In this document: positions 1 through 64,000 of the stretch, piece by piece
Position numbering within the stretch: the first letter of the stretch is position 1
Layout of the letters: every line of letters starts with the position of its first letter
Source of the DNA: Muribaculaceae bacterium
Lineage (GTDB): Bacteria; Bacteroidota; Bacteroidia; Bacteroidales; Muribaculaceae
Reading direction: 5' to 3'
Length of the DNA stretch: 64,000 bases
NCBI GenBank assembly: GCA_022509045.1
Contig: JAFLTZ010000001.1
Location: 1 to 64,000 of the forward strand
Notes under the pieces: generated by a model
Database searches by the model: none
Told to the model about the DNA's origin: nothing
The model's input: the letters and a program-made list of their open reading frames with translations, nothing else
Program-made: the position numbers and the translations under genes

Positions 1-54
1 AGGTGGCTTTAACTTGAATCCGATATAGGCCTTTTTGAATGCCTTGGAATCCAT
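1..54 (-). CDS. 5' end of an unidentified gene, cut by the window edge
   Basis: An ATG read on the minus strand (complement of 52-54) opens 18 codons that run off the left edge without a stop, beginning MDSKAFKKAYIGFKLKPP. The downstream gene on this strand would lie outside the window, and the guanylyltransferase at 123-1205 is transcribed in the same direction just upstream. The peptide is too short to recognise a family, so this may be a real gene start or a chance ORF. Confidence 0.35.
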   Translation of the reverse strand, partial: MDSKAFKKAYIGFKLKPP

Positions 55-122
55 ACTTAATTTAATTAATTGACATTACCGGGAGTTGAGGCTCATGGAT
101 AAAATTTGATAAAGTAGTTGAA

Positions 123-1205
123 TTATAAATATTCGTCACCCAATGTGGCCTTCACATCGTTGACGAAATGTTTTATCTGTTGTTCTTCACTTTTGGGACA
201 TATTAACAACACATCGTGAGCATCTGCAATAATATAATCATTTAATCCAACAGCCACGACAACTTTCTTATCCGCAGTCATCACCATATTGCCTTCTGAG
301 CGATACATCATGCCTTGGCAATTTTGCAGTACATTTCTATTTATATCCTGTGCACTATTATCATATAACGCACTCCATGTACCGATATCCGACCATCCGA
401 AACTTACACACTGCACATACACGTTGTCGGCTTTTTCCATGACAGCATAATCAATGGATATGCTGGGACAAGACGTGAAATTTTGATTTATAAATTCACT
501 TTCTTTAGAAGATGCATATACATCGTTATCTTTATCAAGGACTGCCATAACATCCGGAGCATATTTACACAATGCCTTGTATATAGCCTTTACCGACCAA
601 AGGAATATACCGGAGTTCCAGAAAAATTCACCGGATTTCAGAAATACTTTTGCGAGTTCCAAATCGGGTTTTTCTGTAAATGTTTTCACTTCCGAAATAC
701 CCGGGCAACTTTCTTTACCTATCTGAATATAGCCATAACCGGTTTCCGGTCGCGTTGGGGTAATCCCCAAAGTGAGAAGTGCATCGTGTGATTCTACAAA
801 CTCAAAACCACGGATTATGCTACTCTCAAAAGCATCTTCACGTAATATAAGGTGATCGCTGGGCGCCACCACAACGGAAGCATTTGGGTTAATTGCTCTA
901 ATATGGTTAATTGCCCACGCAATACATGGGGCGGTGTTGCGGCGTGCCGGTTCCAAAAGAATATTTTCACGACGAATCTGCGGGAGCTGCTCCAATATAA
1001 GTTGGAGATACATTTCATTAGCCACAATGATTATATTATCGGATGAAACCACATGAGTGATACGATCGAATGTCATTTGCAACAACGACCGCCCGGTACC
1101 GAGAAAATCAATAAATTGTTTTGGTTTATTTGTTCTACTATAAGGCCAGAAACGAGAGCCGATTCCGCCACACATTATCACGCAATATCTATCCGTATTA
1201 ATCAT
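123..1205 (-). CDS. manC: Mannose-1-phosphate guanylyltransferase
   Basis: Predicted to make GDP-mannose from mannose 1-phosphate and GTP in the cytoplasm, the precursor for mannose and fucose residues of surface glycans. The N-terminus carries the nucleotidyltransferase signature CGGIGSRFWPYSR followed by KPKQF. FTEKP and FWNSGIFLW, further in, are typical of the sugar-phosphate binding region. At 360 residues it is the single-domain form, with no C-terminal phosphomannose isomerase cupin as found in bifunctional ManC/AlgA proteins. It starts at ATG (complement of 1203-1205). A TTG-N20-TAATATTG promoter lies about 60 bases upstream, so it appears to be transcribed separately from the protease gene. 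Family assignment is secure; the link to a specific surface polymer is not visible here. Confidence 0.93.
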   Translation of the reverse strand: MINTDRYCVIMCGGIGSRFWPYSRTNKPKQFIDFLGTGRSLLQMTFDRITHVVSSDNIIIVANEMYLQLILEQLPQIRRENILLEPARRNTAPCIAWAINHIRAINPNASVVVAPSDHLILREDAFESSIIRGFEFVESHDALLTLGITPTRPETGYGYIQIGKESCPGISEVKTFTEKPDLELAKVFLKSGEFFWNSGIFLWSVKAIYKALCKYAPDVMAVLDKDNDVYASSKESEFINQNFTSCPSISIDYAVMEKADNVYVQCVSFGWSDIGTWSALYDNSAQDINRNVLQNCQGMMYRSEGNMVMTADKKVVVAVGLNDYIIADAHDVLLICPKSEEQQIKHFVNDVKATLGDEYL

Positions 1206-1264
1206 TGTGTAAATGTCTTATTAATTATTTGTTGTAATAATCTCGTATTATTTAATTAGTTATG

Positions 1265-1295
1265 CAATATTACATATATATTCCGATAAAAGCAA
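1265..1295 (-). promoter_or_regulatory. Bacteroidales-type promoter for manC
   Basis: Read on the minus strand, a TTG (complement of 1293-1295) is followed after 20 bases by TAATATTG (complement of 1265-1272). This is one base off the TAnnTTTG -7 element of Bacteroidales. It predicts a leader of about 55 bases for manC. Confidence 0.5.
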
Positions 1296-1324
1296 ATATT
1301 CCGTTCTAATATTTCATTATTCCA

Positions 1325-1363
1325 CAAATAAAAAGTGCGCCATCGTTGATGATTAGCGCACTT
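1325..1363 (-). terminator. Rho-independent terminator of the tricorn-like protease gene
   Basis: An 8-bp perfect stem (1333-1340 with 1356-1363) closes a 15-base loop. On the minus strand it is followed directly by a U-rich run. It lies 27 bases past the stop of the protease gene at 1390, in the right orientation to end its transcript before manC. Confidence 0.8.
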
Positions 1364-1389
1364 CATAATTTACAACATTTGCTTAGTCA

Positions 1390-4300
1390 TTATTTCTTCT
1401 TTGCATCAATTTCGCGTAGGAGTTCATCTACAGCGGCTTTCAATTGTTGGTCCTCACCGGTAACAACTACAGCGGCATCATTAGCAACCAGAATATCCGG
1501 TTCGAGTTGCGAATTTTCAAGGAATGAGCCATCGGCAGTGCGGTAACCTATAACTGGGATACCAAAGTATAGTGTCGGGTCCTGAAGTGTAACCCAATTC
1601 ACACTTGTCATAGTTCCAGCTACCGGCATACCGACCAATTTACCGAGTTTACGATGCTTATAAACCCAAGGAGTACCGTGAGAATTAGAATAATTAGCTT
1701 CACACTGCAGCATAATGCTTGGTTTATTCCAACGTCGAGACGGCATATCACAAAGTTCGACACCACGTTTCTCCTGTGTAAAGTATTTCTCACCGGAGAA
1801 AAGAATTTCAATATCCTCATGCAAACGTCCACCGCCATTAAAACGAGTGTCAATAACAATACCTTCTTTCTTATAATATTTACCGAGAATTTCTGCATAG
1901 ATAGTGCGAAAACTTTCGTCGTTCATATTCCGAATATGCACATAACCAAGGCGCCCTCCAGATAGTCGTTCAACATCTGCTGCACGATTACGAACCCAAC
2001 GTTTATAAAGCAAATCATTCATAGCCCCTTGGCTGATAGGATTGACAATTTCATCGAATCGTTCTCCGGAAGTAGGATTGTAAACGGTTACAAGTGTTTT
2101 CTTTCCCACAATACCATTAAACAACTGAGTATAATCAGTCTTATCATCAATTATTTGCGAATTAACCGCTTCGATAATACATCCCGGCACCACTTTGGAT
2201 TTTGAATTTGCCATAGGTCCGCCAATCACCACTTCAGCCACCTTTAATCCTTTACCATTATAATCCAGGTCGTATAACAATCCGAAATTGCCGGTAGTTT
2301 CATGTGCACCGGGCGCACGATAACCGCTTCCGGTATGGCTCACATTAAGTTCTCCTAAAATTTCACTAAGCATTTCAGCAAAATCGTAATTATTATTAAT
2401 GTGTGGAAGGAATTTGGTATAATGATTTGTCAGTTTTTTCCAATCAACACCATGCATATTTTCCACATAGAACTTTTCTGCTTCTTGCTTACGCATATCG
2501 GCGTACATAGCTTCACGTTCAGCGGCTCGATCAAGACGCATTTTGCCTGAATATGTAATTGTCTTTATTTTTTCGCCGGAAAAATCCATCTTTTTCATAG
2601 CTTTACCACTCATGATAAAGAGTGATTTGCGTTTGGCATCGGGGATGAGATTAGCCGAAGCATCGTTCGTTTTCGACACAATAGATGCACCGCCTTTACG
2701 CAAGTCAATTTTCCACAAATCGTAACCTTTTTCAACTTTGCTTAAATAGTAAAGTTTATCGAAGTCGGCATTGACCTCAGCACTACTAATATCGCTTGAA
2801 TACGGAGTGAGGCGCACAGTGCGATATTCAAAACCATCCCGTTCAATCTTAACAGTTTTTTTGTCTGTTTTGTTATCTTTTTCTTTATCTTTATCATCCT
2901 TTTTGTCGGATGCTTCTTTTTTATCTTTGTCAGCAGATTTTTCAGCATCTTTAAGCAATTTTGCTTCTTCCTCACTGAGTTTATATTTATCGTATGCTTC
3001 CTGATTCATAAACACAGCCATAACATCGTTCAACGACCCCCAAGATCCATGACTGCGCATACCATAACGATCGGAAATGAAAATCACAGCGTCACCGGCA
3101 GCATTCCATTTCGGCTCCATATCAAAATAACCACTTGATGTAATAGTAGAAATTTCCGGTTTTCCATCTACGTTTACCACACCTATGTTATAATATGGGT
3201 CATGACCATTATCCACCATAGTAAAAGCAATCCATTTGCTATCCGGACTCCAAGAATAATCTACACCATTGCGATGCGCATTCAACGAAACCGGCACCAA
3301 TTCGTTCACTTTTTTTGAATCAAGATCCATGACCATCAATGCAGAACGATTTGCAACGAAAGCAAGTTTTTTCCCATCCGGGGAAACTTGAGCGGCACCG
3401 CGGTCAATGGCATCGGTAGTTGACATCAATGCCTCTTCGTTAATCACAGTGGCGTTAGCAAAGTTTGAATCTTCCTTTCTTGACATCGTTGCCTTGTATA
3501 TATTCAGCTTGCCATCACGTTCAGAAGTATAATATAACGTGCGATTATCACTACCCCAAGAGATATTCTTCTCAGCAGCAGCTGTGTTTGTAATTTGTTT
3601 AGTAGTAGCATATTCCACAGATGTAACGAATACCTCACCGCGTTTTGTAAAGGCAACCATGGTACCATCGGGAGAAGGCACACCACCCGAAGCTCCACTA
3701 TTTACAGCAAGATATTCTACCGTGTTATACGAATCTGTAATCAAATCAATTGCAACTTTTTGAGGTTTGCCCCCTTTTTGCAAGGTATATATTTCTCCGT
3801 CCCATGTCAATGCAATAGTTCCATCAGTAGCTTGAGAAAGGAAACGCACCGGATGTTCTTTAAATGACGTAAGAGCCTTTGGTTGAGCTCCAGGAGAAGA
3901 AAGAGGCATTTCATAAACATTCATAGAGCCTCCATTGCGTTCCGACAAGAACAACAACGACGCGCCATCCGGAGAAATCACGGGATTACGATCTTCTCCG
4001 GCATGGGCTGTGATATTGACATGAGTATTGGTAGCCGGAGTGTATAACCATAAATCGCGTGTTACAGATGATGTGTGATGTTTGCGCCACTCATTTTCAA
4101 CACCCTTATGGTCCTGATAAACGAATGATTTACCATCAGGAGACCAAGAAACCATCTGCGCCGGGGTTGCAAGAACCTGGGTTATCCTGCCACCGGACAC
4201 CGGCACTTGATATAGTTCTGTCATACGAGCCGATGGGAAAACAGCACTTTTCACCGGATCTTGTATCATTGCAGAAAACATAACATATTTACCATCAGGT

Positions 4301-4650
4301 GTAAATGTTTCCGGAACTTCATTCCCACTATAAGAAGTAAGACGAGTGGCGACACCACCAGATGATGACATTATATATATATCCGAACTTCCCTCACGAT
4401 CACTGGCAAATGCTATATATTTGCCGTCGGGGCTCCACAAAGGCATTTGATCATAGGCAGGAGATGCAGTAAGTCTTACAGCAGCTCCACCCTTAACCGG
4501 CACCTTATATATGTCACCTTGGTAAGTGAATGCGATTTCTTTTCCATTAGGAGAAATTTTAACATCGCGCAACCACAATGGGGTTATCGCTTGTGCCACC
4601 AAAGCACCGGCAACACAAATAAATGAAACAATAGCCGTTCTTTTAATCAT
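1390..4650 (-). CDS. Exported tricorn-type protease (S41 family)
   Basis: Predicted envelope peptidase of the tricorn family that trims short peptides. The order is: signal peptide (residues 1 to about 21, ending AQA), TolB/WD40-like propeller repeats with recurrent SPDGK motifs (about 30-520), a lysine/aspartate-rich low-complexity stretch (about 560-600), a helical core domain, a PDZ domain and a C-terminal S41 catalytic domain. GTMTSVNW, with Ser1016, fits the nucleophile region, and the histidine in NVSHTGSGY near residue 770 fits the tricorn catalytic histidine. At 1086 residues it is close to archaeal tricorn (about 1070), but the signal peptide puts it in the periplasm rather than the cytosol. 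It is a single-gene transcript with its own promoter and terminator. Substrates are unknown. Confidence 0.9.
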   Translation of the reverse strand: MIKRTAIVSFICVAGALVAQAITPLWLRDVKISPNGKEIAFTYQGDIYKVPVKGGAAVRLTASPAYDQMPLWSPDGKYIAFASDREGSSDIYIMSSSGGVATRLTSYSGNEVPETFTPDGKYVMFSAMIQDPVKSAVFPSARMTELYQVPVSGGRITQVLATPAQMVSWSPDGKSFVYQDHKGVENEWRKHHTSSVTRDLWLYTPATNTHVNITAHAGEDRNPVISPDGASLLFLSERNGGSMNVYEMPLSSPGAQPKALTSFKEHPVRFLSQATDGTIALTWDGEIYTLQKGGKPQKVAIDLITDSYNTVEYLAVNSGASGGVPSPDGTMVAFTKRGEVFVTSVEYATTKQITNTAAAEKNISWGSDNRTLYYTSERDGKLNIYKATMSRKEDSNFANATVINEEALMSTTDAIDRGAAQVSPDGKKLAFVANRSALMVMDLDSKKVNELVPVSLNAHRNGVDYSWSPDSKWIAFTMVDNGHDPYYNIGVVNVDGKPEISTITSSGYFDMEPKWNAAGDAVIFISDRYGMRSHGSWGSLNDVMAVFMNQEAYDKYKLSEEEAKLLKDAEKSADKDKKEASDKKDDKDKEKDNKTDKKTVKIERDGFEYRTVRLTPYSSDISSAEVNADFDKLYYLSKVEKGYDLWKIDLRKGGASIVSKTNDASANLIPDAKRKSLFIMSGKAMKKMDFSGEKIKTITYSGKMRLDRAAEREAMYADMRKQEAEKFYVENMHGVDWKKLTNHYTKFLPHINNNYDFAEMLSEILGELNVSHTGSGYRAPGAHETTGNFGLLYDLDYNGKGLKVAEVVIGGPMANSKSKVVPGCIIEAVNSQIIDDKTDYTQLFNGIVGKKTLVTVYNPTSGERFDEIVNPISQGAMNDLLYKRWVRNRAADVERLSGGRLGYVHIRNMNDESFRTIYAEILGKYYKKEGIVIDTRFNGGGRLHEDIEILFSGEKYFTQEKRGVELCDMPSRRWNKPSIMLQCEANYSNSHGTPWVYKHRKLGKLVGMPVAGTMTSVNWVTLQDPTLYFGIPVIGYRTADGSFLENSQLEPDILVANDAAVVVTGEDQQLKAAVDELLREIDAKKK

Positions 4651-4687
4651 ATATGTATATTTTTTAATTATTTGCTCTTATTTTGTA

Positions 4688-4718
4688 CAAAAATAATAGA
4701 AACAGTTAAACAAAACAA
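4688..4718 (-). promoter_or_regulatory. Promoter for the tricorn-like protease gene
   Basis: On the minus strand, TTG (complement of 4716-4718) and TATTTTTG (complement of 4688-4695) are separated by 20 bases, an exact match to the Bacteroidales pattern. The start codon follows about 37 bases downstream. Confidence 0.65.
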
Positions 4719-4767
4719 CTTTCAAGAAATTATTTTTCAGATTGCATATATTTTTTTACAATTTTAT

Positions 4768-4798
4768 TTGCATTTTGCAAATTATTGTATTATCTTTG
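4768..4798 (+). promoter_or_regulatory. Promoter for the small lipoprotein gene
   Basis: TTG at 4768-4770 and TATCTTTG at 4791-4798 are separated by 20 bases. Transcription would begin near 4803, which is inside the upstream-extended reading frame. This supports the ATG at 4834 as the true start of the next gene. Confidence 0.65.
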
Positions 4799-4833
4799 CA
4801 ACGTCAAAGAACGATATAATACTTAATCTATTT

Positions 4834-5301
4834 ATGAATTACAAATTAAAAATCGACCGCAGTTCGTCGATATGTGCCATTTGGTTAGTTTCGCTACTAT
4901 TATCCTCTTGTCGCACCACGAAGCAGATATCCTATGAAAGCATAGCTACCGAGCAAATTATGGTTACTGACAGCATACGGACAACAGGGAGGATGATGGT
5001 GGAAGAAAACGACACTGTAGATATTAAGATTACAGTATCGCATTACGAAGTAACTAATGGAGAGGAGGAGAAGCCTAAATTGAAAAGTATAACGATATTG
5101 GAATACAACAAAACGCACAACAAGAAAGGGCACGAGAAAACAACTGAAGAAAAGACGACAAATCATGGCACACATTCGGAATATAGCACGGATATCCATG
5201 AGTTAACACAGCATGAGAACAAGCAGCATCCGTGGAAAGCATTGGCTTTTATATTAATACTAATAAGCTTATTAATACTATTAATTACTTTAAGAAAATG
5301 A
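4834..5301 (+). CDS. Small lipoprotein with a C-terminal transmembrane helix, function unknown
   Basis: A 155-residue protein with a lipoprotein signal (hydrophobic run then LLLSSC, lipidated Cys26), a charged Lys/Glu/Thr/His-rich middle, and a strongly hydrophobic C-terminal helix (about 132-152) ending in TLRK. Lipid anchor plus C-terminal membrane helix is the layout of phage unimolecular spanins, which tether outer and inner membranes, but no phage genes flank it. The start at 4834 was chosen because a good promoter ends at 4798; the frame is open further upstream to 4672, but that part lies before the predicted transcript. It overlaps the next gene by ATGA, implying translational coupling. 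I do not recognise a named family. Confidence 0.7.
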   Translation: MNYKLKIDRSSSICAIWLVSLLLSSCRTTKQISYESIATEQIMVTDSIRTTGRMMVEENDTVDIKITVSHYEVTNGEEEKPKLKSITILEYNKTHNKKGHEKTTEEKTTNHGTHSEYSTDIHELTQHENKQHPWKALAFILILISLLILLITLRK

Positions 5302-5711
5302 GATACGCACTTACTATTCAAGGCTCCGGCGTTTTAAAATTGGTAAAAGCACAAACCGCAATAATCGCCATGCAGAATCCTATGGAGAATCACATTTTTA
5401 TTGATGTTGAGGAAGATGAGTTATTTCATACTACCTTAGTTAACGGATACATGAATCTGTGTGGAAAACTTCTGCCCTACATAGATCAACTGAATCTCAA
5501 TTATCTCGAACAAAATACTATATATTTCATCCTCAACACAGGTTCAAGCAAAATACCTGCACTTTCCTTTTTGTACTGCATGGAGCAATATTTGGCTTGG
5601 TATATATTGAATGAAATATACTCCACGTCACCATCAATGGCAATTATCAAGCATTGCAAGGAAAATTTTCGAACATCATCGCATCGAATAATGGAAATTA
5701 TGACGCTATAA
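5298..5711 (+). CDS. Hypothetical protein coupled to the small lipoprotein
   Basis: A 137-residue protein with no signal peptide and no clear membrane segment, so probably cytosolic. It has a moderately hydrophobic centre and no motif I can name. The start at 5298 overlaps the lipoprotein stop (ATGA), a classic coupling arrangement, and gives a sensible N-terminus MRYALTIQG. A longer frame from 5232 would sit inside the lipoprotein gene. Its last 14 bases overlap the convergent dehydrogenase gene ending at 5698. The pair with the lipoprotein is probably a functional unit, but its role is unknown. Confidence 0.6.
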   Translation: MRYALTIQGSGVLKLVKAQTAIIAMQNPMENHIFIDVEEDELFHTTLVNGYMNLCGKLLPYIDQLNLNYLEQNTIYFILNTGSSKIPALSFLYCMEQYLAWYILNEIYSTSPSMAIIKHCKENFRTSSHRIMEIMTL

Positions 5712-6531
5712 GTTGTGTGATTTTATTACTGACTGCTTCCACAATATTTTTGTGAACCATGCTTTCGGGATTATAACCGATAGCCGAGACCTTCCCAACT
5801 GATGCAACAAAACCACCGGCAGAGAGAGTCATAGCTCGAAGGACAGCTTTGGCTCCTTTCCGCGGTGATCTTATGAACGGGCGGAAAATGATGTTAGCCA
5901 GACCATCATACCAACGTTTCATAGTTACCATATCGCTATTAACAACCCCGGGGTCGGCACAATTAATATTCAAATGTGGATATTTTCTGCTCAAATGTAA
6001 TGCATAATGCGTGAGCGCAGTTTTACTCCTGCCATAAGTGCCAAGTTGAGAAAAATGAGATGCATCCACATCTATGTTTATAGACCGCGAATTGTATAAC
6101 TTACGAGTAAGCGATGTCATAAACACCACATGTCCGCCATCAATAATATACGGAATCAACAACTGTGTCAGTAATGCTGTGTTAATCAGATTTACTCCCA
6201 TAGTCGCCTCTAATCCTTGCGGAGTAACGGAATAGTCTCTGTTCATCACCCCTGCATTGTTAATTAACCCATACAATGACACTCCTGAAGCGATGATTCC
6301 CTCTGCAAAAATTTTAACCGATTCCGTATCTGAAAGATCAAGATGACGCACCATAACACGCGCTTGCACATTTACTGCCATAATTTTTTGAGCAACAGAT
6401 TCACCTTTTGCCGTATTTCTTACAGCCAGAATAATAAGACGACCGGTAGTAGAAAGTGCTTTTGCAAGCTCTCTCCCAATGCTGCCGGTTGCTCCGGTAA
6501 TAATTATTGCTTGTTCTTTATTATCGTCCAT
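5698..6531 (-). CDS. Short-chain dehydrogenase/reductase, candidate hydroxysteroid dehydrogenase
   Basis: A 277-residue NAD(P)-dependent SDR with a Rossmann dinucleotide motif TGATGSIG near the N-terminus, the NNAGVM structural motif, a serine in VVFMTSL, and the catalytic pair in YGRSK (YxxxK). The overall pattern resembles retinol-dehydrogenase-like SDRs. It is the last gene of a four-gene operon with a second SDR (3 bases away), an Old Yellow Enzyme reductase and a steroid 5-alpha-reductase-like protein. That context points to oxidation or reduction of a hydroxyl/ketone on a steroid such as a bile acid. Which position it acts on (3-alpha, 3-beta, 7 or 12) cannot be read from sequence. A general lipid or retinoid-like substrate is the main alternative. 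Confidence 0.85.
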   Translation of the reverse strand: MDDNKEQAIIITGATGSIGRELAKALSTTGRLIILAVRNTAKGESVAQKIMAVNVQARVMVRHLDLSDTESVKIFAEGIIASGVSLYGLINNAGVMNRDYSVTPQGLEATMGVNLINTALLTQLLIPYIIDGGHVVFMTSLTRKLYNSRSINIDVDASHFSQLGTYGRSKTALTHYALHLSRKYPHLNINCADPGVVNSDMVTMKRWYDGLANIIFRPFIRSPRKGAKAVLRAMTLSAGGFVASVGKVSAIGYNPESMVHKNIVEAVSNKITQLIAS

Positions 6532-6534
6532 CGG

Positions 6535-7341
6535 TTAGTCCTTATTATCGAGCATACGATGTTTAACTATTAACCTCACTTTCGTGGGCAGCATAGCTAC
6601 AGCTACTATAGCTATGCGATTCAAAAGCCCGTTGATATATTGTTTTCTATTTCTGAAAAGCCTATTTAACGCACCTTTAACAAATTTTTGAGGAGTGGCA
6701 AGAGCCCCAAGCCGAACCCCAAGTTTTTGCAAATTGCGTGGCAATCCGAATAAATCAGTTGCAATTCCACCTGGACAAGCAACCATCACATGCACCCCGC
6801 TCTCTTTCATCTCAAGATATAATGAACGACTCATGACTCGAATATATGACTTTGTAGCAGCATACATTCCGATACCGGGCATTGGCATCCAGCACGACAT
6901 AGATGACATGTTCAAAATGTATCCTTTCCCTCGTTTCTGCATTTCACGGGCAAAAGCAAGCGATAATTCAGTTACAGCACGCATGTGCAACTCAAAATAA
7001 AGGTCCAGCTGCCTTTGTGTAAGTTCTACCATCGGTTTAAATGAGAAAATTCCTGCGTTATTGACCAGCACCTCTACAGGCGGAAAGTTATTGCACGCCT
7101 CTACAACAACATTTGCCGCACCATGTTCTGATAAGTCTTTACACAACGTTGTTATCATAACACCTGGATAATCCGCTTCAATATTATTTACGGCATCTGT
7201 GAGTTGCTCTTCCTGATTGCTGACAAGCATGAGTGCATACCCTCGACCGGCGAGTTGACGCGCAAATTCCAAGCCTATACCGGACGACCCGCCGGTGACA
7301 ACAGCACTTACACTATTTTGTAGAACTATTCCGCTTTTCAT
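6535..7341 (-). CDS. Short-chain dehydrogenase/reductase, candidate 3-hydroxysteroid dehydrogenase
   Basis: A 268-residue SDR with cofactor motif GGSSGIG, NNAGIF, and a catalytic Ser (NMSSMS) with YAATK (YxxxK). It is more like the classical SDRs that include 17-beta-HSD12-type and microbial hydroxysteroid dehydrogenases. I use the ATG at 7341; a GTG one codon upstream is also in frame. The start lies 29 bases inside the 3' end of the OYE reductase gene, so translation is probably coupled. The C-terminal region is basic and may touch the membrane. Within this operon it is a good candidate for the enzyme that reduces a 3-keto steroid to the 3-alcohol; this is inferred from context, not proven by residues. 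Confidence 0.85.
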   Translation of the reverse strand: MKSGIVLQNSVSAVVTGGSSGIGLEFARQLAGRGYALMLVSNQEEQLTDAVNNIEADYPGVMITTLCKDLSEHGAANVVVEACNNFPPVEVLVNNAGIFSFKPMVELTQRQLDLYFELHMRAVTELSLAFAREMQKRGKGYILNMSSMSCWMPMPGIGMYAATKSYIRVMSRSLYLEMKESGVHVMVACPGGIATDLFGLPRNLQKLGVRLGALATPQKFVKGALNRLFRNRKQYINGLLNRIAIVAVAMLPTKVRLIVKHRMLDNKD

Positions 7342-8557
7342 CACGCCTACGAATATTCTCTATTTCTTTAACAAGCTTTTCCGGCAAATTTTTAACATGT
7401 TTGTGGCACTGCATATCTATGGTGTACATTCTTCCGATACAATAATTGGCATGGTCACATCCACAGCGTTCTTCACCATCACGCATACGATTTACAAAAT
7501 CCGGCTCATTCACCAATGCCCTACCCATTTGCACAAAATCAAATCCACTGTCGAGCACTTTGTCTATACCGGTGCGACTAACAGCACCACCAACATATAT
7601 CAGCGGCATTTTAAGTACTTCTCTGAAACGGAGGGCATCTTCAAGGAAATATAGCTCTTTGAAAGGGACCGTAGGAATCATCATTCGCCCAGCCATTTTC
7701 ACACCATATTTCAACCACCAACAGTCCATATAATGAGTCAGTGTCTTAATCGGCATCTCGCCACGCATCACATACATCGGAGCTTTGCTTACAAAACCAC
7801 CGCTAAGCACCAATGCATCTAACCCCAGTTTTTCAAGTTCCTGAGCCACCGTAATGCAGTCATCAATCTCCAAACCGCCTTTAAAACCGTCACGCATATT
7901 GGTTTTCGCCACAACTGCTATTTTACCATCTGCTGCCTTTAAAACTTCTTCGATACACATTTGCATAAAATGCATTCGATTGCTCAAAGTGCCACCATAC
8001 TCATCCGTGCGATGGTTTGTAAATGGCGACAAAAATTGGCTTATCAGATATCCGTGTCCGGCATGCACCTCAACACAGTCAAAACCACCATCCATAGCAA
8101 TCTTCACTGCGTTACCAAATTGGTGCGCAATATCTTTTAATTCATCCTTTTTAAGGCCTCTTACAAAAGTAGGAGAATACATATTAAACCCTGTACATGC
8201 CCCCACCGGAGTTTCTCCACATATTTTTTTATGGGACATATTTCCGCAATGTCCCAATTGCACCGATGCTTTTGCACCGTGTGAATGAATCGAATCTGTC
8301 AAATCACGAAGTCCCGGTACTATTTCTTTACGCAGCCAAAGCTGGCGTGGGAAAGAGAGTCCGCTCTGCATCACCGCTGCGTATGCAACAGTAGTCATAC
8401 CTATACCTCCGGCTGCCACCGATGTATGATACGATTTAAGAGCTTCGCTCGGACTGTTATTTTCTGCCATCCCCTCAAAGGCAGCGCTTCTGATAGTTCT
8501 GTTTCTTAGAGTGATTGGGCCTATTTTACCTTCTGTAAACAGTTTTGATTCGCTCAT
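7313..8557 (-). CDS. Old Yellow Enzyme-family NADH:flavin oxidoreductase, candidate steroid ene-reductase
   Basis: A 414-residue FMN-binding TIM barrel of the OYE / 2,4-dienoyl-CoA reductase group. Visible signatures are QLGHCGNMS, HAGHGYLISQFLSP followed by NHRTDEYGG, and GGAVSR with MGRALVNEP at the phosphate-binding end. The C-terminus keeps a cysteine cluster (RCGCDHANYC, then MQC) fitting the 4Fe-4S site of BaiCD/BaiH-type enzymes. The FAD/NAD domain that follows in those roughly 640-residue enzymes is absent, so electrons must come from a separate donor or directly from NAD(P)H. Genes of this type reduce delta-4 3-keto steroids (5-beta-reductase) in gut bacteria. The upstream neighbour is 5 bases away. 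Confidence 0.88.
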   Translation of the reverse strand: MSESKLFTEGKIGPITLRNRTIRSAAFEGMAENNSPSEALKSYHTSVAAGGIGMTTVAYAAVMQSGLSFPRQLWLRKEIVPGLRDLTDSIHSHGAKASVQLGHCGNMSHKKICGETPVGACTGFNMYSPTFVRGLKKDELKDIAHQFGNAVKIAMDGGFDCVEVHAGHGYLISQFLSPFTNHRTDEYGGTLSNRMHFMQMCIEEVLKAADGKIAVVAKTNMRDGFKGGLEIDDCITVAQELEKLGLDALVLSGGFVSKAPMYVMRGEMPIKTLTHYMDCWWLKYGVKMAGRMMIPTVPFKELYFLEDALRFREVLKMPLIYVGGAVSRTGIDKVLDSGFDFVQMGRALVNEPDFVNRMRDGEERCGCDHANYCIGRMYTIDMQCHKHVKNLPEKLVKEIENIRRRDEKRNSSTK

Positions 8558-8561
8558 ATTT

Positions 8562-9332
8562 TCAATATATAAATGGAATTATATTCTTGAGTTTCAATTT
8601 TGTAAATTCCTCTCCAAATTCATTGCGATATCGATTATTAATGCGTTTTGCTCTTGGTGCAAGATTGGCAAATGTCCATAAAGCAAATACTGCTCCCGCA
8701 TAACTCCACGTGAGTATCGCAAAGCCACACCATTCAACAAACTCGCCAAAATAATTGGCACTCGATACATACTTGTACATTCCACCACGAGGAATGTAAT
8801 GTTTCGTATCGCCAGGCTTACGCAAATTTCTCACTACATTATCGCTATGCAGATTAATTGTCATACCGACAAAGAACACTATCACACCAATGATGAATCG
8901 AATATCTGTAATCCAGCTAACGGGATACGACCCTTCAGGACTAATATAGAATATCCAGCCGCCTTGCATAAAAGCGTTAAACATGTTAAATACTACTCCT
9001 GAAAAGATTATGGATAAGGGCATCTTACTGTTTCCTCTAATCAAGAACGGAAACACAAACGACCGTTGAAAATAGTGCAATTCAAATAACAGCAGAAACA
9101 ACAGTGGCACCAACTCCGATTTTCTATCCGAAAACCACCAAAGTACAAACATCGCTACAAAAACAGGACTTTCCATTATTATCCACCCTACACGATTGTT
9201 GACCGTAGGTCCCCATTTCCTGGTGTACATCATCCCATATCCGGCATCGATATAATGAAGCACCACAAACACCACAAGCGCCGTAATCGACATGGCTATA
9301 AGGAATATATTAAATGCAGCCTCTGTTATCAT
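8562..9332 (-). CDS. Steroid 5-alpha-reductase family membrane protein (DUF1295/SRD5A-like)
   Basis: A 256-residue polytopic membrane protein with about six or seven hydrophobic segments. The C-terminal third has the family hallmark: IPRGGMYKYVSSANYFGE, then EWCGFA, then a basic tail with RYRNEFGEEF. In eukaryotic SRD5A and bacterial homologues this region binds NADPH and reduces the delta-4 bond of 3-keto steroids to the 5-alpha (allo) configuration. It is the first gene of the minus-strand operon, with the OYE reductase 4 bases downstream. Having both a 5-alpha type and an OYE-type ene-reductase beside two SDRs is what makes the bile-acid/steroid reading convincing. Isoprenylcysteine methyltransferase-like folds are the main alternative. 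Confidence 0.85.
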   Translation of the reverse strand: MITEAAFNIFLIAMSITALVVFVVLHYIDAGYGMMYTRKWGPTVNNRVGWIIMESPVFVAMFVLWWFSDRKSELVPLLFLLLFELHYFQRSFVFPFLIRGNSKMPLSIIFSGVVFNMFNAFMQGGWIFYISPEGSYPVSWITDIRFIIGVIVFFVGMTINLHSDNVVRNLRKPGDTKHYIPRGGMYKYVSSANYFGEFVEWCGFAILTWSYAGAVFALWTFANLAPRAKRINNRYRNEFGEEFTKLKLKNIIPFIY

Positions 9333-9378
9333 TTGTTTTAAACAATTCTTTGCTTTTTTCGAAATACTCTTTGGGGAG

Positions 9379-9386
9379 CAAATTTA
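9379..9386 (-). promoter_or_regulatory. Possible -7 element for the steroid-redox operon
   Basis: Complement reads TAAATTTG, a perfect -7 match 46 bases upstream of the first operon gene. No TTG sits at the ideal distance; the nearest is 24 bases away (complement of 9411-9413) and overlaps the divergent plus-strand promoter region. Divergent control is possible. Confidence 0.4.
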
Positions 9387-9406
9387 ACTAATTATTCCCG
9401 AAAAAC

Positions 9407-9438
9407 TTGACAATCGCTTTTATTTTTTCGTATTTTTG
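9407..9438 (+). promoter_or_regulatory. Promoter for the CobW-type GTPase gene
   Basis: TTG at 9407-9409 and TATTTTTG at 9431-9438, 21 bases apart. The predicted leader is about 30 bases before the ATG at 9475. I see no clear zinc or B12 riboswitch-like structure in this leader. Confidence 0.65.
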
Positions 9439-9474
9439 CACTAATAAAAATGCTAATATACTCTGTATAACGAT

Positions 9475-10683
9475 ATGAATACTAACTCAGAAATACCGGT
9501 ACTTTTGCTCACCGGATATCTTGGAAGCGGCAAAACCACTCTGCTCAACCACATTCTATCTAACGAAAAAGGAATTAAATTTGCCGTTATCGTAAATGAT
9601 TTAGGCGAAGTAAATATTGACGCCTCTCTGATACAAAAAGGAGGGATTGTCGGACAAAAAGACGAAGGAGATCTCATTGCCTTGCAAAACGGATGTATAT
9701 GCTGCACTCTAAAAATGGATTTAGTGCAACAACTCGCTGAAATTGTATCCACAGGCAATTTTGACTATATTGTCATTGAAGCAAGTGGCATCTGCGAGCC
9801 TGCGCCCATAGCACAAACTATCAGTTCTGCATCGCGCATAGCACCACATTTGTTTAAGACTGCTATACCAAAACTCGATTGTATTGTTACTGTAGTGGAT
9901 GCTCTTAGAATGAAAGATGAGTTTGCGCTTGGTAATGCTCTTGACAAAGAAAATATTGGTGAAGATGACTTGGAAAACCTCGTTATCGAACAGATAGAAT
10001 TTTGTAATATAATTCTTTTGAATAAAATTTCGGAGGTCACTCCGAAAGAGGCCGCCCATGTACATAATATAATTCGGGCACTACAGCCAAAAGCCAAGAT
10101 TATAGAATGTGACTACACCAATATCGAAATTGATGAAATTATCGGCACGGGAATGTTCGATTTTGAAGATGTTGCAACATCAGCCACATGGGTACATGAA
10201 ATAGAACGAGAGGTGTCACCTGACGAGGAGGAAGACGCTCATCATGACCATCATCATGAGCATCATTGCGATGAACATTGTCATCATCACCACCACGATG
10301 AAGGCGAAGCAGAAGAATATGGCATCCAAACATTTGTATATTATCGACGCCCCGCTTTCGACTTAAATAAATTTGACCGCTTTATTGCTACCAAGTGGCG
10401 AAAAAACATAATTCGTGCAAAAGGAGTATTGTATTTCAGCAATAACCGCCAAATGTCGTTCCTTTTCGAGCAAGCCGGTTCGCAAAAAAAACTCACACAA
10501 GCGGGACTTTGGTATGCAACCGCACCTGAAGAGGAATTATATCGAATGATGCGAGAAGATCCGAGCCTGATGCGTGATTGGGATAAGACTTATGGCGACC
10601 GAATGATAAAACTCGTATTTATCGGCCAAAATCTTGACAAAGAATCAATTATGGCAGACCTTGACGAATGTCTCGAGCAATAA
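9475..10683 (+). CDS. CobW/ZNG1-family GTP-dependent metal chaperone
   Basis: A 402-residue cytosolic G3E GTPase expected to deliver a metal, most often zinc, to client enzymes in a GTP-driven cycle. Walker A is GYLGSGKT (residues 14-21). The family metal-binding CxCC motif is GCICC with Cys74, Cys76 and Cys77, and EASGICEP follows. A very histidine-rich linker (around residues 255-277, with clusters such as HHDHHHEHH and HCHHHHH) precedes the C-terminal CobW_C domain and probably buffers or captures metal. There is no cobalamin gene nearby, so a role in vitamin B12 synthesis is unlikely. It has its own promoter and lies divergent from the steroid-redox operon. Confidence 0.9.
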   Translation: MNTNSEIPVLLLTGYLGSGKTTLLNHILSNEKGIKFAVIVNDLGEVNIDASLIQKGGIVGQKDEGDLIALQNGCICCTLKMDLVQQLAEIVSTGNFDYIVIEASGICEPAPIAQTISSASRIAPHLFKTAIPKLDCIVTVVDALRMKDEFALGNALDKENIGEDDLENLVIEQIEFCNIILLNKISEVTPKEAAHVHNIIRALQPKAKIIECDYTNIEIDEIIGTGMFDFEDVATSATWVHEIEREVSPDEEEDAHHDHHHEHHCDEHCHHHHHDEGEAEEYGIQTFVYYRRPAFDLNKFDRFIATKWRKNIIRAKGVLYFSNNRQMSFLFEQAGSQKKLTQAGLWYATAPEEELYRMMREDPSLMRDWDKTYGDRMIKLVFIGQNLDKESIMADLDECLEQ

Positions 10684-10684
10684 T

Positions 10685-10715
10685 TTGCTATTGCGTCCTC
10701 TTTTGATTAACTTTG
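10685..10715 (+). promoter_or_regulatory. Promoter placed directly at the GTG start of the next gene
   Basis: TTG at 10685-10687 and TAACTTTG at 10708-10715 are 20 bases apart. The predicted transcription start falls about at the GTG at 10720, so the message would have almost no leader. The -33 box begins only 2 bases after the CobW gene stop. Confidence 0.6.
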
Positions 10716-10719
10716 CAGT

Positions 10720-11781
10720 GTGAAATATATTGATAATACATCTTATTTACTTCCCCTAAGCTCTACTGTAATTGATGCCCTGAAACTTTTAAACGAGCTC
10801 TCCGGGACATCGACAACTATATTTGTTGTCAATGCAAATAATTGTGTGGTCGGCACCATTACGGATGGCGACTTACGGCGCTCTCTTGTTAATGGCGTTT
10901 CGCTCTTGGATGGCGTGGATAAGGTGATGCACCAAGATTTCACCGCTTTCAAAAATGGGAAAATAGATATTGCCACGATTAGAATTGCACGCAATAAGGG
11001 TATTCGCATAGTTCCGCTTCTCAATGAAAAAGGCGAACTCACTGCCGTAATAGATTTCAATCGACTAAAATCAATTCTCCCTATTGATGCAGTGCTTATG
11101 GCAGGAGGTAAAGGAGAGCGACTCCGACCGCTAACTCTCGAGACTCCCAAACCGCTCCTCAAAATAGACAACAAATGTATTATCGACTACAATATTGAGA
11201 CCTTGACTCAGTACGGTATCTCAAATATACATGTCACTACAAACTATTTGAGCCAGCAAATTGAGAATCATTTTTCTACACCGATAGCGACTATTCACGT
11301 CAAATGTGTAAAAGAACCTAAACGTCTTGGCACTATCGGCTCTACAAAACTAATATCTGATTGGCAGCATTCCGATATTTTAGTGATGAATGCAGACCTG
11401 CTTACATCTATCAATCTTGAAGAGTTTTATCTGTGTCATTCTCAATCAAATGCAATGCTCACTGTAGCATCATTCCCTTATACAGTGTCTGTGCCGTATG
11501 CCATCCTTCAAGACGAGGATGGTAATGTAACAGGGTTAACAGAGAAACCCACATACAACTATTTTGCTAATGCCGGAATATATTTACTTAAACGCGAATG
11601 TCTTAATTATATTCCCGACGATGAATATTTTGACGCGACCGATCTAATTGAAACTTTGCTCAATCATAGATGTAAGGTCAAGCGTTTTACAATTAATGGA
11701 ACTTGGATAGATATCGGTTCTCCGGATGACTTCCGCCAAGCTCAACTGCTTATAAAACAACATCGCCAACTCGATTTCTAA
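10720..11781 (+). CDS. Sugar nucleotidyltransferase with N-terminal CBS domain pair
   Basis: A 353-residue protein. Residues 1 to about 120 form a CBS (Bateman) pair with VVGTITDGDLRR and VMHQDF. From about 125 a nucleotidyltransferase domain begins, with the NTP-binding motif LMAGGKGERLRPLT then PKPLL, a metal-binding Asp in MNADLL, and GLTEKPTY. This architecture occurs in enzymes that activate sugar phosphates for surface polysaccharides, for example the CBS-mannose-1-phosphate guanylyltransferase type in legionaminate or heptose pathways. The sugar cannot be told here. The start is GTG; the next in-frame ATG would delete part of the first CBS domain, so GTG is preferred. It may be leaderless. 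Confidence 0.85.
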   Translation: MKYIDNTSYLLPLSSTVIDALKLLNELSGTSTTIFVVNANNCVVGTITDGDLRRSLVNGVSLLDGVDKVMHQDFTAFKNGKIDIATIRIARNKGIRIVPLLNEKGELTAVIDFNRLKSILPIDAVLMAGGKGERLRPLTLETPKPLLKIDNKCIIDYNIETLTQYGISNIHVTTNYLSQQIENHFSTPIATIHVKCVKEPKRLGTIGSTKLISDWQHSDILVMNADLLTSINLEEFYLCHSQSNAMLTVASFPYTVSVPYAILQDEDGNVTGLTEKPTYNYFANAGIYLLKRECLNYIPDDEYFDATDLIETLLNHRCKVKRFTINGTWIDIGSPDDFRQAQLLIKQHRQLDF

Positions 11782-11840
11782 ATCGTGAGATTTAAAAGAT
11801 TTGGCATATTCTCATTACAATTTACTAAATAAACACTGTT

Positions 11841-13238
11841 ATGCTCGAAAATATAGGAAACTTTATAACTACAACTGCCGATTTTGTGTGCGGCTATCCA
11901 CTTTTCTTTCTACTCATCGGAGGAGGATTATATCTTTTCATATCATCCGGATTTGTATCAATCCGTCGCTTACCCTACTCAATAGCCGAACTTCGAAAGA
12001 AAGGCTCTTCAGATGATTCTCAAAAGGGAGAGATAAGTTCAGTACAAGCACTCGTATCCGTAGTTGCAGCCACTGTGGGATTGGGAAACATAGCAGGCGT
12101 TGCTATTGCGCTATATATTGGCGGTCCCGGTTCTATTTTTTGGATGTGGATAAGTGCCATCGTAGGTATGGCTACAAAATATCATGAAGGAGTTTTGTCA
12201 ATCATGTACCGAGGCATAGATGAAAACGGAAAGCATAAAGGTGGCCCTATGTATATAATCGAACGTGCATTTGGTCGCAAATGGCGCCCACTTGCAATGT
12301 TTTTCGCTTTTGCCGGACTTTTTGGCACTATGTGCATTATCAACGCGAATCAACTCACCGAGGCCACCGTAGCCACATTCACCACCACAACAGGCATTGA
12401 GAATAGCACTTTCCTCGCTTCAATTGGTAGCATTACCGGATTGAACAACCTCGAAGCATTCAAATTATTAATTGGTCTCGGCATGGCAGCAATAGTATCA
12501 CTGGTAGTAATTGGTGGTATCACGCGAATTGCAAATGTGGCTACAATAGTAGTTCCGGCCATGGTAACAGGCTATTTCCTTATGGTTTTATATATTATTA
12601 TAACTCACATCACACAGGTGCCCGAAGTGTTTGCCAACATATTTGTGGAAGCATTTAATTTTAAAGCCGGATTAGGGGCTTTCTTCGGTGTAGCAATTGT
12701 GGGGGCACGAAGAGCCGCTCTTGTCAATGACGCAGGTGTAGGTACAGCGTCAATTATGCACGGCACATCAAAGAACAACCAACCTGTTAGGGAAGGACTT
12801 ATTGCAATGCTTGGACCATCGCTTGATTCAGGATTTGTGTGCACACTCACTGCAATCGCCTTGCTGTTGTGTGGCGATTTTACAGGAAACGGTGACGTAA
12901 AAGGACTTGAAGTCGCAATGAAAGCGTTCGGTGATGCTATACCTGCCGGTCAATACATGCTCATGGTAATAGCGTTTTTCTTTGCCATCTCATCAATGTT
13001 CTCATATTCTTTCTATGGAAGTGAGTGTTTTGGTTACCTCTTCGGTAATCGCAGGGCAAAATACTATAACTATTTTTTTATAGCCTCGCTGGTCGTTTTT
13101 TCTGTTGTACCATTAAACGCTGCAGTCAGTGTTTGCGACCTGTTTTACGCATTAATGGCATTTCCGACAATGTTTACACTAATAGTATTGAGCGGAAAAG
13201 TGCGCGATGCATCGAAAAAATATTTCGGGAGCAAATAA
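11841..13238 (+). CDS. Alanine/glycine:cation symporter (AGCS family)
   Basis: A 465-residue inner-membrane transporter that couples alanine or glycine uptake to Na+ or H+. Family features seen are the early GLGNIAGVAIALYIGGPGS segment, PMYIIERAFG, AALVNDAGVGTASIMHG, and about 10-11 hydrophobic helices spread through the length, which is normal for AGCS (about 450-540). It follows the nucleotidyltransferase by 59 bases, and I could not see a clean promoter in that gap, so co-transcription is possible. It ends convergently with the alkaline phosphatase gene 40 bases away; no hairpin is obvious between them. Confidence 0.92.
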   Translation: MLENIGNFITTTADFVCGYPLFFLLIGGGLYLFISSGFVSIRRLPYSIAELRKKGSSDDSQKGEISSVQALVSVVAATVGLGNIAGVAIALYIGGPGSIFWMWISAIVGMATKYHEGVLSIMYRGIDENGKHKGGPMYIIERAFGRKWRPLAMFFAFAGLFGTMCIINANQLTEATVATFTTTTGIENSTFLASIGSITGLNNLEAFKLLIGLGMAAIVSLVVIGGITRIANVATIVVPAMVTGYFLMVLYIIITHITQVPEVFANIFVEAFNFKAGLGAFFGVAIVGARRAALVNDAGVGTASIMHGTSKNNQPVREGLIAMLGPSLDSGFVCTLTAIALLLCGDFTGNGDVKGLEVAMKAFGDAIPAGQYMLMVIAFFFAISSMFSYSFYGSECFGYLFGNRRAKYYNYFFIASLVVFSVVPLNAAVSVCDLFYALMAFPTMFTLIVLSGKVRDASKKYFGSK

Positions 13239-13278
13239 ACACTATTCCGCTCAATACTTTATAAAACCGCCATACCAC

Positions 13279-14652
13279 TTAAGGCATAGTCACACCTGTA
13301 AGCGTTGCAATCTTACGCGGTATTTCAATGTTGTTGTTCAGGGTCTTAAACATATCTGAGCCAACGCCAACAGAATATACGGGAACAAAATTTCCTGTGT
13401 GGCTGCCAGTAATCCAACCCATCTTATCTTTTTTGTTCAACAAATTGAACACCTTCACTACAAATCCGTTAAATGAATCATAAAGAGTTTTATACTCTTT
13501 GGTATCGTGATTTACAAACACTTCGGTAAAAGCACTTTCAAGTTTTGCACTTTCATTTTCGTTCACTGGAATTTTACCAAAAAGTCCCGTGTTATCCTTG
13601 ATAAACTGTTTCATTTCTTCCCATGTCGGCACTTTGTTGCTTTTTAGCATTTGCGTACATTCATCCATAAATACTTGTTTGGACATACGTTGGCAATCAA
13701 TATACTCATATAATGCTTTATTGTTTTGCTGTAAAGCCATTCCACCTGTATCATGATCGGCTGTAACAACAATTAGAGTTTCATCCTTATGTGCAAGATA
13801 AAATTCATAAGCCAATTTAATTGCTTGGTCAAAATTAATTATTTCTTTAATCACAGCTCCAGGATCATTGGCATGTGCAGCCCAATCAATATTACCACCC
13901 TCAACCATAAGGAAGAATTTTTTGGGAGAGTCCTTTTCAAGATGTTCAATAGCCGCTTTTGTAAGGTCCGGAAGGTTAAGCGCACCCTTAATACTATCAA
14001 TAGTATAACCTATATTTGATGAATCAATCTCTTTCGGATTGAGAATAAGGGTCTTGCCGCTTTTTTCACTCGCATTATAAGCATCCATGCCGTGGTATAT
14101 TTTATAACCACCGGATTCAATCACAGTTTCCACCGCACCTTTTTTACCTCGAAGCGATGCTCCTGCAAAAAAATTATAGTTACTTGACGCAAGATTGGCA
14201 GCTATATTATCAAAATGGCTACGGCTTGGAACATGAGCATAGAACGCCCCGGGAGTAGCATCATCAATAGCTACCGAGGTAACAATACCCACGCCATACC
14301 CTTTATCATTAAGGTATTTAGCTATACTCGTTACCGCAACAGAATCAGGATTCATACCCAACATACCATTGCGAGTCTTAAATCCTGTAGAAAGAGCAGT
14401 TCCTGCAGCAGCAGAGTCCGTAACAGGACTACTATACGAGTAGGTCATTGCTACAGATGCAACAGGGAACGAAGTCATAGTGAGTTGAGCATTCTCGTTA
14501 ATCACATAACGATTATAATTTTGAGTAGCCATAATGTGACCAAGTCCCATTCCATCTCCTATGAAGTAGAATATATACTTTGGAGTTTTAGCTGCTACTG
14601 CCCCTAAAACACATGTGGCAAAAAGTACCACTGAAATTACTAATTTTTTCAT
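13279..14652 (-). CDS. Exported alkaline phosphatase
   Basis: A 457-residue phosphomonoesterase of the PhoA type acting in the periplasm to release phosphate from organic esters. It has an N-terminal signal peptide ending near ALGAVAA, the first metal ligand region FIGDGMG, the nucleophile motif DSAAAGTAL with its serine, TADHDTGG for zinc ligands, and a late metal-ligand histidine in GSHTGNF. The length is normal for the family. The gene is transcribed alone from a promoter 43 bases upstream. No Pho box-like direct repeats were recognised, so phosphate control is an assumption only. Confidence 0.93.
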   Translation of the reverse strand: MKKLVISVVLFATCVLGAVAAKTPKYIFYFIGDGMGLGHIMATQNYNRYVINENAQLTMTSFPVASVAMTYSYSSPVTDSAAAGTALSTGFKTRNGMLGMNPDSVAVTSIAKYLNDKGYGVGIVTSVAIDDATPGAFYAHVPSRSHFDNIAANLASSNYNFFAGASLRGKKGAVETVIESGGYKIYHGMDAYNASEKSGKTLILNPKEIDSSNIGYTIDSIKGALNLPDLTKAAIEHLEKDSPKKFFLMVEGGNIDWAAHANDPGAVIKEIINFDQAIKLAYEFYLAHKDETLIVVTADHDTGGMALQQNNKALYEYIDCQRMSKQVFMDECTQMLKSNKVPTWEEMKQFIKDNTGLFGKIPVNENESAKLESAFTEVFVNHDTKEYKTLYDSFNGFVVKVFNLLNKKDKMGWITGSHTGNFVPVYSVGVGSDMFKTLNNNIEIPRKIATLTGVTMP

Positions 14653-14694
14653 AAAATATAAATTATACTTTGTTGTTAATTTCCATTCTTATGG

Positions 14695-14725
14695 CAAAAA
14701 TAATATAAACTATGTTACAAAACAA
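14695..14725 (-). promoter_or_regulatory. Promoter for alkaline phosphatase
   Basis: Minus-strand TTG (complement of 14723-14725) and TATTTTTG (complement of 14695-14702) with a 20-base spacer, an exact Bacteroidales match. The leader is about 37 bases. Confidence 0.65.
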
Positions 14726-14856
14726 GTGTATTATACTCGCGACCATATTCAATCAGTAACACGATAAAACTGATACATAATCTATTATCTCCGACAAAAA
14801 GTTTTTAAAAAATTTTATTAATTTTAGTATCAATAGGCAATTTTTGCATTTTTCAT

Positions 14857-14887
14857 TTGTATTATATTACTATTTTACTTAAATTTG
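14857..14887 (+). promoter_or_regulatory. Promoter at the head of the glycan-utilization locus
   Basis: TTG at 14857-14859 and TAAATTTG at 14880-14887 are 20 bases apart. It would drive the first DUF4434 gene and probably the whole run to the terminator at 26709-26740. The predicted 5' leader is about 112 bases. Confidence 0.65.
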
Positions 14888-14904
14888 TGCCGTTAGTAAT
14901 ATGC

Positions 14905-14916
14905 ATTGGTACCAAT
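14905..14916. promoter_or_regulatory. 12-bp palindrome, possible operator
   Basis: ATTGGTACCAAT is a perfect palindrome about 12-18 bases downstream of the predicted transcription start of the glycan locus, a position where a bound repressor would block transcription. Size and symmetry suit a dimeric LacI/GntR-type regulator, but no such gene is in the window. It could be a chance sequence. Confidence 0.35.
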
Positions 14917-15004
14917 TTTGCAATGTTAAAGCAATTTTACACCCATGCAACATTTCAACATTTACTCGTAACAATTACAACAATCAAACCTTTGCAAAGA
15001 GAAA

Positions 15005-16090
15005 ATGAACAATCGTAGAAATTTCCTTAAAAACCTTGCGCTTGCCGGTGCCGGTGCAGTTGCTGCCCCAGCCATTGCCGGTTGCAACAATAAGGCAACT
15101 GCAGAATCTGCCGCTTATGTTGGCGATAACAATCTTCTAATTAAAAACGAAGGACTCAAAATCACCGGAACATTCCTTGATGAAATCTCCCACGATATTC
15201 CACACCAAAACTGGGGTGAAGCTGAATGGGATAAAGATTTCCAACATATGAAGAATATCGGCATTGACACCGTAATCATGATTCGCTCAGGATATCGCAA
15301 ACAAATTACATATCCAAGTGAATACCTGATTGGCAAGGGGTGCTATAAGCCGAGCAAAGACCTCCTTGATATGTATCTTCGCCTCGCTGACAAATATGGC
15401 ATGAAGTTTTATTTCGGACTTTATGATTCCGGCAAATATTGGGACACAGGAGACATGACGTGGGAAGTTGAACATAATAAATATGTTATTGACGAAGTTT
15501 GGAAAAATTACGGCGAGAAATATCCTAATGCCTTTGGCGGTTGGTATATAAGCGGTGAAATCAGTCGTGCCACTAAGGGCGCTATCGATGCTTTCCACGC
15601 TATGGGTAAACAATGTAAAGACGTGAGTGGCGGACTTCCGACATTCATATCACCATGGATTGATGGGAAAAAAGCCGTGGCTGCTGCATCGGGCAATCTT
15701 TCAAAAGCAGAAGGTGTATCGGTTGAACAACATGAAAAAGAATGGAACGAAATATTCGATGGTATCCACGATGTGGTTGATGCGTGTGCCTTCCAAGATG
15801 GACACATTGATTACGATGAATTAGATGCGTTCTTCACAGTAAACAAAAAAATGGCAGACCGCTATGGCATGAAATGTTGGACCAACGCAGAATCTTTCGA
15901 CCGCGATATGCCTATTAAGTTCTTCCCCATCAAATTTGATAAACTTCGTTTGAAACTCGAAGCTGCTAAACGCGCAGGCTATGATAAAGCTATTACATTT
16001 GAATTTAGCCATTTCATGAGCCCACAATCGGCATATTTACAGGCCGGACATCTGTATGATCGCTATAAAGATTATTTTGAAATCGGCTAA
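15005..16090 (+). CDS. DUF4434 family lipoprotein, predicted Tat-exported (first copy)
   Basis: A 361-residue protein predicted to be a TIM-barrel enzyme related to glycoside hydrolases, acting on a sugar ligand outside the cytoplasm. The N-terminus NNRRNFLKNLALAGAG fits a twin-arginine signal and is followed by a lipobox IAGC (Cys26). The mature part has GTFLDEISHDIPHQNWG, GGWYISGEIS, whose glutamate sits where clan GH-A enzymes place the acid/base, and AFQDGHI. The family has no firmly known activity that I can name. It heads the glycan locus, 37 bases before the sugar porter, and has a close paralogue at 18858-19949. Confidence 0.8.
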   Translation: MNNRRNFLKNLALAGAGAVAAPAIAGCNNKATAESAAYVGDNNLLIKNEGLKITGTFLDEISHDIPHQNWGEAEWDKDFQHMKNIGIDTVIMIRSGYRKQITYPSEYLIGKGCYKPSKDLLDMYLRLADKYGMKFYFGLYDSGKYWDTGDMTWEVEHNKYVIDEVWKNYGEKYPNAFGGWYISGEISRATKGAIDAFHAMGKQCKDVSGGLPTFISPWIDGKKAVAAASGNLSKAEGVSVEQHEKEWNEIFDGIHDVVDACAFQDGHIDYDELDAFFTVNKKMADRYGMKCWTNAESFDRDMPIKFFPIKFDKLRLKLEAAKRAGYDKAITFEFSHFMSPQSAYLQAGHLYDRYKDYFEIG

Positions 16091-16127
16091 TTATCAATAA
16101 TACTTTCAAATCTAAATCTTTGTAACA

Positions 16128-17540
16128 ATGAAAAAAGATATTAATCTTGGATACATAGTATTTCTTTCAATAGCTGCAGCTATTGGAGGGTTCTTATTTG
16201 GTTATGATACAGCCGTAGTATCCGGCACCAACGAAGCCGTATGGCAACAATTTAACATTGGCGACGGTTCTTTCTTTAGAGGCTTTTATGTATCGGCGGC
16301 TATATTAGGTTCAATACTCGGAGCTCTCTGTGGTGGTACTGTATCCGAACGCATCGGACGTAAATTTTCAATGATGCTCGCTGCGTTTCTTTTCCTCATA
16401 TCATCTTTATGGTGCGCTGTATGTTCTAATTTCCATGAACTGATTGTTGCTCGCGTAATCGGTGGTTTCGGTATAGGGTTGGCATCGGTTGTTTGTCCTT
16501 GCTACATATCTGAATTAGCTGTTGCCAAATATCGTGGTACTTTAGTGGCTCTCTATCAATTTGCCATTACATTCGGTATTCTTATTGCTTATGGCGTAAA
16601 CTATTTGCTCGATTTACATGCCAACACAGCCATTGAGTCACCGGACCTTTGGAATTTGATAATGAATACGGAAGTATGGCGAGGGATGCTTGGAATGTGC
16701 GCTGTGCCGGCTTTGGTTTTCATTATTATTCTTTTCATTGTACCGGAATCTCCGCGTTGGCTTGTCGTTCGAGGCGACCGCTATACTGCTGAAAAAATCC
16801 TCATGAACATATATCACTCAAAGGATGCTGTGCTCAATGAAATCAAATCCATTACAGGAGAAAAGTTTGACTCCGGATTCGGAGCAACCGATTACATCAA
16901 AAGACACCGCCGGATGATATATGCTATACTCATAGGTGTTGCAATTGCCATTTTAGGTCAATTCATGGGTGTAAATGCCGTAATATATTATGGACCTACT
17001 ATTTTCAAAGAAGTAGGGCTTGAAGACCCTCTTCTTGGTCAAGTATGGATAGGTGTTGTAAACTGTGCCACAACTATTATCGCTATATTTTTCATTGACA
17101 AAGTCGGGCGTAAAGGATTGGTGTATTTTGGGGTTTCCGGTATGATTCTATTTTTAGTTCTTGCCGCCGGATTCCTTCATTTCCAGGAAGAAATGCAACT
17201 TGATAGTGTACTCATGATTGTATTTCTCGGCGCTTATATGTTCTGCCAAGCAATTTCAATCTCAGCTATCATTTTCGTAATTCTTTCGGAAATGTATCCT
17301 ACAAAAATACGCGGTTTGGCAATGTCAATCGCTTCAATGTCGCTTTGGGTTGCAAACTGGCTCGTATCTCAGATATTCCCGAACTTGCTTGATGCATTAA
17401 CACTGAAAGGTACATTTATTCTATTTGCAGCATGCTGCATACCTTACATGTTGATAATGTGGAAACTTGTACCAGAGACCACAGGCAAAACACTCGAAGA
17501 AATTGAACAATATTGGATAAAAGAAAAGAAATCTAAATAA
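16128..17540 (+). CDS. Sugar porter of the major facilitator superfamily
   Basis: A 470-residue inner-membrane proton-coupled sugar importer with about 12 helices. Sugar-porter signatures are visible: FLFGYDTAVVSG near the first helix, ERIGRK between helices 2 and 3, PESPRWL before the central loop, KVGRKG, and PETTGKTLEEIE at the C-terminus. It resembles XylE/galactose-proton symporters. Placed between the first DUF4434 gene and the epimerase, it probably brings the released mono- or disaccharide into the cytoplasm. The substrate is not readable from sequence. Confidence 0.92.
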   Translation: MKKDINLGYIVFLSIAAAIGGFLFGYDTAVVSGTNEAVWQQFNIGDGSFFRGFYVSAAILGSILGALCGGTVSERIGRKFSMMLAAFLFLISSLWCAVCSNFHELIVARVIGGFGIGLASVVCPCYISELAVAKYRGTLVALYQFAITFGILIAYGVNYLLDLHANTAIESPDLWNLIMNTEVWRGMLGMCAVPALVFIIILFIVPESPRWLVVRGDRYTAEKILMNIYHSKDAVLNEIKSITGEKFDSGFGATDYIKRHRRMIYAILIGVAIAILGQFMGVNAVIYYGPTIFKEVGLEDPLLGQVWIGVVNCATTIIAIFFIDKVGRKGLVYFGVSGMILFLVLAAGFLHFQEEMQLDSVLMIVFLGAYMFCQAISISAIIFVILSEMYPTKIRGLAMSIASMSLWVANWLVSQIFPNLLDALTLKGTFILFAACCIPYMLIMWKLVPETTGKTLEEIEQYWIKEKKSK

Positions 17541-17583
17541 AACTGACTCACACATTGTAATATCAGAAATATAATTAAACAAA

Positions 17584-18771
17584 ATGACTGAAAATCAGAG
17601 AAATGAATTTAAAAAACTTGCCGATCTGTATCGTAGCGAGTTGCTTGACAACGTAATGCCTTTTTGGATGAAACATTCTATCGATACAGAATGTGGTGGT
17701 TATTTTTCTTGCCTAAATCGTGATGGTGCTGTATATGATACCGACAAATTTATTTGGTTGCAAGGACGTGAGGTGTGGATGCTTTCCACACTTTATAACA
17801 AGGTTGAAAAGCGTCAGGATTGGCTTGACGCTGCTATTCAGGGAGGTGAATTCCTAAAGAAATATGGTCACGATGGTAACTACAATTGGTATTTCTCCCT
17901 CACTCGTGAAGGTAAGCCAATTGTTGACCCTTATAACATCTTCAGCTACACATTTGCGGTAATGGCTTTCGGACAGTTGTTCCTTGCCACAGGCAATAAG
18001 GAATATGCTGAAATTGCAAAAACCACATTTGACATAGTTCTAAGCAAAGCAGATAATACCAAAGGCAAATGGAATAAACTGCATCCCGGGACCCGTCCAC
18101 TCAAGAACTTTGCTCTGCCAATGATTCTTTGCAACCTTGCTCTCGAAATAGAAGAACTCCTCGAACCGGAATTCCTTCAGAAAACTATCGACACATGCAT
18201 TAGCGAAGTCGAACAGTTCGTTCGTCCGGAACTTGACGGACTGGTTGTAGAAAACATAGGCGTTGACGGTTCATTGGTTGATTGCTACGAAGGACGTCAC
18301 ATGAATCCGGGACACTCTATAGAAGCTATGTGGTTTATGATGGACCTCGGTCGTCGTTTGAATCGTCCGGAACTCATTGAACGAGCTAAAAACACTGCCA
18401 TTCGCATGGTTGAATATGGTTGGGATAAAGAATTCGGCGGAATCTTCTACTTTATGGATCTTAAAGGATATCCACCACAAGAACTTGAATGGGACCAAAA
18501 ACTCTGGTGGGTACATATCGAAACTCTCATCTGTATGCTTAAGGGCTATAACCTCACCGGTGATGAACACTGCTGGGAATGGTTTAAGAAAGTACACGAT
18601 TATGCGTGGACACATTTTGCCGACAAAGAACACCCCGAATGGTTTGGTTATCTCAACCGACGTGGCGAAGTACTTCTCCCATTGAAGGGAGGCAAATGGA
18701 AAGGCTGTTTCCACGTTCCAAGAGGTATGTTCCAATGTTGGAAAGTTCTCGAAGAACTTGCTTCAAAATAA
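17584..18771 (+). CDS. AGE-family epimerase (N-acylglucosamine 2-epimerase type)
   Basis: A 395-residue cytosolic (alpha/alpha)6-barrel epimerase that interconverts C2 epimers, such as GlcNAc and ManNAc or glucose and mannose units. The catalytic histidine regions are visible as RHMNPGHSIEAMWF and KLWWVHIETL. WLQGREVWML lies near the N-terminus, and EHPEWFGYLNRRGEV near the C-terminus. The NPGHxIEA form looks more like the AGE/renin-binding group than cellobiose 2-epimerases, though I would not exclude the latter. Its place next to a sugar importer suggests it reshapes the imported sugar. No kinase or lyase gene accompanies it, so the downstream route is unknown. Confidence 0.87.
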   Translation: MTENQRNEFKKLADLYRSELLDNVMPFWMKHSIDTECGGYFSCLNRDGAVYDTDKFIWLQGREVWMLSTLYNKVEKRQDWLDAAIQGGEFLKKYGHDGNYNWYFSLTREGKPIVDPYNIFSYTFAVMAFGQLFLATGNKEYAEIAKTTFDIVLSKADNTKGKWNKLHPGTRPLKNFALPMILCNLALEIEELLEPEFLQKTIDTCISEVEQFVRPELDGLVVENIGVDGSLVDCYEGRHMNPGHSIEAMWFMMDLGRRLNRPELIERAKNTAIRMVEYGWDKEFGGIFYFMDLKGYPPQELEWDQKLWWVHIETLICMLKGYNLTGDEHCWEWFKKVHDYAWTHFADKEHPEWFGYLNRRGEVLLPLKGGKWKGCFHVPRGMFQCWKVLEELASK

Positions 18772-18792
18772 TAACAAAACTTACCCTATCAT

Positions 18793-18822
18793 CATTGCAG
18801 GATAATTTTCTATCCTGCAATG
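18793..18822 (+). terminator. Intra-operon 12-bp stem-loop
   Basis: CATTGCAGGATA (18793-18804) pairs perfectly with 18811-18822 around a 6-base loop. It is not followed by a good U-run, so it is more likely a partial terminator, 3'-end stabiliser or processing site than a full stop. It lies between the epimerase gene and the second DUF4434 gene. Confidence 0.5.
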
Positions 18823-18857
18823 GTTATAATTAAACTTCACTTAAATATCACACCTAT

Positions 18858-19949
18858 ATGAGCAACAATCGCAGAAATTTCATCAAAAACATGGCTGTAG
18901 CAGCCGGAGTAGCAGCCGGAGCCAAATACCTCACATCATGCAACACTTCTGCACCAACATCATCACTTCATTTTGAAGGAGACCCATCACTTGCCGGTAA
19001 ATTTATCACTCCTGAGTGCAAGCAAGGGATGCCTATTCACGCCACATTCCTCGACGAGGTAAGCTGGGATATTCCTCACCAAAATTGGGGTCCTGTAGAA
19101 TGGGATAAAGATTTTGCCAGCATGAAGCGCATGGGGATTAACACTGTGGTTTTAATCCGCGCCGGATTAGGAAGTTGGATTGCATCACCTTTCAAATCAG
19201 TTATTTCTATGCGAGAGGATGTAATGTATCCACCTCTTGATCTCACTGAAATGTTCCTTACACTCGCCGACAAGCATGGTCTTAATTTCTATTTCGGTCT
19301 ATACGATTCAGGCTACTATTGGCACATTGGCGAATATCAGAAAGAAATAGATATCAATCTGGCTCTCATTGACGAGGTTTGGGAAAAATATGGTCATCAT
19401 AAATCATTTGCCGGATGGTATCTTTCTCAGGAAGTAAGCCGTAGAACTCGCAATATTGCCAAGATTTTTGCGGATATGGGTAAATACGCAAAAAATATCT
19501 CCGGTGGATTGCCTACTATGATTTCACCTTATATACACGGAGTCAAGACAGACCAGGTAATGGCAGGCGACAAGGCTACCACCGTGGAGGAACACGAAAG
19601 AGAATGGAACGAAATACTTGGAAATATACAAGGAGCCGTAGATATCCTCGCATTCCAGGACGGACAAGTTAATTACGGAGAACTATATGATTACCTCACA
19701 GTAAATAAGGCTCTTGCAGATAAATATGGTATGCGCTGTTGGTCGAACGTAGAATCTTTCGACCGCGATATGCCAATCAGATTCCTCCCCATCAAATGGG
19801 AAAAACTTTTACTTAAACTCGACATTGCGCGCAAAGCAGGAATGGAGGATATCATCACATTCGAGTACTCTCATTTCATGAGCCCGAATTCGGCATATTC
19901 TCAAGCAGGACATCTATACAATAGGTATCTTGAACATTTTAAGTTATAA
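18858..19949 (+). CDS. DUF4434 family lipoprotein, predicted Tat-exported (second copy)
   Basis: A 363-residue paralogue of the protein at 15005. It again has a twin-arginine-like start (NNRRNFIKNMAVAAG) followed by a lipobox LTSC (Cys28). The core motifs are conserved: ATFLDEVSWDIPHQNWG, AGWYLSQEVSRR with the candidate acid/base glutamate, and AFQDGQVNYGEL. The closing segment EYSHFMSPNSAYSQAGHLY is nearly the same as in the first copy. Differences cluster in the loop after residue 90 and around the active-site face, which may mean the two copies handle different linkages. The susC gene follows after 37 bases. Confidence 0.8.
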   Translation: MSNNRRNFIKNMAVAAGVAAGAKYLTSCNTSAPTSSLHFEGDPSLAGKFITPECKQGMPIHATFLDEVSWDIPHQNWGPVEWDKDFASMKRMGINTVVLIRAGLGSWIASPFKSVISMREDVMYPPLDLTEMFLTLADKHGLNFYFGLYDSGYYWHIGEYQKEIDINLALIDEVWEKYGHHKSFAGWYLSQEVSRRTRNIAKIFADMGKYAKNISGGLPTMISPYIHGVKTDQVMAGDKATTVEEHEREWNEILGNIQGAVDILAFQDGQVNYGELYDYLTVNKALADKYGMRCWSNVESFDRDMPIRFLPIKWEKLLLKLDIARKAGMEDIITFEYSHFMSPNSAYSQAGHLYNRYLEHFKL

Positions 19950-19986
19950 TTACACATCAATGATAATTTAAACCAATTCAAATATT

Positions 19987-22900
19987 ATGAAATTGAATTT
20001 TAAAATTCAACTGCGAAACCTATTCACCTTCATTATTTTTTTGTGCATCAGTTCTTTAACATTTGCACAAACTCAGATGGTGACAGGTTCCGTTGTTGAC
20101 CCGGAGAACGAGCCACTTCCCGGTGCAACCGTTATGGTAAAAGGCTCCACTCGCGGAGTTGCCACCGATTTGGAAGGTAACTATTCAATTGCCGCTAAAA
20201 AAGGGGAAGTGCTTGTGTTCAGCTATGTGGGTATGAGAACTCACGAAGTAAAAATCAGCCACACAACCATCAATGTCCAACTTATTGAAGATATCGGCAA
20301 TCTTGATGAATTAGTTGTAGTAGGTTATGGCGTACAAAAGAGAGGCAATATTACCGGAGCCATCTCTACAGTCAATGACAAAGAACTTCTTAAATCACCA
20401 ACAATGTCATTGTCAAACGTTATAGGTGGTCGTGTTTCAGGTGTCGCAACAGTTCAACAAACCGGTCAACCGGGCTATGACAATGCTTCAATTACAGTGC
20501 GTGGACAAAGTAACATCGTGTATGTGATTGACGGTGTGCGTCGCACTTCTTCCGATTTCAATGGTATTGATCCCAACGAAATTGAATCTATTTCGGTTTT
20601 GAAAGATGCATCAGCTGTTGCTGTATATGGATTGGATGCCAACGCAGCTTTCATTATAACCACAAAAAAAGGTCGTTCGGACAAAACTCAAATATCGTAC
20701 TCCGGTTCTGTTGGTTTCACCCAAAATGCACTTCAACAAGAGTGGCTCACCGGTCCTGAATTTGCGAAATGGTATAATAAAGCTCTTTCACTCACCGAAA
20801 CGTCTGATAAAAATGCAGGAACATACAATCCTGAGGATGGTTTATATTATTTCAATCCAAAATTTTCTGATGATCAGGTACAAATGATGATTAACGGTAC
20901 TAACGGTTGGGGAAACACCGATTGGTATAACGAAATGTATGGCAACGGGTTCCGTACACATCATAATATTTCTGCCACAGGAGGAAACGACAGGGTTCAT
21001 TTTTTTGCATCTGTAGGTTATCTCAAAGAAGACGGAAACCTTGATGGATACGGATATAACCGTTACAATTTGCGCGGAAATATTGATGCCAAAATCACAA
21101 ACAATCTTACATTTGACCTCGGTATTTCCGGTCGTATCGAAGACCGCGACGCTACAGCGTTTGGCACAGGAAAGGATGATTTCCTCAATGTGCCTCAACA
21201 AATTGTGAGTATGTATCCGTTCTTGCCTAAAACTGCAGTATGGTCAGATGGGAAAGAATATACTACAGGTGCACAAGGATGGACTCCCGATAATAACGCA
21301 TGGGGAGCTACACACGACACAGGTTACAGCAAGAGCAGACTTTCATACATATCTGCAAATATGTCGCTGAAATATGATGCTCCTTTTTTAAAGGGGCTAT
21401 CAGCTAAATTTCTTGCTTCATACGACTTGTATTATTCATTTTCGAAAACTTTACACTATCCGCTAAAGCACTTGCTTGCCGATATAAACAAAATAGATAT
21501 CAACACAGTGGATATGCCATATAACTTGGTTTGGGCATATCAAGGTTACAACAACACTCAGCTCAATGAAGCTGCCAACACAAGTTCTACTCTTTCTACT
21601 CAAACATCAATAAATTACGACAATACTTTTGGGAAGCATACCATCAATGCACTTGCTTTGTTGGAAACTCGCCAGCTCAAATCTAATGGATTAGGTGCAG
21701 GTGGTATGGGTCTCGATTTCCTCTCTCTTGATGAACTTGGCAAACTCACCTTTGTCAATGGAAATGGAGAAATAAAGCAACCCACAATATCCGGGTCAAG
21801 CTCAGAATCTCGCGTTGCCGGATTTGTAGGTCGTGTAAATTACAACTACGATGATAAGTATTTCGTAGAAGGTACAATTCGATACGATGGTAGCTATTTA
21901 TTCGGTGGTATGAATAAGCGTTGGGTTGCACTTCCCGGTGCATCTTTAGGTTGGCGTATCAGCAAAGAAGAATTCTTTAATGTTGATTGGATTAACGACT
22001 TTAAGTTGCGTGTGGCAGTCGGTGAAACTGGAATAAGCGGAATAAGTCCGTTCCAATGGCTCACAACAATGGTGCTTAACAAGAACGCCGTGATTATAGG
22101 AGGAACTCCTTCTACGTTTATATCTGCGGGAGGACTCGGCAATCCTTATTTACAGTGGGCTAAGTGTTTGAATTATAATGCCGGTTTCAACATTCTTACA
22201 TTCCAAGGACGTTTGGGTCTGGAATTCGACGTATTCTACAAACACGAATATGACCTCCTCACCACAGCAACCGGTGCATATCCGCCGTCAATGGGTGGTT
22301 ATTACTTTAGCACTGCCAATGGTAATGAAAAAGATTATCGAGGCGTTGATATAACACTTACGCACAACAATTCTGTTGGTGATTTCAACTATGGAGTGAA
22401 AGTCGTTTATTCTTATGCTTACGGACGATGGCTGAAATACATGGCTGATTCTGAAAATGCACCATCTTACGACCGCGTAACCGGGACTCAAATAGGTGCT
22501 CGCCGCGGACTTATTGCATTGGGTTTATTCCAATCACAGGAAGAAATAGACAATTCAATTCTTGTAGATGGATACCCGGTAAAAGTAGGTTATCTTAAAT
22601 ATCTCGACCGTAATGGCGATGGTAAGATTGTTCGTAATGGAGAAAATAGCGATGTGGGCATCATCGCAAAGAGTGCAATACCGACATCAACAGGTGCTAT
22701 CGACCTATTCGGCTCATGGAAAGGTATTGACATTGATATGTTGTGGGGATGGGGGCTTGGTCATGATGTAGCCATGACAGGTCAATATCAAGGAGCTGAC
22801 AATTCGGGCACAATGGACCACACCATGTACACTAAACCATTTTATCAAGGCGGTAATGCTCCGAGATATCTTGTGGAAAACAGCTGGACTCCTGAAAACC

Positions 22901-23205
22901 GGACAGCATATTTCCCACGTTTGGAAACAACACCTTATTCTCAAAATAACGCTATTTCAAGTAGTTATTGGTATAAGAAAGGTGATTATATTCGCTTGAA
23001 GACAGCTCAAATAGGATATACGTTCCCACAGAAACTTATCGGGCGTTCAGGTATCACTCGACTCAGAGTATATGCTGAGGGATACAACCTACTAACTTTC
23101 AGTGGTCTTAACAAGTTTAATATCGACCCTGAGTCACCAGCTGTAAATAACGGATACTATCCACAACAGCGTTCTTATTCTTTCGGTATTAACATTTCAT
23201 TCTAA
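19987..23205 (+). CDS. susC: SusC-family TonB-dependent outer-membrane transporter
   Basis: A 1072-residue outer-membrane importer that takes up oligosaccharides with TonB energy. It has a signal peptide (ending SSLTFAQ), then a carboxypeptidase-D-regulatory-like domain (about residues 32-108, with GATVMVKGST and GVATDLEGNYS). A TonB-box-like segment LDELVVVGYG follows, then the plug domain (to about 230) and a 22-strand barrel to the C-terminal FGINISF. Length and order are typical of SusC. susD follows 17 bases later, and together they form the lidded importer. Symbol given by family; the true glycan is unknown. Confidence 0.95.
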   Translation: MKLNFKIQLRNLFTFIIFLCISSLTFAQTQMVTGSVVDPENEPLPGATVMVKGSTRGVATDLEGNYSIAAKKGEVLVFSYVGMRTHEVKISHTTINVQLIEDIGNLDELVVVGYGVQKRGNITGAISTVNDKELLKSPTMSLSNVIGGRVSGVATVQQTGQPGYDNASITVRGQSNIVYVIDGVRRTSSDFNGIDPNEIESISVLKDASAVAVYGLDANAAFIITTKKGRSDKTQISYSGSVGFTQNALQQEWLTGPEFAKWYNKALSLTETSDKNAGTYNPEDGLYYFNPKFSDDQVQMMINGTNGWGNTDWYNEMYGNGFRTHHNISATGGNDRVHFFASVGYLKEDGNLDGYGYNRYNLRGNIDAKITNNLTFDLGISGRIEDRDATAFGTGKDDFLNVPQQIVSMYPFLPKTAVWSDGKEYTTGAQGWTPDNNAWGATHDTGYSKSRLSYISANMSLKYDAPFLKGLSAKFLASYDLYYSFSKTLHYPLKHLLADINKIDINTVDMPYNLVWAYQGYNNTQLNEAANTSSTLSTQTSINYDNTFGKHTINALALLETRQLKSNGLGAGGMGLDFLSLDELGKLTFVNGNGEIKQPTISGSSSESRVAGFVGRVNYNYDDKYFVEGTIRYDGSYLFGGMNKRWVALPGASLGWRISKEEFFNVDWINDFKLRVAVGETGISGISPFQWLTTMVLNKNAVIIGGTPSTFISAGGLGNPYLQWAKCLNYNAGFNILTFQGRLGLEFDVFYKHEYDLLTTATGAYPPSMGGYYFSTANGNEKDYRGVDITLTHNNSVGDFNYGVKVVYSYAYGRWLKYMADSENAPSYDRVTGTQIGARRGLIALGLFQSQEEIDNSILVDGYPVKVGYLKYLDRNGDGKIVRNGENSDVGIIAKSAIPTSTGAIDLFGSWKGIDIDMLWGWGLGHDVAMTGQYQGADNSGTMDHTMYTKPFYQGGNAPRYLVENSWTPENRTAYFPRLETTPYSQNNAISSSYWYKKGDYIRLKTAQIGYTFPQKLIGRSGITRLRVYAEGYNLLTFSGLNKFNIDPESPAVNNGYYPQQRSYSFGINISF

Positions 23206-23222
23206 AATCGGAGGAGAAAACA

Positions 23223-24860
23223 ATGAAAAAATCAATTATAAAAAACATACTTTCCATAGCAGCTCTTGGCACCATCGCAACATCATGCAACAGTTGGCTC
23301 GACGGTGTACCTAACAAATCTTCTGTATTGGAAGAAACTGTATGGGAAACAGAAGAATCTGCAGAATCATATCTTAACGGATTCTATACCTATATTGATA
23401 AATATGGGCAATTTGGTGGCAACCAATATAGCGGTGCTCTCACAGAATCGCTCACCGATGCTTTCAAATATGGCAGTTCCACTCTCGGTTATCGTGCCGG
23501 GCATGAGAATCAATATGTGATGATGCCGGAAGTTATAACGGTAGGTAGTAATCACCTATCGTTATGGGGTACAGCATATACAAATATCCGCCGCATTAAT
23601 CAATATTTGCGCGATATGGAGAGATATTCCACATACGGAGAAGAAAAAGAAACTGTTTGGAAAGCTCAAGCACTTTTCCTCCGTGCATTGGTATATTTCA
23701 ATCTTGCAAAACGTCATCCCGGAGTAATTATCTACGATGACCTTCCTACTGATGGACAAAAAGCGCGTTCCACAGAAGAAGAAACATGGGATTTCATCGA
23801 AGCTGATTTGGAGTATGCTGCTGCACACCTCCCCAAAACATGGAATTCAGCTAATGAAGGCAGAATCACTTATGGAGCTGTAAAGGCATTCCAATCACGC
23901 GTATTCTTATATGCAAAACGTTGGCAAAAAGCTTATGATGCTGCTGTAGAAGTAGAAAAACTCGAGCAAGAAGGCATTTATGGGCTTGTAAACGATTACA
24001 CTCAAGCATGGAAAGGGAGCAATAAAGAAGCAATCCTTCAATTCTTCTATCGTAGCCTTAATGGTCCGTCGCATAATTTTGACAAAAACTACGTTCCGGC
24101 TTGCGATGGTTACGAATATGGTGCCACAGGGACTCCAACCCAAGAAATGGTTGAATGTTATGAGACCAAGACCGGAGAAAAGTTTGACTGGGAACCATGG
24201 CATTCCGGGTCTAACACCACTCGTCCCCCTTATGAAGAACTTGAACCACGTTTTGCCGCTTCTGTTATCTATCCGGGGTCTGTTTGGAAAGGACGAACTA
24301 TGGATTGCTCCGTTGATGGTGTAAATGGCACATATATGGACTATGATAGTAAAGATTACTCATGGGGACAAACTACTACCGGATATTTCCTCAAAAAACT
24401 TCTTGACGAAAATCTTATTGATGTTCAAGGCACAGCAAGTAGCCAAACATGGGTTGATATTCGTTATGCCGAGGTTCTTCTCAACAAGGCAGAAGCCGCA
24501 TATATGCTCGGCAAAGAAGCCAGTGAATACCAAGCTCCTATGAACCGAGTACGTGCTCGCGTTGGCCTGCCTGCTAAGACATCTACAGGAGAAGAGTGGT
24601 TTGCCGACTATCGCAACGAACGCAAAGTCGAACTTGCCTACGAAGGACATCTTTATTGGGATATGGTGCGTTGGCGTAGATGCCACATTGAATATAACAA
24701 CTACCGTTGTCATGGTTTCAAAATTGAGGGTGGAAATTACACTTATGTAGATGTTGACCACGCTGACCGTAGATTTTTAGAACGTCAATACGTAGTTCCA
24801 ATCCCTGCAGATGAAATGCGTAACAACTCTCTCATCGAACAATATCCTGAATGGAAATAA
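23223..24860 (+). CDS. susD: SusD/RagB-family surface glycan-binding lipoprotein
   Basis: A 545-residue lipoprotein forming the hinged lid over the SusC barrel and binding the oligosaccharide. The signal ends in a lipobox TSCNSW (Cys22). The N-terminal helical TPR-like region holds AQALFLRALVYFNLAK, a family hallmark. The C-terminal part has RYAEVLLNKAEAAYM and DMVRWRRC, then YVVPIPADEM followed by NSLIEQYPEW, all typical of SusD. The gene directly follows susC and precedes the third surface protein by 20 bases. Confidence 0.95.
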   Translation: MKKSIIKNILSIAALGTIATSCNSWLDGVPNKSSVLEETVWETEESAESYLNGFYTYIDKYGQFGGNQYSGALTESLTDAFKYGSSTLGYRAGHENQYVMMPEVITVGSNHLSLWGTAYTNIRRINQYLRDMERYSTYGEEKETVWKAQALFLRALVYFNLAKRHPGVIIYDDLPTDGQKARSTEEETWDFIEADLEYAAAHLPKTWNSANEGRITYGAVKAFQSRVFLYAKRWQKAYDAAVEVEKLEQEGIYGLVNDYTQAWKGSNKEAILQFFYRSLNGPSHNFDKNYVPACDGYEYGATGTPTQEMVECYETKTGEKFDWEPWHSGSNTTRPPYEELEPRFAASVIYPGSVWKGRTMDCSVDGVNGTYMDYDSKDYSWGQTTTGYFLKKLLDENLIDVQGTASSQTWVDIRYAEVLLNKAEAAYMLGKEASEYQAPMNRVRARVGLPAKTSTGEEWFADYRNERKVELAYEGHLYWDMVRWRRCHIEYNNYRCHGFKIEGGNYTYVDVDHADRRFLERQYVVPIPADEMRNNSLIEQYPEWK

Positions 24861-24880
24861 TCTGTTAAATTCGCTTTATA

Positions 24881-26677
24881 ATGAAAAAAATTAATATAAT
24901 ATCAGCAGTAGTAGCATCACTAATTCTTTTGTGTGGAATAAGTGCATGCCAAAGCCCGGAAGAATTAGTTATAACTCCCGGGCAGGAATCTATTCATTCC
25001 ATTTCTGCGAAATTGGTTGGAGATGAAAGTTTCGAGAATAATTTTGTGGGAGAAGTAGATTTTGAAAAAGGTGAAATCAGAATAGTATTTCCTTACAATT
25101 ATCCGCTCGCATCTGATAATCAACTTAGCAAAGAGCAACTCAGTAAGGTTCTCGTAGTTGCATCTATTCATAATAGTGTATCATTTACCCCGTCGCTTGG
25201 CATTATGGACTTGAATAAAGAACATAATATCATTATGCACGACCAATATGGTGTAGATCACTATTTCAAACTGTATGCCGATATACGTAAAAGTGCCGAA
25301 TGCGATATCACAGCATTTAATTTTATCAATACTGACAGCACTAACATTGTCGGTATCCCTAATGCTGACTTAGGTACTGTATCAATTCCATCAGGTGGAG
25401 ATCTCGGCATGGGCTCAGCTATAGTAGAAACGTCTTTTCATTCAACTATATCTCCCGACCCAAGTGAAGTGCGCGACTATACCGACCCTGTAGAGTTTGT
25501 TGTAACTGCACAAAATGGAGTTGATAAAAAAACTTGGATTATACAACGTGGATTCCCTCCAAAATTGAAACGCGGGTTACGTAAAGGTAGCGAAAAACTC
25601 ATTTGGGTAACAAAATTATCAGAGCTTGGATATAATGGAGCCATGGCGGGAGAAAATTCTCCGAATGGTATTGCTCCGTCAGGAGATTTTGTCGTTATAA
25701 ATCAGATTGGAGAAAAAACTCCCATTTACATTAGCCGAAAAGACGGCAGCATAGTTGGACACGTTAATTTCAACGATATCTCACCGATGGGAAATAGTAC
25801 CGGAAATCAATGCATTACATCCGACGATGCCGGTCATATAATTGTATGTAATACCGACCGTTCCGGAACATCATCCAGTTTCAAAATATGGAAACTCAAT
25901 GACGTAAATGCTACACCGGTAGAACTTATATCTGACGCTGCATACTACAATTATCGAGGTCATCATATTTCTGTGACCGGTGATGTGGAAAAAGACGCTA
26001 TTATCACTTGTGGCACAAATAGTGATGCTCCAACTTTCCATCGTTGGGAAATCAAAGACGGGCAAGTGGTTTCACATACACCGACACAGATAACCCCGGG
26101 CGGATATACTACAGGTGCTTGGAACAACATTGATGTGGTATATCTAAAACCTGATATTAACAGCGATTATCTTGTGAACACATACTCGCAGATATCAGGA
26201 AATGGAGCTCTCAATGACAACAGATATCTCTCATTGCATGGTGCTAACAACGCTATTAAAAGCATTTCTCCCTGGTTTGACCCGAATGGTGCCACTGCCG
26301 GTCCAAACAGTCCAAACTGGATTAATGCACAAGTTGATTGCATCGAGTTTAATAATATTACTTATGTAACAGAGATGCGAGTGAATACTTTCACATGGGG
26401 CTCAAACAATTACGATACAGTTATGCTCTATGAACTTAGCAGCGGTTTATTTAGTAATGCTGTTGATTTCGAGAACAAAAGAGCCAATCAAGTAAAACTT
26501 TGGAGTCTGTATGGAGCCAAAGACTACGGAACTCCTCCCGGCCTCGGAGGTGCAGCCAACGGCATCGAACTTCAAGTATCAGAAGATGGATATTACCTGT
26601 ATCTGTACTTTATGTTTGCTAAAGGTGGCGTAGGGTGCGTGCGTATGGACTGCTTTGATCTTTCTGAAGAAAACTAA
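24881..26677 (+). CDS. Surface lipoprotein of the SusE/SGBP position, DUF5018-like
   Basis: A 598-residue lipoprotein (lipobox ISACQS, Cys23) with an N-terminal region that reads as two DUF5018-like immunoglobulin-type modules (to about residue 225, with SIHSISAKLVGDESFENNF and TEFAxNxV-style strands). A larger C-terminal part looks like a beta-propeller with repeated beta-strand blocks. Proteins in this place next to susD usually bind the glycan at the cell surface. The domain name is from memory of the pattern and should be treated as likely rather than sure. A strong terminator follows 31 bases later, making this the last gene of the first transcript block. Confidence 0.7.
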   Translation: MKKINIISAVVASLILLCGISACQSPEELVITPGQESIHSISAKLVGDESFENNFVGEVDFEKGEIRIVFPYNYPLASDNQLSKEQLSKVLVVASIHNSVSFTPSLGIMDLNKEHNIIMHDQYGVDHYFKLYADIRKSAECDITAFNFINTDSTNIVGIPNADLGTVSIPSGGDLGMGSAIVETSFHSTISPDPSEVRDYTDPVEFVVTAQNGVDKKTWIIQRGFPPKLKRGLRKGSEKLIWVTKLSELGYNGAMAGENSPNGIAPSGDFVVINQIGEKTPIYISRKDGSIVGHVNFNDISPMGNSTGNQCITSDDAGHIIVCNTDRSGTSSSFKIWKLNDVNATPVELISDAAYYNYRGHHISVTGDVEKDAIITCGTNSDAPTFHRWEIKDGQVVSHTPTQITPGGYTTGAWNNIDVVYLKPDINSDYLVNTYSQISGNGALNDNRYLSLHGANNAIKSISPWFDPNGATAGPNSPNWINAQVDCIEFNNITYVTEMRVNTFTWGSNNYDTVMLYELSSGLFSNAVDFENKRANQVKLWSLYGAKDYGTPPGLGGAANGIELQVSEDGYYLYLYFMFAKGGVGCVRMDCFDLSEEN

Positions 26678-26708
26678 GATTGGCACAACTTTAAAAAAAT
26701 GGCTATCA

Positions 26709-26740
26709 GGCGCTGCCGATTTTCTCGGCAGCACCTTTTT
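26709..26740 (+). terminator. Rho-independent terminator after the SusCD block
   Basis: A GC-rich stem (8 perfect pairs 712-719 with 725-732 of the 26.7 kb block, extended by GG/CC past one mismatch) with a 5-base loop and a TTTTT run. It splits the locus into a susCD part and a downstream enzyme part, and argues against a start codon at 26699 for the next gene. Confidence 0.85.
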
Positions 26741-26770
26741 ATCCCTATAAAGCATCTTGTAAAATGCTCT

Positions 26771-28162
26771 ATGATAATGAAACTATTAAAATCATTTCTA
26801 TTTTCATATATCACACTGATATCAATTACATTAACCGGATGTGGCGATGATAAAAATGACATCCCGTACCTCGGCACAAATCCTCCTAAAAAAGAAGAAC
26901 CGACCGATACTGTTGCAAAGCCCAGATATATATGGGTCGATGCTGCAGCTAACTTTATTGATTTCGCTAATAGTAAAGAGAATATCAAACGAGATTTAAC
27001 TCTCGCAAAAGATGCCGGTTTCACGGATATCGTTGTGGATGTGCGCCCCATATCGGGTGACGTCTTGTTCAAAACAGATATTGAAAAACAAGTGGAATAT
27101 TTGTACGCCTGGATTTCAAAGGATGGTGGAGGCAGTGTGTATTCTCGTGTTTATAGAACTGCCACTTGGGATTATCTGCAAGCATTTATAGATGCAGGTA
27201 AAGAGCTCGGATTAAAAATCCATGCCGGATTTAACACCTTCTCAGGTGGATATAATGGTTCCGGACTACTTTATCGCGACAAAGAAAAAGCTGAAACTTG
27301 GGCATCTACTTTAAATACCGCCTCAGGGTTTGTGAACATTATGGATATCCCAGGAGAAACTACAAAGTTTTTTAATCCAAGTCACCCTGATGTTCAGAAT
27401 TACTTATGCTGCTTACTTGCCGACTTAGCAAAGTATGATATCGATGGAATAGTTCTCGATCGTGGACGATATTTAAACATTTGCTCTGATTTCTCGGAGA
27501 TTTCACGCCAACAATTTATATCATTTTTAGGAATGAATTGCAATTGGCCCGATGATGTATTGCCATTCGGAAGCACATCATATCCCACACCTACCCCAAA
27601 ATATCTACCTCGTTGGTTTGAATATCGAGCTAAAGTGATTTACGAATTTATGAACAACGCTCGCAATGCCGTAAAATCGGTAAATAGTTCTGTTAAATTT
27701 GGTGTATATGTTGGAGCATGGTATAGTTCCTATTTCGATGTTGGTGTAAATTGGGCGGGAAAGAATTACAATTCTGCTATAGATTATACATGGGCATCTC
27801 CGGGATATAACAATTGGGGGTATGCCGGATTAATGGACCAGATGTTGCTTGGAGCCTATGCGAATCCTAATAGCGTGTATGGCACTATAGAATGGACTAT
27901 TCAAGGCTTTTGCGCGCTCGGAAAGAAAAGAACTGCCAATGAATGTCCCCTCGTAGTTGGTGGACCCGATGTTGGCAACTGGTCGGTTGGTGGAATTACC
28001 GAAACTCAAGAACTTGATGCAGTGAAAAATTCCGTTGACGCTGCTATAAACGCCTGCGACGGATATTTTTTGTTCGATATGGTCCACCTGAAAATGAATC
28101 CCAAAAAATGGGACTACGTTAAACAAGGAATTGATGATTATCTCAAAACAGTAAACAATTAA
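26771..28162 (+). CDS. GHL10/YngK-like lipoprotein (alpha-amylase-like barrel), first copy
   Basis: A 463-residue lipoprotein (lipobox LTGC, Cys21) with a TIM-barrel of the DUF187/GHL10 type, a hypothetical glycosidase family. Key features are YIWVDAAANFIDF at the first strand, FTDIVVDVRP, GLKIHAGFNTFSGGYNG, and DGIVLDRGRY, whose aspartate is the candidate catalytic residue. The start at 26771 (or 26777) was chosen because an upstream in-frame ATG at 26699 lies before the terminator and would add a non-signal N-terminus. The phosphoesterase gene follows 4 bases later. Activity is not established for this family, to my knowledge. Confidence 0.78.
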   Translation: MIMKLLKSFLFSYITLISITLTGCGDDKNDIPYLGTNPPKKEEPTDTVAKPRYIWVDAAANFIDFANSKENIKRDLTLAKDAGFTDIVVDVRPISGDVLFKTDIEKQVEYLYAWISKDGGGSVYSRVYRTATWDYLQAFIDAGKELGLKIHAGFNTFSGGYNGSGLLYRDKEKAETWASTLNTASGFVNIMDIPGETTKFFNPSHPDVQNYLCCLLADLAKYDIDGIVLDRGRYLNICSDFSEISRQQFISFLGMNCNWPDDVLPFGSTSYPTPTPKYLPRWFEYRAKVIYEFMNNARNAVKSVNSSVKFGVYVGAWYSSYFDVGVNWAGKNYNSAIDYTWASPGYNNWGYAGLMDQMLLGAYANPNSVYGTIEWTIQGFCALGKKRTANECPLVVGGPDVGNWSVGGITETQELDAVKNSVDAAINACDGYFLFDMVHLKMNPKKWDYVKQGIDDYLKTVNN

Positions 28163-28166
28163 CAAT

Positions 28167-29636
28167 ATGAAATTTACAATACATCGTTTGTTCATTGCTG
28201 TCGCAATAATTTTAACTGCACAACAAACCTTCGGTGCCGATTTTTGCCCGCGTGTTATAAATGGGAAAATAGTATGTGGGAAAAAAGCTATCTCTGGTGT
28301 ACCTGTAACCGACGGCTACAATTTTGCTCTAACAGATAAAGACGGATGCTATGAACTTCCAATAAACAGCTCAGCATCATATGTTTATATAACTACTCCG
28401 GCGGGGTATTTGCCGGAACATAACAATTTTCATCCACAATTCTATAAATCATTATCACAAGAATGCGACCGCTATGATTTTAATTTGATTAAAAACCCAA
28501 AAGATGACAGCCGTCATGTGGTGTATGTACAAACAGATGTACAAGTTATTGAAGAGCGCGAACTTGATTTGTACGATTTACAGGTAGATGATGTTTTAAA
28601 AGAGTTGAAACAATACGAAAAAAAATACGATATTTTTGGCATAGATTGCGGTGATATCGTTGGTGATCACCCAGAATTATATCAATCATCTTTAAAACAT
28701 TATTCCCGTCTTGGATTCCCACTATATTGTGCAATGGGTAACCATGATATGATCTATGACGGACGCACACATGAAACATCATACACACGTTTTGAGAGTA
28801 TATGGGGCCCATCTCGCTACTCATTTAATCGTGGCAATGTACACTACATCGTAATTGATGACATATTCTATATCGGTCGCGATTATTTCTACATGGGATA
28901 TATTGATGAAGCTACATTTTCATGGCTTGAAAAAGACCTGGCAAACGTTCCTGAAAACTCCACTGTGATCATAAGTATGCATATTCCGTCACACTTAAAG
29001 AATCCTGCCCCTGCATTTGCATACAATGGCTCCGAGGTGGGAGAACAATTAGTAAATTTCCGAGGTTTACATAAATTACTACAGCCCTATAATGCACATA
29101 TTTTCAGCGGACACACACATTGTAACCTCACACTGCAATTTGCTCCAAATCTAATAGAGCACAATCATGCATCGGCATGTGGCACATGGTGGGATTTGCC
29201 GGTATGTCAAGATGGAACCCCTCAAGGATATGCTGTGTATGTAGTGGATGGCAACGATATTAAGTGGTATTACAAAGGCGCGTCAACAAATCGCAATCAT
29301 CAATTCCGCGCTTATCCTATGGGATATGATAAAAAGAATCCTGATAAAATAGTGGCTAATGTATGGAATTACGACTCTGAATGGACTGTAGAGTGGCTTG
29401 AAGATGGCGTTATAAAAGGTAACATGACCAAATTCTCCGGACAAGACCCCTATGTAATCGATTTAATCGGTGACCGCAAACATTTGCGTTTTTCTTGGAT
29501 TTCGGCAGAAGTAAACGACCACATGTTTTCATGTGTGCCGGAAAACCCGAATGCTGCAATCACGATTCGTGTAACCGACCGTTTCGGGAACGTGTATGAA
29601 GATGTACCATCTGCCCCGATAAATCCATTTAAATAA
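28167..29636 (+). CDS. Exported calcineurin-like metallophosphoesterase
   Basis: A 489-residue exported phosphoesterase. A signal peptide (ending QQTFGA) precedes a small N-terminal beta domain (about 25-105, carboxypeptidase-regulatory-like, with ISGVPVTDG). The metal-binding catalytic domain follows: TDVQ (first metal ligand region), DCGDIVGD, MGNHDMIY, SMHIPSH and SGHTHCN. From about 375 there is a C-terminal beta domain. This N-catalytic-C order is common in Bacteroidota phosphoesterases, often in glycan loci, where the natural substrate is unknown. It overlaps no gene, but it is tightly packed between the two GHL10-like genes, so it is probably part of the same transcript. Confidence 0.85.
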   Translation: MKFTIHRLFIAVAIILTAQQTFGADFCPRVINGKIVCGKKAISGVPVTDGYNFALTDKDGCYELPINSSASYVYITTPAGYLPEHNNFHPQFYKSLSQECDRYDFNLIKNPKDDSRHVVYVQTDVQVIEERELDLYDLQVDDVLKELKQYEKKYDIFGIDCGDIVGDHPELYQSSLKHYSRLGFPLYCAMGNHDMIYDGRTHETSYTRFESIWGPSRYSFNRGNVHYIVIDDIFYIGRDYFYMGYIDEATFSWLEKDLANVPENSTVIISMHIPSHLKNPAPAFAYNGSEVGEQLVNFRGLHKLLQPYNAHIFSGHTHCNLTLQFAPNLIEHNHASACGTWWDLPVCQDGTPQGYAVYVVDGNDIKWYYKGASTNRNHQFRAYPMGYDKKNPDKIVANVWNYDSEWTVEWLEDGVIKGNMTKFSGQDPYVIDLIGDRKHLRFSWISAEVNDHMFSCVPENPNAAITIRVTDRFGNVYEDVPSAPINPFK

Positions 29637-29659
29637 CAATCGATAAATTTTATCCTAAT

Positions 29660-31021
29660 ATGAAAAAATCTGCTTTTATCATTTCAAGCGCATTATTAGT
29701 GCTTTCTACATTATTTTCTTGCAAAAAAGCCACTAACGCTGAATCTATAAGAATTGAGGACCGCCCAAAAATTATGTGGGTAGATTTCGATGCCAATTGG
29801 ACAAGGTTTTCCAATCCAGATACAGCTCGCTACTACATCAAAAAGGTAGCCGATTGTGGTTTTAATCATCTTGTAATTGACGTTAAAGCCACAAAGAGTG
29901 CAGTAGCATTCAATAGTTCTGTTGCTCCAAAAATTAAGACTCTGAGAGGTGTGGATATGCCGGACAATTTCAATTATCTTGACACTATGATTACCATCGG
30001 TAGAGAAAATGGCATGAAAGTATTTGCATCGCTCAACGTATTTTGTGAAGGGACAAATCCCGAAAAACAGGGCATCCTGTATGGTGATAAAAAGGCATGG
30101 GAAACGGAATACTACTTTGCCGATGGTATTATAAGTAAAGCTGATGATATGGAAGGTCCAGGTACTGCTTTTATGAATCCGGCTATTCCTGAAGTACAGA
30201 ATTATGCTCGCTCCGTAGTTCTTGATTTGATAAGCAATTATGACCTTGACGGAGTGATGCTCGACCGAGGTCGTTATGAAGGTATCGGCTCTGATTTTTC
30301 ACAATTCTCCAAAAATAAATTTGAAGAATATATTGGAGAGAAAGTAGAAACTTTCCCACAAGACATCTACGAATGGGTAAAAGACGATAAAGGTCAGATT
30401 ACCCGTAAACCGGGAAAGTGGTATCAGAAGTGGATTGAATGGCGTGCCTCCGTCATATATAATTTTTTCAAAACCACACGTGATTCTATAAAAGCTGTAA
30501 AACCTAACATTATGTTCGGCAACTACACCGGAGCATGGTATCCATCTTATTTTGAAGTAGGAGTAAACTGGGCAAGCAAAGAATATGACCCATCAAAAGA
30601 TTTTGATTGGGCTACTCCTGAATATAAAAACTATGCACTCAACGAACTTTTCGATCTCTATACCAATGGTAATTACTATGTTGATGTGACTCTTGATGAA
30701 TTACGTGAACATGGACTCAGAATTAAAAATGAAACTGATAGCGAATATTCTATTGGTGAACATTTGTGTGTAGAAGGAGCCTGTGACTATTCTCGCAAAC
30801 TTCTATGTGGACGCCCATTTTATGGTGGTATGTATGTAGAACAATATTACGATAGCACCGACCGCTTCCAACGAGCCGTAAAAATGAATCTCAAGAAAAG
30901 TGATGGTTTTATGTTGTTTGACATTTGCCACATTATCCGGCAAAATTGGTTCGACTTGCTGAAACAAGCAATTGATGAAGCAGAACAGGAATTGCGCGAA
31001 ACTCAAAACGAAACCAAATAA
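29660..31021 (+). CDS. GHL10/YngK-like lipoprotein, second copy
   Basis: A 453-residue paralogue of the 26771 gene, again a lipoprotein (lipobox LFSC, Cys21). It shares IMWVDFDANWTRF, FNHLVIDVKATKSAVAF, MKVFASLNVFCEG and DGVMLDRGRYEG, with the conserved LDRGRY acid, plus GNYTGAWYPSYFEVGVNWA late in the barrel, which matches VGAWYSSYFDVGVNWA of the first copy. Both probably hydrolyse or bind sugar polymers in the periplasm or at the cell surface. The loops differ enough to suggest different substrates. It is followed after 12 bases by the DUF5009 gene. Confidence 0.77.
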   Translation: MKKSAFIISSALLVLSTLFSCKKATNAESIRIEDRPKIMWVDFDANWTRFSNPDTARYYIKKVADCGFNHLVIDVKATKSAVAFNSSVAPKIKTLRGVDMPDNFNYLDTMITIGRENGMKVFASLNVFCEGTNPEKQGILYGDKKAWETEYYFADGIISKADDMEGPGTAFMNPAIPEVQNYARSVVLDLISNYDLDGVMLDRGRYEGIGSDFSQFSKNKFEEYIGEKVETFPQDIYEWVKDDKGQITRKPGKWYQKWIEWRASVIYNFFKTTRDSIKAVKPNIMFGNYTGAWYPSYFEVGVNWASKEYDPSKDFDWATPEYKNYALNELFDLYTNGNYYVDVTLDELREHGLRIKNETDSEYSIGEHLCVEGACDYSRKLLCGRPFYGGMYVEQYYDSTDRFQRAVKMNLKKSDGFMLFDICHIIRQNWFDLLKQAIDEAEQELRETQNETK

Positions 31022-31033
31022 TTTTTATATACA

Positions 31034-32446
31034 ATGCGTGCTCAATCATTAGATGCCCTTCGCGGCTTTGCAATAATTATGATGGTGCTTAGTGGCACTA
31101 TTGCAGCAGGCGTGCTCCCTAATTGGATGTCACACTGTCAAGTACCTCCTGCAACCGGATTCGACCCCTCAATATATGGTATCACATGGGTGGACTTGGT
31201 ATTCCCCTTTTTCCTATTCGCAATGGGCGCTGCTTTCCCTTTTTCAATCGGCAGTAAACTTGAAAGAGGCGAAAGTAAACTCAAACTTTCTCTCTCCGCA
31301 TTAGGGCGTTGCTTCCGATTGGTATATTTTGCGGTCTTTATAGCTCATGTATATCCTTGGAACATGTTTGGCGGATTGCAAAATCCTCTTGTGTGGTGTC
31401 TTTGTATCTTTTCGTTTATTCTCATGTTCGGCATGTATCTTCGTTTTCCATGGAATATAAAGCCTTGGTTACGCTTTGCCATAGAATTCGGCAGTTATGC
31501 TATAGGTCTGATTATGATGATTTGGATAGATACTCGTAAGGCAGGGACACTTTCTCTTAACTTATACGATAATAATATCATTATCCTTTTACTCGGCATA
31601 ATGGCATTTTTTGCCACAGTGATATACATATTCACCCGTTGTAGTGTACTCGCCCGATTGGGAGTGCTTCCATTTATAATGGCTATACTTCTAAGCAAAG
31701 ATTGCGCTGACAGTTGGCAACAATGGTTATTTTACTATACACCTGCCAGATGGTTATTTCAATTTCATTTTCTGAAATATTTATTTATAGTATTACCCGG
31801 TACTGTCGCCGGTCAATTCATAAAAGATTGGATAACAGAAAAAAATTCTATTAATGCATTATCCTCGGCAAACGATTCGAAAATAATGAAGCTGCTTATA
31901 CCAATCAATGTACTTCTTCTGCTACTTTCAAATCTATGGGGGTTATATACGCGCGAACTTGTAGCCAATTTTGTTATCAGCATAGCACTTGTGGCATCAC
32001 TCTTCTATTGTGCCAATGTATGTGGGAGTAATCGCAAATTATTCCTCAATCTCGCTCGTTGGGGTGCATATTTTCTCATTCTTGGCCTTTTCTTCGAAGC
32101 ATACGAAGGTGGAATCCGCAAAGATGACTCCACATATAGCTATTATTTCGTTACGTCCGGATTAGCATTCTATTGCCTTATTGGATTTGTGATGCTTTGC
32201 GATGTCCTCAAATACGATAAAATCATGTCACCTCTCACAATGGCTGGAAAGAATCCTATGATTGCCTATGTGGGGACATCAATATTTATAATGCCGGTGC
32301 TTCAACTATTACACATCCTGCCTTGGATGCTCGAAAATATGACGACACGTGCAATTCCGGGATTTTTATACGGTGTAATACTCACATCGCTTGATGTGCT
32401 TATCGCAATGTATTTTACCAAGATAAAATGGTTCTGGCGTACTTGA
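31034..32446 (+). CDS. DUF5009/HGSNAT-like multi-pass membrane protein, putative acyltransferase
   Basis: A 470-residue inner-membrane protein with about 10-12 hydrophobic segments. The N-terminus RAQSLDALRGFAIIMMVLSG is the signature of the heparan-alpha-glucosaminide N-acetyltransferase / YeiB / DUF5009 group, which move acetyl groups across membranes onto sugars. GITWVDLVFPFFLFAMG is also typical. In this locus it lies just before three SGNH esterases, so acetylation state of the glycan may be adjusted on both sides. It has no signal peptide beyond the first helix. Function as an acetyltransferase is inferred from family. Confidence 0.75.
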   Translation: MRAQSLDALRGFAIIMMVLSGTIAAGVLPNWMSHCQVPPATGFDPSIYGITWVDLVFPFFLFAMGAAFPFSIGSKLERGESKLKLSLSALGRCFRLVYFAVFIAHVYPWNMFGGLQNPLVWCLCIFSFILMFGMYLRFPWNIKPWLRFAIEFGSYAIGLIMMIWIDTRKAGTLSLNLYDNNIIILLLGIMAFFATVIYIFTRCSVLARLGVLPFIMAILLSKDCADSWQQWLFYYTPARWLFQFHFLKYLFIVLPGTVAGQFIKDWITEKNSINALSSANDSKIMKLLIPINVLLLLLSNLWGLYTRELVANFVISIALVASLFYCANVCGSNRKLFLNLARWGAYFLILGLFFEAYEGGIRKDDSTYSYYFVTSGLAFYCLIGFVMLCDVLKYDKIMSPLTMAGKNPMIAYVGTSIFIMPVLQLLHILPWMLENMTTRAIPGFLYGVILTSLDVLIAMYFTKIKWFWRT

Positions 32447-32464
32447 TAATAATAGCAGTATATA

Positions 32465-33568
32465 ATGAGAAAAAATATTGTAACTATAATCCTTGCTTGT
32501 GTAAATCTATTCAACTTTGCACAAGCAAGTGATATAAAATATGTAGATGCCTCCTCTTTACCTCTATTGGGGAAGGCAATTGACGACACAGCCAGTAAAT
32601 GTCGCTATTCACGGTTGCCTGATTCATTATCAACTCAGGTTGAACGTTATCGCCTATACACTCTTGGCACCAACTCAACCGGCATGGCAATACGCTTTCG
32701 CTCTGCATCACCCAAGATTTGTGCAAAGTGGAACTCTCCATGGAAATTCATGCTTGAAATACAGTCGCCTGTCGGCACTCGCGGTCTTGACCTTTATGCT
32801 CTCAATGATGACGGGAAAACATGGCAATTTATTAATTCTGCGCAACCAAATGTATGGGAAAATAAAACAGAAACTACCATCATTGCCAATATGGAGCCAA
32901 AAATGCGTGAATATATTATGTATCTTTCTCTTTACGACACTGTAGATTCTCTTTATATTGGCGTAGAAGAAGGATATTCAGTAGAACCACCTGCTGTTGA
33001 TATACCATCTACAAAACGACCAATCATTGTATATGGTACAAGCATAGTTCAAGGACCTGGAGCATCAAAGCCTTCTATGAACTATACCAATATGCTAACA
33101 CGCAGACTGAATCGGGAAGTTATTAATCTGGGATTTGGGGGGCATGGACAACTTGATCTACCTGTAGCAAAAGTAATTGCTGCTAAAAAAGACCCGGGTA
33201 TGATAATCCTTGATTTTGTACCCAATTGTACACCAGAACGTATCGACACCATGATGATTCCATTTTTCGATATCATCAGGCAAGCTCATCCCGATGTGCC
33301 AGTATTGATTGTAGAAGCACCGCTACACACTCGCTATGTGTTTGACCGACAATTAGGGAGTGATTTCGATGCGAAAAATGAATGTTTGCGCAATAAATTT
33401 CTCGAACTCAAAAAACGAGGGGAAAAAAGCATCTATTTCCTTGAAGGCAAGAAGATTTTCACCCCTGATTCTGAATGTACAGTGGATGGCTTGCATTTCA
33501 CAGACGAAGCATATCGCGACTATTCAAATATCCTGTATCGGATAATTAAAAAATACGCTCTTAAATAA
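32465..33568 (+). CDS. SGNH/GDSL hydrolase with N-terminal GxDLY domain, copy 1 of 3
   Basis: A 367-residue exported esterase. A signal peptide (ending FAQAS) is followed by a beta-sandwich N-terminal domain carrying RGLDLY, the namesake of the GxDLY domain. The SGNH domain comes next, with its nucleophile serine in YGTSIVQG (near residue 193), the glycine of GFGGHGQLD in place of block II, and the catalytic Asp/His in DGLHFTDEAY. SGNH esterases of this type usually remove acetyl or other acyl groups from glycans. Copy 1 differs most from the other two (KFMLEIQSPVGT against LMNHQTPVG). Confidence 0.85.
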   Translation: MRKNIVTIILACVNLFNFAQASDIKYVDASSLPLLGKAIDDTASKCRYSRLPDSLSTQVERYRLYTLGTNSTGMAIRFRSASPKICAKWNSPWKFMLEIQSPVGTRGLDLYALNDDGKTWQFINSAQPNVWENKTETTIIANMEPKMREYIMYLSLYDTVDSLYIGVEEGYSVEPPAVDIPSTKRPIIVYGTSIVQGPGASKPSMNYTNMLTRRLNREVINLGFGGHGQLDLPVAKVIAAKKDPGMIILDFVPNCTPERIDTMMIPFFDIIRQAHPDVPVLIVEAPLHTRYVFDRQLGSDFDAKNECLRNKFLELKKRGEKSIYFLEGKKIFTPDSECTVDGLHFTDEAYRDYSNILYRIIKKYALK

Positions 33569-33582
33569 TTCATTCCTAAATT

Positions 33583-34686
33583 ATGCCAAAATCACTATTA
33601 ACGATATTAATTGTTTTCTGTACGCTACAATTCAGATTAACCGGACAGGAACTTAAATATTATGAAGCCACTCAATACCCTTTGCTCGGCAAGCCTATTG
33701 ATGATTCTGCCAGCGAACGTTACTATATGCGATTGCCAGATTCTATTCAAGGGAAAATTGAGCGTCCATACCTATATACGCTCGGAAGCAATACTGCAGG
33801 TATGGCTATACGATTTCGCACAGCTTCACCTATAATAGGAGCTAAATGGAAGTCTGTATATCAAACTCTTATGAATCATCAAACGCCGGTAGGCTCACGT
33901 GGTCTCGACCTATACACCCTTGAGGATGATAGCAAAACATGGACATTTGTCAATACAGCTCGTCCCAATCTATGGAATGCCGTCACAGAGACCGTGATTA
34001 TTAATAATATGGAACCGAAGATGCGTGAATATATGTTATATCTGCCGCTTTATGATGGCGTGGATAGTCTATATATCGGAATCAATTCAGAATATACAGT
34101 AGAACAACCGGCAATCGACCTCCCCAAACGCGAAAAACCTATAATTTTCTATGGCACCAGCATTTTACAAGGAGGTTGTGCAAACCGTCCTGGTATGGCA
34201 CATACAAATATACTTGAAAGATGGTTGAATCGCGAGACAATTAATCTTGGGTTCAGCGGAATGGGACAACTCGACTTGCCTGTTGCTCACGTAATTGCAA
34301 ACATTACTAATCCGGGGATGGTGGTTCTTGATATGGTTCCGAATGTTAGTGTAGCCCAGATGGATACGCTACTTGTAAGTTTCTATAATATAATCCGTAC
34401 AGCTCATCCCGATGTGCCGATGTTATTTATCGAAGACCCGGAATTTCCACACTGCCGATTCGATAAGGCAGCAAGAAATGATGTAGATACAAAAAATGCT
34501 TGTTTGAAGAAGCATTTTGAATATTTAAAGAAGAGTGGTGAAAAAAACATTTATTATCTTGACGGAAAAAATGTGATTGGTAATGATGCAGAAGCCACTG
34601 TTGACGGTCTCCATTTTACCGATTTAGGTTTTATGAGATTTTCCGAAATACTTTACCCAATAATAAACAAACATGCTTTAAAATAA
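33583..34686 (+). CDS. SGNH/GDSL hydrolase with N-terminal GxDLY domain, copy 2 of 3
   Basis: A 367-residue paralogue of the preceding gene, 14 bases downstream. The N-terminus MPKSLLTILIVFCTLQF is a weaker signal peptide. RGLDLYTLEDD marks the GxDLY domain, YGTSILQGG holds the nucleophile serine, GFSGMGQLDLPVA is block II, and DGLHFTDLGF gives the catalytic Asp and His. Long stretches are identical or nearly so in copy 3, notably LPKREKPIIFYGTS and NRPGMAHTNIL, showing recent duplication. Predicted to deacylate a glycan outside the cytoplasm. Confidence 0.85.
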   Translation: MPKSLLTILIVFCTLQFRLTGQELKYYEATQYPLLGKPIDDSASERYYMRLPDSIQGKIERPYLYTLGSNTAGMAIRFRTASPIIGAKWKSVYQTLMNHQTPVGSRGLDLYTLEDDSKTWTFVNTARPNLWNAVTETVIINNMEPKMREYMLYLPLYDGVDSLYIGINSEYTVEQPAIDLPKREKPIIFYGTSILQGGCANRPGMAHTNILERWLNRETINLGFSGMGQLDLPVAHVIANITNPGMVVLDMVPNVSVAQMDTLLVSFYNIIRTAHPDVPMLFIEDPEFPHCRFDKAARNDVDTKNACLKKHFEYLKKSGEKNIYYLDGKNVIGNDAEATVDGLHFTDLGFMRFSEILYPIINKHALK

Positions 34687-34701
34687 TAAATCACTACCTA
34701 T

Positions 34702-35799
34702 ATGAAACAATCTGTAATTTCCCTAATTTGTTTTATCTGTACATTTGTAGCAATCGCACAAGATGTAAAATATTATGATGCGCGTAACTATCCTTTATTT
34801 GGTAAAGGAATTGAAGATAGTGCAAGTAAATGGAACTATTCTCGTCTCCCGGATTCAATTGCCCCAATCCTTGAACGTCCTGCTCTGATGGAAATGGCAG
34901 AATGTTCTGCAGGTATGTTCATACGTTTTCGCTCCAATAGCCCTTTCATTAATGCAAAATGGAAATCCACTCATCAATGTCTTATGAACCACCAAACTCC
35001 GGTTGGTACACGTGGACTTGATTTATATACCCTTGAAGCTGATGGCAAAACATGGACTTTCATGAATGCAGCACGGCCCAATCCATGGAATGCTACAAGT
35101 GAAGCAAGAATAATCGGCAATATGGAGCCCGAGATGCGCGAATATATGCTCTATCTGTCGCTTTATGATGGAGTGGATAGTCTATATATTGGAATTGATC
35201 CAAAATATACGATTGAACAACCGGCAATTGATCTTCCAAAACGCGAAAAACCTATAATTTTCTACGGTACCAGCCTGCTCCAAGGCGGATGTGCAAACCG
35301 CCCCGGCATGGCACATACCAACATTCTTAGCCGCTGGCTAAATCGTGAAACCATTAACCTGGGATTTAGCGGACTCGGACAACTCGACTTGCCGGTAGCT
35401 AAAACTATTGCAGCCATACCTGACCCTGGAATGGTGGTACTCGAAATGGTACCCAATGTAAACGTAGAGCAAATGGACACATTGCTTGTACGTTTCTTTA
35501 ATATCATTCGTGATGCACACCCGAATGTACCGGTTCTGTTTGTAGAAGACCCTCAATTTCCACATATTCGTTTTGATAAAGCAATTGCACATGAGGTCGC
35601 ACGTAAAAATGAATGTATCAAAAAGCATTTTAACAATCTCAAAAAACAAGGTGTAAAAAACATCTATTACCTCAAAAACGACGACCTCTACGGTCACGAT
35701 CACGAGGCTACCGTAGATGCATTACACATGACAGATCTCGGATTTATGAGGATATCTAAAGTAATGTACCCTATTTTGAAAAAACGTGCTCTGAAATAA
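34702..35799 (+). CDS. SGNH/GDSL hydrolase with N-terminal GxDLY domain, copy 3 of 3
   Basis: A 365-residue paralogue, 15 bases after copy 2. The signal peptide ends near FVAIAQ. RGLDLYTLEAD, YGTSLLQGG with the nucleophile serine, GFSGLGQLDLPVA and DALHMTDLGF (catalytic Asp/His, with Gly-Leu replaced by Ala-Leu) show an intact active site. The GxDLY domain has MEMAECSAGMFIRFRS where copies 1 and 2 read TLGxNxxGMAIRFR, so ligand contacts may have shifted. It is the last gene of the locus; MscS follows after 48 bases, and I saw no terminator in that gap. Confidence 0.85.
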   Translation: MKQSVISLICFICTFVAIAQDVKYYDARNYPLFGKGIEDSASKWNYSRLPDSIAPILERPALMEMAECSAGMFIRFRSNSPFINAKWKSTHQCLMNHQTPVGTRGLDLYTLEADGKTWTFMNAARPNPWNATSEARIIGNMEPEMREYMLYLSLYDGVDSLYIGIDPKYTIEQPAIDLPKREKPIIFYGTSLLQGGCANRPGMAHTNILSRWLNRETINLGFSGLGQLDLPVAKTIAAIPDPGMVVLEMVPNVNVEQMDTLLVRFFNIIRDAHPNVPVLFVEDPQFPHIRFDKAIAHEVARKNECIKKHFNNLKKQGVKNIYYLKNDDLYGHDHEATVDALHMTDLGFMRISKVMYPILKKRALK

Positions 35800-35847
35800 T
35801 GAACCTATCCCATAATCACACGTTATACATAAAAACTCTAACAAACT

Positions 35848-36777
35848 ATGACTCCAATATCTATATTCTCCACTTTGATTCCAGGATTAAACAATGCTTT
35901 TACACCGGAGCAAACTGATACCACAAATTTCAGTTTTGATGCTTTAAAATCAATATCTATAAGTGATATTACAACCGATATAGCAAGCAAAATAGTTCAT
36001 TTTGTAATTTCTCTTGCTATTGCTGTCCTGGTATTTTATGTTGGGAAGTGGATAATATCCAAATTATACAAACTCACACACAACATCTTAATCCGACAGA
36101 ATGTAGAACCCTCATTGTCCACTTTTATTCTAAGTTTAATACGGATATTACTCTATTTTATACTTATAGTGACCGTAATCGGAATAATTGGGATAGAGAC
36201 AAGTTCTTTTCTCGCCCTCTTTGCTTCAGCCGGGGTGGCAATCGGCATGGCATTGAGTGGTACATTGCAAAATTTTGCCGGTGGTGTAATGATACTTTTG
36301 CTTAAACCATATAAAGTTGGTGATTATATTGAGGTTGGAACATATGCAGGTACAGTTACTGAAATTCAAATATTTCACACAATTATCAATACCGGTGATA
36401 ATAAATCAATAATAATCCCTAACGGAGGGCTTTCTACCGGATCTGTTAACAATTGGTCAAAAGAAGAATACCGTCGTATTGAATGGAGCATAGCTATCTC
36501 TTACGGTGATGATGTGGAAACAGCACGTAATGCAATATTGGAAATAATAAATTCGTATGACAGAGTTATTAAAGAGCATGATAACCCCGAACGTAAAGCA
36601 GTAGTCAGAGTGTTGGAACTCGCTGACAGTTGCGTTAAACTCATAGCTCGTGCTTGGGGTCCTACAACTGATTATTGGGAGCTGTACTTTGAAATTAATG
36701 AAAAGATATATAAACAATTACCACTTTCAGGTATAACCTTCCCATTCCCTCAATTAGATGTACATATATCAAAATAA
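35848..36777 (+). CDS. MscS-family mechanosensitive channel
   Basis: A 309-residue inner-membrane channel that opens under turgor to protect against osmotic downshock. There are three to four N-terminal membrane helices (about 45-150). The pore-lining helix is rich in Gly/Ala (FASAGVAIGMALSGT), then QNFAGGVMILLLKPYKVGDYIE, the most conserved MscS segment, and a beta-rich cytosolic domain with VNNWSKEEYRRIEW. The C-terminus FPFPQLDVHI is typical. It follows the glycan locus on the same strand but is a common stand-alone housekeeping gene. A shared hairpin lies just past its stop. Confidence 0.93.
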   Translation: MTPISIFSTLIPGLNNAFTPEQTDTTNFSFDALKSISISDITTDIASKIVHFVISLAIAVLVFYVGKWIISKLYKLTHNILIRQNVEPSLSTFILSLIRILLYFILIVTVIGIIGIETSSFLALFASAGVAIGMALSGTLQNFAGGVMILLLKPYKVGDYIEVGTYAGTVTEIQIFHTIINTGDNKSIIIPNGGLSTGSVNNWSKEEYRRIEWSIAISYGDDVETARNAILEIINSYDRVIKEHDNPERKAVVRVLELADSCVKLIARAWGPTTDYWELYFEINEKIYKQLPLSGITFPFPQLDVHISK

Positions 36778-36791
36778 ATATATTTATTAAT

Positions 36792-36830
36792 AAAAAATGT
36801 GGACGCTTGGATAAGCGCCCACATTTTTTT
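36792..36830. terminator. Bidirectional terminator between MscS and the GLUG protein gene
   Basis: A long inverted repeat with A-run on one side and T-run on the other: six A, ATGTGG, one-base bulge, CGCTT, loop, AAGCG, CCACAT, then T-run. It suits both converging genes, ending 14 bases after the MscS stop and starting 18 bases from the stop at 36849. Confidence 0.85.
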
Positions 36831-36848
36831 ATCGGTGAATCTGAATGA

Positions 36849-39800
36849 TTATTTTACAGGCACATATTTCATTACTTTTGAAGAACCGTCAGTATAGACA
36901 GTTTTCTCAATAACTACTTCATTAACTCCATAAGGAGATGCTATCTGCATACCATTAACGAGATAGTATGAAACTTTAGCAACTTCTTTTGCAGCATCGG
37001 CACCTACTTCATTCACACCGGAACTCTTGTATAAAGTAAGATTGTATGTACGAACGTACGAACCAACGGTAAGCGTTAATGTTGCATCCTCACCATCCAC
37101 CTTAGCGCTCGGTGTAACGGTGTTTCCACTGATAGCAATGTTGCCGGTAGCAGTCCATTGAGCACCTGATGGAATTCCAACCTTAAATTGCTTGGAAACA
37201 TGTTCAAGGGTTTCATTTTCAGCAAGAAGAACTGTAGCAACATTGAAATTATTTACATCAACATCTTTCAAATTAACGAGTGAAGGATATGTAGCTTCGG
37301 CATATAGATAGTCATCGCCCAACTCGGCCTCTACAAGTTCTGCAGTAGTTACACCCTCAATACCACTTAAATTATCATGAGTAAATGCATCGTTTACATT
37401 TGTATCATAGTAGTTATTCATGAGTTGTAAATACTTCATACTTGTATTGTTCGAAGCAATATTACCTACATTTGTTCCTGTAGTAACTATTTCACCTGCA
37501 TTGTAGCAGTCTTCAATCTTCATTGTGTACAGAGGAGAAGCAGCGTTTCCAGGGAAACCGCATATACCGGCAAGTTGGTTTGCTGCACTTATAGTACCGA
37601 AGTTATAGCAGCTGTAGATATAACCACGTCCATCACCGACGATACCTCCTGCACCATAGCTTGTAGTCGTAATATTACCAAAGTTGGCACAACGGATAGT
37701 TACATAAGTAGAATCATGAACATCATAACCACGAATACCTGCTACATAGTAGCTCTTCGCACTAATGTCACCACTATTCCAACAGTCGATGGTGTTTGCC
37801 TTTCCATTACCAATGATACCACCGATATTTGCCGCAACAAGTGAGCCACTACTACTTACCCCACCGGCAGTGATATTACCTGTATTGTAACAATTTTCTA
37901 CTGTAGCGCCATCACTTGTAATATATCCAATCAAACCTGCTGAGTTTGTATAGCAAGTGATATCACCTGTGTTATAACAATTCTTGAATGATATTGGAGC
38001 AGTCTTAGATGATGTACAATCGGCAAACAAACCAGAAACACGTATATAACCATCACTTGTAGCCCCGGTAATATTACCTGTATTGTAGCAACCTATAGCC
38101 ATGGTACCGGCTTTTGTAGATGCTGCGATACCTGCTGCATAACCTTTCGCGCCTGAGGTTAAATCTGCTGTATTGTAGCAATTTACAAGTTCAAATGGTT
38201 CTTCAGCTGTTTGAGTTGTAGAAAGAGCCACGATACCTGCAAGATACTGAGGAGTGGTAATCTTTCCGCTATTAGATGATTCGTAGATTGATGATGGAAG
38301 CAATGCCTCTCCAATCACACCTGCAGCATAATTAGTTGTAGCTGTTACTGAACCTTCATTTTTTGCATTATATACATAAGCAGAAGCACTACCAATCACA
38401 CCGCCTACTTTAACTGTTCCTGTAACTGTACCCTTATTAGAGCATTCTTTTACTACGATTTTAGCTTGTGCAGCAGCACTACCAAGTACACCTCCGGCGT
38501 ATGAGGTCTTTGCAGTAACATTACCTTCATTAGAGCAGTTGGTAATAGAAGAACCTACATATGCGATAGCAGCAATACCACCCGCATTAGTCGTTCCATA
38601 TGTAGAAATAGTTCCCTGATTTACACAGTCAGAAATCTTACCATATAAATGAGCAACAATACCTGCAGCATAGGTATATGCATTAATAGCTGAACCTTTA
38701 CCAAGTGTGATACTCTTTATTTCACCACCGGCACTAAGAGTCCCGAATAATGCACGTCCAAGAGCCTCTTTATTCGTAGTTTCAGCAAGGTAAGACACGT
38801 TGTCAAATACTTTACCATTACCATCAAATGCACCTGCAAATGTATTAGCCTGAACAAACTCTACATCCTTGAAGTCGAGGTCATTTTTAACTTGGAAATG
38901 GTATCCTTGATAGTCGAATTCATATTGATTCATAAATTCGGCAAGACCTGTAAATTCCTTTGCTTCTGTGATAATAAATGGAGATTGAGCAGTACCGTCA
39001 CCTTCAAGTGCCAACGGGTTGAGAGCAAGAGAACCAATCGGAAGTTTTCTTGTAGCACCGTCGAGCGTAGCAACCAAAGTGTCGGTATCACAACCCGTTT
39101 CCACCTTAGCAACTTTAAGAGTAGCACCGTCTATAGAGAAGATTTTCTTGTTAAGAAGTTCCCACTTAACATCTGCTGCAAGAGTTGCGTCTGAGAAAAT
39201 TGCATTTGCATATTGTCCTGCTGCAAGAGTTAGAACTGCTTTTGAGTTTACGGCAACCTGTACAGGAACTGTTTCATATTTCATAGTTGGGTAAACTCCC
39301 GGTTTAACAGCAAATTCTGAATCAGGAAGTAAGTTCGCAGCATTGTTTGTGATAGAATCGGTGAGTAAAGCAACACAACCGACCATATCGCCATTTGCTA
39401 CAAGTCCACATTTTTGAATCTGCGCATCAGCAATACAATTTTTGTAAGTACCAAGTGAGTTCACACCTGCAATCTTACCCAAAGAAACCTTTTCGGCAGA
39501 TGCATTGACATAACCATAGTTCAAAGCATTCTCAACAAGCGCCGGTTTTGCAGCAGTACCAGTAATCTTACCAACAATACCACCTACTTGCTTATATGAC
39601 CAAACATTTCCAGAGTTAACCACATTTGTCAATGTTGTACTTGTTACTGTACCGGCTATACCTCCGGCCCCATATTGTGAAGCTTCTTTTTGATATGGAT
39701 TAAACCAATATGCTGCAACTTCACCGGTGTTTTCGCAATTCTTAATCAATGATTCCGCAGCAGCTTCACCAACAATACCGCCGGCAGTATTGGCATTCGC

Positions 39801-42800
39801 ATATACGCCACCATTATTATAACAATTTACAACTTTACCACCACTAAGATACCCAACAATACCTCCACCTATACCAAAATATACTCGAAGAGTTGAGTAA
39901 TTAGCACAATTTTCAATAGTACCTTCAGAATAACCCGCAATTGTACCACCACGTTGGAAAGTATGGAATTGTGCCTTAGAACCAATATTCAGATTCTTAA
40001 CCACACCATCTGCACCAATCGCAGCAAACAAACCGCAATTGTAATAACTGTTGGCACTTTTAGGATCTACTTGACCCGGCACTGCGGTACCTGTTACATT
40101 ATCAGCAGTAAAGAATTCCACTCCAAGTACCACAAAATTATCAAGGGTATAACCTTTACCATCGAAATTGCCCTGGAATTTCAATGAAGGAGCAAGTGAG
40201 TTCGTTTTATTTTTACAAACCGGTACAATAGTATCACCTTCAAAATCGATATTATTTGTCAAGACAAAATACTTATCGGCAAATGGCATTGTTGCATTTG
40301 AAGTTATATTGGAGAAGAGTTTAAATTCTTCTTTGTTGCGAATGAGCCATGGATTTTCAGCTGTACCTTCACCTTCGAACATAACCGGGGCAATGTTTAC
40401 AATGTAGTATTTGCTTGCAGCTCCGCGAAGAGCAAAGATAGTATCGGTGTGTTGTGTAGTATTGAGCACACCCTCTCCGTTACTAAATCCGTATGCATAT
40501 CCACCTTCTGCATTCTGAGCACCATCTTTGTATCCTACCCAATTCACTTCATTAGCGGTAGAATATAGGAAGTTTTTAGTAATATTGTTAACTGCATCGC
40601 CTGCTTGCAAAGTAAGTGGTGCAACAGAAACAGCAACGGCATCATTCATTGTTATATCCTTAAGGGATGGATACAAACCTTTATTGAACGACCAAACATC
40701 ATTGCTGAATTTGTTGAGAGTTTCACCTGATGTAAGGGTTTCCGTCGATACCCCACCTTCTCCGCCTTCGAGCGGTGCAATCTGGTTGTCGTAGTAACAG
40801 TTATCTACTTCAGCTCCCTTAATTTCACCGATAAATGCACGAGTAGCCTCTGTAGAAGCTGTTTCAATCATACCTGACACATAACAATTTGATATTGTGG
40901 TAACAGGTGTGTTGTCGGATACTGAGGCAGTAATCTTACCAACCAAACCTCCACATGTGGTTACAGCCGGATTGCGAACTATACCTGCGAAATAACAATT
41001 ATCTATAACAGCCTCATAAGCATCACCAACAATACCACCAACGTAGCATTGTGATGTACCTGAGTTAACTACTTGTGCAGTAGCCATACTTGTTGTTAAT
41101 CGTGTATAGCTTAATGCACCGAGCAAACCTCCTACACCAATCTGAACATTTGAGGCAGAAACAGTACCTGCGAACGTACAACCCGAGATAGTAGGTTGTT
41201 CCTGTTCAAGAACGACTTTAGTTGCATGACCAACAAGACCTCCGGCAAATACTTGCTTATCGGAGATAACCACACGACCAGTTACATGAACATTTTTAAT
41301 ATCATAGTATGAACGTCCTGCAAGACCTCCGGCATAACCTTTGGCAGATATTACTGCTGAATTAACAGTGATATTGCTTGCCGGAGCATTCAAATAACCA
41401 ACAAGACCACCCACATTGTATCCGGAAGTGGCATATACTTTAGGATTGTTGATAGTCACATTTGCAACTTCACCGTATGTACGACCTGCAAGTACACCCG
41501 CAGTGTAACCCATAGTGCTCACATACGGATTATTGAATGTTATATTTGATATTTTGGCAGGAGCACCGACAATACCAAAGAGTCCACTATAGTCGTATGC
41601 ATAGTTATTGATAACCAAGTTGTCTATACTGTGCCCTTTACCATCGAGGACACCTGCAAATTGATATGTAGTGTTACCAATCGGAGTATAAGCGGATTGA
41701 ATACTATCAAAATCTATATCGGCATCAAGAGCAAAATATTTTCCACTATATACATTATAGTATGTGACAGTTTCGTTTCCCGACCCTGAAGTGATGGCTT
41801 TGCCACGCAAATCAGTGTTGGTAAGCACATCTTCAGATAACATAACAAAATCTTTTGCACTCTTGATGAGATATGGTTTTTCAGCCGTACCTTCACCCTC
41901 GAGATTAAATTTCACAGGTTTCGGATACTCTACCGGCTCATTCAAAGTAATAGTAGTTTTTTCGTATGAACCGAAAAGTGAGGAAACCGTGTTGTTAGCT
42001 ATACCATAACCGCCAAGGGTTATTGTTTTATTACCAGCATTATACGTCGCCTCGATTGGAGACAGCACAGATAGCGAAATTGTAATCTTACCATCAGCAG
42101 CTGTCGTTTCTGTCATTTTGAAGACAGATAAATCACCCAAAATTGAATAGTATGAAACCGGCTGCGGTGACACTTCCATTGTATTGTTGGAATTGAGCGT
42201 GACATTTAAGTCAGAATACTCATCCATCATAGGAACATACATCACACGAAGTGTTTTATCACCAACCGGATACGCAAAAGCCGGAGTTTTTTGCTCTGTA
42301 ACTGTACGATTTGCTTTCGTGAGGTCTGTACTTCCATCTGCACCTTTATAAACAACGCGATTAGCAGTGATATTGCTATTAAGTGATGTTATGGCAGCAT
42401 ATTCAAGAAAACCTACACCAATAGTAGCACCTGCATAAGTGCCTGTCGTGATAAAAAAACCGAAATTGTCATCTATCACGATTGAATTACCGTAAACATG
42501 ACCTTTAATGTCTGCTTTTGAGTCATACGTGTTTTTATACACATTCATCTTGCAGATGTAGGCATATCCAATAGATGTTCCGGCCTCATTAGTAACAGAT
42601 ACCATCATCTGCGGCTTGATAGTCACTTCGCCGGTAGCCTCGTCAACAGTTGCCTTGATATCTCTGGCATTGTCACCAAAGATAAATCCCTTGAGGGTAA
42701 CACCCGTTGTCCCATCTTTTTCCACAGTCACTGTAGTAGCCACTGTAGCGTGAGATTTATACACTGAGTTAGAATATACGTGCATAAGTGTGTACCGACT

Positions 42801-43061
42801 GCCAACAAGGTCATCGATACTAACGGCTTCAGCACGCGTAGAAACATTACCGGAAACAGACTCTAAAGAGGACAAATCCTCTTCCGTATAACGCACAGAA
42901 GAAGTAACATGGTTTAGAGTAACTGCATCAGCTTCCTTTATTGACTCATTTATATGAGTTACTTCAGTAAACTGAGCACCCTGTCGGGTAGATTCTGTTT
43001 CAACGGCAAATAATCCTATTGTTGCACATGACAACAAAAAAGAGAGGATAATTTTTTTCAT
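36849..43061 (-). CDS. Giant secreted GLUG-repeat protein
   Basis: A 2070-residue exported protein (signal peptide ending LFAVE). It holds three long modules, each opening with a GEGTA motif: LEGEGTAEKPYLI (near residue 387), FEGEGTAENPWLI (near 900) and LEGDGTAQSPFII (near 1357). Each is followed by DFDG/FDGKG-type strands and many GLUG repeats of the form GGLVGx or NCYNTGNIT. Such repeats predict right-handed beta-helices, as in adhesins and surface fibres. An Ig-like domain and a sorting-like tail (YYLVNGMQIASPYG, then VKYVPVK-like end) close the protein. Surface adhesin is the likely role, but binding partner and anchoring are unknown. Confidence 0.82.
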   Translation of the reverse strand: MKKIILSFLLSCATIGLFAVETESTRQGAQFTEVTHINESIKEADAVTLNHVTSSVRYTEEDLSSLESVSGNVSTRAEAVSIDDLVGSRYTLMHVYSNSVYKSHATVATTVTVEKDGTTGVTLKGFIFGDNARDIKATVDEATGEVTIKPQMMVSVTNEAGTSIGYAYICKMNVYKNTYDSKADIKGHVYGNSIVIDDNFGFFITTGTYAGATIGVGFLEYAAITSLNSNITANRVVYKGADGSTDLTKANRTVTEQKTPAFAYPVGDKTLRVMYVPMMDEYSDLNVTLNSNNTMEVSPQPVSYYSILGDLSVFKMTETTAADGKITISLSVLSPIEATYNAGNKTITLGGYGIANNTVSSLFGSYEKTTITLNEPVEYPKPVKFNLEGEGTAEKPYLIKSAKDFVMLSEDVLTNTDLRGKAITSGSGNETVTYYNVYSGKYFALDADIDFDSIQSAYTPIGNTTYQFAGVLDGKGHSIDNLVINNYAYDYSGLFGIVGAPAKISNITFNNPYVSTMGYTAGVLAGRTYGEVANVTINNPKVYATSGYNVGGLVGYLNAPASNITVNSAVISAKGYAGGLAGRSYYDIKNVHVTGRVVISDKQVFAGGLVGHATKVVLEQEQPTISGCTFAGTVSASNVQIGVGGLLGALSYTRLTTSMATAQVVNSGTSQCYVGGIVGDAYEAVIDNCYFAGIVRNPAVTTCGGLVGKITASVSDNTPVTTISNCYVSGMIETASTEATRAFIGEIKGAEVDNCYYDNQIAPLEGGEGGVSTETLTSGETLNKFSNDVWSFNKGLYPSLKDITMNDAVAVSVAPLTLQAGDAVNNITKNFLYSTANEVNWVGYKDGAQNAEGGYAYGFSNGEGVLNTTQHTDTIFALRGAASKYYIVNIAPVMFEGEGTAENPWLIRNKEEFKLFSNITSNATMPFADKYFVLTNNIDFEGDTIVPVCKNKTNSLAPSLKFQGNFDGKGYTLDNFVVLGVEFFTADNVTGTAVPGQVDPKSANSYYNCGLFAAIGADGVVKNLNIGSKAQFHTFQRGGTIAGYSEGTIENCANYSTLRVYFGIGGGIVGYLSGGKVVNCYNNGGVYANANTAGGIVGEAAAESLIKNCENTGEVAAYWFNPYQKEASQYGAGGIAGTVTSTTLTNVVNSGNVWSYKQVGGIVGKITGTAAKPALVENALNYGYVNASAEKVSLGKIAGVNSLGTYKNCIADAQIQKCGLVANGDMVGCVALLTDSITNNAANLLPDSEFAVKPGVYPTMKYETVPVQVAVNSKAVLTLAAGQYANAIFSDATLAADVKWELLNKKIFSIDGATLKVAKVETGCDTDTLVATLDGATRKLPIGSLALNPLALEGDGTAQSPFIITEAKEFTGLAEFMNQYEFDYQGYHFQVKNDLDFKDVEFVQANTFAGAFDGNGKVFDNVSYLAETTNKEALGRALFGTLSAGGEIKSITLGKGSAINAYTYAAGIVAHLYGKISDCVNQGTISTYGTTNAGGIAAIAYVGSSITNCSNEGNVTAKTSYAGGVLGSAAAQAKIVVKECSNKGTVTGTVKVGGVIGSASAYVYNAKNEGSVTATTNYAAGVIGEALLPSSIYESSNSGKITTPQYLAGIVALSTTQTAEEPFELVNCYNTADLTSGAKGYAAGIAASTKAGTMAIGCYNTGNITGATSDGYIRVSGLFADCTSSKTAPISFKNCYNTGDITCYTNSAGLIGYITSDGATVENCYNTGNITAGGVSSSGSLVAANIGGIIGNGKANTIDCWNSGDISAKSYYVAGIRGYDVHDSTYVTIRCANFGNITTTSYGAGGIVGDGRGYIYSCYNFGTISAANQLAGICGFPGNAASPLYTMKIEDCYNAGEIVTTGTNVGNIASNNTSMKYLQLMNNYYDTNVNDAFTHDNLSGIEGVTTAELVEAELGDDYLYAEATYPSLVNLKDVDVNNFNVATVLLAENETLEHVSKQFKVGIPSGAQWTATGNIAISGNTVTPSAKVDGEDATLTLTVGSYVRTYNLTLYKSSGVNEVGADAAKEVAKVSYYLVNGMQIASPYGVNEVVIEKTVYTDGSSKVMKYVPVK

Positions 43062-43157
43062 TGAAAATAATTGGGTTTTAAAAAAATTAAAAATAAAAAA
43101 GTAGAATTTATATAGTAGTTTTACTTACTGTTTGTCTAATAAAGACCTATTTGAATG

Positions 43158-43188
43158 CAAAAGTATAACTTATTAGTGAAATAAACAA
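43158..43188 (-). promoter_or_regulatory. Promoter for the GLUG protein gene
   Basis: Minus-strand TTG (complement of 43186-43188) and TACTTTTG (complement of 43158-43165) 20 bases apart. The predicted leader is about 90 bases. It is divergent from, and 17 bases away from, the aldolase promoter. Confidence 0.6.
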
Positions 43189-43205
43189 ATAATTATAGAA
43201 TCTAT

Positions 43206-43237
43206 TTGCTTATTGTCGTAGATTTTTAGTAATTTTG
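43206..43237 (+). promoter_or_regulatory. Promoter for class II aldolase
   Basis: TTG at 43206-43208 and TAATTTTG at 43230-43237, 21 bases apart, with a leader of about 50 bases before the ATG at 43293. Confidence 0.6.
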
Positions 43238-43292
43238 CACTCGTAAACTTGTATCTATTCTTAATTTCGTATAAATCATTTAAATATATATT

Positions 43293-44291
43293 ATGGTAAG
43301 CTACAAAGATTTAGGCTTAGTAAACACTCGTGAAATGTTTGCTAAAGCCATCAAAGGAGGTTATGCAATTCCGGCATTTAACTTCAACAACATGGAACAG
43401 TTGCAGGCAATTATCAAAGCTTCAGCTGAAACAAAATCACCGGTAATACTCCAAGTATCAAAAGGGGCACGCAACTACGCTAACAGCACGTTGCTGCGCT
43501 ACATGGCAGAAGGAGCAGTACAATATGCAAAAGAACTCGGGTGGGAAAATCCTCAGATTGTGCTTCACCTCGACCATGGAGATAGTTTCGAACTATGTAA
43601 ATCATGTGTAGATAACGGTTTTTCTTCTGTAATGATTGATGGCTCACATCTGCCATACGAAGAAAATGTTGCGTTGACAAAACAAGTTGTGGAATATGCA
43701 CACAAGTATGGTGTAACAGTTGAAGGCGAACTTGGCGTACTTGCCGGTGTTGAAGATGAAGTATCATCCGACCATCACACTTATACCAATCCTGAAGAAG
43801 TTGTAGATTTCGCCACTCGCACAGGTTGCGATAGTTTGGCAATTTCTATCGGCACATCACACGGTGCATACAAATTCACACCCGAACAATGCACTCGCAA
43901 TGCAGAAGGCAAATTAGTACCTCCTCCATTGGCTTTCGATGTACTCGATGGTGTAATGAAAGAACTTCCAGGATTCCCAATCGTGCTCCATGGTTCTTCA
44001 TCAGTCCCACAAGAATATGTTGATGAGATTAACAATAATGGTGGTAAACTTCCTGATGCAATCGGTATTCCTGAGGAAGAACTTCGTAAAGCAGCTAAAT
44101 CTGCAGTTTGCAAAATCAACATTGATTCTGACAGCCGCTTAGCCATGACTGCAGCTATCCGTCGCGTATTCAATGAAAAACCGGGAGAGTTTGACCCGCG
44201 TAAATATCTTGGCCCGGCTCGCGACGAAATGGAAAAACTATACAAACACAAAATTATCAATGTGCTTGGTAGTAACGGAAAAGCTGAATAA
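43293..44291 (+). CDS. fbaA: Class II fructose-bisphosphate aldolase
   Basis: A 332-residue zinc-dependent cytosolic enzyme that splits fructose 1,6-bisphosphate to glyceraldehyde 3-phosphate and dihydroxyacetone phosphate in glycolysis and gluconeogenesis. Signatures are YAIPAFNFNNMEQ at the start, LHLDHGDSFE with the zinc histidine and catalytic acid, IGTSHGAYK, and VLHGSSSVP with the third metal histidine. KINIDSDSRLAMT binds the phosphate. Length is within the class II range. Its own promoter and a terminator just past the stop make it a single-gene unit. Confidence 0.96.
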   Translation: MVSYKDLGLVNTREMFAKAIKGGYAIPAFNFNNMEQLQAIIKASAETKSPVILQVSKGARNYANSTLLRYMAEGAVQYAKELGWENPQIVLHLDHGDSFELCKSCVDNGFSSVMIDGSHLPYEENVALTKQVVEYAHKYGVTVEGELGVLAGVEDEVSSDHHTYTNPEEVVDFATRTGCDSLAISIGTSHGAYKFTPEQCTRNAEGKLVPPPLAFDVLDGVMKELPGFPIVLHGSSSVPQEYVDEINNNGGKLPDAIGIPEEELRKAAKSAVCKINIDSDSRLAMTAAIRRVFNEKPGEFDPRKYLGPARDEMEKLYKHKIINVLGSNGKAE

Positions 44292-44318
44292 TCGTTTATA
44301 CTAACATATTGTAGAAAC

Positions 44319-44353
44319 GTGTCCACTTTTTTTATACGAAAGTGGACATTTTT
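44319..44353 (+). terminator. Terminator of the aldolase gene
   Basis: GTCCACTTT (44321-44329) pairs perfectly with AAAGTGGAC (44339-44347), followed by ATTTTTC. It lies 30 bases after the aldolase stop. Confidence 0.8.
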
Positions 44354-44399
44354 CTTATTTCTATATAAATTATTTACTACAAAGTGAACATTAACAATT

Positions 44400-44407
44400 T
44401 ATTTTTG
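44400..44407 (+). promoter_or_regulatory. Possible -7 element for rubrerythrin
   Basis: TATTTTTG fits the -7 consensus 45 bases before the rubrerythrin start, and the upstream terminator isolates this gene. No TTG sits at the expected distance, so an activator might be needed. Confidence 0.4.
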
Positions 44408-44452
44408 TTCTATATACGTAACTAATTAAAGAAACTCTAACAACAATATATT

Positions 44453-45034
44453 ATGGCAACAACGAAAAAAAGTATTAAGGGAACTCAAACTGAAAAAAAT
44501 ATTGTGAATGCATACGTTGCAGAATCTACTGCATACACGCGCTACCTTTATTATGCAAAGCAGGCCGATAAGGATAAATATCCACCTATTGGAAAAGCAT
44601 TCCGCGAAACAGCTGAAAATGAGTTTGAACATAGCAAAGTATTCTTTAAGATGCTTGAAGGAGGCTCTGTTAAATGTGAGATGGCTATTGATGCCGGTGT
44701 GATAGGTGACACTCTTGATAATCTTAAAACAGCCGCAAAAGAAGAGCGTTATGAAGGTGTGGAACAGTATTTAGAAGCTGCCAAAGTAGCCGAAAAGGAA
44801 GGATTCCCGGAAATTGCACTTCACTTTAAGTCGATAGCGGCCATTGAAGAAAAACATATGAAACGTTTCGAATGCTATATCAAGCAGATTGAAACCGATA
44901 CAGTATGGAAGCGCGACCACGAAATCATTTGGAAGTGTCTTGAATGTGGTTACGAACACAAGGGCAAAACACCTCCGACTGAATGCCCCGCATGCGACCA
45001 TGCATATCAATATTACGTGGCACTCGATATGTAA
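44453..45034 (+). CDS. rbr: Rubrerythrin
   Basis: A 193-residue cytosolic peroxidase that reduces hydrogen peroxide in anaerobes. The N-terminal ferritin-like four-helix bundle carries di-iron ligands in AENEFEHSK and AAIEEKHMK, with further acids in YVAESTAYTRYLYY. The C-terminal rubredoxin-like domain has the iron-binding CLECGYE and CPACDHAY pairs. Length is standard. It is flanked by terminators on both sides, so it is transcribed alone. This fits a strict anaerobe that meets traces of oxygen. Confidence 0.96.
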   Translation: MATTKKSIKGTQTEKNIVNAYVAESTAYTRYLYYAKQADKDKYPPIGKAFRETAENEFEHSKVFFKMLEGGSVKCEMAIDAGVIGDTLDNLKTAAKEERYEGVEQYLEAAKVAEKEGFPEIALHFKSIAAIEEKHMKRFECYIKQIETDTVWKRDHEIIWKCLECGYEHKGKTPPTECPACDHAYQYYVALDM

Positions 45035-45056
45035 TCGACTTTTGATACTATTCTTT

Positions 45057-45092
45057 ATGAAGTTAAAAATGGAATACCATTTTTAACTTCAT
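45057..45092 (+). terminator. Terminator-like hairpin after rubrerythrin
   Basis: A perfect 16-bp stem (45057-45072 with 45077-45092) with the 4-base loop AATA, AT-rich, 22 bases past the rubrerythrin stop and followed by a T-rich stretch. The stem symmetry also allows action from the other strand. Confidence 0.75.
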
Positions 45093-45095
45093 TCT

Positions 45096-45124
45096 TTGTA
45101 GTTCCTAAATAATTACTAATTTTG
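45096..45124 (+). promoter_or_regulatory. Promoter for the SlyD-type isomerase gene
   Basis: TTG at 45096-45098 and TAATTTTG at 45117-45124 with an 18-base spacer, slightly short. It begins directly after the hairpin ending at 45092. Confidence 0.5.
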
Positions 45125-45147
45125 TAATGATTTAAAAATTAACATTT

Positions 45148-45717
45148 ATGGAAACTATTGAAGATAAAAAATACGTAGAGTTGGTTTATGACCTGATGGA
45201 AAAAGCCGAACCAACTGACATTCTTCTATACCAGTTTACAGAACAAGCACCGGACCGTTTCGTGTTTGGAATGGATGGAGGTGCAATGATTCAAGGCTTT
45301 AAAGATGCCATACGCGGGTTAAAAGCTGGTGATAGCTTTGATTTCACATTAGACCCAAGCGAGGCATTCGGGACTATCGATGAAGAATATATTAAAGAAT
45401 ATCCGCGAGATATGTTTGAAATTGATGGCAATTTCGATGAGGAACGCATCAAACCTGGAGAAACAATTGAAATGATGGCAGCCGATGGACAAAGGATTCC
45501 TTGCGACATTGTTGCTGTTGATTCTGAAAAAGTAACTCTCGATTTTAATCATCCACTTGCCGGACAGTCTATTCGCTTTAAAGGTCATGTAAAAACAGTT
45601 CGCCAAGCTACCGAAGAAGAACTAAACCCACAACGAGGATGCTGCGGATGCCATGGTGGCGATAATGACTACGGATGTGGTGGTAATTGCGGCGGCTGTG
45701 AGGGTGGGTGCAATTAG
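45148..45717 (+). CDS. slyD: SlyD-type FKBP peptidyl-prolyl isomerase
   Basis: A 189-residue cytosolic prolyl isomerase and chaperone. The FKBP fold has the split arrangement of SlyD: FVFGMDGGAMIQGFKDAIRG, LDPSEAFGTIDEEYIKEYP, the inserted-flap chaperone domain (about 75-130), and the closing LAGQSIRFKGHVKTV. The tail is very rich in cysteine and glycine (CCGCHGG, CGGNCGGCEGGC), a likely metal-binding segment comparable with the histidine-rich tail of E. coli SlyD, which serves nickel. The glycosyltransferase gene starts 18 bases later and may be co-transcribed. Confidence 0.92.
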   Translation: METIEDKKYVELVYDLMEKAEPTDILLYQFTEQAPDRFVFGMDGGAMIQGFKDAIRGLKAGDSFDFTLDPSEAFGTIDEEYIKEYPRDMFEIDGNFDEERIKPGETIEMMAADGQRIPCDIVAVDSEKVTLDFNHPLAGQSIRFKGHVKTVRQATEEELNPQRGCCGCHGGDNDYGCGGNCGGCEGGCN

Positions 45718-45735
45718 GCTGATTATTTATTATAA

Positions 45736-46986
45736 ATGAAAGTTGTCATTATAAGCACCAGCGATAACAAAGGCGGGGCTGCAATTGTAGCGACTCGCCT
45801 TTTAAATCAACTCACACAAGCAGGTATTGAAGCTCGTATGCTCGCTATGCACAAATATAGCGACAATCCTCTTGTGATACAATATGGCAACAATCTGAAA
45901 AAGAAATTGCTGTTCCTTGCCGAAAGAGCACATATTTTCGTCAATAATCAATTTTCCAGAGAGAACCTATTCAAGGTTAGTACAGCCCGTTTCGGATTCG
46001 ATTTATCACGCCATCCATTGATATTAGGTGCCGATGTGATAATCCTTAATTGGATTAATCAAGGTGCGTTGTCTCTTAAATCAATCGAAAGAATTTGTAA
46101 ACTTGGCAAACCTGTATTGTGGATTATGCATGATATGTGGCAAGCCACAGGGATATGTCACCATTCTTTAGGTTGTAAACGCTATTTTAGTGGTATGACG
46201 TGCGGAAGATGTAATTTTCTGCAATCTCACAACGAAACAGACCTATCGCACAGCATTCTATTGCGTAAAAAATCTTTATATACCGAAAATAAAAATCTCC
46301 TTTTTATAGCCATAAGCAACTGGATAAAAAGTGTGTGTGACGAAAGCGAGCTATTATCTTCGGCTTCAATACACTGCATTCCGAATGCTTTCCCGATAAA
46401 CGAATTCGATTATAAACGAGAACACACTATTAAAAGTATTCCAACTGACAAGTGTGTGATAGTGATGGGTGCTGCCCGTCTTGACATGCCTATTAAAGGG
46501 TTAGATATTCTGATAGAAGCTACAAAAATACTTGCAACCACTCATTCTGAAGAAGCAACAAGATTTCACCTTGTCACTTACGGCGATATTCGTAATATGC
46601 ACCTACTCAACCAAATTGCGATTTCGCATACACACCTCGGTCCTGTATCCAGGCAAGAAGATATAGCTGAAATATATCGCAATGGTGATATCGTAGTGTC
46701 AACATCCATGTTTGAAACGCTCCCTACTACCATTATCGAAGGTGCGGCTTCCGGATGTACACCTGTAACATTCGGGAATAGTGGTCAAACTGATATTGTT
46801 ACAGATGGCTCCACAGGGTATATAGCAGATTATTTATCGGCCGAAAGTATTGCTTCGAAGTTGATTTATGCATCACACAACCTCATCAACAGGGAGTATT
46901 TACACAAATATATCGAGGACCGCTATTCGGCGCGAGCAGTAGCAATGCAATACAATACGTTATTCAAAACACTTTTGCATAAATAA
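45736..46986 (+). CDS. Glycosyltransferase family 4-like protein
   Basis: A 416-residue GT-B fold glycosyltransferase probably adding a sugar to a surface glycan or glycolipid. The N-terminus IISTSDNKGGAAIVA forms the acceptor side. The C-terminal half has VMGAARLDMPIKGLD and the GT4 donor-binding signature SMFETLPTTIIEGAASG with its glutamates, followed by TPVTFG. No other polysaccharide gene adjoins it; the nearest candidate partner is the MptE-like protein at 48835, beyond dnaX. Its sugar donor is unknown. Confidence 0.88.
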   Translation: MKVVIISTSDNKGGAAIVATRLLNQLTQAGIEARMLAMHKYSDNPLVIQYGNNLKKKLLFLAERAHIFVNNQFSRENLFKVSTARFGFDLSRHPLILGADVIILNWINQGALSLKSIERICKLGKPVLWIMHDMWQATGICHHSLGCKRYFSGMTCGRCNFLQSHNETDLSHSILLRKKSLYTENKNLLFIAISNWIKSVCDESELLSSASIHCIPNAFPINEFDYKREHTIKSIPTDKCVIVMGAARLDMPIKGLDILIEATKILATTHSEEATRFHLVTYGDIRNMHLLNQIAISHTHLGPVSRQEDIAEIYRNGDIVVSTSMFETLPTTIIEGAASGCTPVTFGNSGQTDIVTDGSTGYIADYLSAESIASKLIYASHNLINREYLHKYIEDRYSARAVAMQYNTLFKTLLHK

Positions 46987-47017
46987 CCGCATTTTGAATA
47001 TTGAGGTTGCTATTATT

Positions 47018-47047
47018 TTGATTAAACATAATCATTTTGTAAATTTG
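47018..47047 (+). promoter_or_regulatory. Promoter immediately before dnaX
   Basis: TTG at 47018-47020 and TAAATTTG at 47040-47047, 19 bases apart. The -7 box ends 4 bases before the dnaX ATG at 47052, so the transcript probably starts at or near the start codon. Confidence 0.65.
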
Positions 47048-47051
47048 CTAA

Positions 47052-48830
47052 ATGGAAAAATATCAAGTTTCAGCGAGAAAATATCGTCCTGCCACATTCG
47101 ATTCAGTGGTGGGGCAGCAAGCTCTTACTACTACACTCAAGAATGCTGTTAAGTCTGGCAGATTGGCGCATGCATACCTGTTTTGCGGACCACGTGGTGT
47201 GGGGAAAACTACCTGTGCACGTATTTTTGCAAAGACCATAAATTGTGAACACCCCACTGCCGATGGCGAAGCTTGCAATGAATGTGAATCATGTCGGGCT
47301 TTCAATGAGCAACGCTCTTATAATGTAAGTGAACTCGATGCTGCATCCAATAATGGAGTGGATGAGATGCGCAACCTTGTAGAACAAGTGAAGATACCAC
47401 CTCAAACAGGCAAATACAAGGTATATATAATCGACGAAGTCCACATGCTTTCCACAAGTGCCTTTAATGCTTTCCTTAAAACACTCGAAGAACCCCCAAG
47501 TTACGCCATTTTTGTGCTTGCAACTACCGAAAAGCATAAAATCATACCAACAATACTATCGCGATGTCAAACCTATGACTTTTCGCGTATAACCGTAAAG
47601 GATATCATCTATCAATTGCAGAAGATAGCAAAGGAGGAGGGTATAAGTGCATCGCCTGAAGCATTGAATATAATAGCTCAGAAAGCTGATGGTGGTATGC
47701 GCGACGCCTTATCGATTTTCGACCAGGTGACAGCTTCTTCCGGTGGCAACATAACATATCAGGCCGCTATAGACAACCTTAATGTACTTGACTACGACTA
47801 TTATTTCCGTATCACAGATGACATAACTGCCGGCAATGTGCCCCAAGTACTTCTTACTTTTCAGGAAATCCGAAATAAAGGTTTTGATGCTCAATTCTTT
47901 ACTAATGGGCTTGCTTCACACTTCCGTAATTTAGTCGCTGCATATACCCCTGCAACACTGAAACTCCTTGAAATGGCCGATGAGGTAATTCCACGTTATC
48001 AGCAACAAGCAGCAAAAACACCACTATGGTTCCTTTACAAAGCTATGGATCTTTGCAATAGCTGTGATATTCAATATCGCACTGCTTTAAATAAACAATT
48101 TGTAGTGGAATTGACGTTGATTAAGTTATGCCAGCTATTGAACCCGACACCTCCGCCAAAGGAATTAACATCAACCACGTCTGATAACTCCGTTGGTCTT
48201 AAACCAATAGTAAACCAGACACCGTCTAACACCGGAGCTAACACAAATGCCTCGGCGTATGCATCACCTGAAGACGCTCCAAGAACAACATCGACACACG
48301 CTGCTACACAACAGCAACACACACCGCAACAAAAGAATGATACGCAAAAAGTAAAACCGGGAAGAATTTCTATTTCAAATATTTCTTCCCCAAAAACACA
48401 TCACAACGATACACAAGAAACCTCCACTAACGTTGAAACAATCGTAAATTCAACTAATATCACTCTTTCAGAGCCTTTTAATCTTGAAAAATTTAATGCA
48501 ACCACAACGCTTTATGTAAAGTCATTCCCCAATGAAGCATTCCTTATCAACGCACTCACAAACGCCACTATTGAGATAGGCGATAATTATTCAGTTACAT
48601 TAAAGGTAGATAATATTGCTCAGCAACGGTCGGTGCAATCACACATGAGTGAAATAATTGATTTCTACCGTAACAATTTGAAAAACACCTTGCTCACCTT
48701 GTCCGTTGAGGAAAAGCCGCATTCACAAATCTCAAAAATCGAATCTCCGGAGGAAATAGTAGCAAATATGATGGTAGCCAACGACTCCATGCGAGAGCTT
48801 GTGAACAAACTCAAACTCGGAATTGCCTGA
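47052..48830 (+). CDS. dnaX: DNA polymerase III subunit gamma/tau
   Basis: A 592-residue clamp-loader AAA+ ATPase that loads the sliding clamp and couples the replicative polymerases. Walker A is GPRGVGKT, the zinc module is NCEHPTADGEACNECESC, Walker B is IIDEVHML, and sensor 1 is TTEKHK followed by the SRC arginine-finger motif ILSRCQ. Domain III runs to about residue 370. A polar linker rich in Thr, Ser, Asn and Gln (about 370-465) leads to a C-terminal tau-like domain. It appears to be leaderless and ends 4 bases from the convergent MptE-like gene. Confidence 0.97.
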   Translation: MEKYQVSARKYRPATFDSVVGQQALTTTLKNAVKSGRLAHAYLFCGPRGVGKTTCARIFAKTINCEHPTADGEACNECESCRAFNEQRSYNVSELDAASNNGVDEMRNLVEQVKIPPQTGKYKVYIIDEVHMLSTSAFNAFLKTLEEPPSYAIFVLATTEKHKIIPTILSRCQTYDFSRITVKDIIYQLQKIAKEEGISASPEALNIIAQKADGGMRDALSIFDQVTASSGGNITYQAAIDNLNVLDYDYYFRITDDITAGNVPQVLLTFQEIRNKGFDAQFFTNGLASHFRNLVAAYTPATLKLLEMADEVIPRYQQQAAKTPLWFLYKAMDLCNSCDIQYRTALNKQFVVELTLIKLCQLLNPTPPPKELTSTTSDNSVGLKPIVNQTPSNTGANTNASAYASPEDAPRTTSTHAATQQQHTPQQKNDTQKVKPGRISISNISSPKTHHNDTQETSTNVETIVNSTNITLSEPFNLEKFNATTTLYVKSFPNEAFLINALTNATIEIGDNYSVTLKVDNIAQQRSVQSHMSEIIDFYRNNLKNTLLTLSVEEKPHSQISKIESPEEIVANMMVANDSMRELVNKLKLGIA

Positions 48831-48834
48831 GTTT

Positions 48835-49725
48835 TTAACCACGTTCCGGGGAATAACGCTCAAATGCATCTATATAGCTTCCCGGTGTAATATTTAAAAT
48901 CTGCACACCACGCAAAGTATCAGTATATGCTCGTATTTCATGATATGAGTTAAACGCAATCCTCAAACTATCCAATTCTTCCACTAAAGTTTTATTCAAA
49001 TACCGCACTTCCACATCTTTTTCGCCATTATCATAGAAGTGAGGAAATGCAACCCCTAACCTATTATCATCATCAACAATCATATCCTTCAGCCAGGAAT
49101 GCTCCGCCCCGGCTAAATAAATCTGTTTGAACCCACTCTCCACGCCAAGCATTATAGAAGCGATGAGTACGTTACGCGGACGAGGCATTCCAAGTCCCAT
49201 TTTAAATGCTCTGTGAGTAAAACATTTAAAGCCTTCTATTGGTGTCAGATTATATCTCTGTATCGAAATATTCTTATTCTCAAGCAATCCACACAACTCA
49301 CTTCCGTAGGGGATAAATAGTGTCATATTCCAAGATACTCGATTCAAATTACGCCATAAATCGCACACACGAGTATCATCGCGACCGGAGAAGAAATATG
49401 GGTCAGCAAGAACATATAATTCCGGCTGCAATCTAAATATAATATCTGAATTAAGTGAAAAATTCACTGCAAGGCATTTCCGATGCCCAAGAAACTCATT
49501 ATACTCAGCGAGTAATTTGTTGACCGACGGTCCATTGCCAAGAACCACAAGCTGCTCTCCACCCGACAAGTCCGAAAACTTGACAACCCTGCAACGCGAT
49601 AATATCACAATGCGGGCCACACTCGCCATTGTCGAACCCAACTTAGAACACCAGTTCGATATTATTTGCAACTTACCCATCGATACAAACCATTCTATCA
49701 TTAATATCCCTGCAAATATATACAT
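48835..49725 (-). CDS. MptE-like/DUF115-type membrane-anchored protein
   Basis: A 296-residue protein with an N-terminal hydrophobic helix (IFAGILMIEWFV) and a Rossmann-like core. VLGNGPSVNKLL is a nucleotide-binding type motif found in 6-hydroxymethylpterin diphosphokinase MptE-like proteins that occur near surface-glycan genes. LYVLADPYFF and IYLAGAEHSWLKDM are also typical. The frame runs back to a TTG at 49740; I chose the ATG at 49725 because it gives a cleaner hydrophobic start. It is the nearest neighbour in kind to the glycosyltransferase at 45736. In such settings it may modify or transfer a glycan; its activity is uncertain. Confidence 0.7.
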   Translation of the reverse strand: MYIFAGILMIEWFVSMGKLQIISNWCSKLGSTMASVARIVILSRCRVVKFSDLSGGEQLVVLGNGPSVNKLLAEYNEFLGHRKCLAVNFSLNSDIIFRLQPELYVLADPYFFSGRDDTRVCDLWRNLNRVSWNMTLFIPYGSELCGLLENKNISIQRYNLTPIEGFKCFTHRAFKMGLGMPRPRNVLIASIMLGVESGFKQIYLAGAEHSWLKDMIVDDDNRLGVAFPHFYDNGEKDVEVRYLNKTLVEELDSLRIAFNSYHEIRAYTDTLRGVQILNITPGSYIDAFERYSPERG

Positions 49726-49849
49726 AAATCTCAATATCAAAACCCTCTTTCAATGTAATCATAGCACGAATTACATAGAGATTTTATCTGCGTTTAGATT
49801 ATTTAATTATATTTAATTTTTATTAACACCCGAGAGGGGTAATTCATTG

Positions 49850-49857
49850 TAATTTTG
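49850..49857 (+). promoter_or_regulatory. Possible -7 element of the secreted caspase-transglutaminase cluster
   Basis: TAATTTTG matches the -7 element, with a leader of about 48 bases before the ATG at 49911. The expected TTG box about 20 bases upstream is missing, so the cluster may need an activator or an alternative sigma factor. Confidence 0.4.
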
Positions 49858-49910
49858 AACCCCAAAGAAGCTAAACAAAATCAGTTAACTATAAAAAATA
49901 CTCACAACAG

Positions 49911-50552
49911 ATGAAAAAATTTTTTACTATTATCGTTGCAGCATGCATGCTAATGCCTGTTTGTGCAGGCAATGTACAAAAATCATTAGACAAAGCCCTT
50001 GCAAAAGCTCAGAAAAAAGAAATGAGTCAGAAAATGAAAGAGTACAAAAAAGGTGGTTATGAAATTTTAGGTAGCCGCACTATGGAGGTAGCTCTTTTGA
50101 AACACTATAGCAAACTTAACGAACTTGGTGACAACGGTTTAGTGTTTGAAGGATACGCAGCAAACACCAAATCAAAAAACACAGCCGAACAAATGGCATT
50201 AAATAATGCCACAATAAAATATGCACAAAAAGCCGGAAGCACAATAAAAGGTAGAGTTGTAAGCGACATTTTTGCCGACGGAACTGACTCTGAAGGTGAA
50301 TTTGAAAAATTTTATGCAGCTTACGAACGAATTGTAGAGCAAAAAGTAAAAAATGTGTTAGTTCCAAGTTACTCGGTAATTAAACAGAAACCCGATGGCA
50401 CATACGAAATACAATCATTTTTCATTGTTGATGAGACAAAAGCTCGCAATGCTCGTAAAGCAGCCCTTGAAAGTGCTCTGACAGAAAGTGAACTTGCACA
50501 AAAATACGCAGCTTCTGTGAGAGGTTTTGTTGAAGAAACTGTTGCGGAATAA
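49911..50552 (+). CDS. Secreted protein with LPP20/FlgT-like domain, first gene of the caspase cluster
   Basis: A 213-residue exported protein (signal peptide ending PVCAG). The N-terminal third is a lysine-rich helix (KSLDKALAKAQKKEMSQKMKEYKK). The rest has the alternating Ala-rich helix and strand layout of the LPP20/FlgT-like fold: EQMALNNATIKYAQKAGSTIKG, then GEFEKFYAAYERIVEQKVKNVL, then YEIQSFFIVDETKA. There is no lipobox, so it is periplasmic. The fold call is a pattern judgement. The propeller/OmpA-like gene follows 48 bases later on the same strand, so it is probably the lead gene of the cluster. Confidence 0.65.
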   Translation: MKKFFTIIVAACMLMPVCAGNVQKSLDKALAKAQKKEMSQKMKEYKKGGYEILGSRTMEVALLKHYSKLNELGDNGLVFEGYAANTKSKNTAEQMALNNATIKYAQKAGSTIKGRVVSDIFADGTDSEGEFEKFYAAYERIVEQKVKNVLVPSYSVIKQKPDGTYEIQSFFIVDETKARNARKAALESALTESELAQKYAASVRGFVEETVAE

Positions 50553-50600
50553 ATATTTCGGTACGAAAAACCACATGTTAAAATACACACTTACGATTTT

Positions 50601-52700
50601 ATGAAAATATCCAAAATAGCGCGAATTATATTGGTCGCGTCAACAGTAGTTACATCTTTTTCTGTTACAGCACAGAGCGATTCTATTCTCCAAACAGCAA
50701 ACCGCAAAACTGAATATGTTTTTAATCAAAAAGAAACACCAATTCAAATTGTGCCATACAATACAATCGTATTCAGTCGTACGCTCCATTCTATAAATTA
50801 TGTTCGTGGGAATGAGCTATATCGCACTAAGAAAGAACTTTCAAATCTTGCTGTTAATCCTTCCGGTGTCAATGTCGGAGTAATAGAAATAGATAAGAAA
50901 GGGAAGAAAGACGCAAAATTTTACTCGACATCTGAAGTTGATACTGAGATTGCATCCTTAAACACTAAAAAATATGGGCAACCCTCGGCAATAGCATATA
51001 CACCTGATGCTCGAAAAGTATTGATTGCCACCGATAAAGGGCTTTTTATATTTGAGCCTCGCAAGATGGAATTTCTGGATATGATAGAACTCGAATTCAC
51101 TCCCGAACAAATGGTAATAAGCGACAACGCATATTATCTAACAATGTCGGCTGGCGATCGTGTAGCTGTATATAACCTCGAACAAAAAACAGTGCGTCGC
51201 GACTGGACGTATGGTGTAGATGTGACAGATATGGCATTTTCTAACGGCAGCAGTGACTTTGCAGTTCTAACCAATGATGGCATTCTTACCATATATGATA
51301 CTCGCTCTTTCAATATCAAAAACACAATAGAAGATTTGGGAGACGGCATTGCTTGTACATTCAATGAAGATGGCAAGTACATTTTGGTAGTTACCTCACC
51401 GGAAACATTGGAAATAATCAACCTCGTTCGTCCTACAGACCGCAACACAATGCTTATAGAAGATGGCGGCGTTAATGATTTGACATTCGTCAAGGACTCC
51501 TCTGACGAATCATTACTTGTGTTTCCCGCTAACATGAAACTATATGCTCGACGTCTTCAAAATCTTGAGCCACATTTTGCAAAATTGATAACAGATGAAA
51601 CCGATTTAAGAATGGCTGAGTGGGAAAAGATGATGCCAGGTGAAAGTATTGAAGATTACAGATTGCGTGTAAATGATGAATCACGAGCACGTCAACGTAG
51701 ATTATTTGAAGATGAAATTTCTACTCAACTCGCAGGCGACCTTTTATCGGGAACTACTATGAGTTTAGGCAACTACGATCGTACAAACCAAGTACTCGCA
51801 ATTGATTTCTCCACCATGCCAACAATTTACCTGCCGGTGCCGGAATCTAATGTGACAGCATTCCACAATGCAGACGACCTTGTTCTTTCAAACGTGCAAT
51901 ACGGACTTCTTCCTGATGATACATTCGAAATAATATACGCACAGGTATTCAATAAAGCAGATGGCAACACCTACGAGTACAATAATCTTGACCGTGTATC
52001 GATGGATTTCATGAGTGGAGATGCTAATATTGTATCACTTGAATTACTACAGCAACAACAAATGGAAGAATTAAGGCTTCAGGAACTTCGCGAGAAGGTC
52101 GTACAGGAAGCTCGCAATATGCAATTGATTTCCAATCACACTAATATCGCTGTTAATTCCAAAGTGGTTCCAGATTATGACGCAGATGGCAACAATATTC
52201 TTAATTATGAAGTAAATTTCACATATCAGGTTGATCCGGAATTTTCAGCAGCAGAAGACTTCCCCCCGGGAAAATATCTTGTAAATGAATCCGGTGCAGC
52301 AAGCTCTATGCTTAAAATTGTTAAGGAAGCGTTTGAAGGCGATTTCGCTCAATATATCAAAGCCGGCAAAAAACTTAAAGTCACAATCTCTGGCACAGCA
52401 GATGCCTCGGCAATCATCAGGACCATTGCTTACAATGGCTGTTATGGCGATTTCGTAGATGAGCCCGTATATGAAAATGGAGTACTTACTGCAATTTCCG
52501 TAACAAAAGCTAATGGCATTAAAGAAAATCGCCAGCTCGCGTTCCTTAGAGCAGAAGGTGTTAAGGACTTTTTACAAACGAATATTGAGAACTTAGACCA
52601 GATGGATGCAAACTACACAATCCGTGTTGATGTATCGGAAGGGAAAGGGAGCGAGTTCCGACGCATCACTGCTCAGTTCACATTTGTAGATGTGTTTTAG
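50601..52700 (+). CDS. Exported beta-propeller protein with a C-terminal OmpA-like domain
   Basis: A 699-residue exported protein (signal peptide ending SVTAQ). Residues about 90-340 form WD40/lactonase-like propeller strands: GKKDAKFYSTSEV, YTPDARKVLIATDKGLFIF, VTDMAFSNGSSDFAVLTNDG, and so on. A middle region is helical and glutamine-rich (LLQQQQMEELRLQELREKVV). The final 110 residues resemble an OmpA-like peptidoglycan-associated domain: VTISGTADASAII, then NRQLAFLRAEGVKDFL, then a weak match to the closing RRI motif. A peptidoglycan-anchored propeller would fit a scaffold role in the cluster. OmpA assignment is moderate because the family aspartate/arginine pair is only partly visible. Confidence 0.6.
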   Translation: MKISKIARIILVASTVVTSFSVTAQSDSILQTANRKTEYVFNQKETPIQIVPYNTIVFSRTLHSINYVRGNELYRTKKELSNLAVNPSGVNVGVIEIDKKGKKDAKFYSTSEVDTEIASLNTKKYGQPSAIAYTPDARKVLIATDKGLFIFEPRKMEFLDMIELEFTPEQMVISDNAYYLTMSAGDRVAVYNLEQKTVRRDWTYGVDVTDMAFSNGSSDFAVLTNDGILTIYDTRSFNIKNTIEDLGDGIACTFNEDGKYILVVTSPETLEIINLVRPTDRNTMLIEDGGVNDLTFVKDSSDESLLVFPANMKLYARRLQNLEPHFAKLITDETDLRMAEWEKMMPGESIEDYRLRVNDESRARQRRLFEDEISTQLAGDLLSGTTMSLGNYDRTNQVLAIDFSTMPTIYLPVPESNVTAFHNADDLVLSNVQYGLLPDDTFEIIYAQVFNKADGNTYEYNNLDRVSMDFMSGDANIVSLELLQQQQMEELRLQELREKVVQEARNMQLISNHTNIAVNSKVVPDYDADGNNILNYEVNFTYQVDPEFSAAEDFPPGKYLVNESGAASSMLKIVKEAFEGDFAQYIKAGKKLKVTISGTADASAIIRTIAYNGCYGDFVDEPVYENGVLTAISVTKANGIKENRQLAFLRAEGVKDFLQTNIENLDQMDANYTIRVDVSEGKGSEFRRITAQFTFVDVF

Positions 52701-52745
52701 TCATTTTGAGAATTCATCGTTTTTTAGAAATCTATAAAGTAGATC

Positions 52746-52774
52746 ACTCGCCTCACTTTGTGAGGCGAGTTTTA
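52746..52774 (+). terminator. Strong hairpin between the OmpA-like and caspase genes
   Basis: ACTCGCCTCAC (52746-52756) and GTGAGGCGAGT (52760-52770) form an 11-bp perfect stem with a TTT loop, followed by TTT. It fits a rho-independent terminator with a short U-run. Since no clear promoter follows, it may only lower expression of the caspase and later genes. Confidence 0.75.
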
Positions 52775-52779
52775 ACGTA

Positions 52780-55359
52780 ATGAGTATGTTTCGTAATCAT
52801 ATTTTCAACATGTCCCATTTCAACAGAGTAATACTAATTATGTGGGTTTTCGCATGTGCAATACCCACTACAGCAGTTGCTGACAACTTAGGTATAGATT
52901 CTATTGAATCTGAAGTATCTGCTATTCCAAACATTGAGAATGCAGTCAATTTATATAAGCGAGTAAAAGACGTGCAATTTTCTGGTGCAGAAGATGACGA
53001 ATACTATCCTATAGTGATTGACGCATTCAAGGAAGCTTATGCAGTAATTCTTGAAGCTGAAAGTGATTCCGTTATAGACCAATGCAAAGGGATTCTCATA
53101 GACTTAAATTCTACTCTTGCGCGTGGTGCCATATATTACTCATCAAATGGCAAAAGTTCTGAAATGTCGGAATTTGCCAAAGCATACGTCGATACACAGT
53201 TACTTCCACAAATGCTCGGTGTCGAATTTCGCCGTGATAAAGATTTATATCCGGCATTAGTGTATTGCGCAGCATCGGGGAGCTACAATTCTGGCGATAT
53301 TGATGGCGCAATAAAATATTTTGAAGAGTATTTGGCTACCGGTGAAACAAAACAACGTGAACAAGTTAGTCTGTTTTACGGACAAGCAATTTTAAACAAA
53401 AAGTTGTATTCACAAGGCACAGAAGCCATCGTCAACGCATCCAACGAATATCCTTCAAATTATAATCTTCTCACCATCGCACTGCAGCTATGTATTGACG
53501 GTAAACGTCGCGACCTTCTTGCCCCGTTGGTGGAAAGAGCTCTCGAAATAAAGCCTGATGATGAAAAACTGCTCAACTTGCAAGCATCGGTATATGAAGA
53601 CTCACACAATTATCGTGGGGCACTTGATATATATATGCGCCTTCAGGAAAAACACCCCAACAGTTTGAGCGTTAATGAATGCGTAGCTCGGTGCTACTAC
53701 AATCTCGGAACTGGATACTACAACAAATCAATCTCGGAACTGGATCAAAAAGAATTGGCAAAACTGCGACGACAAAGCAATGCCTATTTCTCAAGTGCCG
53801 CTGAAAAATATGAAGAGCTCACAGCTAATGACCCCAATAATATAAAATACCTTAAAGCGATGGCAACATCTTATGCATGCCTCGGTAATAAATCGAAAGT
53901 GGAAAGCATAAATATTAGGCTTGCAGCCTTAGGACAGCCGACAATGGCTATGAACACGATGCCTGTGATTATGGGAAATGGAACTACAAAAGTCAATGAA
54001 ACAACAGGTCCACGCAACATTCCATCATATCAAGAATATGCGCTGGAGTATGTGCGTACACATTTGAAAGATTGGATGAAACGCGGTGAATTTGAAAAAG
54101 CTGAGGATTATGAACGTCGAATTTCGCGCGATAACATGCGCCAGGAACAAGAACGTCTTAGTAGTATTATCGCCGACAAATATCTCAAAACCTATGCCAA
54201 CCAACTCGCAATTTCAGAGTTAAAACTTCAACCTTACGATGTAGATAATGAGACCTACGCTGTGAACTCTGACTTTGGTACTGTTGTTATCAATGTTCCA
54301 TTGAACAATCATGAGGCTGAACTATTTAAAACTAATTGGGATGAAATTAAAATTAAAAACCCTAAATTTTTCATTAAACATGACAATATCGCTATCGAAT
54401 CAATAACATTTATCACTCCTGATGGCAAGGAATATGCATATAACGCAGCCGATCGTAATCAATATGAAAGCGATAAAGTTGTTCACGTAGATATTTCTGA
54501 TTTATTTGACAAACCAACCAAAACACCCAACAACAATGCTCAAAAGAATGGCACAACGTATGTGGCAACTATAAAGAGCGATGTCGATAAAAATATTCCA
54601 CAGACATCATTAGTGAACGACCTGACAATTGCTCTTATTATAGCTAATGAAAACTATAATAAAGTTGTACCTGTAAGTTCGGCAAATCACGATGGTGAAG
54701 TTTTCGCACAATATTGTAAGGAAACACTCGGAATACCAGACAATCAGGTCTTTCTATATAAAGATGCTACATACGGTGAAACATTGTCTGCTATTAATAA
54801 ACTGCGTAATTCAGTAAAAGCGTTAGGTGGGAATGTTGACTTGATTGTGTACTATGCCGGCCATGGTGTTCCTGATGAGAAAACAAGCGATGCTTATATG
54901 ATGCCTATTGATGCCGACCCAATGGTAATGGCAACAGCCTATCCACTGAACCAATTTTACAAAGAACTCAACAGCATGGGAGCTGCTAATATAATGGTAT
55001 TTTTGGATGCTTGTTTTAGTGGAGCCAATCGTGGAGATGGAATGCTTGCTGAAGCTCGAGGTGTAGTACTTGTATCCAAACAAGCTCCACCGGAAGGAAA
55101 CATGTTTGTACTAAGTGCTGCTGATGGCAAAGAAACAGCTTTACCATATAAAGAAAAGAATCATGGACTTTTCACATATTTTCTTTTAAAGAAGCTTCAA
55201 GAAAGCAATGGTAATGCAACTCTAAAAGAAATTAGTGATTATGTGACACATAACGTACAAAAAACATCGAGCCTCACGCTCAATAAACCACAAAATCCAA
55301 AACTCACAGTTGGTGGAACTCTGCAAAATGCGATCTCTAAGAAGAAACTTCGTCCATAA
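52780..55359 (+). CDS. Exported TPR protein with C-terminal caspase (peptidase C14) domain
   Basis: An 859-residue exported protein. From the ATG at 52780 the signal peptide ends at TTAVA; an ATG 30 bases later (52810) gives a shorter, cleaner signal and is equally plausible. The N-terminal half is helical with TPR-like repeats (about 190-400, for example LALEIKPDDEKLLNLQASVYE-type units). A linker region (about 400-610) precedes the caspase domain (about 620-850). The catalytic dyad is visible as YYAGHG (His695) and DACFSG (Cys745), in the caspase/metacaspase order. It should cleave proteins after Arg, Lys or Asp; target and activation are unknown. Caspases exported to the periplasm are uncommon. 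Confidence 0.85.
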   Translation: MSMFRNHIFNMSHFNRVILIMWVFACAIPTTAVADNLGIDSIESEVSAIPNIENAVNLYKRVKDVQFSGAEDDEYYPIVIDAFKEAYAVILEAESDSVIDQCKGILIDLNSTLARGAIYYSSNGKSSEMSEFAKAYVDTQLLPQMLGVEFRRDKDLYPALVYCAASGSYNSGDIDGAIKYFEEYLATGETKQREQVSLFYGQAILNKKLYSQGTEAIVNASNEYPSNYNLLTIALQLCIDGKRRDLLAPLVERALEIKPDDEKLLNLQASVYEDSHNYRGALDIYMRLQEKHPNSLSVNECVARCYYNLGTGYYNKSISELDQKELAKLRRQSNAYFSSAAEKYEELTANDPNNIKYLKAMATSYACLGNKSKVESINIRLAALGQPTMAMNTMPVIMGNGTTKVNETTGPRNIPSYQEYALEYVRTHLKDWMKRGEFEKAEDYERRISRDNMRQEQERLSSIIADKYLKTYANQLAISELKLQPYDVDNETYAVNSDFGTVVINVPLNNHEAELFKTNWDEIKIKNPKFFIKHDNIAIESITFITPDGKEYAYNAADRNQYESDKVVHVDISDLFDKPTKTPNNNAQKNGTTYVATIKSDVDKNIPQTSLVNDLTIALIIANENYNKVVPVSSANHDGEVFAQYCKETLGIPDNQVFLYKDATYGETLSAINKLRNSVKALGGNVDLIVYYAGHGVPDEKTSDAYMMPIDADPMVMATAYPLNQFYKELNSMGAANIMVFLDACFSGANRGDGMLAEARGVVLVSKQAPPEGNMFVLSAADGKETALPYKEKNHGLFTYFLLKKLQESNGNATLKEISDYVTHNVQKTSSLTLNKPQNPKLTVGGTLQNAISKKKLRP

Positions 55360-55390
55360 ATTTCAATAGTTTTATATTGACAACAGATAT

Positions 55391-56272
55391 ATGATACAAT
55401 ATTGTAAAATTACGATTGTAATAGTAGTCGCACTATTATCTATCCATGCACATGCAGCACCTCCAATAAAATCGGTTAAAGGGGAATACACCTATTATGG
55501 AGACAAATCCACTTCCCCTGCAGAATGCAAACGCTTGGCTTTGGAAGGGGCAAGACTCGATGCTTTAGCTAAAGAATTTGGCACAATTGTCACTCAGGAC
55601 ATAATGCAAGCTGACCGTATTGATTCAAATGGTGAAAGCAATAAATTCCTGTCTTTATCATCCACAGAAGTTAAAGGGGAATGGATTGCCGACGACGGAG
55701 AACCGGAATATGTAATTTCCCTTGATAAAGATGACAATTTTGTGGTAAATTGCGTAATCAAAGGCAAGGCACGAGAAATATCTAATGAAGCCTCCGAGTT
55801 TGATGCAAGAGTGCTTCGTAATGGGAGTGGACCACAGTTTGCCTCATCTGAATTTCATGATGGTGACAACCTATATCTTTATTTTTCAGCACCAATAGAT
55901 GGCTTCGTTTCAGTTTTTCTATCGCTTGAAGATGGAAATGTGTATCAAATGATTCCATACCTTAACGATTCAAATAACGACGTTAAAATAAAGAAAGGAA
56001 AAAGTTACATTTTTTTCGATCCTAATAAAACAGAATATGATTTCGGGACACCGGACCAATTCGGCATCACAACTGACGGAGTAATAGAGTTCAACAAAAT
56101 ATATGTCTTATTTTCTCCATTATATTTTGCAAGACCTCCAATGCAAATACATGCCGACACCGGACTTCCATCAATGAAAGAAAGTGATTTTTCCAAATGG
56201 CTCGTAAAAGCACGTCGAAATGATCCCAAATTGGGATTAAAGCAAATGAATTTGAAGATTTATCCTAAATAA
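55391..56272 (+). CDS. Exported DUF4384 protein
   Basis: A 293-residue exported protein (signal peptide ending HAHAA). The N-terminal half (about 30-135) looks like an LPP20/FlgT-like domain: SPAECKRLALEGARLDALAKEFGT is the Ala-rich helix, and DNFVVNCVIKGKARE is the closing strand. The second half matches DUF4384: FHDGDNLYLYFSAPIDGFVSVF, then VYQMIPY and FGTPDQFGI, a beta-rich domain often found beside peptidase C14 genes. It follows the caspase gene by 31 bases and precedes the transglutaminase-like gene by 11. It may be a regulator or binding partner of the caspase. Confidence 0.75.
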   Translation: MIQYCKITIVIVVALLSIHAHAAPPIKSVKGEYTYYGDKSTSPAECKRLALEGARLDALAKEFGTIVTQDIMQADRIDSNGESNKFLSLSSTEVKGEWIADDGEPEYVISLDKDDNFVVNCVIKGKAREISNEASEFDARVLRNGSGPQFASSEFHDGDNLYLYFSAPIDGFVSVFLSLEDGNVYQMIPYLNDSNNDVKIKKGKSYIFFDPNKTEYDFGTPDQFGITTDGVIEFNKIYVLFSPLYFARPPMQIHADTGLPSMKESDFSKWLVKARRNDPKLGLKQMNLKIYPK

Positions 56273-56283
56273 AATAGGTTCAC

Positions 56284-57963
56284 ATGAAAATAAAGAAATT
56301 ATTACTGGTTGCAATATCTTTTGCCACAACACCTATCTACGCAGATATGCCCGAAAGTTTTCAAAATTTCAGACAAGGTATCCTTGAAGATTTTCAAGAT
56401 TTTCGTTCTACAATTCTTGATCATTATGCTGATTTTCTTAACGGCACATGGCATGAATACGAAACTTTGGCACCTAAAGAGAAACCTAAGATAATAAAGC
56501 CAATAGATATACCCAATATTACACTAACAAAGCCATCAGACAAACCAATCGAATTACCAACGCCTACACTTGCAGATATCCCTGAAAACGTTTATTCCCC
56601 AGACGACAATATCGCTGATGATACGGCACCAGACAACGATAATGCTTCTGTAGAAGAAAATGAAACGCCCAAAAGTCCTTTCGATAGACCACAAGCTGCA
56701 ACTCCATTGGAAGCAAAGGGCGTTGTTCCTCTCACAGTGAGTATTAAACCCAACATAGAAACAGCTCCGTTACTGCCCACTATCAGTGCCATACCATCGA
56801 CAGTCGCCCCTATAAAAGACATCTCGGCAGATAAACCACAAACAGAACCACAACCTTCTAAGGCAATAAGTTCTAAAGATAATATTAATTTCTATGGTAT
56901 GACCATCTCTGTCCCTAAGATTGATTTTCAAATTATGCAATCAATGGGACGCGTTGCTGATTTTGCCAGAAATTGGAAACTACTTGACAAACAAGAGATA
57001 GCAGAAGATCTTCTGGATGCACTAAAACCGGAAATTAAAAAATTAGGATTAAATGACTATCTTACATACGAGTTTTTATGTGCCTACACGGATTCCAAGT
57101 TCTCTGAGGCTTCATCAGCGCCAAAATTATCTGTGGTGCACTATATACTTTCACATTTAGGATATGATGTGCGTGTTGCGCTTGCTACAAAAACCGGAGA
57201 TCCACTTCTATTAATACCCACTAAACAAGCCTTATATGGTAAAACATACCTCACAATAAACAAAGAGAATTATTATGTCTTTTCCGCTCCGGATGTAAAT
57301 CTAACGGGTTCGCCTATCGCTACCTGTGATTTACCGCAAATTGCTTCATCCGGTAAAAAATTTGATATGAGAATAACAGGCTTAAACTTGCCTGTAAAAG
57401 AATACAACTTTAATATATCGCATGGAGATTTGTGTCTTTCAGGTACACTAAATGCCAATATGATGCCAGTGGTTTATCGCTATCCACAAATGGATATAGC
57501 AGGATTCGCTGAGAGTGTACTCGATGAGAATCTCAGAGAATCACTCGTAGCTCAGGTCAAAGAACAAATAGGATATCTTGATAAACAAGAAGCTATCGAT
57601 AAACTTCTGCAATTTGTCCAATCTGGTTTTGCATACGCCACAGATAATGCGTTTCATGGATTTGAAAAGCCATATTTCCTTGAAGAAAATTTATTCTATC
57701 CAAAGAATGACTGCGAGGATCGTGCCATTTTATACACATATTTGTTATGGAATGCACTTGGAGTTGAGAACCATCTTCTGTTTTTCCCGGGACACGAAAG
57801 TGCGTCTGTTGCATTACCTAATCCTATTAAGGGAACTTCATACGAACATAATGGAAAACGATTCTATATTTCAGACCCAACATATGTGGGGTCACACACA
57901 GGGCAATGTATGCCTCAATATGAGTCGGTTGTTCCAAAAATTGACCTCAAACTTCCGGAATAA
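56284..57963 (+). CDS. Exported protein with C-terminal transglutaminase-like domain
   Basis: A 559-residue exported protein (signal peptide ending IYADM). The N-terminal third is proline- and lysine-rich with acidic/proline stretches and low predicted structure. A middle domain follows (about 205-415). The C-terminal part carries a transglutaminase-like catalytic triad: Cys477 in KNDCEDRA, His504 in PGHESAS and Asp531 in SDPTY. This fold can cross-link, amidate or cleave proteins, or act as a cysteine protease. It ends the cluster; a long inverted repeat follows 17 bases later. Substrate and partner are unknown. Confidence 0.75.
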   Translation: MKIKKLLLVAISFATTPIYADMPESFQNFRQGILEDFQDFRSTILDHYADFLNGTWHEYETLAPKEKPKIIKPIDIPNITLTKPSDKPIELPTPTLADIPENVYSPDDNIADDTAPDNDNASVEENETPKSPFDRPQAATPLEAKGVVPLTVSIKPNIETAPLLPTISAIPSTVAPIKDISADKPQTEPQPSKAISSKDNINFYGMTISVPKIDFQIMQSMGRVADFARNWKLLDKQEIAEDLLDALKPEIKKLGLNDYLTYEFLCAYTDSKFSEASSAPKLSVVHYILSHLGYDVRVALATKTGDPLLLIPTKQALYGKTYLTINKENYYVFSAPDVNLTGSPIATCDLPQIASSGKKFDMRITGLNLPVKEYNFNISHGDLCLSGTLNANMMPVVYRYPQMDIAGFAESVLDENLRESLVAQVKEQIGYLDKQEAIDKLLQFVQSGFAYATDNAFHGFEKPYFLEENLFYPKNDCEDRAILYTYLLWNALGVENHLLFFPGHESASVALPNPIKGTSYEHNGKRFYISDPTYVGSHTGQCMPQYESVVPKIDLKLPE

Positions 57964-57979
57964 TATACAATAATATCTA

Positions 57980-58025
57980 ATATCAAATAGGCAGGAGTAT
58001 TTTCGTATTTCTGCCTATTTGATAT
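57980..58025 (+). terminator. Inverted repeat after the transglutaminase-like gene
   Basis: A perfect 15-bp stem (57980-57994 with 58011-58025) around a 16-base loop, 17 bases past the stop. A U-run does not directly follow, so it may serve as a terminator with help or as an RNA 3'-end barrier. Confidence 0.6.
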
Positions 58026-58097
58026 AAATAATATACCCCTTTTAATTTGCAACACATTTCTATTATTCTTTTTATACTCTCAGACTTCCTCATTGGC

Positions 58098-58130
58098 AAT
58101 CGCAAATAATACGTGGGTTTATTTGCGATT
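58098..58130. repeat. 12-bp inverted repeat overlapping the lysS promoter
   Basis: AATCGCAAATAA (58098-58109) mirrors 58119-58130 around a 9-base spacer. The right arm contains the TTG (58123-58125) that fits the lysS -33 box, so a protein binding here could control lysS. Alternatively it is a second hairpin of the upstream terminator region. Confidence 0.5.
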
Positions 58131-58153
58131 ATTCTTGGCTTGCACTAACTTTG
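58123..58153 (+). promoter_or_regulatory. Promoter for lysS
   Basis: TTG at 58123-58125 and TAACTTTG at 58146-58153 with a 20-base spacer. The leader is about 26 bases. Confidence 0.65.
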
Positions 58154-58183
58154 CACCTTGGAATACTATAGATTATTAGAATT

Positions 58184-59920
58184 ATGAATATCCTCGATTT
58201 AAGCGAACAAGAAATAGTGCGCCGCGGCAACCTCGAAGAGTTGCGCAAAATGGGTGTTAATCCTTATCCGGCAGAAGAATATTTGGTAACCGGCTACTCT
58301 GATGAAATAAAAAACAACTTCAAAGATGAAGAAAATGAACCTCGCCAAGTGAGTGTGGCCGGTAGGATTATGAGCCGACGTATAATGGGAAAAGCATCGT
58401 TTGTGGAGTTACAAGACTCTCACGGTCGTATTCAGATATATGTAAACAGGGATGAATTATGTCTAGACGAAAATAAGGATTTTTATAATGTAGTATTCAA
58501 AAAATTACTCGACATAGGTGACTTTGTCGGTTTTGAAGGTTATGTGTTCCGCACTCAAACCGGAGAAATCTCTGTACATGCCAAAAACATGACGGTGCTA
58601 AGCAAATCTCTACGTCTTCTTCCAATCGTGAAGATGAAAGACGGTGTGGTATATGACGCATTTAGTGACCCCGAACTTCGCTATCGCCAACGTTATGTAG
58701 ATTTGGTGGTAAACGAAGGTGTAAAAGAGATATTCATCAAACGCAACAAGGTATATACTTCAATGCGTGATTACTTTAACTCTCACGGATACATGGAGGT
58801 AGAAACACCAATACTCCAATCAATCCCCGGCGGAGCATCAGCGCGCCCATTTATCACACACCATAATGCTCTTGATATACCGTTATATCTTCGTATTGCA
58901 GATGAATTGTATCTAAAGCGCCTCATTGTAGGTGGATTTGAAGGTGTATATGAATTCTCAAAAAATTTCCGCAACGAGGGAATGGACCGTACGCACAATC
59001 CAGAATTTACTTGTATGGAGATATATGTATCTTACAAGGATTATAATTGGATGATGTCGTTTACAGAAAAAATGCTCGAAAAAATTTGTCTTGATGTAAA
59101 CGGCACCACTAAGGTAAAAGTCGGTGATAATGAGATTGACTTTAAAGCACCTTACAAACGCGTTACTATGATAGAGTCAATCAAAGAGTTTACCGGTATT
59201 GATATCACCGGCATGAATGAGGAGCAGTTGCGTGGTGTGTGCAAGCAACTTGATATTGATGCTGATGAATCAATGGGCAAAGGAAAACTTATAGACGAGA
59301 TTTTCGGAGAAAAGTGTGAAGGCAAATATATACAGCCTACCTTTATTATCGATTATCCCATAGAAATGTCACCTCTTACCAAACGACATCGCAACAATCC
59401 GGAACTTACGGAGCGTTTTGAACTGATGGTAAACGGAAAAGAGCTTGCCAATGCATATTCCGAACTTAACGACCCGATTGATCAATATGAACGATTTGTG
59501 GAGCAAATGCGCCTAAGTGAAAAAGGCGATGATGAAGCCATGATTATCGATCACGACTTTATCCGTGCCCTTGAATATGGGATGCCACCCACATCCGGTA
59601 TGGGAATCGGTATGGACCGTCTTGTAATGTTGATGACAGGACAAACAACAATTCAAGAGGTATTGCTATTCCCACAAATGAGACCGGAAAAAACAGTTCA
59701 TCGCGACAACGCAGAGGCATACACTCAGCTCGGTATTGGTGCAGAGTGGGTTCCACTACTTCAGAAAGCCGGATTCAATAGCGTTACCACGTTATCGGAA
59801 GCAAATGCCGGAAAATTACATCAGGAACTTTGCGGTCTTAATAAGAAGCACAAATTAGAATTAAAAAATCCAACGATTGAAGAAATCGGTATTTGGATTG
59901 AAAATGCTAAAAAATTGTAA
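58184..59920 (+). CDS. lysS: Lysyl-tRNA synthetase, class II
   Basis: A 578-residue cytosolic enzyme that charges tRNA-Lys. The N-terminal OB-fold anticodon domain (about 55-160, with [21 protein letters not shown]) is followed by the class II catalytic core: motif 1 around [16 protein letters not shown], motif 2 [15 protein letters not shown], and motif 3 [15 protein letters not shown]. It has a C-terminal extension of about 60-70 residues past motif 3, common in Bacteroidota lysyl-tRNA synthetases and absent from E. coli LysS (about 505). Gene order lysS-pgi-argF' follows on the same strand, with 37 bases to pgi and only a weak 6-bp hairpin between. Confidence 0.97.
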
Positions 59921-59957
59921 CAAACTACAGCTAACGCTGTAATTTAATTGAGTCTAT

Positions 59958-61295
59958 ATGAATAACGCTATTAAAATTGATTTAAAAAACATACTACGTT
60001 TCGTGCCTGCCAACGCGCTCAACTCAATACAAACTGAGGCAGTAACGGCCCTACATACTGTAGATAATGCTACCGGTGCAGGGAACGATTTTTTAGGATG
60101 GGTAAACCTGCCAGCCGAAACGACACAAAATCTTCTTGACGACATCAAAACCAGTGCTGCACGTCTTACATCAAAATGTGAATATGTGGTGTGCATCGGT
60201 ATTGGAGGCAGTTATCTTGGTGCAAAAGCTGTGATTGAAGCACTGAGTAATTCATTTGCGTCATATTCCAAATCAGAAAGTCCGCATTTACTTTTCGCGG
60301 GGCAAAATATAGGCGAAGATTATCTATATGAACTTCAACAACTTCTTAAAGGCAAAAAATTTGGGATTGTAGTGATTTCCAAGTCCGGAACCACAACAGA
60401 ACCTGCTATCGCATTCCGACTACTGAAAGAGCAACTCGAAAGTCAGGTCGGCAAAAAAGAAGCGGCAAAATTGATTGTTGCCATCACAGATGAGCATCGT
60501 GGAGCACTCCGTAAACTTGCCACCGAAGAGGGCTATACCACATTCGTAATAGCAGATAATGTAGGAGGTCGTTTTTCTGTACTTTCACCCGTAGGATTGC
60601 TTCCAATAGCTGTTGCCGGATTTGATATTGACCAATTAGTTGCCGGTGCACGTGATATGCAAACAACAACAGTTGCTGACACCGACAATATAGCTCTTAC
60701 TTATGCCTCAGCCAGAAATGCGCTATATCGTGCAGGAAAGAAAATTGAAATTCTTGTAAACTACAATCCAAAACTACATTACCTTGCAGAATGGTGGAAA
60801 CAACTATACGGCGAAAGTGAAGGAAAAGATAACAAAGGCATATTCCCGGCCGCTGTTGATAACTCCACCGACCTTCATTCCATGGGGCAATGGATTCAAG
60901 AAGGAGAGCGCACTATTTTTGAAACTGTTATTTCCGTGATGGAACAACAAAATTGTGTGACAATACCTGCAGACAAAGATAATCTTGATGGTTTGAACTA
61001 TCTTGCCGGGAAGCGTGTAGATGAAGTAAACAAGATGGCAGAACTCGGCACATCAATAGCTCATGTGGATGGCGGTGTGCCAAGCATACGCATTACTTTA
61101 CCGCAGCTTTCAGAATATTGGCTTGGTCAGATTATATATTTCTTTGAGAAAGCATGTGGTATAAGCGGCTATATGCTTGGTGTAAATCCATTTAATCAAC
61201 CAGGAGTAGAAGCGTACAAGAAAAATATGTTTGCACTTCTCAACAAACCCGGTTATGAAGAAGAATCAAAAGCAATTCAGCAAAAAATAAAATAG
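59958..61295 (+). CDS. pgi: Glucose-6-phosphate isomerase
   Basis: A 445-residue cytosolic enzyme converting glucose 6-phosphate and fructose 6-phosphate. Two SIS folds are seen: [16 protein letters not shown], then [15 protein letters not shown] for the sugar phosphate, and the family signature [16 protein letters not shown] catalytic glutamate sits in [12 protein letters not shown]. The C-terminal [21 protein letters not shown] is a further hallmark. The length matches the shorter bacterial/Bacteroidota form. It ends 1 base before the transcarbamylase start, so the two are very likely co-transcribed. Confidence 0.97.
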
Positions 61296-61296
61296 T

Positions 61297-62253
61297 ATGC
61301 GCAATTTCACCAACGTTACCGATATAGGAGACCTCCACGCGGCAGTGAAGCAAGCTCTTGAGGTTAAAGCCAACCGTTTTGCTTACCAGCATTTAGGCAA
61401 AAATCGAACTTTGCTGATGATTTTTTTCAATTCATCGTTGCGCACACGCCTATCAACCCAAAAGGCTGCTCTTAACCTTGGCATGAATGTTATAGTGCTT
61501 GATGTGAATCAAGGTGCATGGAAACTCGAAACCGAACGAGGCGTGATAATGGACGGAGACAAACCTGAGCATCTACTTGAAGCAATACCTGTTATGGGAT
61601 GTTATTGCGATGTGATAGGTGTGCGTTCTTTTGCGCGATTTGAGAACAAACGAGATGATTACGAAGAAACGATAATCAATCAGTTTATAAAATATTCAGG
61701 ACGTCCGGTATTCAGCATGGAAGCTGCAACACGCCACCCGTTGCAAAGTTTTGCCGACCTTATCACCATAGAGGAATATAAGGCAACTCCACGTCCTCGT
61801 GTTGTACTCACATGGGCTCCACATCCAAAAGCATTACCACAAGCTGTACCAAATTCGTTTGCGGAGTGGATGAATGCAGCAGAAGATATAGACTTTGTGA
61901 TAGCCAATCCTGAAGGATATGACCTTGCTCCCGAATTTGTAGGTAACGCTCCTGTATATCACCATCAAGATGAAGCACTGAAAAACGCAGATTTTGTATA
62001 TGCAAAAAACTGGTCGGCATACGCAGATCCCAACTATGGTAAAGTACTGAGTACAGATCGCTCCTGGACTATAACAAGCGAGAAAATGGCGCTAACAAAC
62101 AATGCATACTTTATGCATTGTCTTCCTGTGCGCCGGAATATGATTGTGAGCGACGCAGTCATAGAGTCAGAACGTTCGTTGGTCATTCCAGAAGCTGCCA
62201 ATCGCGAAATTTCTGCACAAGTGGTATTGATGCGCATTCTTGAATCACTATAA
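61297..62253 (+). CDS. argF': N-succinylornithine carbamoyltransferase
   Basis: A 318-residue cytosolic enzyme of arginine synthesis that carbamoylates an N-acylated ornithine. It has the unusual carbamoyl-phosphate motif FFNSSLRTR (in place of the classical STRTR), MEAATRHPLQSFADL, and HCLPVRRNM. Proline at position 90, in DGDKPEH, matches the residue that gives N-succinylornithine specificity in the Bacteroides fragilis enzyme, which also has 318 residues; the N-acetylornithine enzymes have glutamate there. It implies a succinylated arginine route. No other arg gene is in the window. It overlaps nothing, and the next gene starts 9 bases later. Confidence 0.94.
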   Translation: MRNFTNVTDIGDLHAAVKQALEVKANRFAYQHLGKNRTLLMIFFNSSLRTRLSTQKAALNLGMNVIVLDVNQGAWKLETERGVIMDGDKPEHLLEAIPVMGCYCDVIGVRSFARFENKRDDYEETIINQFIKYSGRPVFSMEAATRHPLQSFADLITIEEYKATPRPRVVLTWAPHPKALPQAVPNSFAEWMNAAEDIDFVIANPEGYDLAPEFVGNAPVYHHQDEALKNADFVYAKNWSAYADPNYGKVLSTDRSWTITSEKMALTNNAYFMHCLPVRRNMIVSDAVIESERSLVIPEAANREISAQVVLMRILESL

Positions 62254-62262
62254 TATTGTTAT

Positions 62263-63426
62263 ATGAAACGATATATTTCAATATTTTTAGTTTTATGTGT
62301 GTGTTCTGTGGCTATTTATGCTGCAGACACTCGCACATGGAACGAAGGCGCACTCAAATGGAGTGATTTCCGTGGTACACCGGGCATTTTCTCTTCATCA
62401 CCAACATTTCGAGGATATATAGAAATTGAGCCGACAGATACAATTGTGGACGGAGTGCACAAAGTGAAACTTGAATCAGTGGCAAAAATGGACAGAAACC
62501 TGTCGTATGCACCTATTGAGGCTCAAACTCCGGAATTACTCAACATTTTTCAAGGAGAATTCAACTTGTTGGAAAGTTATCGCCGCGACCTACAAAGAGA
62601 ACTCAACAATGGTTTATCAGGGAATGCAGCTCAAAAACGTGTTGAGTATTATAATTCACTTTTTCGCGAGAAAGTACAAAATATGTATGATGCCACAGAT
62701 TATGGCAACAACAATGAAAAGGTAAACAAATGGCTGTCGGAAGTTGAACACCGTCTCTATAACCAAGATTTACCAACACACACCTACGTCAATCCAAGTA
62801 ACTTTACCTACGGTCTATATGTAGGAACAGGTTTGAATGCTACTACCGGAACCCTGCACCATTCGTTCAGTAATTCATGGGCTTTTTCTGCCGGGGTTCT
62901 TTTGGGTTACAGGAGACTGAAAATCAAAGCAGATCTCACGTACGCTCAACCGAAAGTGACTAACATGAATATTATGGATGTCTCAGAACAAGAAACATCC
63001 GATATTTATTCTTCATATATTGCTATTTCTCCTTCTCTCGGATTCACAGTATTCGAGTCCGATAAATTATCAATAACTCCATTTGTGGGTTGCGCATGGA
63101 GCAGATACGGATGGAATGTCGCAAACTATACCTACACAGAGAATTCTGATACAGGAGAACTCGAACGCGTAATAGATTATTACAGTTCTCCTTCTCTAAG
63201 TAATTTTAACTGGTACGCATCGATTGATTTCGAATATCGTTTCAAAAAAATATATTCACAAAATACCGGAACACTCAAAGGTGAACGAGAAAGAATCATC
63301 TACACCGTACGGTTGTCCCCTTATATATTAAGGGGTGTATATACCAAGGCTATTCCCACACTTAGCGGTTACCAAGTAGGATTTACAGCCTCGATAGCTT
63401 TCGTGGCAAATACTTTAGGTTTTTAG
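62263..63426 (+). CDS. Exported protein with predicted outer-membrane beta-barrel region
   Basis: A 387-residue exported protein (signal peptide ending AIYAA). The mature N-terminus WNEGALKWSDFRGTP resembles a motif at the start of some Bacteroidota secreted metal-dependent peptidase-like proteins. A helical region follows (about 85-165). The second half (about 180-387) has alternating hydrophobic strands (YGLYVGTGLNATTG, AFSAGVLLGYRRLKIKADLTYA, ISPSLGFTVF, WYASIDFEYRFKKIY) and ends with VGFTASIAFVANTLGF, typical of barrel closure by a phenylalanine. I do not recognise a specific family. Probably an outer-membrane protein; function unknown. Confidence 0.65.
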   Translation: MKRYISIFLVLCVCSVAIYAADTRTWNEGALKWSDFRGTPGIFSSSPTFRGYIEIEPTDTIVDGVHKVKLESVAKMDRNLSYAPIEAQTPELLNIFQGEFNLLESYRRDLQRELNNGLSGNAAQKRVEYYNSLFREKVQNMYDATDYGNNNEKVNKWLSEVEHRLYNQDLPTHTYVNPSNFTYGLYVGTGLNATTGTLHHSFSNSWAFSAGVLLGYRRLKIKADLTYAQPKVTNMNIMDVSEQETSDIYSSYIAISPSLGFTVFESDKLSITPFVGCAWSRYGWNVANYTYTENSDTGELERVIDYYSSPSLSNFNWYASIDFEYRFKKIYSQNTGTLKGERERIIYTVRLSPYILRGVYTKAIPTLSGYQVGFTASIAFVANTLGF

Positions 63427-63438
63427 ATAATAATTTTT

Positions 63439-64000
63439 ATGAATAAACAAAACGATAAAAATTCAAAATACAAACAAAAACCGGACTCGATAGCAACATA
63501 TAGCGTGACGGATAATGACCCGGCTACACTTCTCGAGTATGTGAGCCATGTGCTTTCGGATCATACTCCAACAAAAGTAAAATCAATGCTCAAACATAAT
63601 CAGTTTGCTGTAAATTCAATGCCGACCACACAGTTCAACGCGCCACTTCATCCCGGCGATAATGTGAGCATTAATTTTACCAAATCATTTAGAGTATTCT
63701 CTCATCCACGCATATCACTCGTGTATGAAGATAATGATATCCTTGTAATCAACAAGGGATACGGACTTCTATCAATGAGTACCGACCGCATAAAGGAAGG
63801 AACTGCCTATAGTATAATGCGCGAATATGTAAAATATTCCGACCCCCGCACAAAAGTCTTTATAGTACATCGTCTTGACCGCGACACCTCCGGACTAATG
63901 ATGCTTGCCAAAACACCAGAAGCAAAAGAGACCTTACAACACAATTGGAACAATATGGTATTGAACCGGAAATATGTGTGTGTTGTGGAAGGTATCGTTG
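63439..64000 (+). CDS. RluA-family pseudouridine synthase, truncated by the window end
   Basis: The first 187 codons of an RNA pseudouridine synthase. An N-terminal S4-like RNA-binding domain (TLLEYVSHVLSDHTPTKVKS, then HPGDNVSINF) is followed by the RluA core, with ILVINKGYGLLSM and the catalytic motif HRLDRDTSGLMML, whose aspartate attacks uridine. The reading frame is open to the last base, so the stop lies outside the window. The start at 63439 was chosen as the first ATG after the preceding stop, 12 bases away. Target (23S rRNA or tRNA) cannot be read. Confidence 0.92.
   Translation, partial: MNKQNDKNSKYKQKPDSIATYSVTDNDPATLLEYVSHVLSDHTPTKVKSMLKHNQFAVNSMPTTQFNAPLHPGDNVSINFTKSFRVFSHPRISLVYEDNDILVINKGYGLLSMSTDRIKEGTAYSIMREYVKYSDPRTKVFIVHRLDRDTSGLMMLAKTPEAKETLQHNWNNMVLNRKYVCVVEGIV

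Follow-up and report, generated by a model that had tools for sequence, protein, structure and literature searches.

Which enzymes cut the glycan at a SusC/SusD locus that encodes no established glycoside hydrolase, and which glycan would that be? The question is raised by 14 same-strand (+) open reading frames (ORFs), spaced 4-86 bp apart at positions 15005-35799 of a 64,000-nucleotide stretch of a Muribaculaceae genome (the window).

Organization of the locus

Families were assigned by Pfam and NCBIfam profile searches of the window ORFs. The gene set is exactly the one read in a first-pass annotation from sequence: SusC/SusD, a binder, a porter, an AGE epimerase, two DUF4434 and two GHL10 proteins, a phosphoesterase, DUF5009 and three esterases.

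15005..16090, +, DUF4434 a, candidate retaining glycosidase (PF14488, 290.5 bits)
16128..17540, +, sugar porter, MFS, inner membrane (PF00083, 366.9 bits; TIGR00879 over cut-off)
17584..18771, +, N-acylglucosamine 2-epimerase, AGE (NCBIfam AcylGsamEpipAGE NF052547, 690.9 bits, cut-off 600)
18772..18857, +, strong RNA hairpin inside the operon, in the AGE / DUF4434 b gap (-20.9 kcal/mol, z -7.3)
18858..19949, +, DUF4434 b (PF14488, 243.4 bits; 51% identity to DUF4434 a)
19987..23205, +, SusC-type TonB-dependent transporter (CarbopepD_reg_2, Plug)
23223..24860, +, SusD-like surface lipoprotein (PF07980, PF14322)
24881..26677, +, DUF5018 lipoprotein, likely surface glycan-binding (PF16410, 249.8 bits)
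26699..28162, +, GHL10 a with DUF4985, likely surface enzyme (Pfam, fold, lipoprotein start)
28167..29636, +, calcineurin-like phosphoesterase with MetallophosN, Metallophos and MetallophosC (Pfam; GNHD and GHTH motifs)
29660..31021, +, GHL10 b with DUF4985, likely periplasmic lipoprotein (Pfam, N-terminus)
31034..32446, +, DUF5009, predicted HGSNAT-type transmembrane acyltransferase (PF16401, 221.5 bits)
32465..33568, +, SGNH esterase 1, GxDLY and Lipase_GDSL_3 (PF14606, PF14607)
33583..34686, +, SGNH esterase 2, GxDLY and Lipase_GDSL_3 (Pfam)
34702..35799, +, SGNH esterase 3, GxDLY and Lipase_GDSL_3 (Pfam; 69% identity to esterase 2)

As had been proposed, Pfam places no protein of the locus in an established glycoside hydrolase (GH) or polysaccharide lyase (PL) family, leaving GHL10 and DUF4434 alone. 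The locus is therefore a PUL by virtue of its adjacent SusC/SusD pair and co-oriented accessory genes, an arrangement kept in related loci, and not by a CAZyme. No signal peptide was seen at the AGE N-terminus, and all three SGNH esterases are intact (GTS serine and D-x-x-H present).

Related loci and genomic context

Comparison with 80 related loci, with one representative per neighbour cluster annotated, showed that the same gene set recurs widely among related bacteria and is not unique to this genome. Its neighbours include NAGPA phosphodiester glycosidase (29), CE2 esterase (23), GDSL (19), SASA esterase (9) and GH20 (6). Among 73 further neighbours are one NAGLU/GH89 member and two members of GlcNAc de-N-acetylase, and the listed neighbour families contain neither amidases nor peptidases. 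Some relatives qualify as PULs with an established GH, through GH20 or GH89. The earlier assertion that degradation must sit in the DUF4434 and GHL10 proteins is not supported as worded, since relatives encode GH20, GH89 and NAGPA within the cluster or next to it and the present genome encodes GH20, GH89, GH97 and NAGPA outside the window. Plasmids gave no match to the phosphoesterase gene.

In Bacteroides thetaiotaomicron, BT0446-BT0454 are annotated in a published table (PMC10434189) as sugar porter, TonB receptor, SusD, GHL10, phosphoesterase, GHL10 and DUF5009, the same series as in the window as far as that table's annotation goes. BT0435 and BT0438-BT0443 lie near this series. The two arrangements differ in that B. 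thetaiotaomicron carries two SusC/SusD sets, with a GH89 (BT0438) and a DUF4855 close by, whereas the window adds AGE, both DUF4434 genes and three esterases in one run. The B. thetaiotaomicron counterpart is reported to be induced in vivo. A known PUL with this gene order and a defined substrate would have displaced the first-pass reading of the locus; BT0446-BT0454 does not refute it in this way, because our literature search found no defined substrate for that series. Nothing on the locus turned up in literature searches for NAGPA, for DUF2233 or for the use of peptidoglycan by Bacteroides.

DUF4434 proteins as candidate glycosidases

The DUF4434 fold is a TIM barrel with a glutamate pair, E185/E296, after strands 4 and 7, and both residues are kept in 26/26 DUF4434 proteins and in 3/3 distant paralogues. 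DUF4434 a is 83% identical to B. thetaiotaomicron BT_0435 (crystal structure 4h41, Z 44.6). From sequence and fold, DUF4434 is a strong candidate for a retaining TIM-barrel glycosidase of a clan GH-A-like type. We rejected the alpha-L-fucosidase named in the title of PDB 4h41, a putative annotation: the fold search returned Cwp19, GH164, GH5, GH42 and beta-amylase, all at Z ~19-20 with no clear winner, so that specificity is not readable from the fold. A literature search found no paper on DUF4434. The idea that both families are new enzyme candidates gains from this architecture in the case of DUF4434, and loses ground for GHL10, in which Cwp19's proposed catalytic residues are absent.

GHL10 proteins share a fold but not the proposed catalytic residues of Cwp19

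The two GHL10 proteins score 49.3 and 79.0 bits against PF02638 (cut-off 27.9). The closest fold to GHL10 a is Cwp19 of Clostridioides difficile, a GHL10 lytic transglycosylase (Z 32.7, rmsd 2.9, 323 aligned; profile match E 5.8e-13), followed by the C-terminal domain of PgaB, a GH153 protein (Z 27.9); Cwp19 and PgaB both act on GlcNAc polymers. The locus proteins differ from Cwp19 in being lipoproteins with DUF4985, where Cwp19 carries CWB2 repeats instead. When Cwp19 residues were mapped by profile alignment, its proposed catalytic D196 fell on R255 in 48/49 GHL10 proteins and the R132 position was variable; the locus proteins therefore lack the Asp196 and Arg132 of a Cwp19-type peptidoglycan enzyme. 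A Cwp19-type reaction is doubtful since neither residue is conserved.

One reading of this pattern is that GHL10 a and b are non-catalytic glycan binders and the DUF4434 pair the sole glycosidases of the locus, as the missing dyad and the lack of paired glutamates following strands 4 and 7 would suggest. However, D254, R257, D264 and D460 are invariant in 49/49 GHL10 proteins, as expected of a catalytic site, and three distant copies in the same genome retain D254, R257 and D/E at position 460; we consider loss of catalysis unlikely.

The PgaB match raises the alternative that the locus is a PUL for PNAG-type or other GlcNAc exopolysaccharide, with GHL10 as a PgaB-like endo-hydrolase of partly de-N-acetylated poly-GlcNAc. 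Re-acetylation of glucosamine would suit DUF5009. The PgaB domain and GHL10 a share a TIM barrel, yet at 15% identity, and the strand-7 glutamate of PgaB has no counterpart in the locus proteins; moreover, the acid after strand 4 for which a function in PgaB and Cwp19 has been discussed is replaced by arginine here, and NAGPA and the phosphoesterase would be left unexplained. We regard this alternative as distinctly unlikely.

GHL10 a follows DUF5018 in 56/74 loci. An acidic lipoprotein start was found across related loci in 34/75 GHL10 a, 3/62 GHL10 b, 52/71 SusD and 55/71 DUF5018 proteins.

DUF5009 and acyl chemistry

DUF5009 is reported to intermix with HGSNAT (PMC12423673), and it shares with the transmembrane N-acetyltransferases HGSNAT and NagX a clan relationship and the DxxR and FxxxxG motifs, both readable in the translation. 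Its match to the NagX glucosamine N-acetyltransferase model is weak (40.2 bits, under the equivalog cut-off of 480). The HGSNAT-type protein, the three intact esterases and the AGE epimerase are consistent with an acylated N-acetylhexosamine glycan, in line with the first-pass guess of an acylated, N-acetylated one.

Proposed substrate and pathway

The neighbours in the 80 loci centre on GlcNAc and the fold of GHL10 a is nearest to Cwp19 and PgaB, and for these reasons we read the substrate as GlcNAc-rich. We propose, at about even confidence, that the operon is a PUL whose substrate is a GlcNAc-rich glycan that bears O-acyl groups and lacks part of its N-acetyl groups; material from bacterial envelopes or exopolymers is the most likely source. 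The substrate, the localisations and the reactions in this scheme are predictions set against observed gene content, conservation, folds and residue patterns. At the outer surface, binding, cleavage and import of fragments would fall to GHL10 a, DUF5018, SusD and SusC. Acyl groups would be stripped in the periplasm by the three SGNH esterases and a phosphate-linked substituent by the phosphoesterase, and glycosidic bonds would be cut there by the DUF4434 proteins together with GHL10 b. DUF5009 would re-N-acetylate exposed glucosamine using cytosolic acetyl-CoA, so that the N-acetyl-dependent GH20 and GH89 encoded elsewhere in the genome could finish degradation. The sugar porter would take up the products and the AGE epimerase interconvert GlcNAc and ManNAc.

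A host glycan is the competing substrate. The operon would then release and trim mucin O-glycans capped with alpha-GlcNAc, chains of the heparan type or fragments of N-glycans, and DUF5009 and GH89 would play the parts that HGSNAT and NAGLU have in lysosomes. The B. thetaiotaomicron neighbour BT0438 is a characterised GH89, BT_0439 has been implicated as a host-glycan-degradation gene, and one paper assigns BT0451-BT0461 to an N-glycan PUL. Contig C35 of the present genome carries GHL10-GH97-phosphoesterase-GH97-GH89, and a sialidase and a GH20-cluster gene adjoin the B. pyogenes locus. On the other side, related loci are present in Maribellus, Sunxiuqinia, Labilibaculum and Anaerophaga, lineages of non-host habitats without animal ties, and the 25 commonest families of the 73 extra neighbours include no sulfatase or uronyl lyase. 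Our draft genome (95.85% complete) has no match to BNR sialidase (PF13088) or to the PF00701 lyase (NanA), and sialidase is not associated with the locus (5/19 vs 26/100, 119 genomes). We find bacterial envelope material more likely than a host glycan, which we hold to be possible but rather unlikely.

The same sialidase results bear on a sialic-acid-linked locus, with AGE as NanE and the esterases as sialate O-acetylesterases. This was suggested by the B. pyogenes locus, which also adjoins an AGE of 37% identity, an MFS gene and a SASA/NANM protein; with neither sialidase nor NanA found in the present genome and no sialidase association, we disfavour the view that sialic acid is the substrate here and think such a role highly improbable.

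Within the preferred reading, a bacterial envelope polymer, the case for peptidoglycan is suggestive. On another contig, the genome carries a MurQ operon (MFS, NamZ, BadF-type kinase and MurQ), which also encodes a GDSL esterase and a protein of the HGSNAT type. MurQ occurs with the locus in 12/19 genomes vs 43/100, a weak, non-significant trend (one-sided p 0.086, relatedness ignored). It is close to the locus in G164 only (L122), ~1.5 kb from a ROK gene, and was not found near other related loci in a search without L109-L112 and L126; we set this adjacency aside as a link, one case in >80 being about what we estimate for chance.

The locus is widespread in Bacteroidales, and a bolder version of the proposal, which we offer as speculation and think unlikely to hold in full, is a Bacteroidales-wide system for eating other bacteria's cell-wall polymers. 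DUF4434 would be a new GH family, and the GHL10 proteins of this locus type would form a catalytic variant of a new kind that does without the Cwp19 residues; the phosphoesterase and, in relatives, NAGPA would open GlcNAc-1-phosphate linkages (e.g., teichoic acid-peptidoglycan), and DUF5009 would repair N-deacetylated GlcN. The analysis singles out E185/E296 (DUF4434) and D254/D460 (GHL10), with acylated GlcNAc polymers as the substrate class. Should the enzymes prove active, DUF4434, DUF4985, DUF5018 and DUF5009 would gain a function at once.

Control of the operon

Two features precede the first gene.

14856..14887, +, Bacteroidales-type promoter TTTG-N20-TAAATTTG, 117 bp upstream of the first ATG
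14905..14916, no strand, perfect 12-bp palindrome ATTGGTACCAAT, putative operator lead, single exact copy in the genome

The TTTG-N20-TAAATTTG pattern occurs 7 times in the window vs 1.81 expected from shuffling. We rejected ATTGGTACCAAT as a conserved operator: with one mismatch allowed it has 6 copies in the genome vs 7 for a control, and its operator role is unproven because no copy lies at the equivalent sites of related loci. Inspection by eye of the intergenic stretches around 14 ROK genes found no common operator.

All 45 window ORFs of at least 150 aa were scanned for regulators, and Pfam matched no hybrid two-component, SusR, sigma or anti-sigma protein, in agreement with the first-pass annotation. 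ROK genes occur elsewhere: near 11/80 related loci, and in the present genome 66 kb away (C1:81028-82236), where a NagC-like ROK gene sits beside a third DUF4434 gene. Judged by sequence, this protein is a likely candidate regulator and may control the operon from that distance; it is 60% identical to the ROK protein of the B. pyogenes locus.

Gene content and surroundings of the locus

The window covers the first 64 kb of a contig that is 113 kb long and belongs to a draft genome of 1.94 Mb that is 95.85% complete. The locus and the gene next to it are:

15005-35799, + strand, run of 14 genes with intergenic gaps of 4 to 86 bp
36849-43061, - strand, GLUG-motif protein of 2070 aa, directly after the locus

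The gene families given by the first-pass annotation were borne out for all 14 genes (Pfam/NCBIfam), and its statement that the window encodes no regulator held: Pfam searches of all 45 ORFs of at least 150 aa returned none of PUL type. A perfect match to the Bacteroidales promoter consensus lies 117 bp 5′ of the first gene, with an alkaline phosphatase gene upstream of the locus on the opposite strand and an MscS channel gene downstream. Between the N-acylglucosamine 2-epimerase (AGE) and DUF4434 b genes, a very stable hairpin (18772-18857, z -7.3) without a T run may make the two halves of the operon differ in expression. Elsewhere in the window, 50601-55359 encodes a beta-propeller-type protein, then an 859-aa TPR and caspase-domain (Peptidase_C14) protein.

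The gene series is conserved and already recorded. BT_0435 of B. thetaiotaomicron, which has a deposited structure labelled as a putative alpha-L-fucosidase (4h41), shares 83% identity with DUF4434 a. A table in PMC10434189 lists BT0446-49 as DUF5009, GHL10, phosphoesterase and GHL10, has entries for SusD, TonB receptor and sugar porter at BT0451-54, and gives BT0438 as an alpha-N-acetylglucosaminidase. The PUL is well conserved and ordinary as a kind of system; its worth is as a source of enzyme candidates.

Related loci

Scanning genome contigs with the GHL10 a alignment yielded 147 relatives, and the best 80 loci, thus chosen by GHL10 a itself, occur in Bacteroides, Prevotella-type genera, Tannerella, Alistipes, Proteiniphilum and others. 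Genes truncated at a contig end or missed by the simple ORF caller were scored as absent, each extra partner family was named from one representative, and partner counts were slightly higher in a tally that took in other loci too.

Partner genes in the best 80 loci from 147 relatives
Binding and transport: SusC 64, SusD 67, DUF5018 69, sugar porter 18
Other genes of the run: GHL10 a 74, GHL10 b 54, phosphoesterase 47, AGE 41, DUF4434 40, DUF5009 35, GxDLY esterases 17
Extra partners: FAD oxidoreductase 33, NAGPA phosphodiester glycosidase 29, CE2 esterase 23, GDSL esterase 19, ROK/NagC-like 11, SSF symporter 10, SASA esterase 9, GH20 6

Two genomes from the family to which the window belongs carry a full-length GH20 inside the cluster (L123, L124), and a third has a BLAST match (L128). 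GFO/IDH/MocA-cluster oxidoreductases occur in loci L045, L055, L067 and L079, that of L045 matching the BT_2158 glycoside 3-dehydrogenase model; together with the FAD oxidoreductases, they may provide an oxidative deglycosylation step in some versions of the locus.

Enzyme candidates

The GHL10 a model (pLDDT 89.5) is closest in fold to Cwp19 (Z 32.7, rmsd 2.9, 323 aligned), followed by PgaB (Z 27.9); DigH is presumably another GHL10 protein. Cwp19 is described as a peptidoglycan lytic transglycosylase (PMC6016235), with Asp196 and Arg132 as proposed residues (PMC5765458), and DigH as a denuded-glycan hydrolase (PMC12288456). However, by a mapping taken from the printed profile alignment, Asp196 corresponds to R255 in 48 of 49 GHL10 sequences and Arg132 to a variable residue. 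D254, R257, D264 and D460 are invariant in all 49, among which the distant own-genome copy on L022 is counted as well; the distant own-genome copies on L022, L023 and L024 have tyrosine at position 255 and D, E and E, respectively, at position 460. Membership of the fold is therefore firm, but the mechanism is not.

For the DUF4434 model (pLDDT 78.8), the nearest fold after 4h41 is again Cwp19 (Z 20.5), with GH164, GH5, GH42 and beta-amylase just behind or level. By a count of eight strands, E185 and E296 come after strands 4 and 7, and both are invariant in 26/26 DUF4434 sequences from these loci; among 18 conserved residues checked, D64, E185, D265, N294 and E296 alone are common to all three distant paralogues. 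Retaining glycosidases of clan GH-A carry glutamates after strands 4 and 7, and the modelled residue pattern of DUF4434 is that of a candidate retaining clan GH-A-like glycosidase.

Predicted localization

Acidic residues after the lipoprotein cysteine mark surface export. By a simple lipobox rule, they follow the cysteine in 52/71 SusD and 55/71 DUF5018 proteins, and in 34/75 GHL10 a vs. 3/62 GHL10 b; the two DUF4434 sets gave 0/32 and 1/13, and GHL10 a of the window has CGDDKND following its lipobox. From these starts we infer a surface position for GHL10 a and a periplasmic one for GHL10 b and DUF4434. DUF4434 seemingly lacks a signal peptide in some Rikenellaceae and in locus L084, which might reflect start-codon errors.

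Substrate and genomic context

Taken together, the partner genes point to GlcNAc material that is acylated and contains phosphate links. The reported in vivo induction of the B. thetaiotaomicron counterpart and its GH89 neighbour favour a host-only glycan; the presence of the locus in free-living genera speaks against one. Tests bearing on a peptidoglycan link gave weak results: MurQ occurs in 12/19 locus-bearing genomes vs. 43/100 others (p 0.086, one-sided, relatedness ignored), and sialidase in 5/19 vs. 26/100 (p 1.0). Weighing these lines together, we give about even credence to a GlcNAc-rich acylated glycan as substrate, from the bacterial envelope more probably than from the host.

In the 95.85% complete draft, neither a BNR sialidase nor a PF00701 (DHDPS family) protein was found, NanA and DapA both being missing, so that a role of AGE in sialic acid use is unlikely in this organism, although the draft may have a gap. 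All 14 control genomes have a PF00701 member, and the missing DapA reflects either a draft gap or genuine loss of the route to diaminopimelate. Contig C116 holds MurQ with an MFS protein, NamZ, an FAD-linked oxidase, an HGSNAT-type protein, a BadF-type kinase and a GDSL esterase; GH20 is found on C80 and C87 and NAGPA on C49. Two further clusters of this genome are:

C1:81028-83469, third DUF4434 gene and divergent neighbouring ROK gene
C35:10726-19881 (L024), GHL10-GH97-phosphoesterase-GH97-GH89, a second GHL10/phosphoesterase cluster

This ROK shares 60% identity with the ROK near the B. pyogenes locus and 56% with that heading the locus of genome G164; in eight other loci, of which L027 and L089 are the same record, SusC is immediately preceded by a more distant ROK (35-37% identical).

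Follow-up and report, generated by a model that had tools for sequence, protein, structure and literature searches.

A candidate envelope proteolysis module combining a predicted exported caspase, a propeller protein and a transglutaminase-like enzyme in Muribaculaceae

Bacterial caspases have mostly been studied as cytosolic effectors of death or defence. Among the closest described relatives of the locus considered here, the orthocaspases and metacaspases possess a C14 His/Cys dyad, an acidic pocket and TPR or WD40 partners (PMC3501461, PMC6426788), and the caspase acidic pocket has been reported to accommodate basic P1 residues (PMC6426788). A 2012 survey also noted N-terminal helices, possible signal peptides, on some caspases (PMC3501461), and exported bacterial caspases are therefore not new as such. 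The same survey reported OmpA domains in 14 metacaspase operons and a Trichodesmium protein in which a cytoplasmic caspase is fused to a CHASE2 receptor (PMC3501461); the word "transglutaminase" is absent from its text. Caspase domains also occur in conflict systems of the EACC1 type, together with an effector-associated adaptor domain or NTPase (NCBIfam NF047832; PMC8195603).

A second set of related systems is found among periplasmic cysteine proteases. In LapG/LapD and DvhG/DvhD, an exported cysteine enzyme of the transglutaminase-fold type, with Cys-His-Asp and Asp-Cys-Glu motifs, receives input from a membrane sensor (PMC4359373, PMC13090378). In DvhG, the Asp and Glu that flank the nucleophile form a calcium site, and mutating either these flanking residues or the Cys abolishes cleavage (PMC13090378). 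Finally, Bacteroides genomes carry LPP20/DUF6175/transglutaminase-like clusters; for example, B. finegoldii (NZ_OY725910) has a homologue (25% identity) of the transglutaminase-like protein described below, annotated as hypothetical, beside LPP20 family lipoprotein genes.

The window, meaning the whole 64,000-nucleotide stretch of DNA that was analysed, contains a five-gene set encoding an LPP20-like protein (LPP), a propeller protein (PROP), a caspase (CASP), a DUF4384 protein and a transglutaminase-like protein (TG). It shares the dyad, pocket and partner types of the orthocaspases, whereas the literature on the latter lacks the PROP-CASP-DUF4384-LPP-TG set, the domain that PROP and CASP have in common, and a transglutaminase-like partner. 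Like the Trichodesmium fusion, modules of this kind couple a caspase to CHASE2 (here in relatives), but as separate proteins and with an export signal on the caspase. CASP reaches 71.4 bits against the NF047832 cut-off of 140, and, unlike EACC1-type systems, the module shows no adaptor domain or NTPase and its parts carry export signals. The resemblance to LapG and DvhG extends to the triad, the Asp-Cys-Glu motif and, in relatives, the membrane sensor input; however, the BTLCP (LapG) family is absent from the Pfam matches of TG up to an E of 1, and the module adds a caspase and a propeller scaffold. Neither a c-di-GMP receptor nor a large adhesin was seen adjoining the module genes. The annotated B. 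finegoldii stretch, for its part, lacks the caspase, the propeller and DUF4384. The earlier note knew of no described system with this set, and a search of the open-access full-text literature (as distinct from subscription journals and preprints) likewise found no description of it.

Proteins encoded by the locus

Five open reading frames, all on the plus strand, coincide exactly with the genes first called at 49911-57963. The features of the region are as follows.

49911..50552, plus strand: LPP, 213 aa, predicted exported LPP20-like protein (ORF, export-signal heuristic, family profile, annotation of relatives)
50601..52700, plus strand: PROP, 699 aa, predicted exported WD40-propeller protein (ORF, Pfam, model, Foldseek)
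50769..51500, plus strand: propeller domain of PROP, residues ~57-300 (WD40-type Pfam matches, model, Foldseek)
51570..51995, plus strand: SHARED domain of PROP, residues 324-465 (BLASTP, hhalign against CASP)
52113..52697, plus strand: C-terminal domain of PROP, residues ~505-699 (motif resembling OmpA; part of caspase fusions in L184 and L192)
52746..52770, unstranded: terminator-like hairpin with a T-run in the PROP/CASP gap
52780..55359, plus strand: CASP, 859 aa, predicted exported TPR-SHARED-caspase protein (ORF, Pfam, alignment, export heuristic)
54022..54459, plus strand: SHARED domain of CASP, residues ~415-560 (BLASTP, hhalign against PROP)
54628..55308, plus strand: Peptidase_C14 domain of CASP, with His695, Cys745 and Asp743 (Pfam, alignment)
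55391..56272, plus strand: DUF4384 protein, 293 aa, predicted exported (Pfam PF14326 over cut-off, family alignment)
56284..57963, plus strand: TG, 559 aa, predicted exported transglutaminase-like protein with a coiled N-terminus and a proline-rich linker (ORF, alignment, export heuristic)
57487..57960, plus strand: TG core, with D-C-E-D (Cys477), His504 and Asp531 (alignment, motif)
57980..58025, unstranded: strong 21-bp hairpin 3' of TG, without a T-run after it; a possible end of the unit

The intergenic gaps measure 48, 79, 31 and 11 bp in order. The upstream neighbour of the set is divergently oriented; as read from translations, a dnaX-like gene lies on one side and lysS-, pgi- and carbamoyltransferase-like genes on the other. 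Elsewhere in the window, a single 2070-aa ORF occupies the minus strand at 36849-43061. An Rfam search of the module region gave zero matches.

All five module proteins look like exported proteins. Specifically, a heuristic of hydropathy and small residues found N-termini resembling export signals on five of five, and on zero of four cytosolic proteins of the window, thereby bearing out at the heuristic level the signal peptides that had been assigned to the whole set. The remaining identities of the two smaller proteins differ in firmness. DUF4384 (PF14326) is matched just over the cut-off (27.3 versus 27.0 bits), in agreement with the initial assignment. The LPP20-like character of LPP finds support in iterative profiles and in relatives annotated as "LPP20 family lipoprotein" but not in the LPP20 models of Pfam and NCBIfam, which gave no match to the window protein up to an E of 1.

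Peptidase_C14 matches CASP at 74.7 bits against a cut-off of 21.4 (Pfam E 1.2e-20). Both motifs of the His/Cys dyad, YYAGHG (His695) and FLDACFSG (Cys745), are intact, as had been proposed for this TPR-caspase, and the dyad is intact in nearly all relatives. Asp638 and Asp743, the latter two residues ahead of the nucleophile, are invariant among aligned relatives and were matched to the published Asp pair by motif position only. From these two conserved acidic residues, CASP is predicted to cleave after Arg or Lys. In another locus (L141, 6766-9411), the caspase has D-C-S in place of D-A-C and is probably an inactive version.

PROP had been read as a propeller/OmpA-like protein, and the first half of this description is well supported. 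WD40-type Pfam models match 24 of the 24 PROP relatives scanned, the PROP model has a pLDDT of ~80 over residues 80-280, and Foldseek places this confident part among WD40 structures (WDR5, E 8e-12). Following the propeller is a domain of ~140 residues, termed SHARED, that is homologous between PROP (324-465) and CASP (~415-560), as judged by BLASTP (E 2e-6) and by profile comparison (hhalign, 99.1%, E 6e-19; two other parts of PROP, used as a control, gave <1%). Because of this homology, a first propeller profile drifted into caspases, and the profiles were therefore built per domain. The SHARED domain is likewise present in caspases of other families (L186-L191). At L184, a 733-aa lipoprotein carries the PROP C-terminal domain (229-443, E 3.5e-44) immediately followed by an intact caspase domain (453-723, E 1.5e-67), and a DUF4384 gene adjoins it; a second locus (L192), which ends at a contig edge, shows the same fusion. 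Given the common domain and the fusions in two genomes, PROP and CASP probably work as one unit with PROP as a scaffold, which agrees with the idea that a scaffold protein partners the caspase.

The earlier note further proposed that the scaffold is anchored to peptidoglycan, for which OmpA-like motif residues are the evidence. The C-terminus of PROP retains invariant residues (Asp601, Asn643, Arg650 and Arg687-Arg688) in an OmpA-like order with a ~38-residue insertion. Pfam OmpA is absent from the matches of the window protein and from the commonest families of the 24 relatives, and a profile comparison against three OmpA domains from the window genome gave 9%, or 55% with the insertion excised, the latter being a biased test. 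Anchoring through the OmpA-like C-terminus is plausible on this basis.

TG was likewise reported with an intact triad, and all three residues are present in the expected order (Cys477, His504, Asp531). Its family membership is more distant. Pfam gave zero matches to the full-length window protein, and the core alone scored 12.9 bits with DUF553 against a cut-off of 20.5; among family members, the best E values are 5.8e-5 for DUF553 and 8.6e-4 for Transglut_core, both weak matches. An AlphaFold model from six close relatives had a pLDDT of 42, and a sequence search of the PDB with TG profiles gave nothing credible. A weak match to 4peu obtained at first did not reappear. The nucleophile motif reads D-C-E-D in the window. 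At least 82 of 87 relatives have DC[ED]D there, in contrast to the DCG and NCD of two Pfam-positive transglutaminase-like proteins elsewhere in the same genome. The conserved Asp-Cys-Glu is the motif that DvhG needs for calcium-dependent cleavage, and TG is therefore more likely a calcium-dependent periplasmic cysteine protease similar to LapG than a cross-linker.

This bears directly on a version of the earlier note's proposal in which the caspase would activate a transglutaminase-type enzyme that in turn cross-links an envelope protein. A transglutaminase-like Cys-His-Asp core and Transglut_core matches, though weak, in 18 of 28 members are in keeping with such an enzyme, but its Asp-Cys-Glu fits calcium-dependent proteases, TG often occurs without a caspase, and an alignment inspected by eye showed no conserved basic site at which the TG linker could be cut. 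Cross-linking is accordingly less likely than proteolysis, and this version appears quite improbable. Two TG proteins (L069 and L073) have Ser in place of the Cys and are probable inactive versions.

Conservation, arrangement and a second copy

Among 149 Muribaculaceae genomes, PROP was found in 26, CASP in 52 (46 without the weakest matches) and TG in 53, and all 26 genomes with PROP also possess CASP and TG. At 27 of 30 loci, PROP and CASP are no more than 9 kb apart, the exceptions being G252, G232 (caspase on another contig) and one PROP fragment. For TG and CASP, the same 9-kb limit holds at 33 of 67 loci, versus 0.8 expected, and the two co-occur by genome with a Fisher p of 1e-18; both the expectation and the p value ignore shared ancestry. 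All five genes are found together at ~24 loci in three Bacteroidales families, often in shuffled order, and thus the set is clearly conserved as a module, contrary to the first outcome that the earlier note had named as refuting it. In six relatives from the GTDB collection, the order LPP-PROP-CASP-DUF4384-TG is kept, with one locus cut by a contig end. Indeed, the contig ends of metagenome-assembled genomes break some loci; a six-frame search established that DUF4384 and TG genes are present at L111, L113, L114, L116 and L117. Outside Muribaculaceae, the full set of five is present at L180 and L182; L181 has TG, PROP, CASP and DUF4384, and L183 has PROP, CASP and DUF4384.

Four arrangements can be distinguished. 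Type A, the version in most Muribaculaceae relatives, runs through seven genes in the order CHASE2, a ~285-aa exported protein, PROP, CASP, DUF4384, LPP and TG, and is complete at 12 loci. Type B comprises LPP, DUF4384, CASP and TG without PROP; type C comprises PROP, CASP and DUF4384, with LPP-TG elsewhere; and type D, the form in the window, has LPP in front and lacks CHASE2. The CHASE2 protein of most Muribaculaceae modules has no visible cytoplasmic output domain and, together with the ~285-aa exported protein, is encoded directly upstream of PROP (e.g., L105, 565-2439; L107, 3093-5020). By eye the ~285-aa protein resembled FecR, a candidate identity that was dropped when Pfam gave no FecR match. 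In other Bacteroidota, genes for CHASE2-adenylate/guanylate cyclases lie near TG (L194, 10472-12703; L197, 3081-5219, the latter also with LPP). A search of the window genome (95.9% complete) for CHASE2 gave zero matches.

The most widespread combination is the TG-LPP pair, which is common without a caspase, for example in Bacteroides, indicating that TG does not depend on CASP. We infer that LPP-TG is the old core, to which CASP, DUF4384 and PROP would be additions, with CHASE2 a likely recurrent input. The breadth of this pair also fits an assembly and maturation machinery, in which an envelope structure would be built or stabilised by LPP, DUF4384 and PROP, with CASP and TG serving as its processing proteases and not as the end point of a signalling pathway. 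Both LPP and the DUF4384 protein have FlgT_N-like matches, FlgT_N being a flagellar assembly family, and one module type includes exported CarboxypepD/beta-barrel-like proteins with a C-terminal aromatic residue. However, the FlgT_N matches are weak and far below the cut-off, and CHASE2 sensors at many loci point to regulation, leaving assembly an unlikely though not negligible reading. The CarboxypepD/beta-barrel-like proteins themselves (L122, 10256-12079; L124, 9567-10283; L136, 5399-6924) are a possible outer-membrane component or target.

The genome that provided the window carries a second module on contig C67 (L041, 2683-11192), with the order LPP, PROP, CASP, a CarboxypepD/beta-barrel-like exported protein (242 aa), DUF4384, a 173-aa exported ORF and TG. 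Its core proteins are only 20-34% identical to the five of the window, and it is therefore an ancient paralogue of the window module rather than a recent duplicate. This second copy, the CHASE2 genes upstream in relatives, the SHARED domain and the fusions are all absent from the earlier note. Relative to homologues in related genomes, synonymous sites of the module genes are saturated and 59-78% of residues are kept, and hence the genes are under purifying selection. The five gene trees have correlated distances (r 0.56-0.92 across all loci, 0.66-0.93 within type A). A module would give such a correlation, but shared descent would do the same, so that it counts for little alone.

Hairpins that differ in sequence from that of the window but are alike in form occupy the PROP/CASP gap at L006, L007 and L010, not at L005. 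Such a hairpin may set the ratio of scaffold to protease, or it may split the unit. A hairpin inside the unit, a variable gene order and the occurrence of some parts alone would suit a loose neighbourhood of exported proteins that act independently, but the same genes stay together across families in varying order, a second copy exists in the same genome, and PROP and CASP are linked by the SHARED domain and by fusions of the PROP C-terminal domain to caspases, which together make mere proximity very hard to credit.

Possible roles in the envelope

Given these results, a conserved envelope proteolysis module that performs signal-controlled limited proteolysis is the reading that we favour, at about even chances. 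In most relatives, the CHASE2 protein, as an inner-membrane sensor, and the further exported protein that together start the operon would supply the signal. No CHASE2 gene turned up in the window genome, whose trigger would therefore have to be another protein, possibly PROP itself. PROP would serve as the scaffold for CASP, its OmpA-like C-terminus perhaps tethering it to the peptidoglycan; CASP and the LapG-like TG would cleave one envelope protein or several to a limited extent, with the LPP and DUF4384 proteins as regulatory or structural partners. It is tempting to go further and suggest a periplasmic caspase pathway of commensal Bacteroidales, in which a CHASE2 sensor or its substitute controls a peptidoglycan-bound propeller-caspase complex that cuts envelope proteins together with the LapG-like protease, although this fuller version is decidedly more tentative.

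Under a defence role, also raised in the earlier note, infection or damage would trigger the caspase at the envelope and make it the death effector of a phage-defence or programmed cell death system. Several bacterial defence systems do use caspases as effectors (PMC8195603), the generic caspase model of PADLOC matches CASP (E 6.4e-8), and the patchy distribution of the module, with paralogues in one genome, is of a kind with such systems. Nevertheless, all five parts carry export signals by the heuristic used, and the neighbours are housekeeping genes. PADLOC matched no complete defence system and none of the other four proteins, and a PHROG search of the module proteins gave zero matches. 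Gene context thus lends no support to a defence role, which seems improbable. A plasmid, phage or viral origin of PROP was also considered and rejected, as searches found no plasmid, phage or viral homologue.

If the fuller version, a periplasmic caspase pathway, is true, these loci would constitute a caspase signalling route outside the bacterial cytosol. An exported caspase that is tied to a scaffold by a shared domain and has a second protease-like enzyme as its partner, the whole set being retained by abundant gut bacteria, would represent a different use of the caspase fold. The active sites and partners are defined well enough for direct tests, as is a cultured carrier, L007 being from a cultured Muribaculaceae isolate. 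Finally, L042 (G000 contig C86, 4704-5435) encodes a third caspase, which is short and has an N-terminus resembling an export signal, among genes that resemble those for Ser/Thr kinases, a PP2C phosphatase, an FHA protein and Sel1 repeats (213-9967); this neighbourhood is probably a separate phospho-signalling system.
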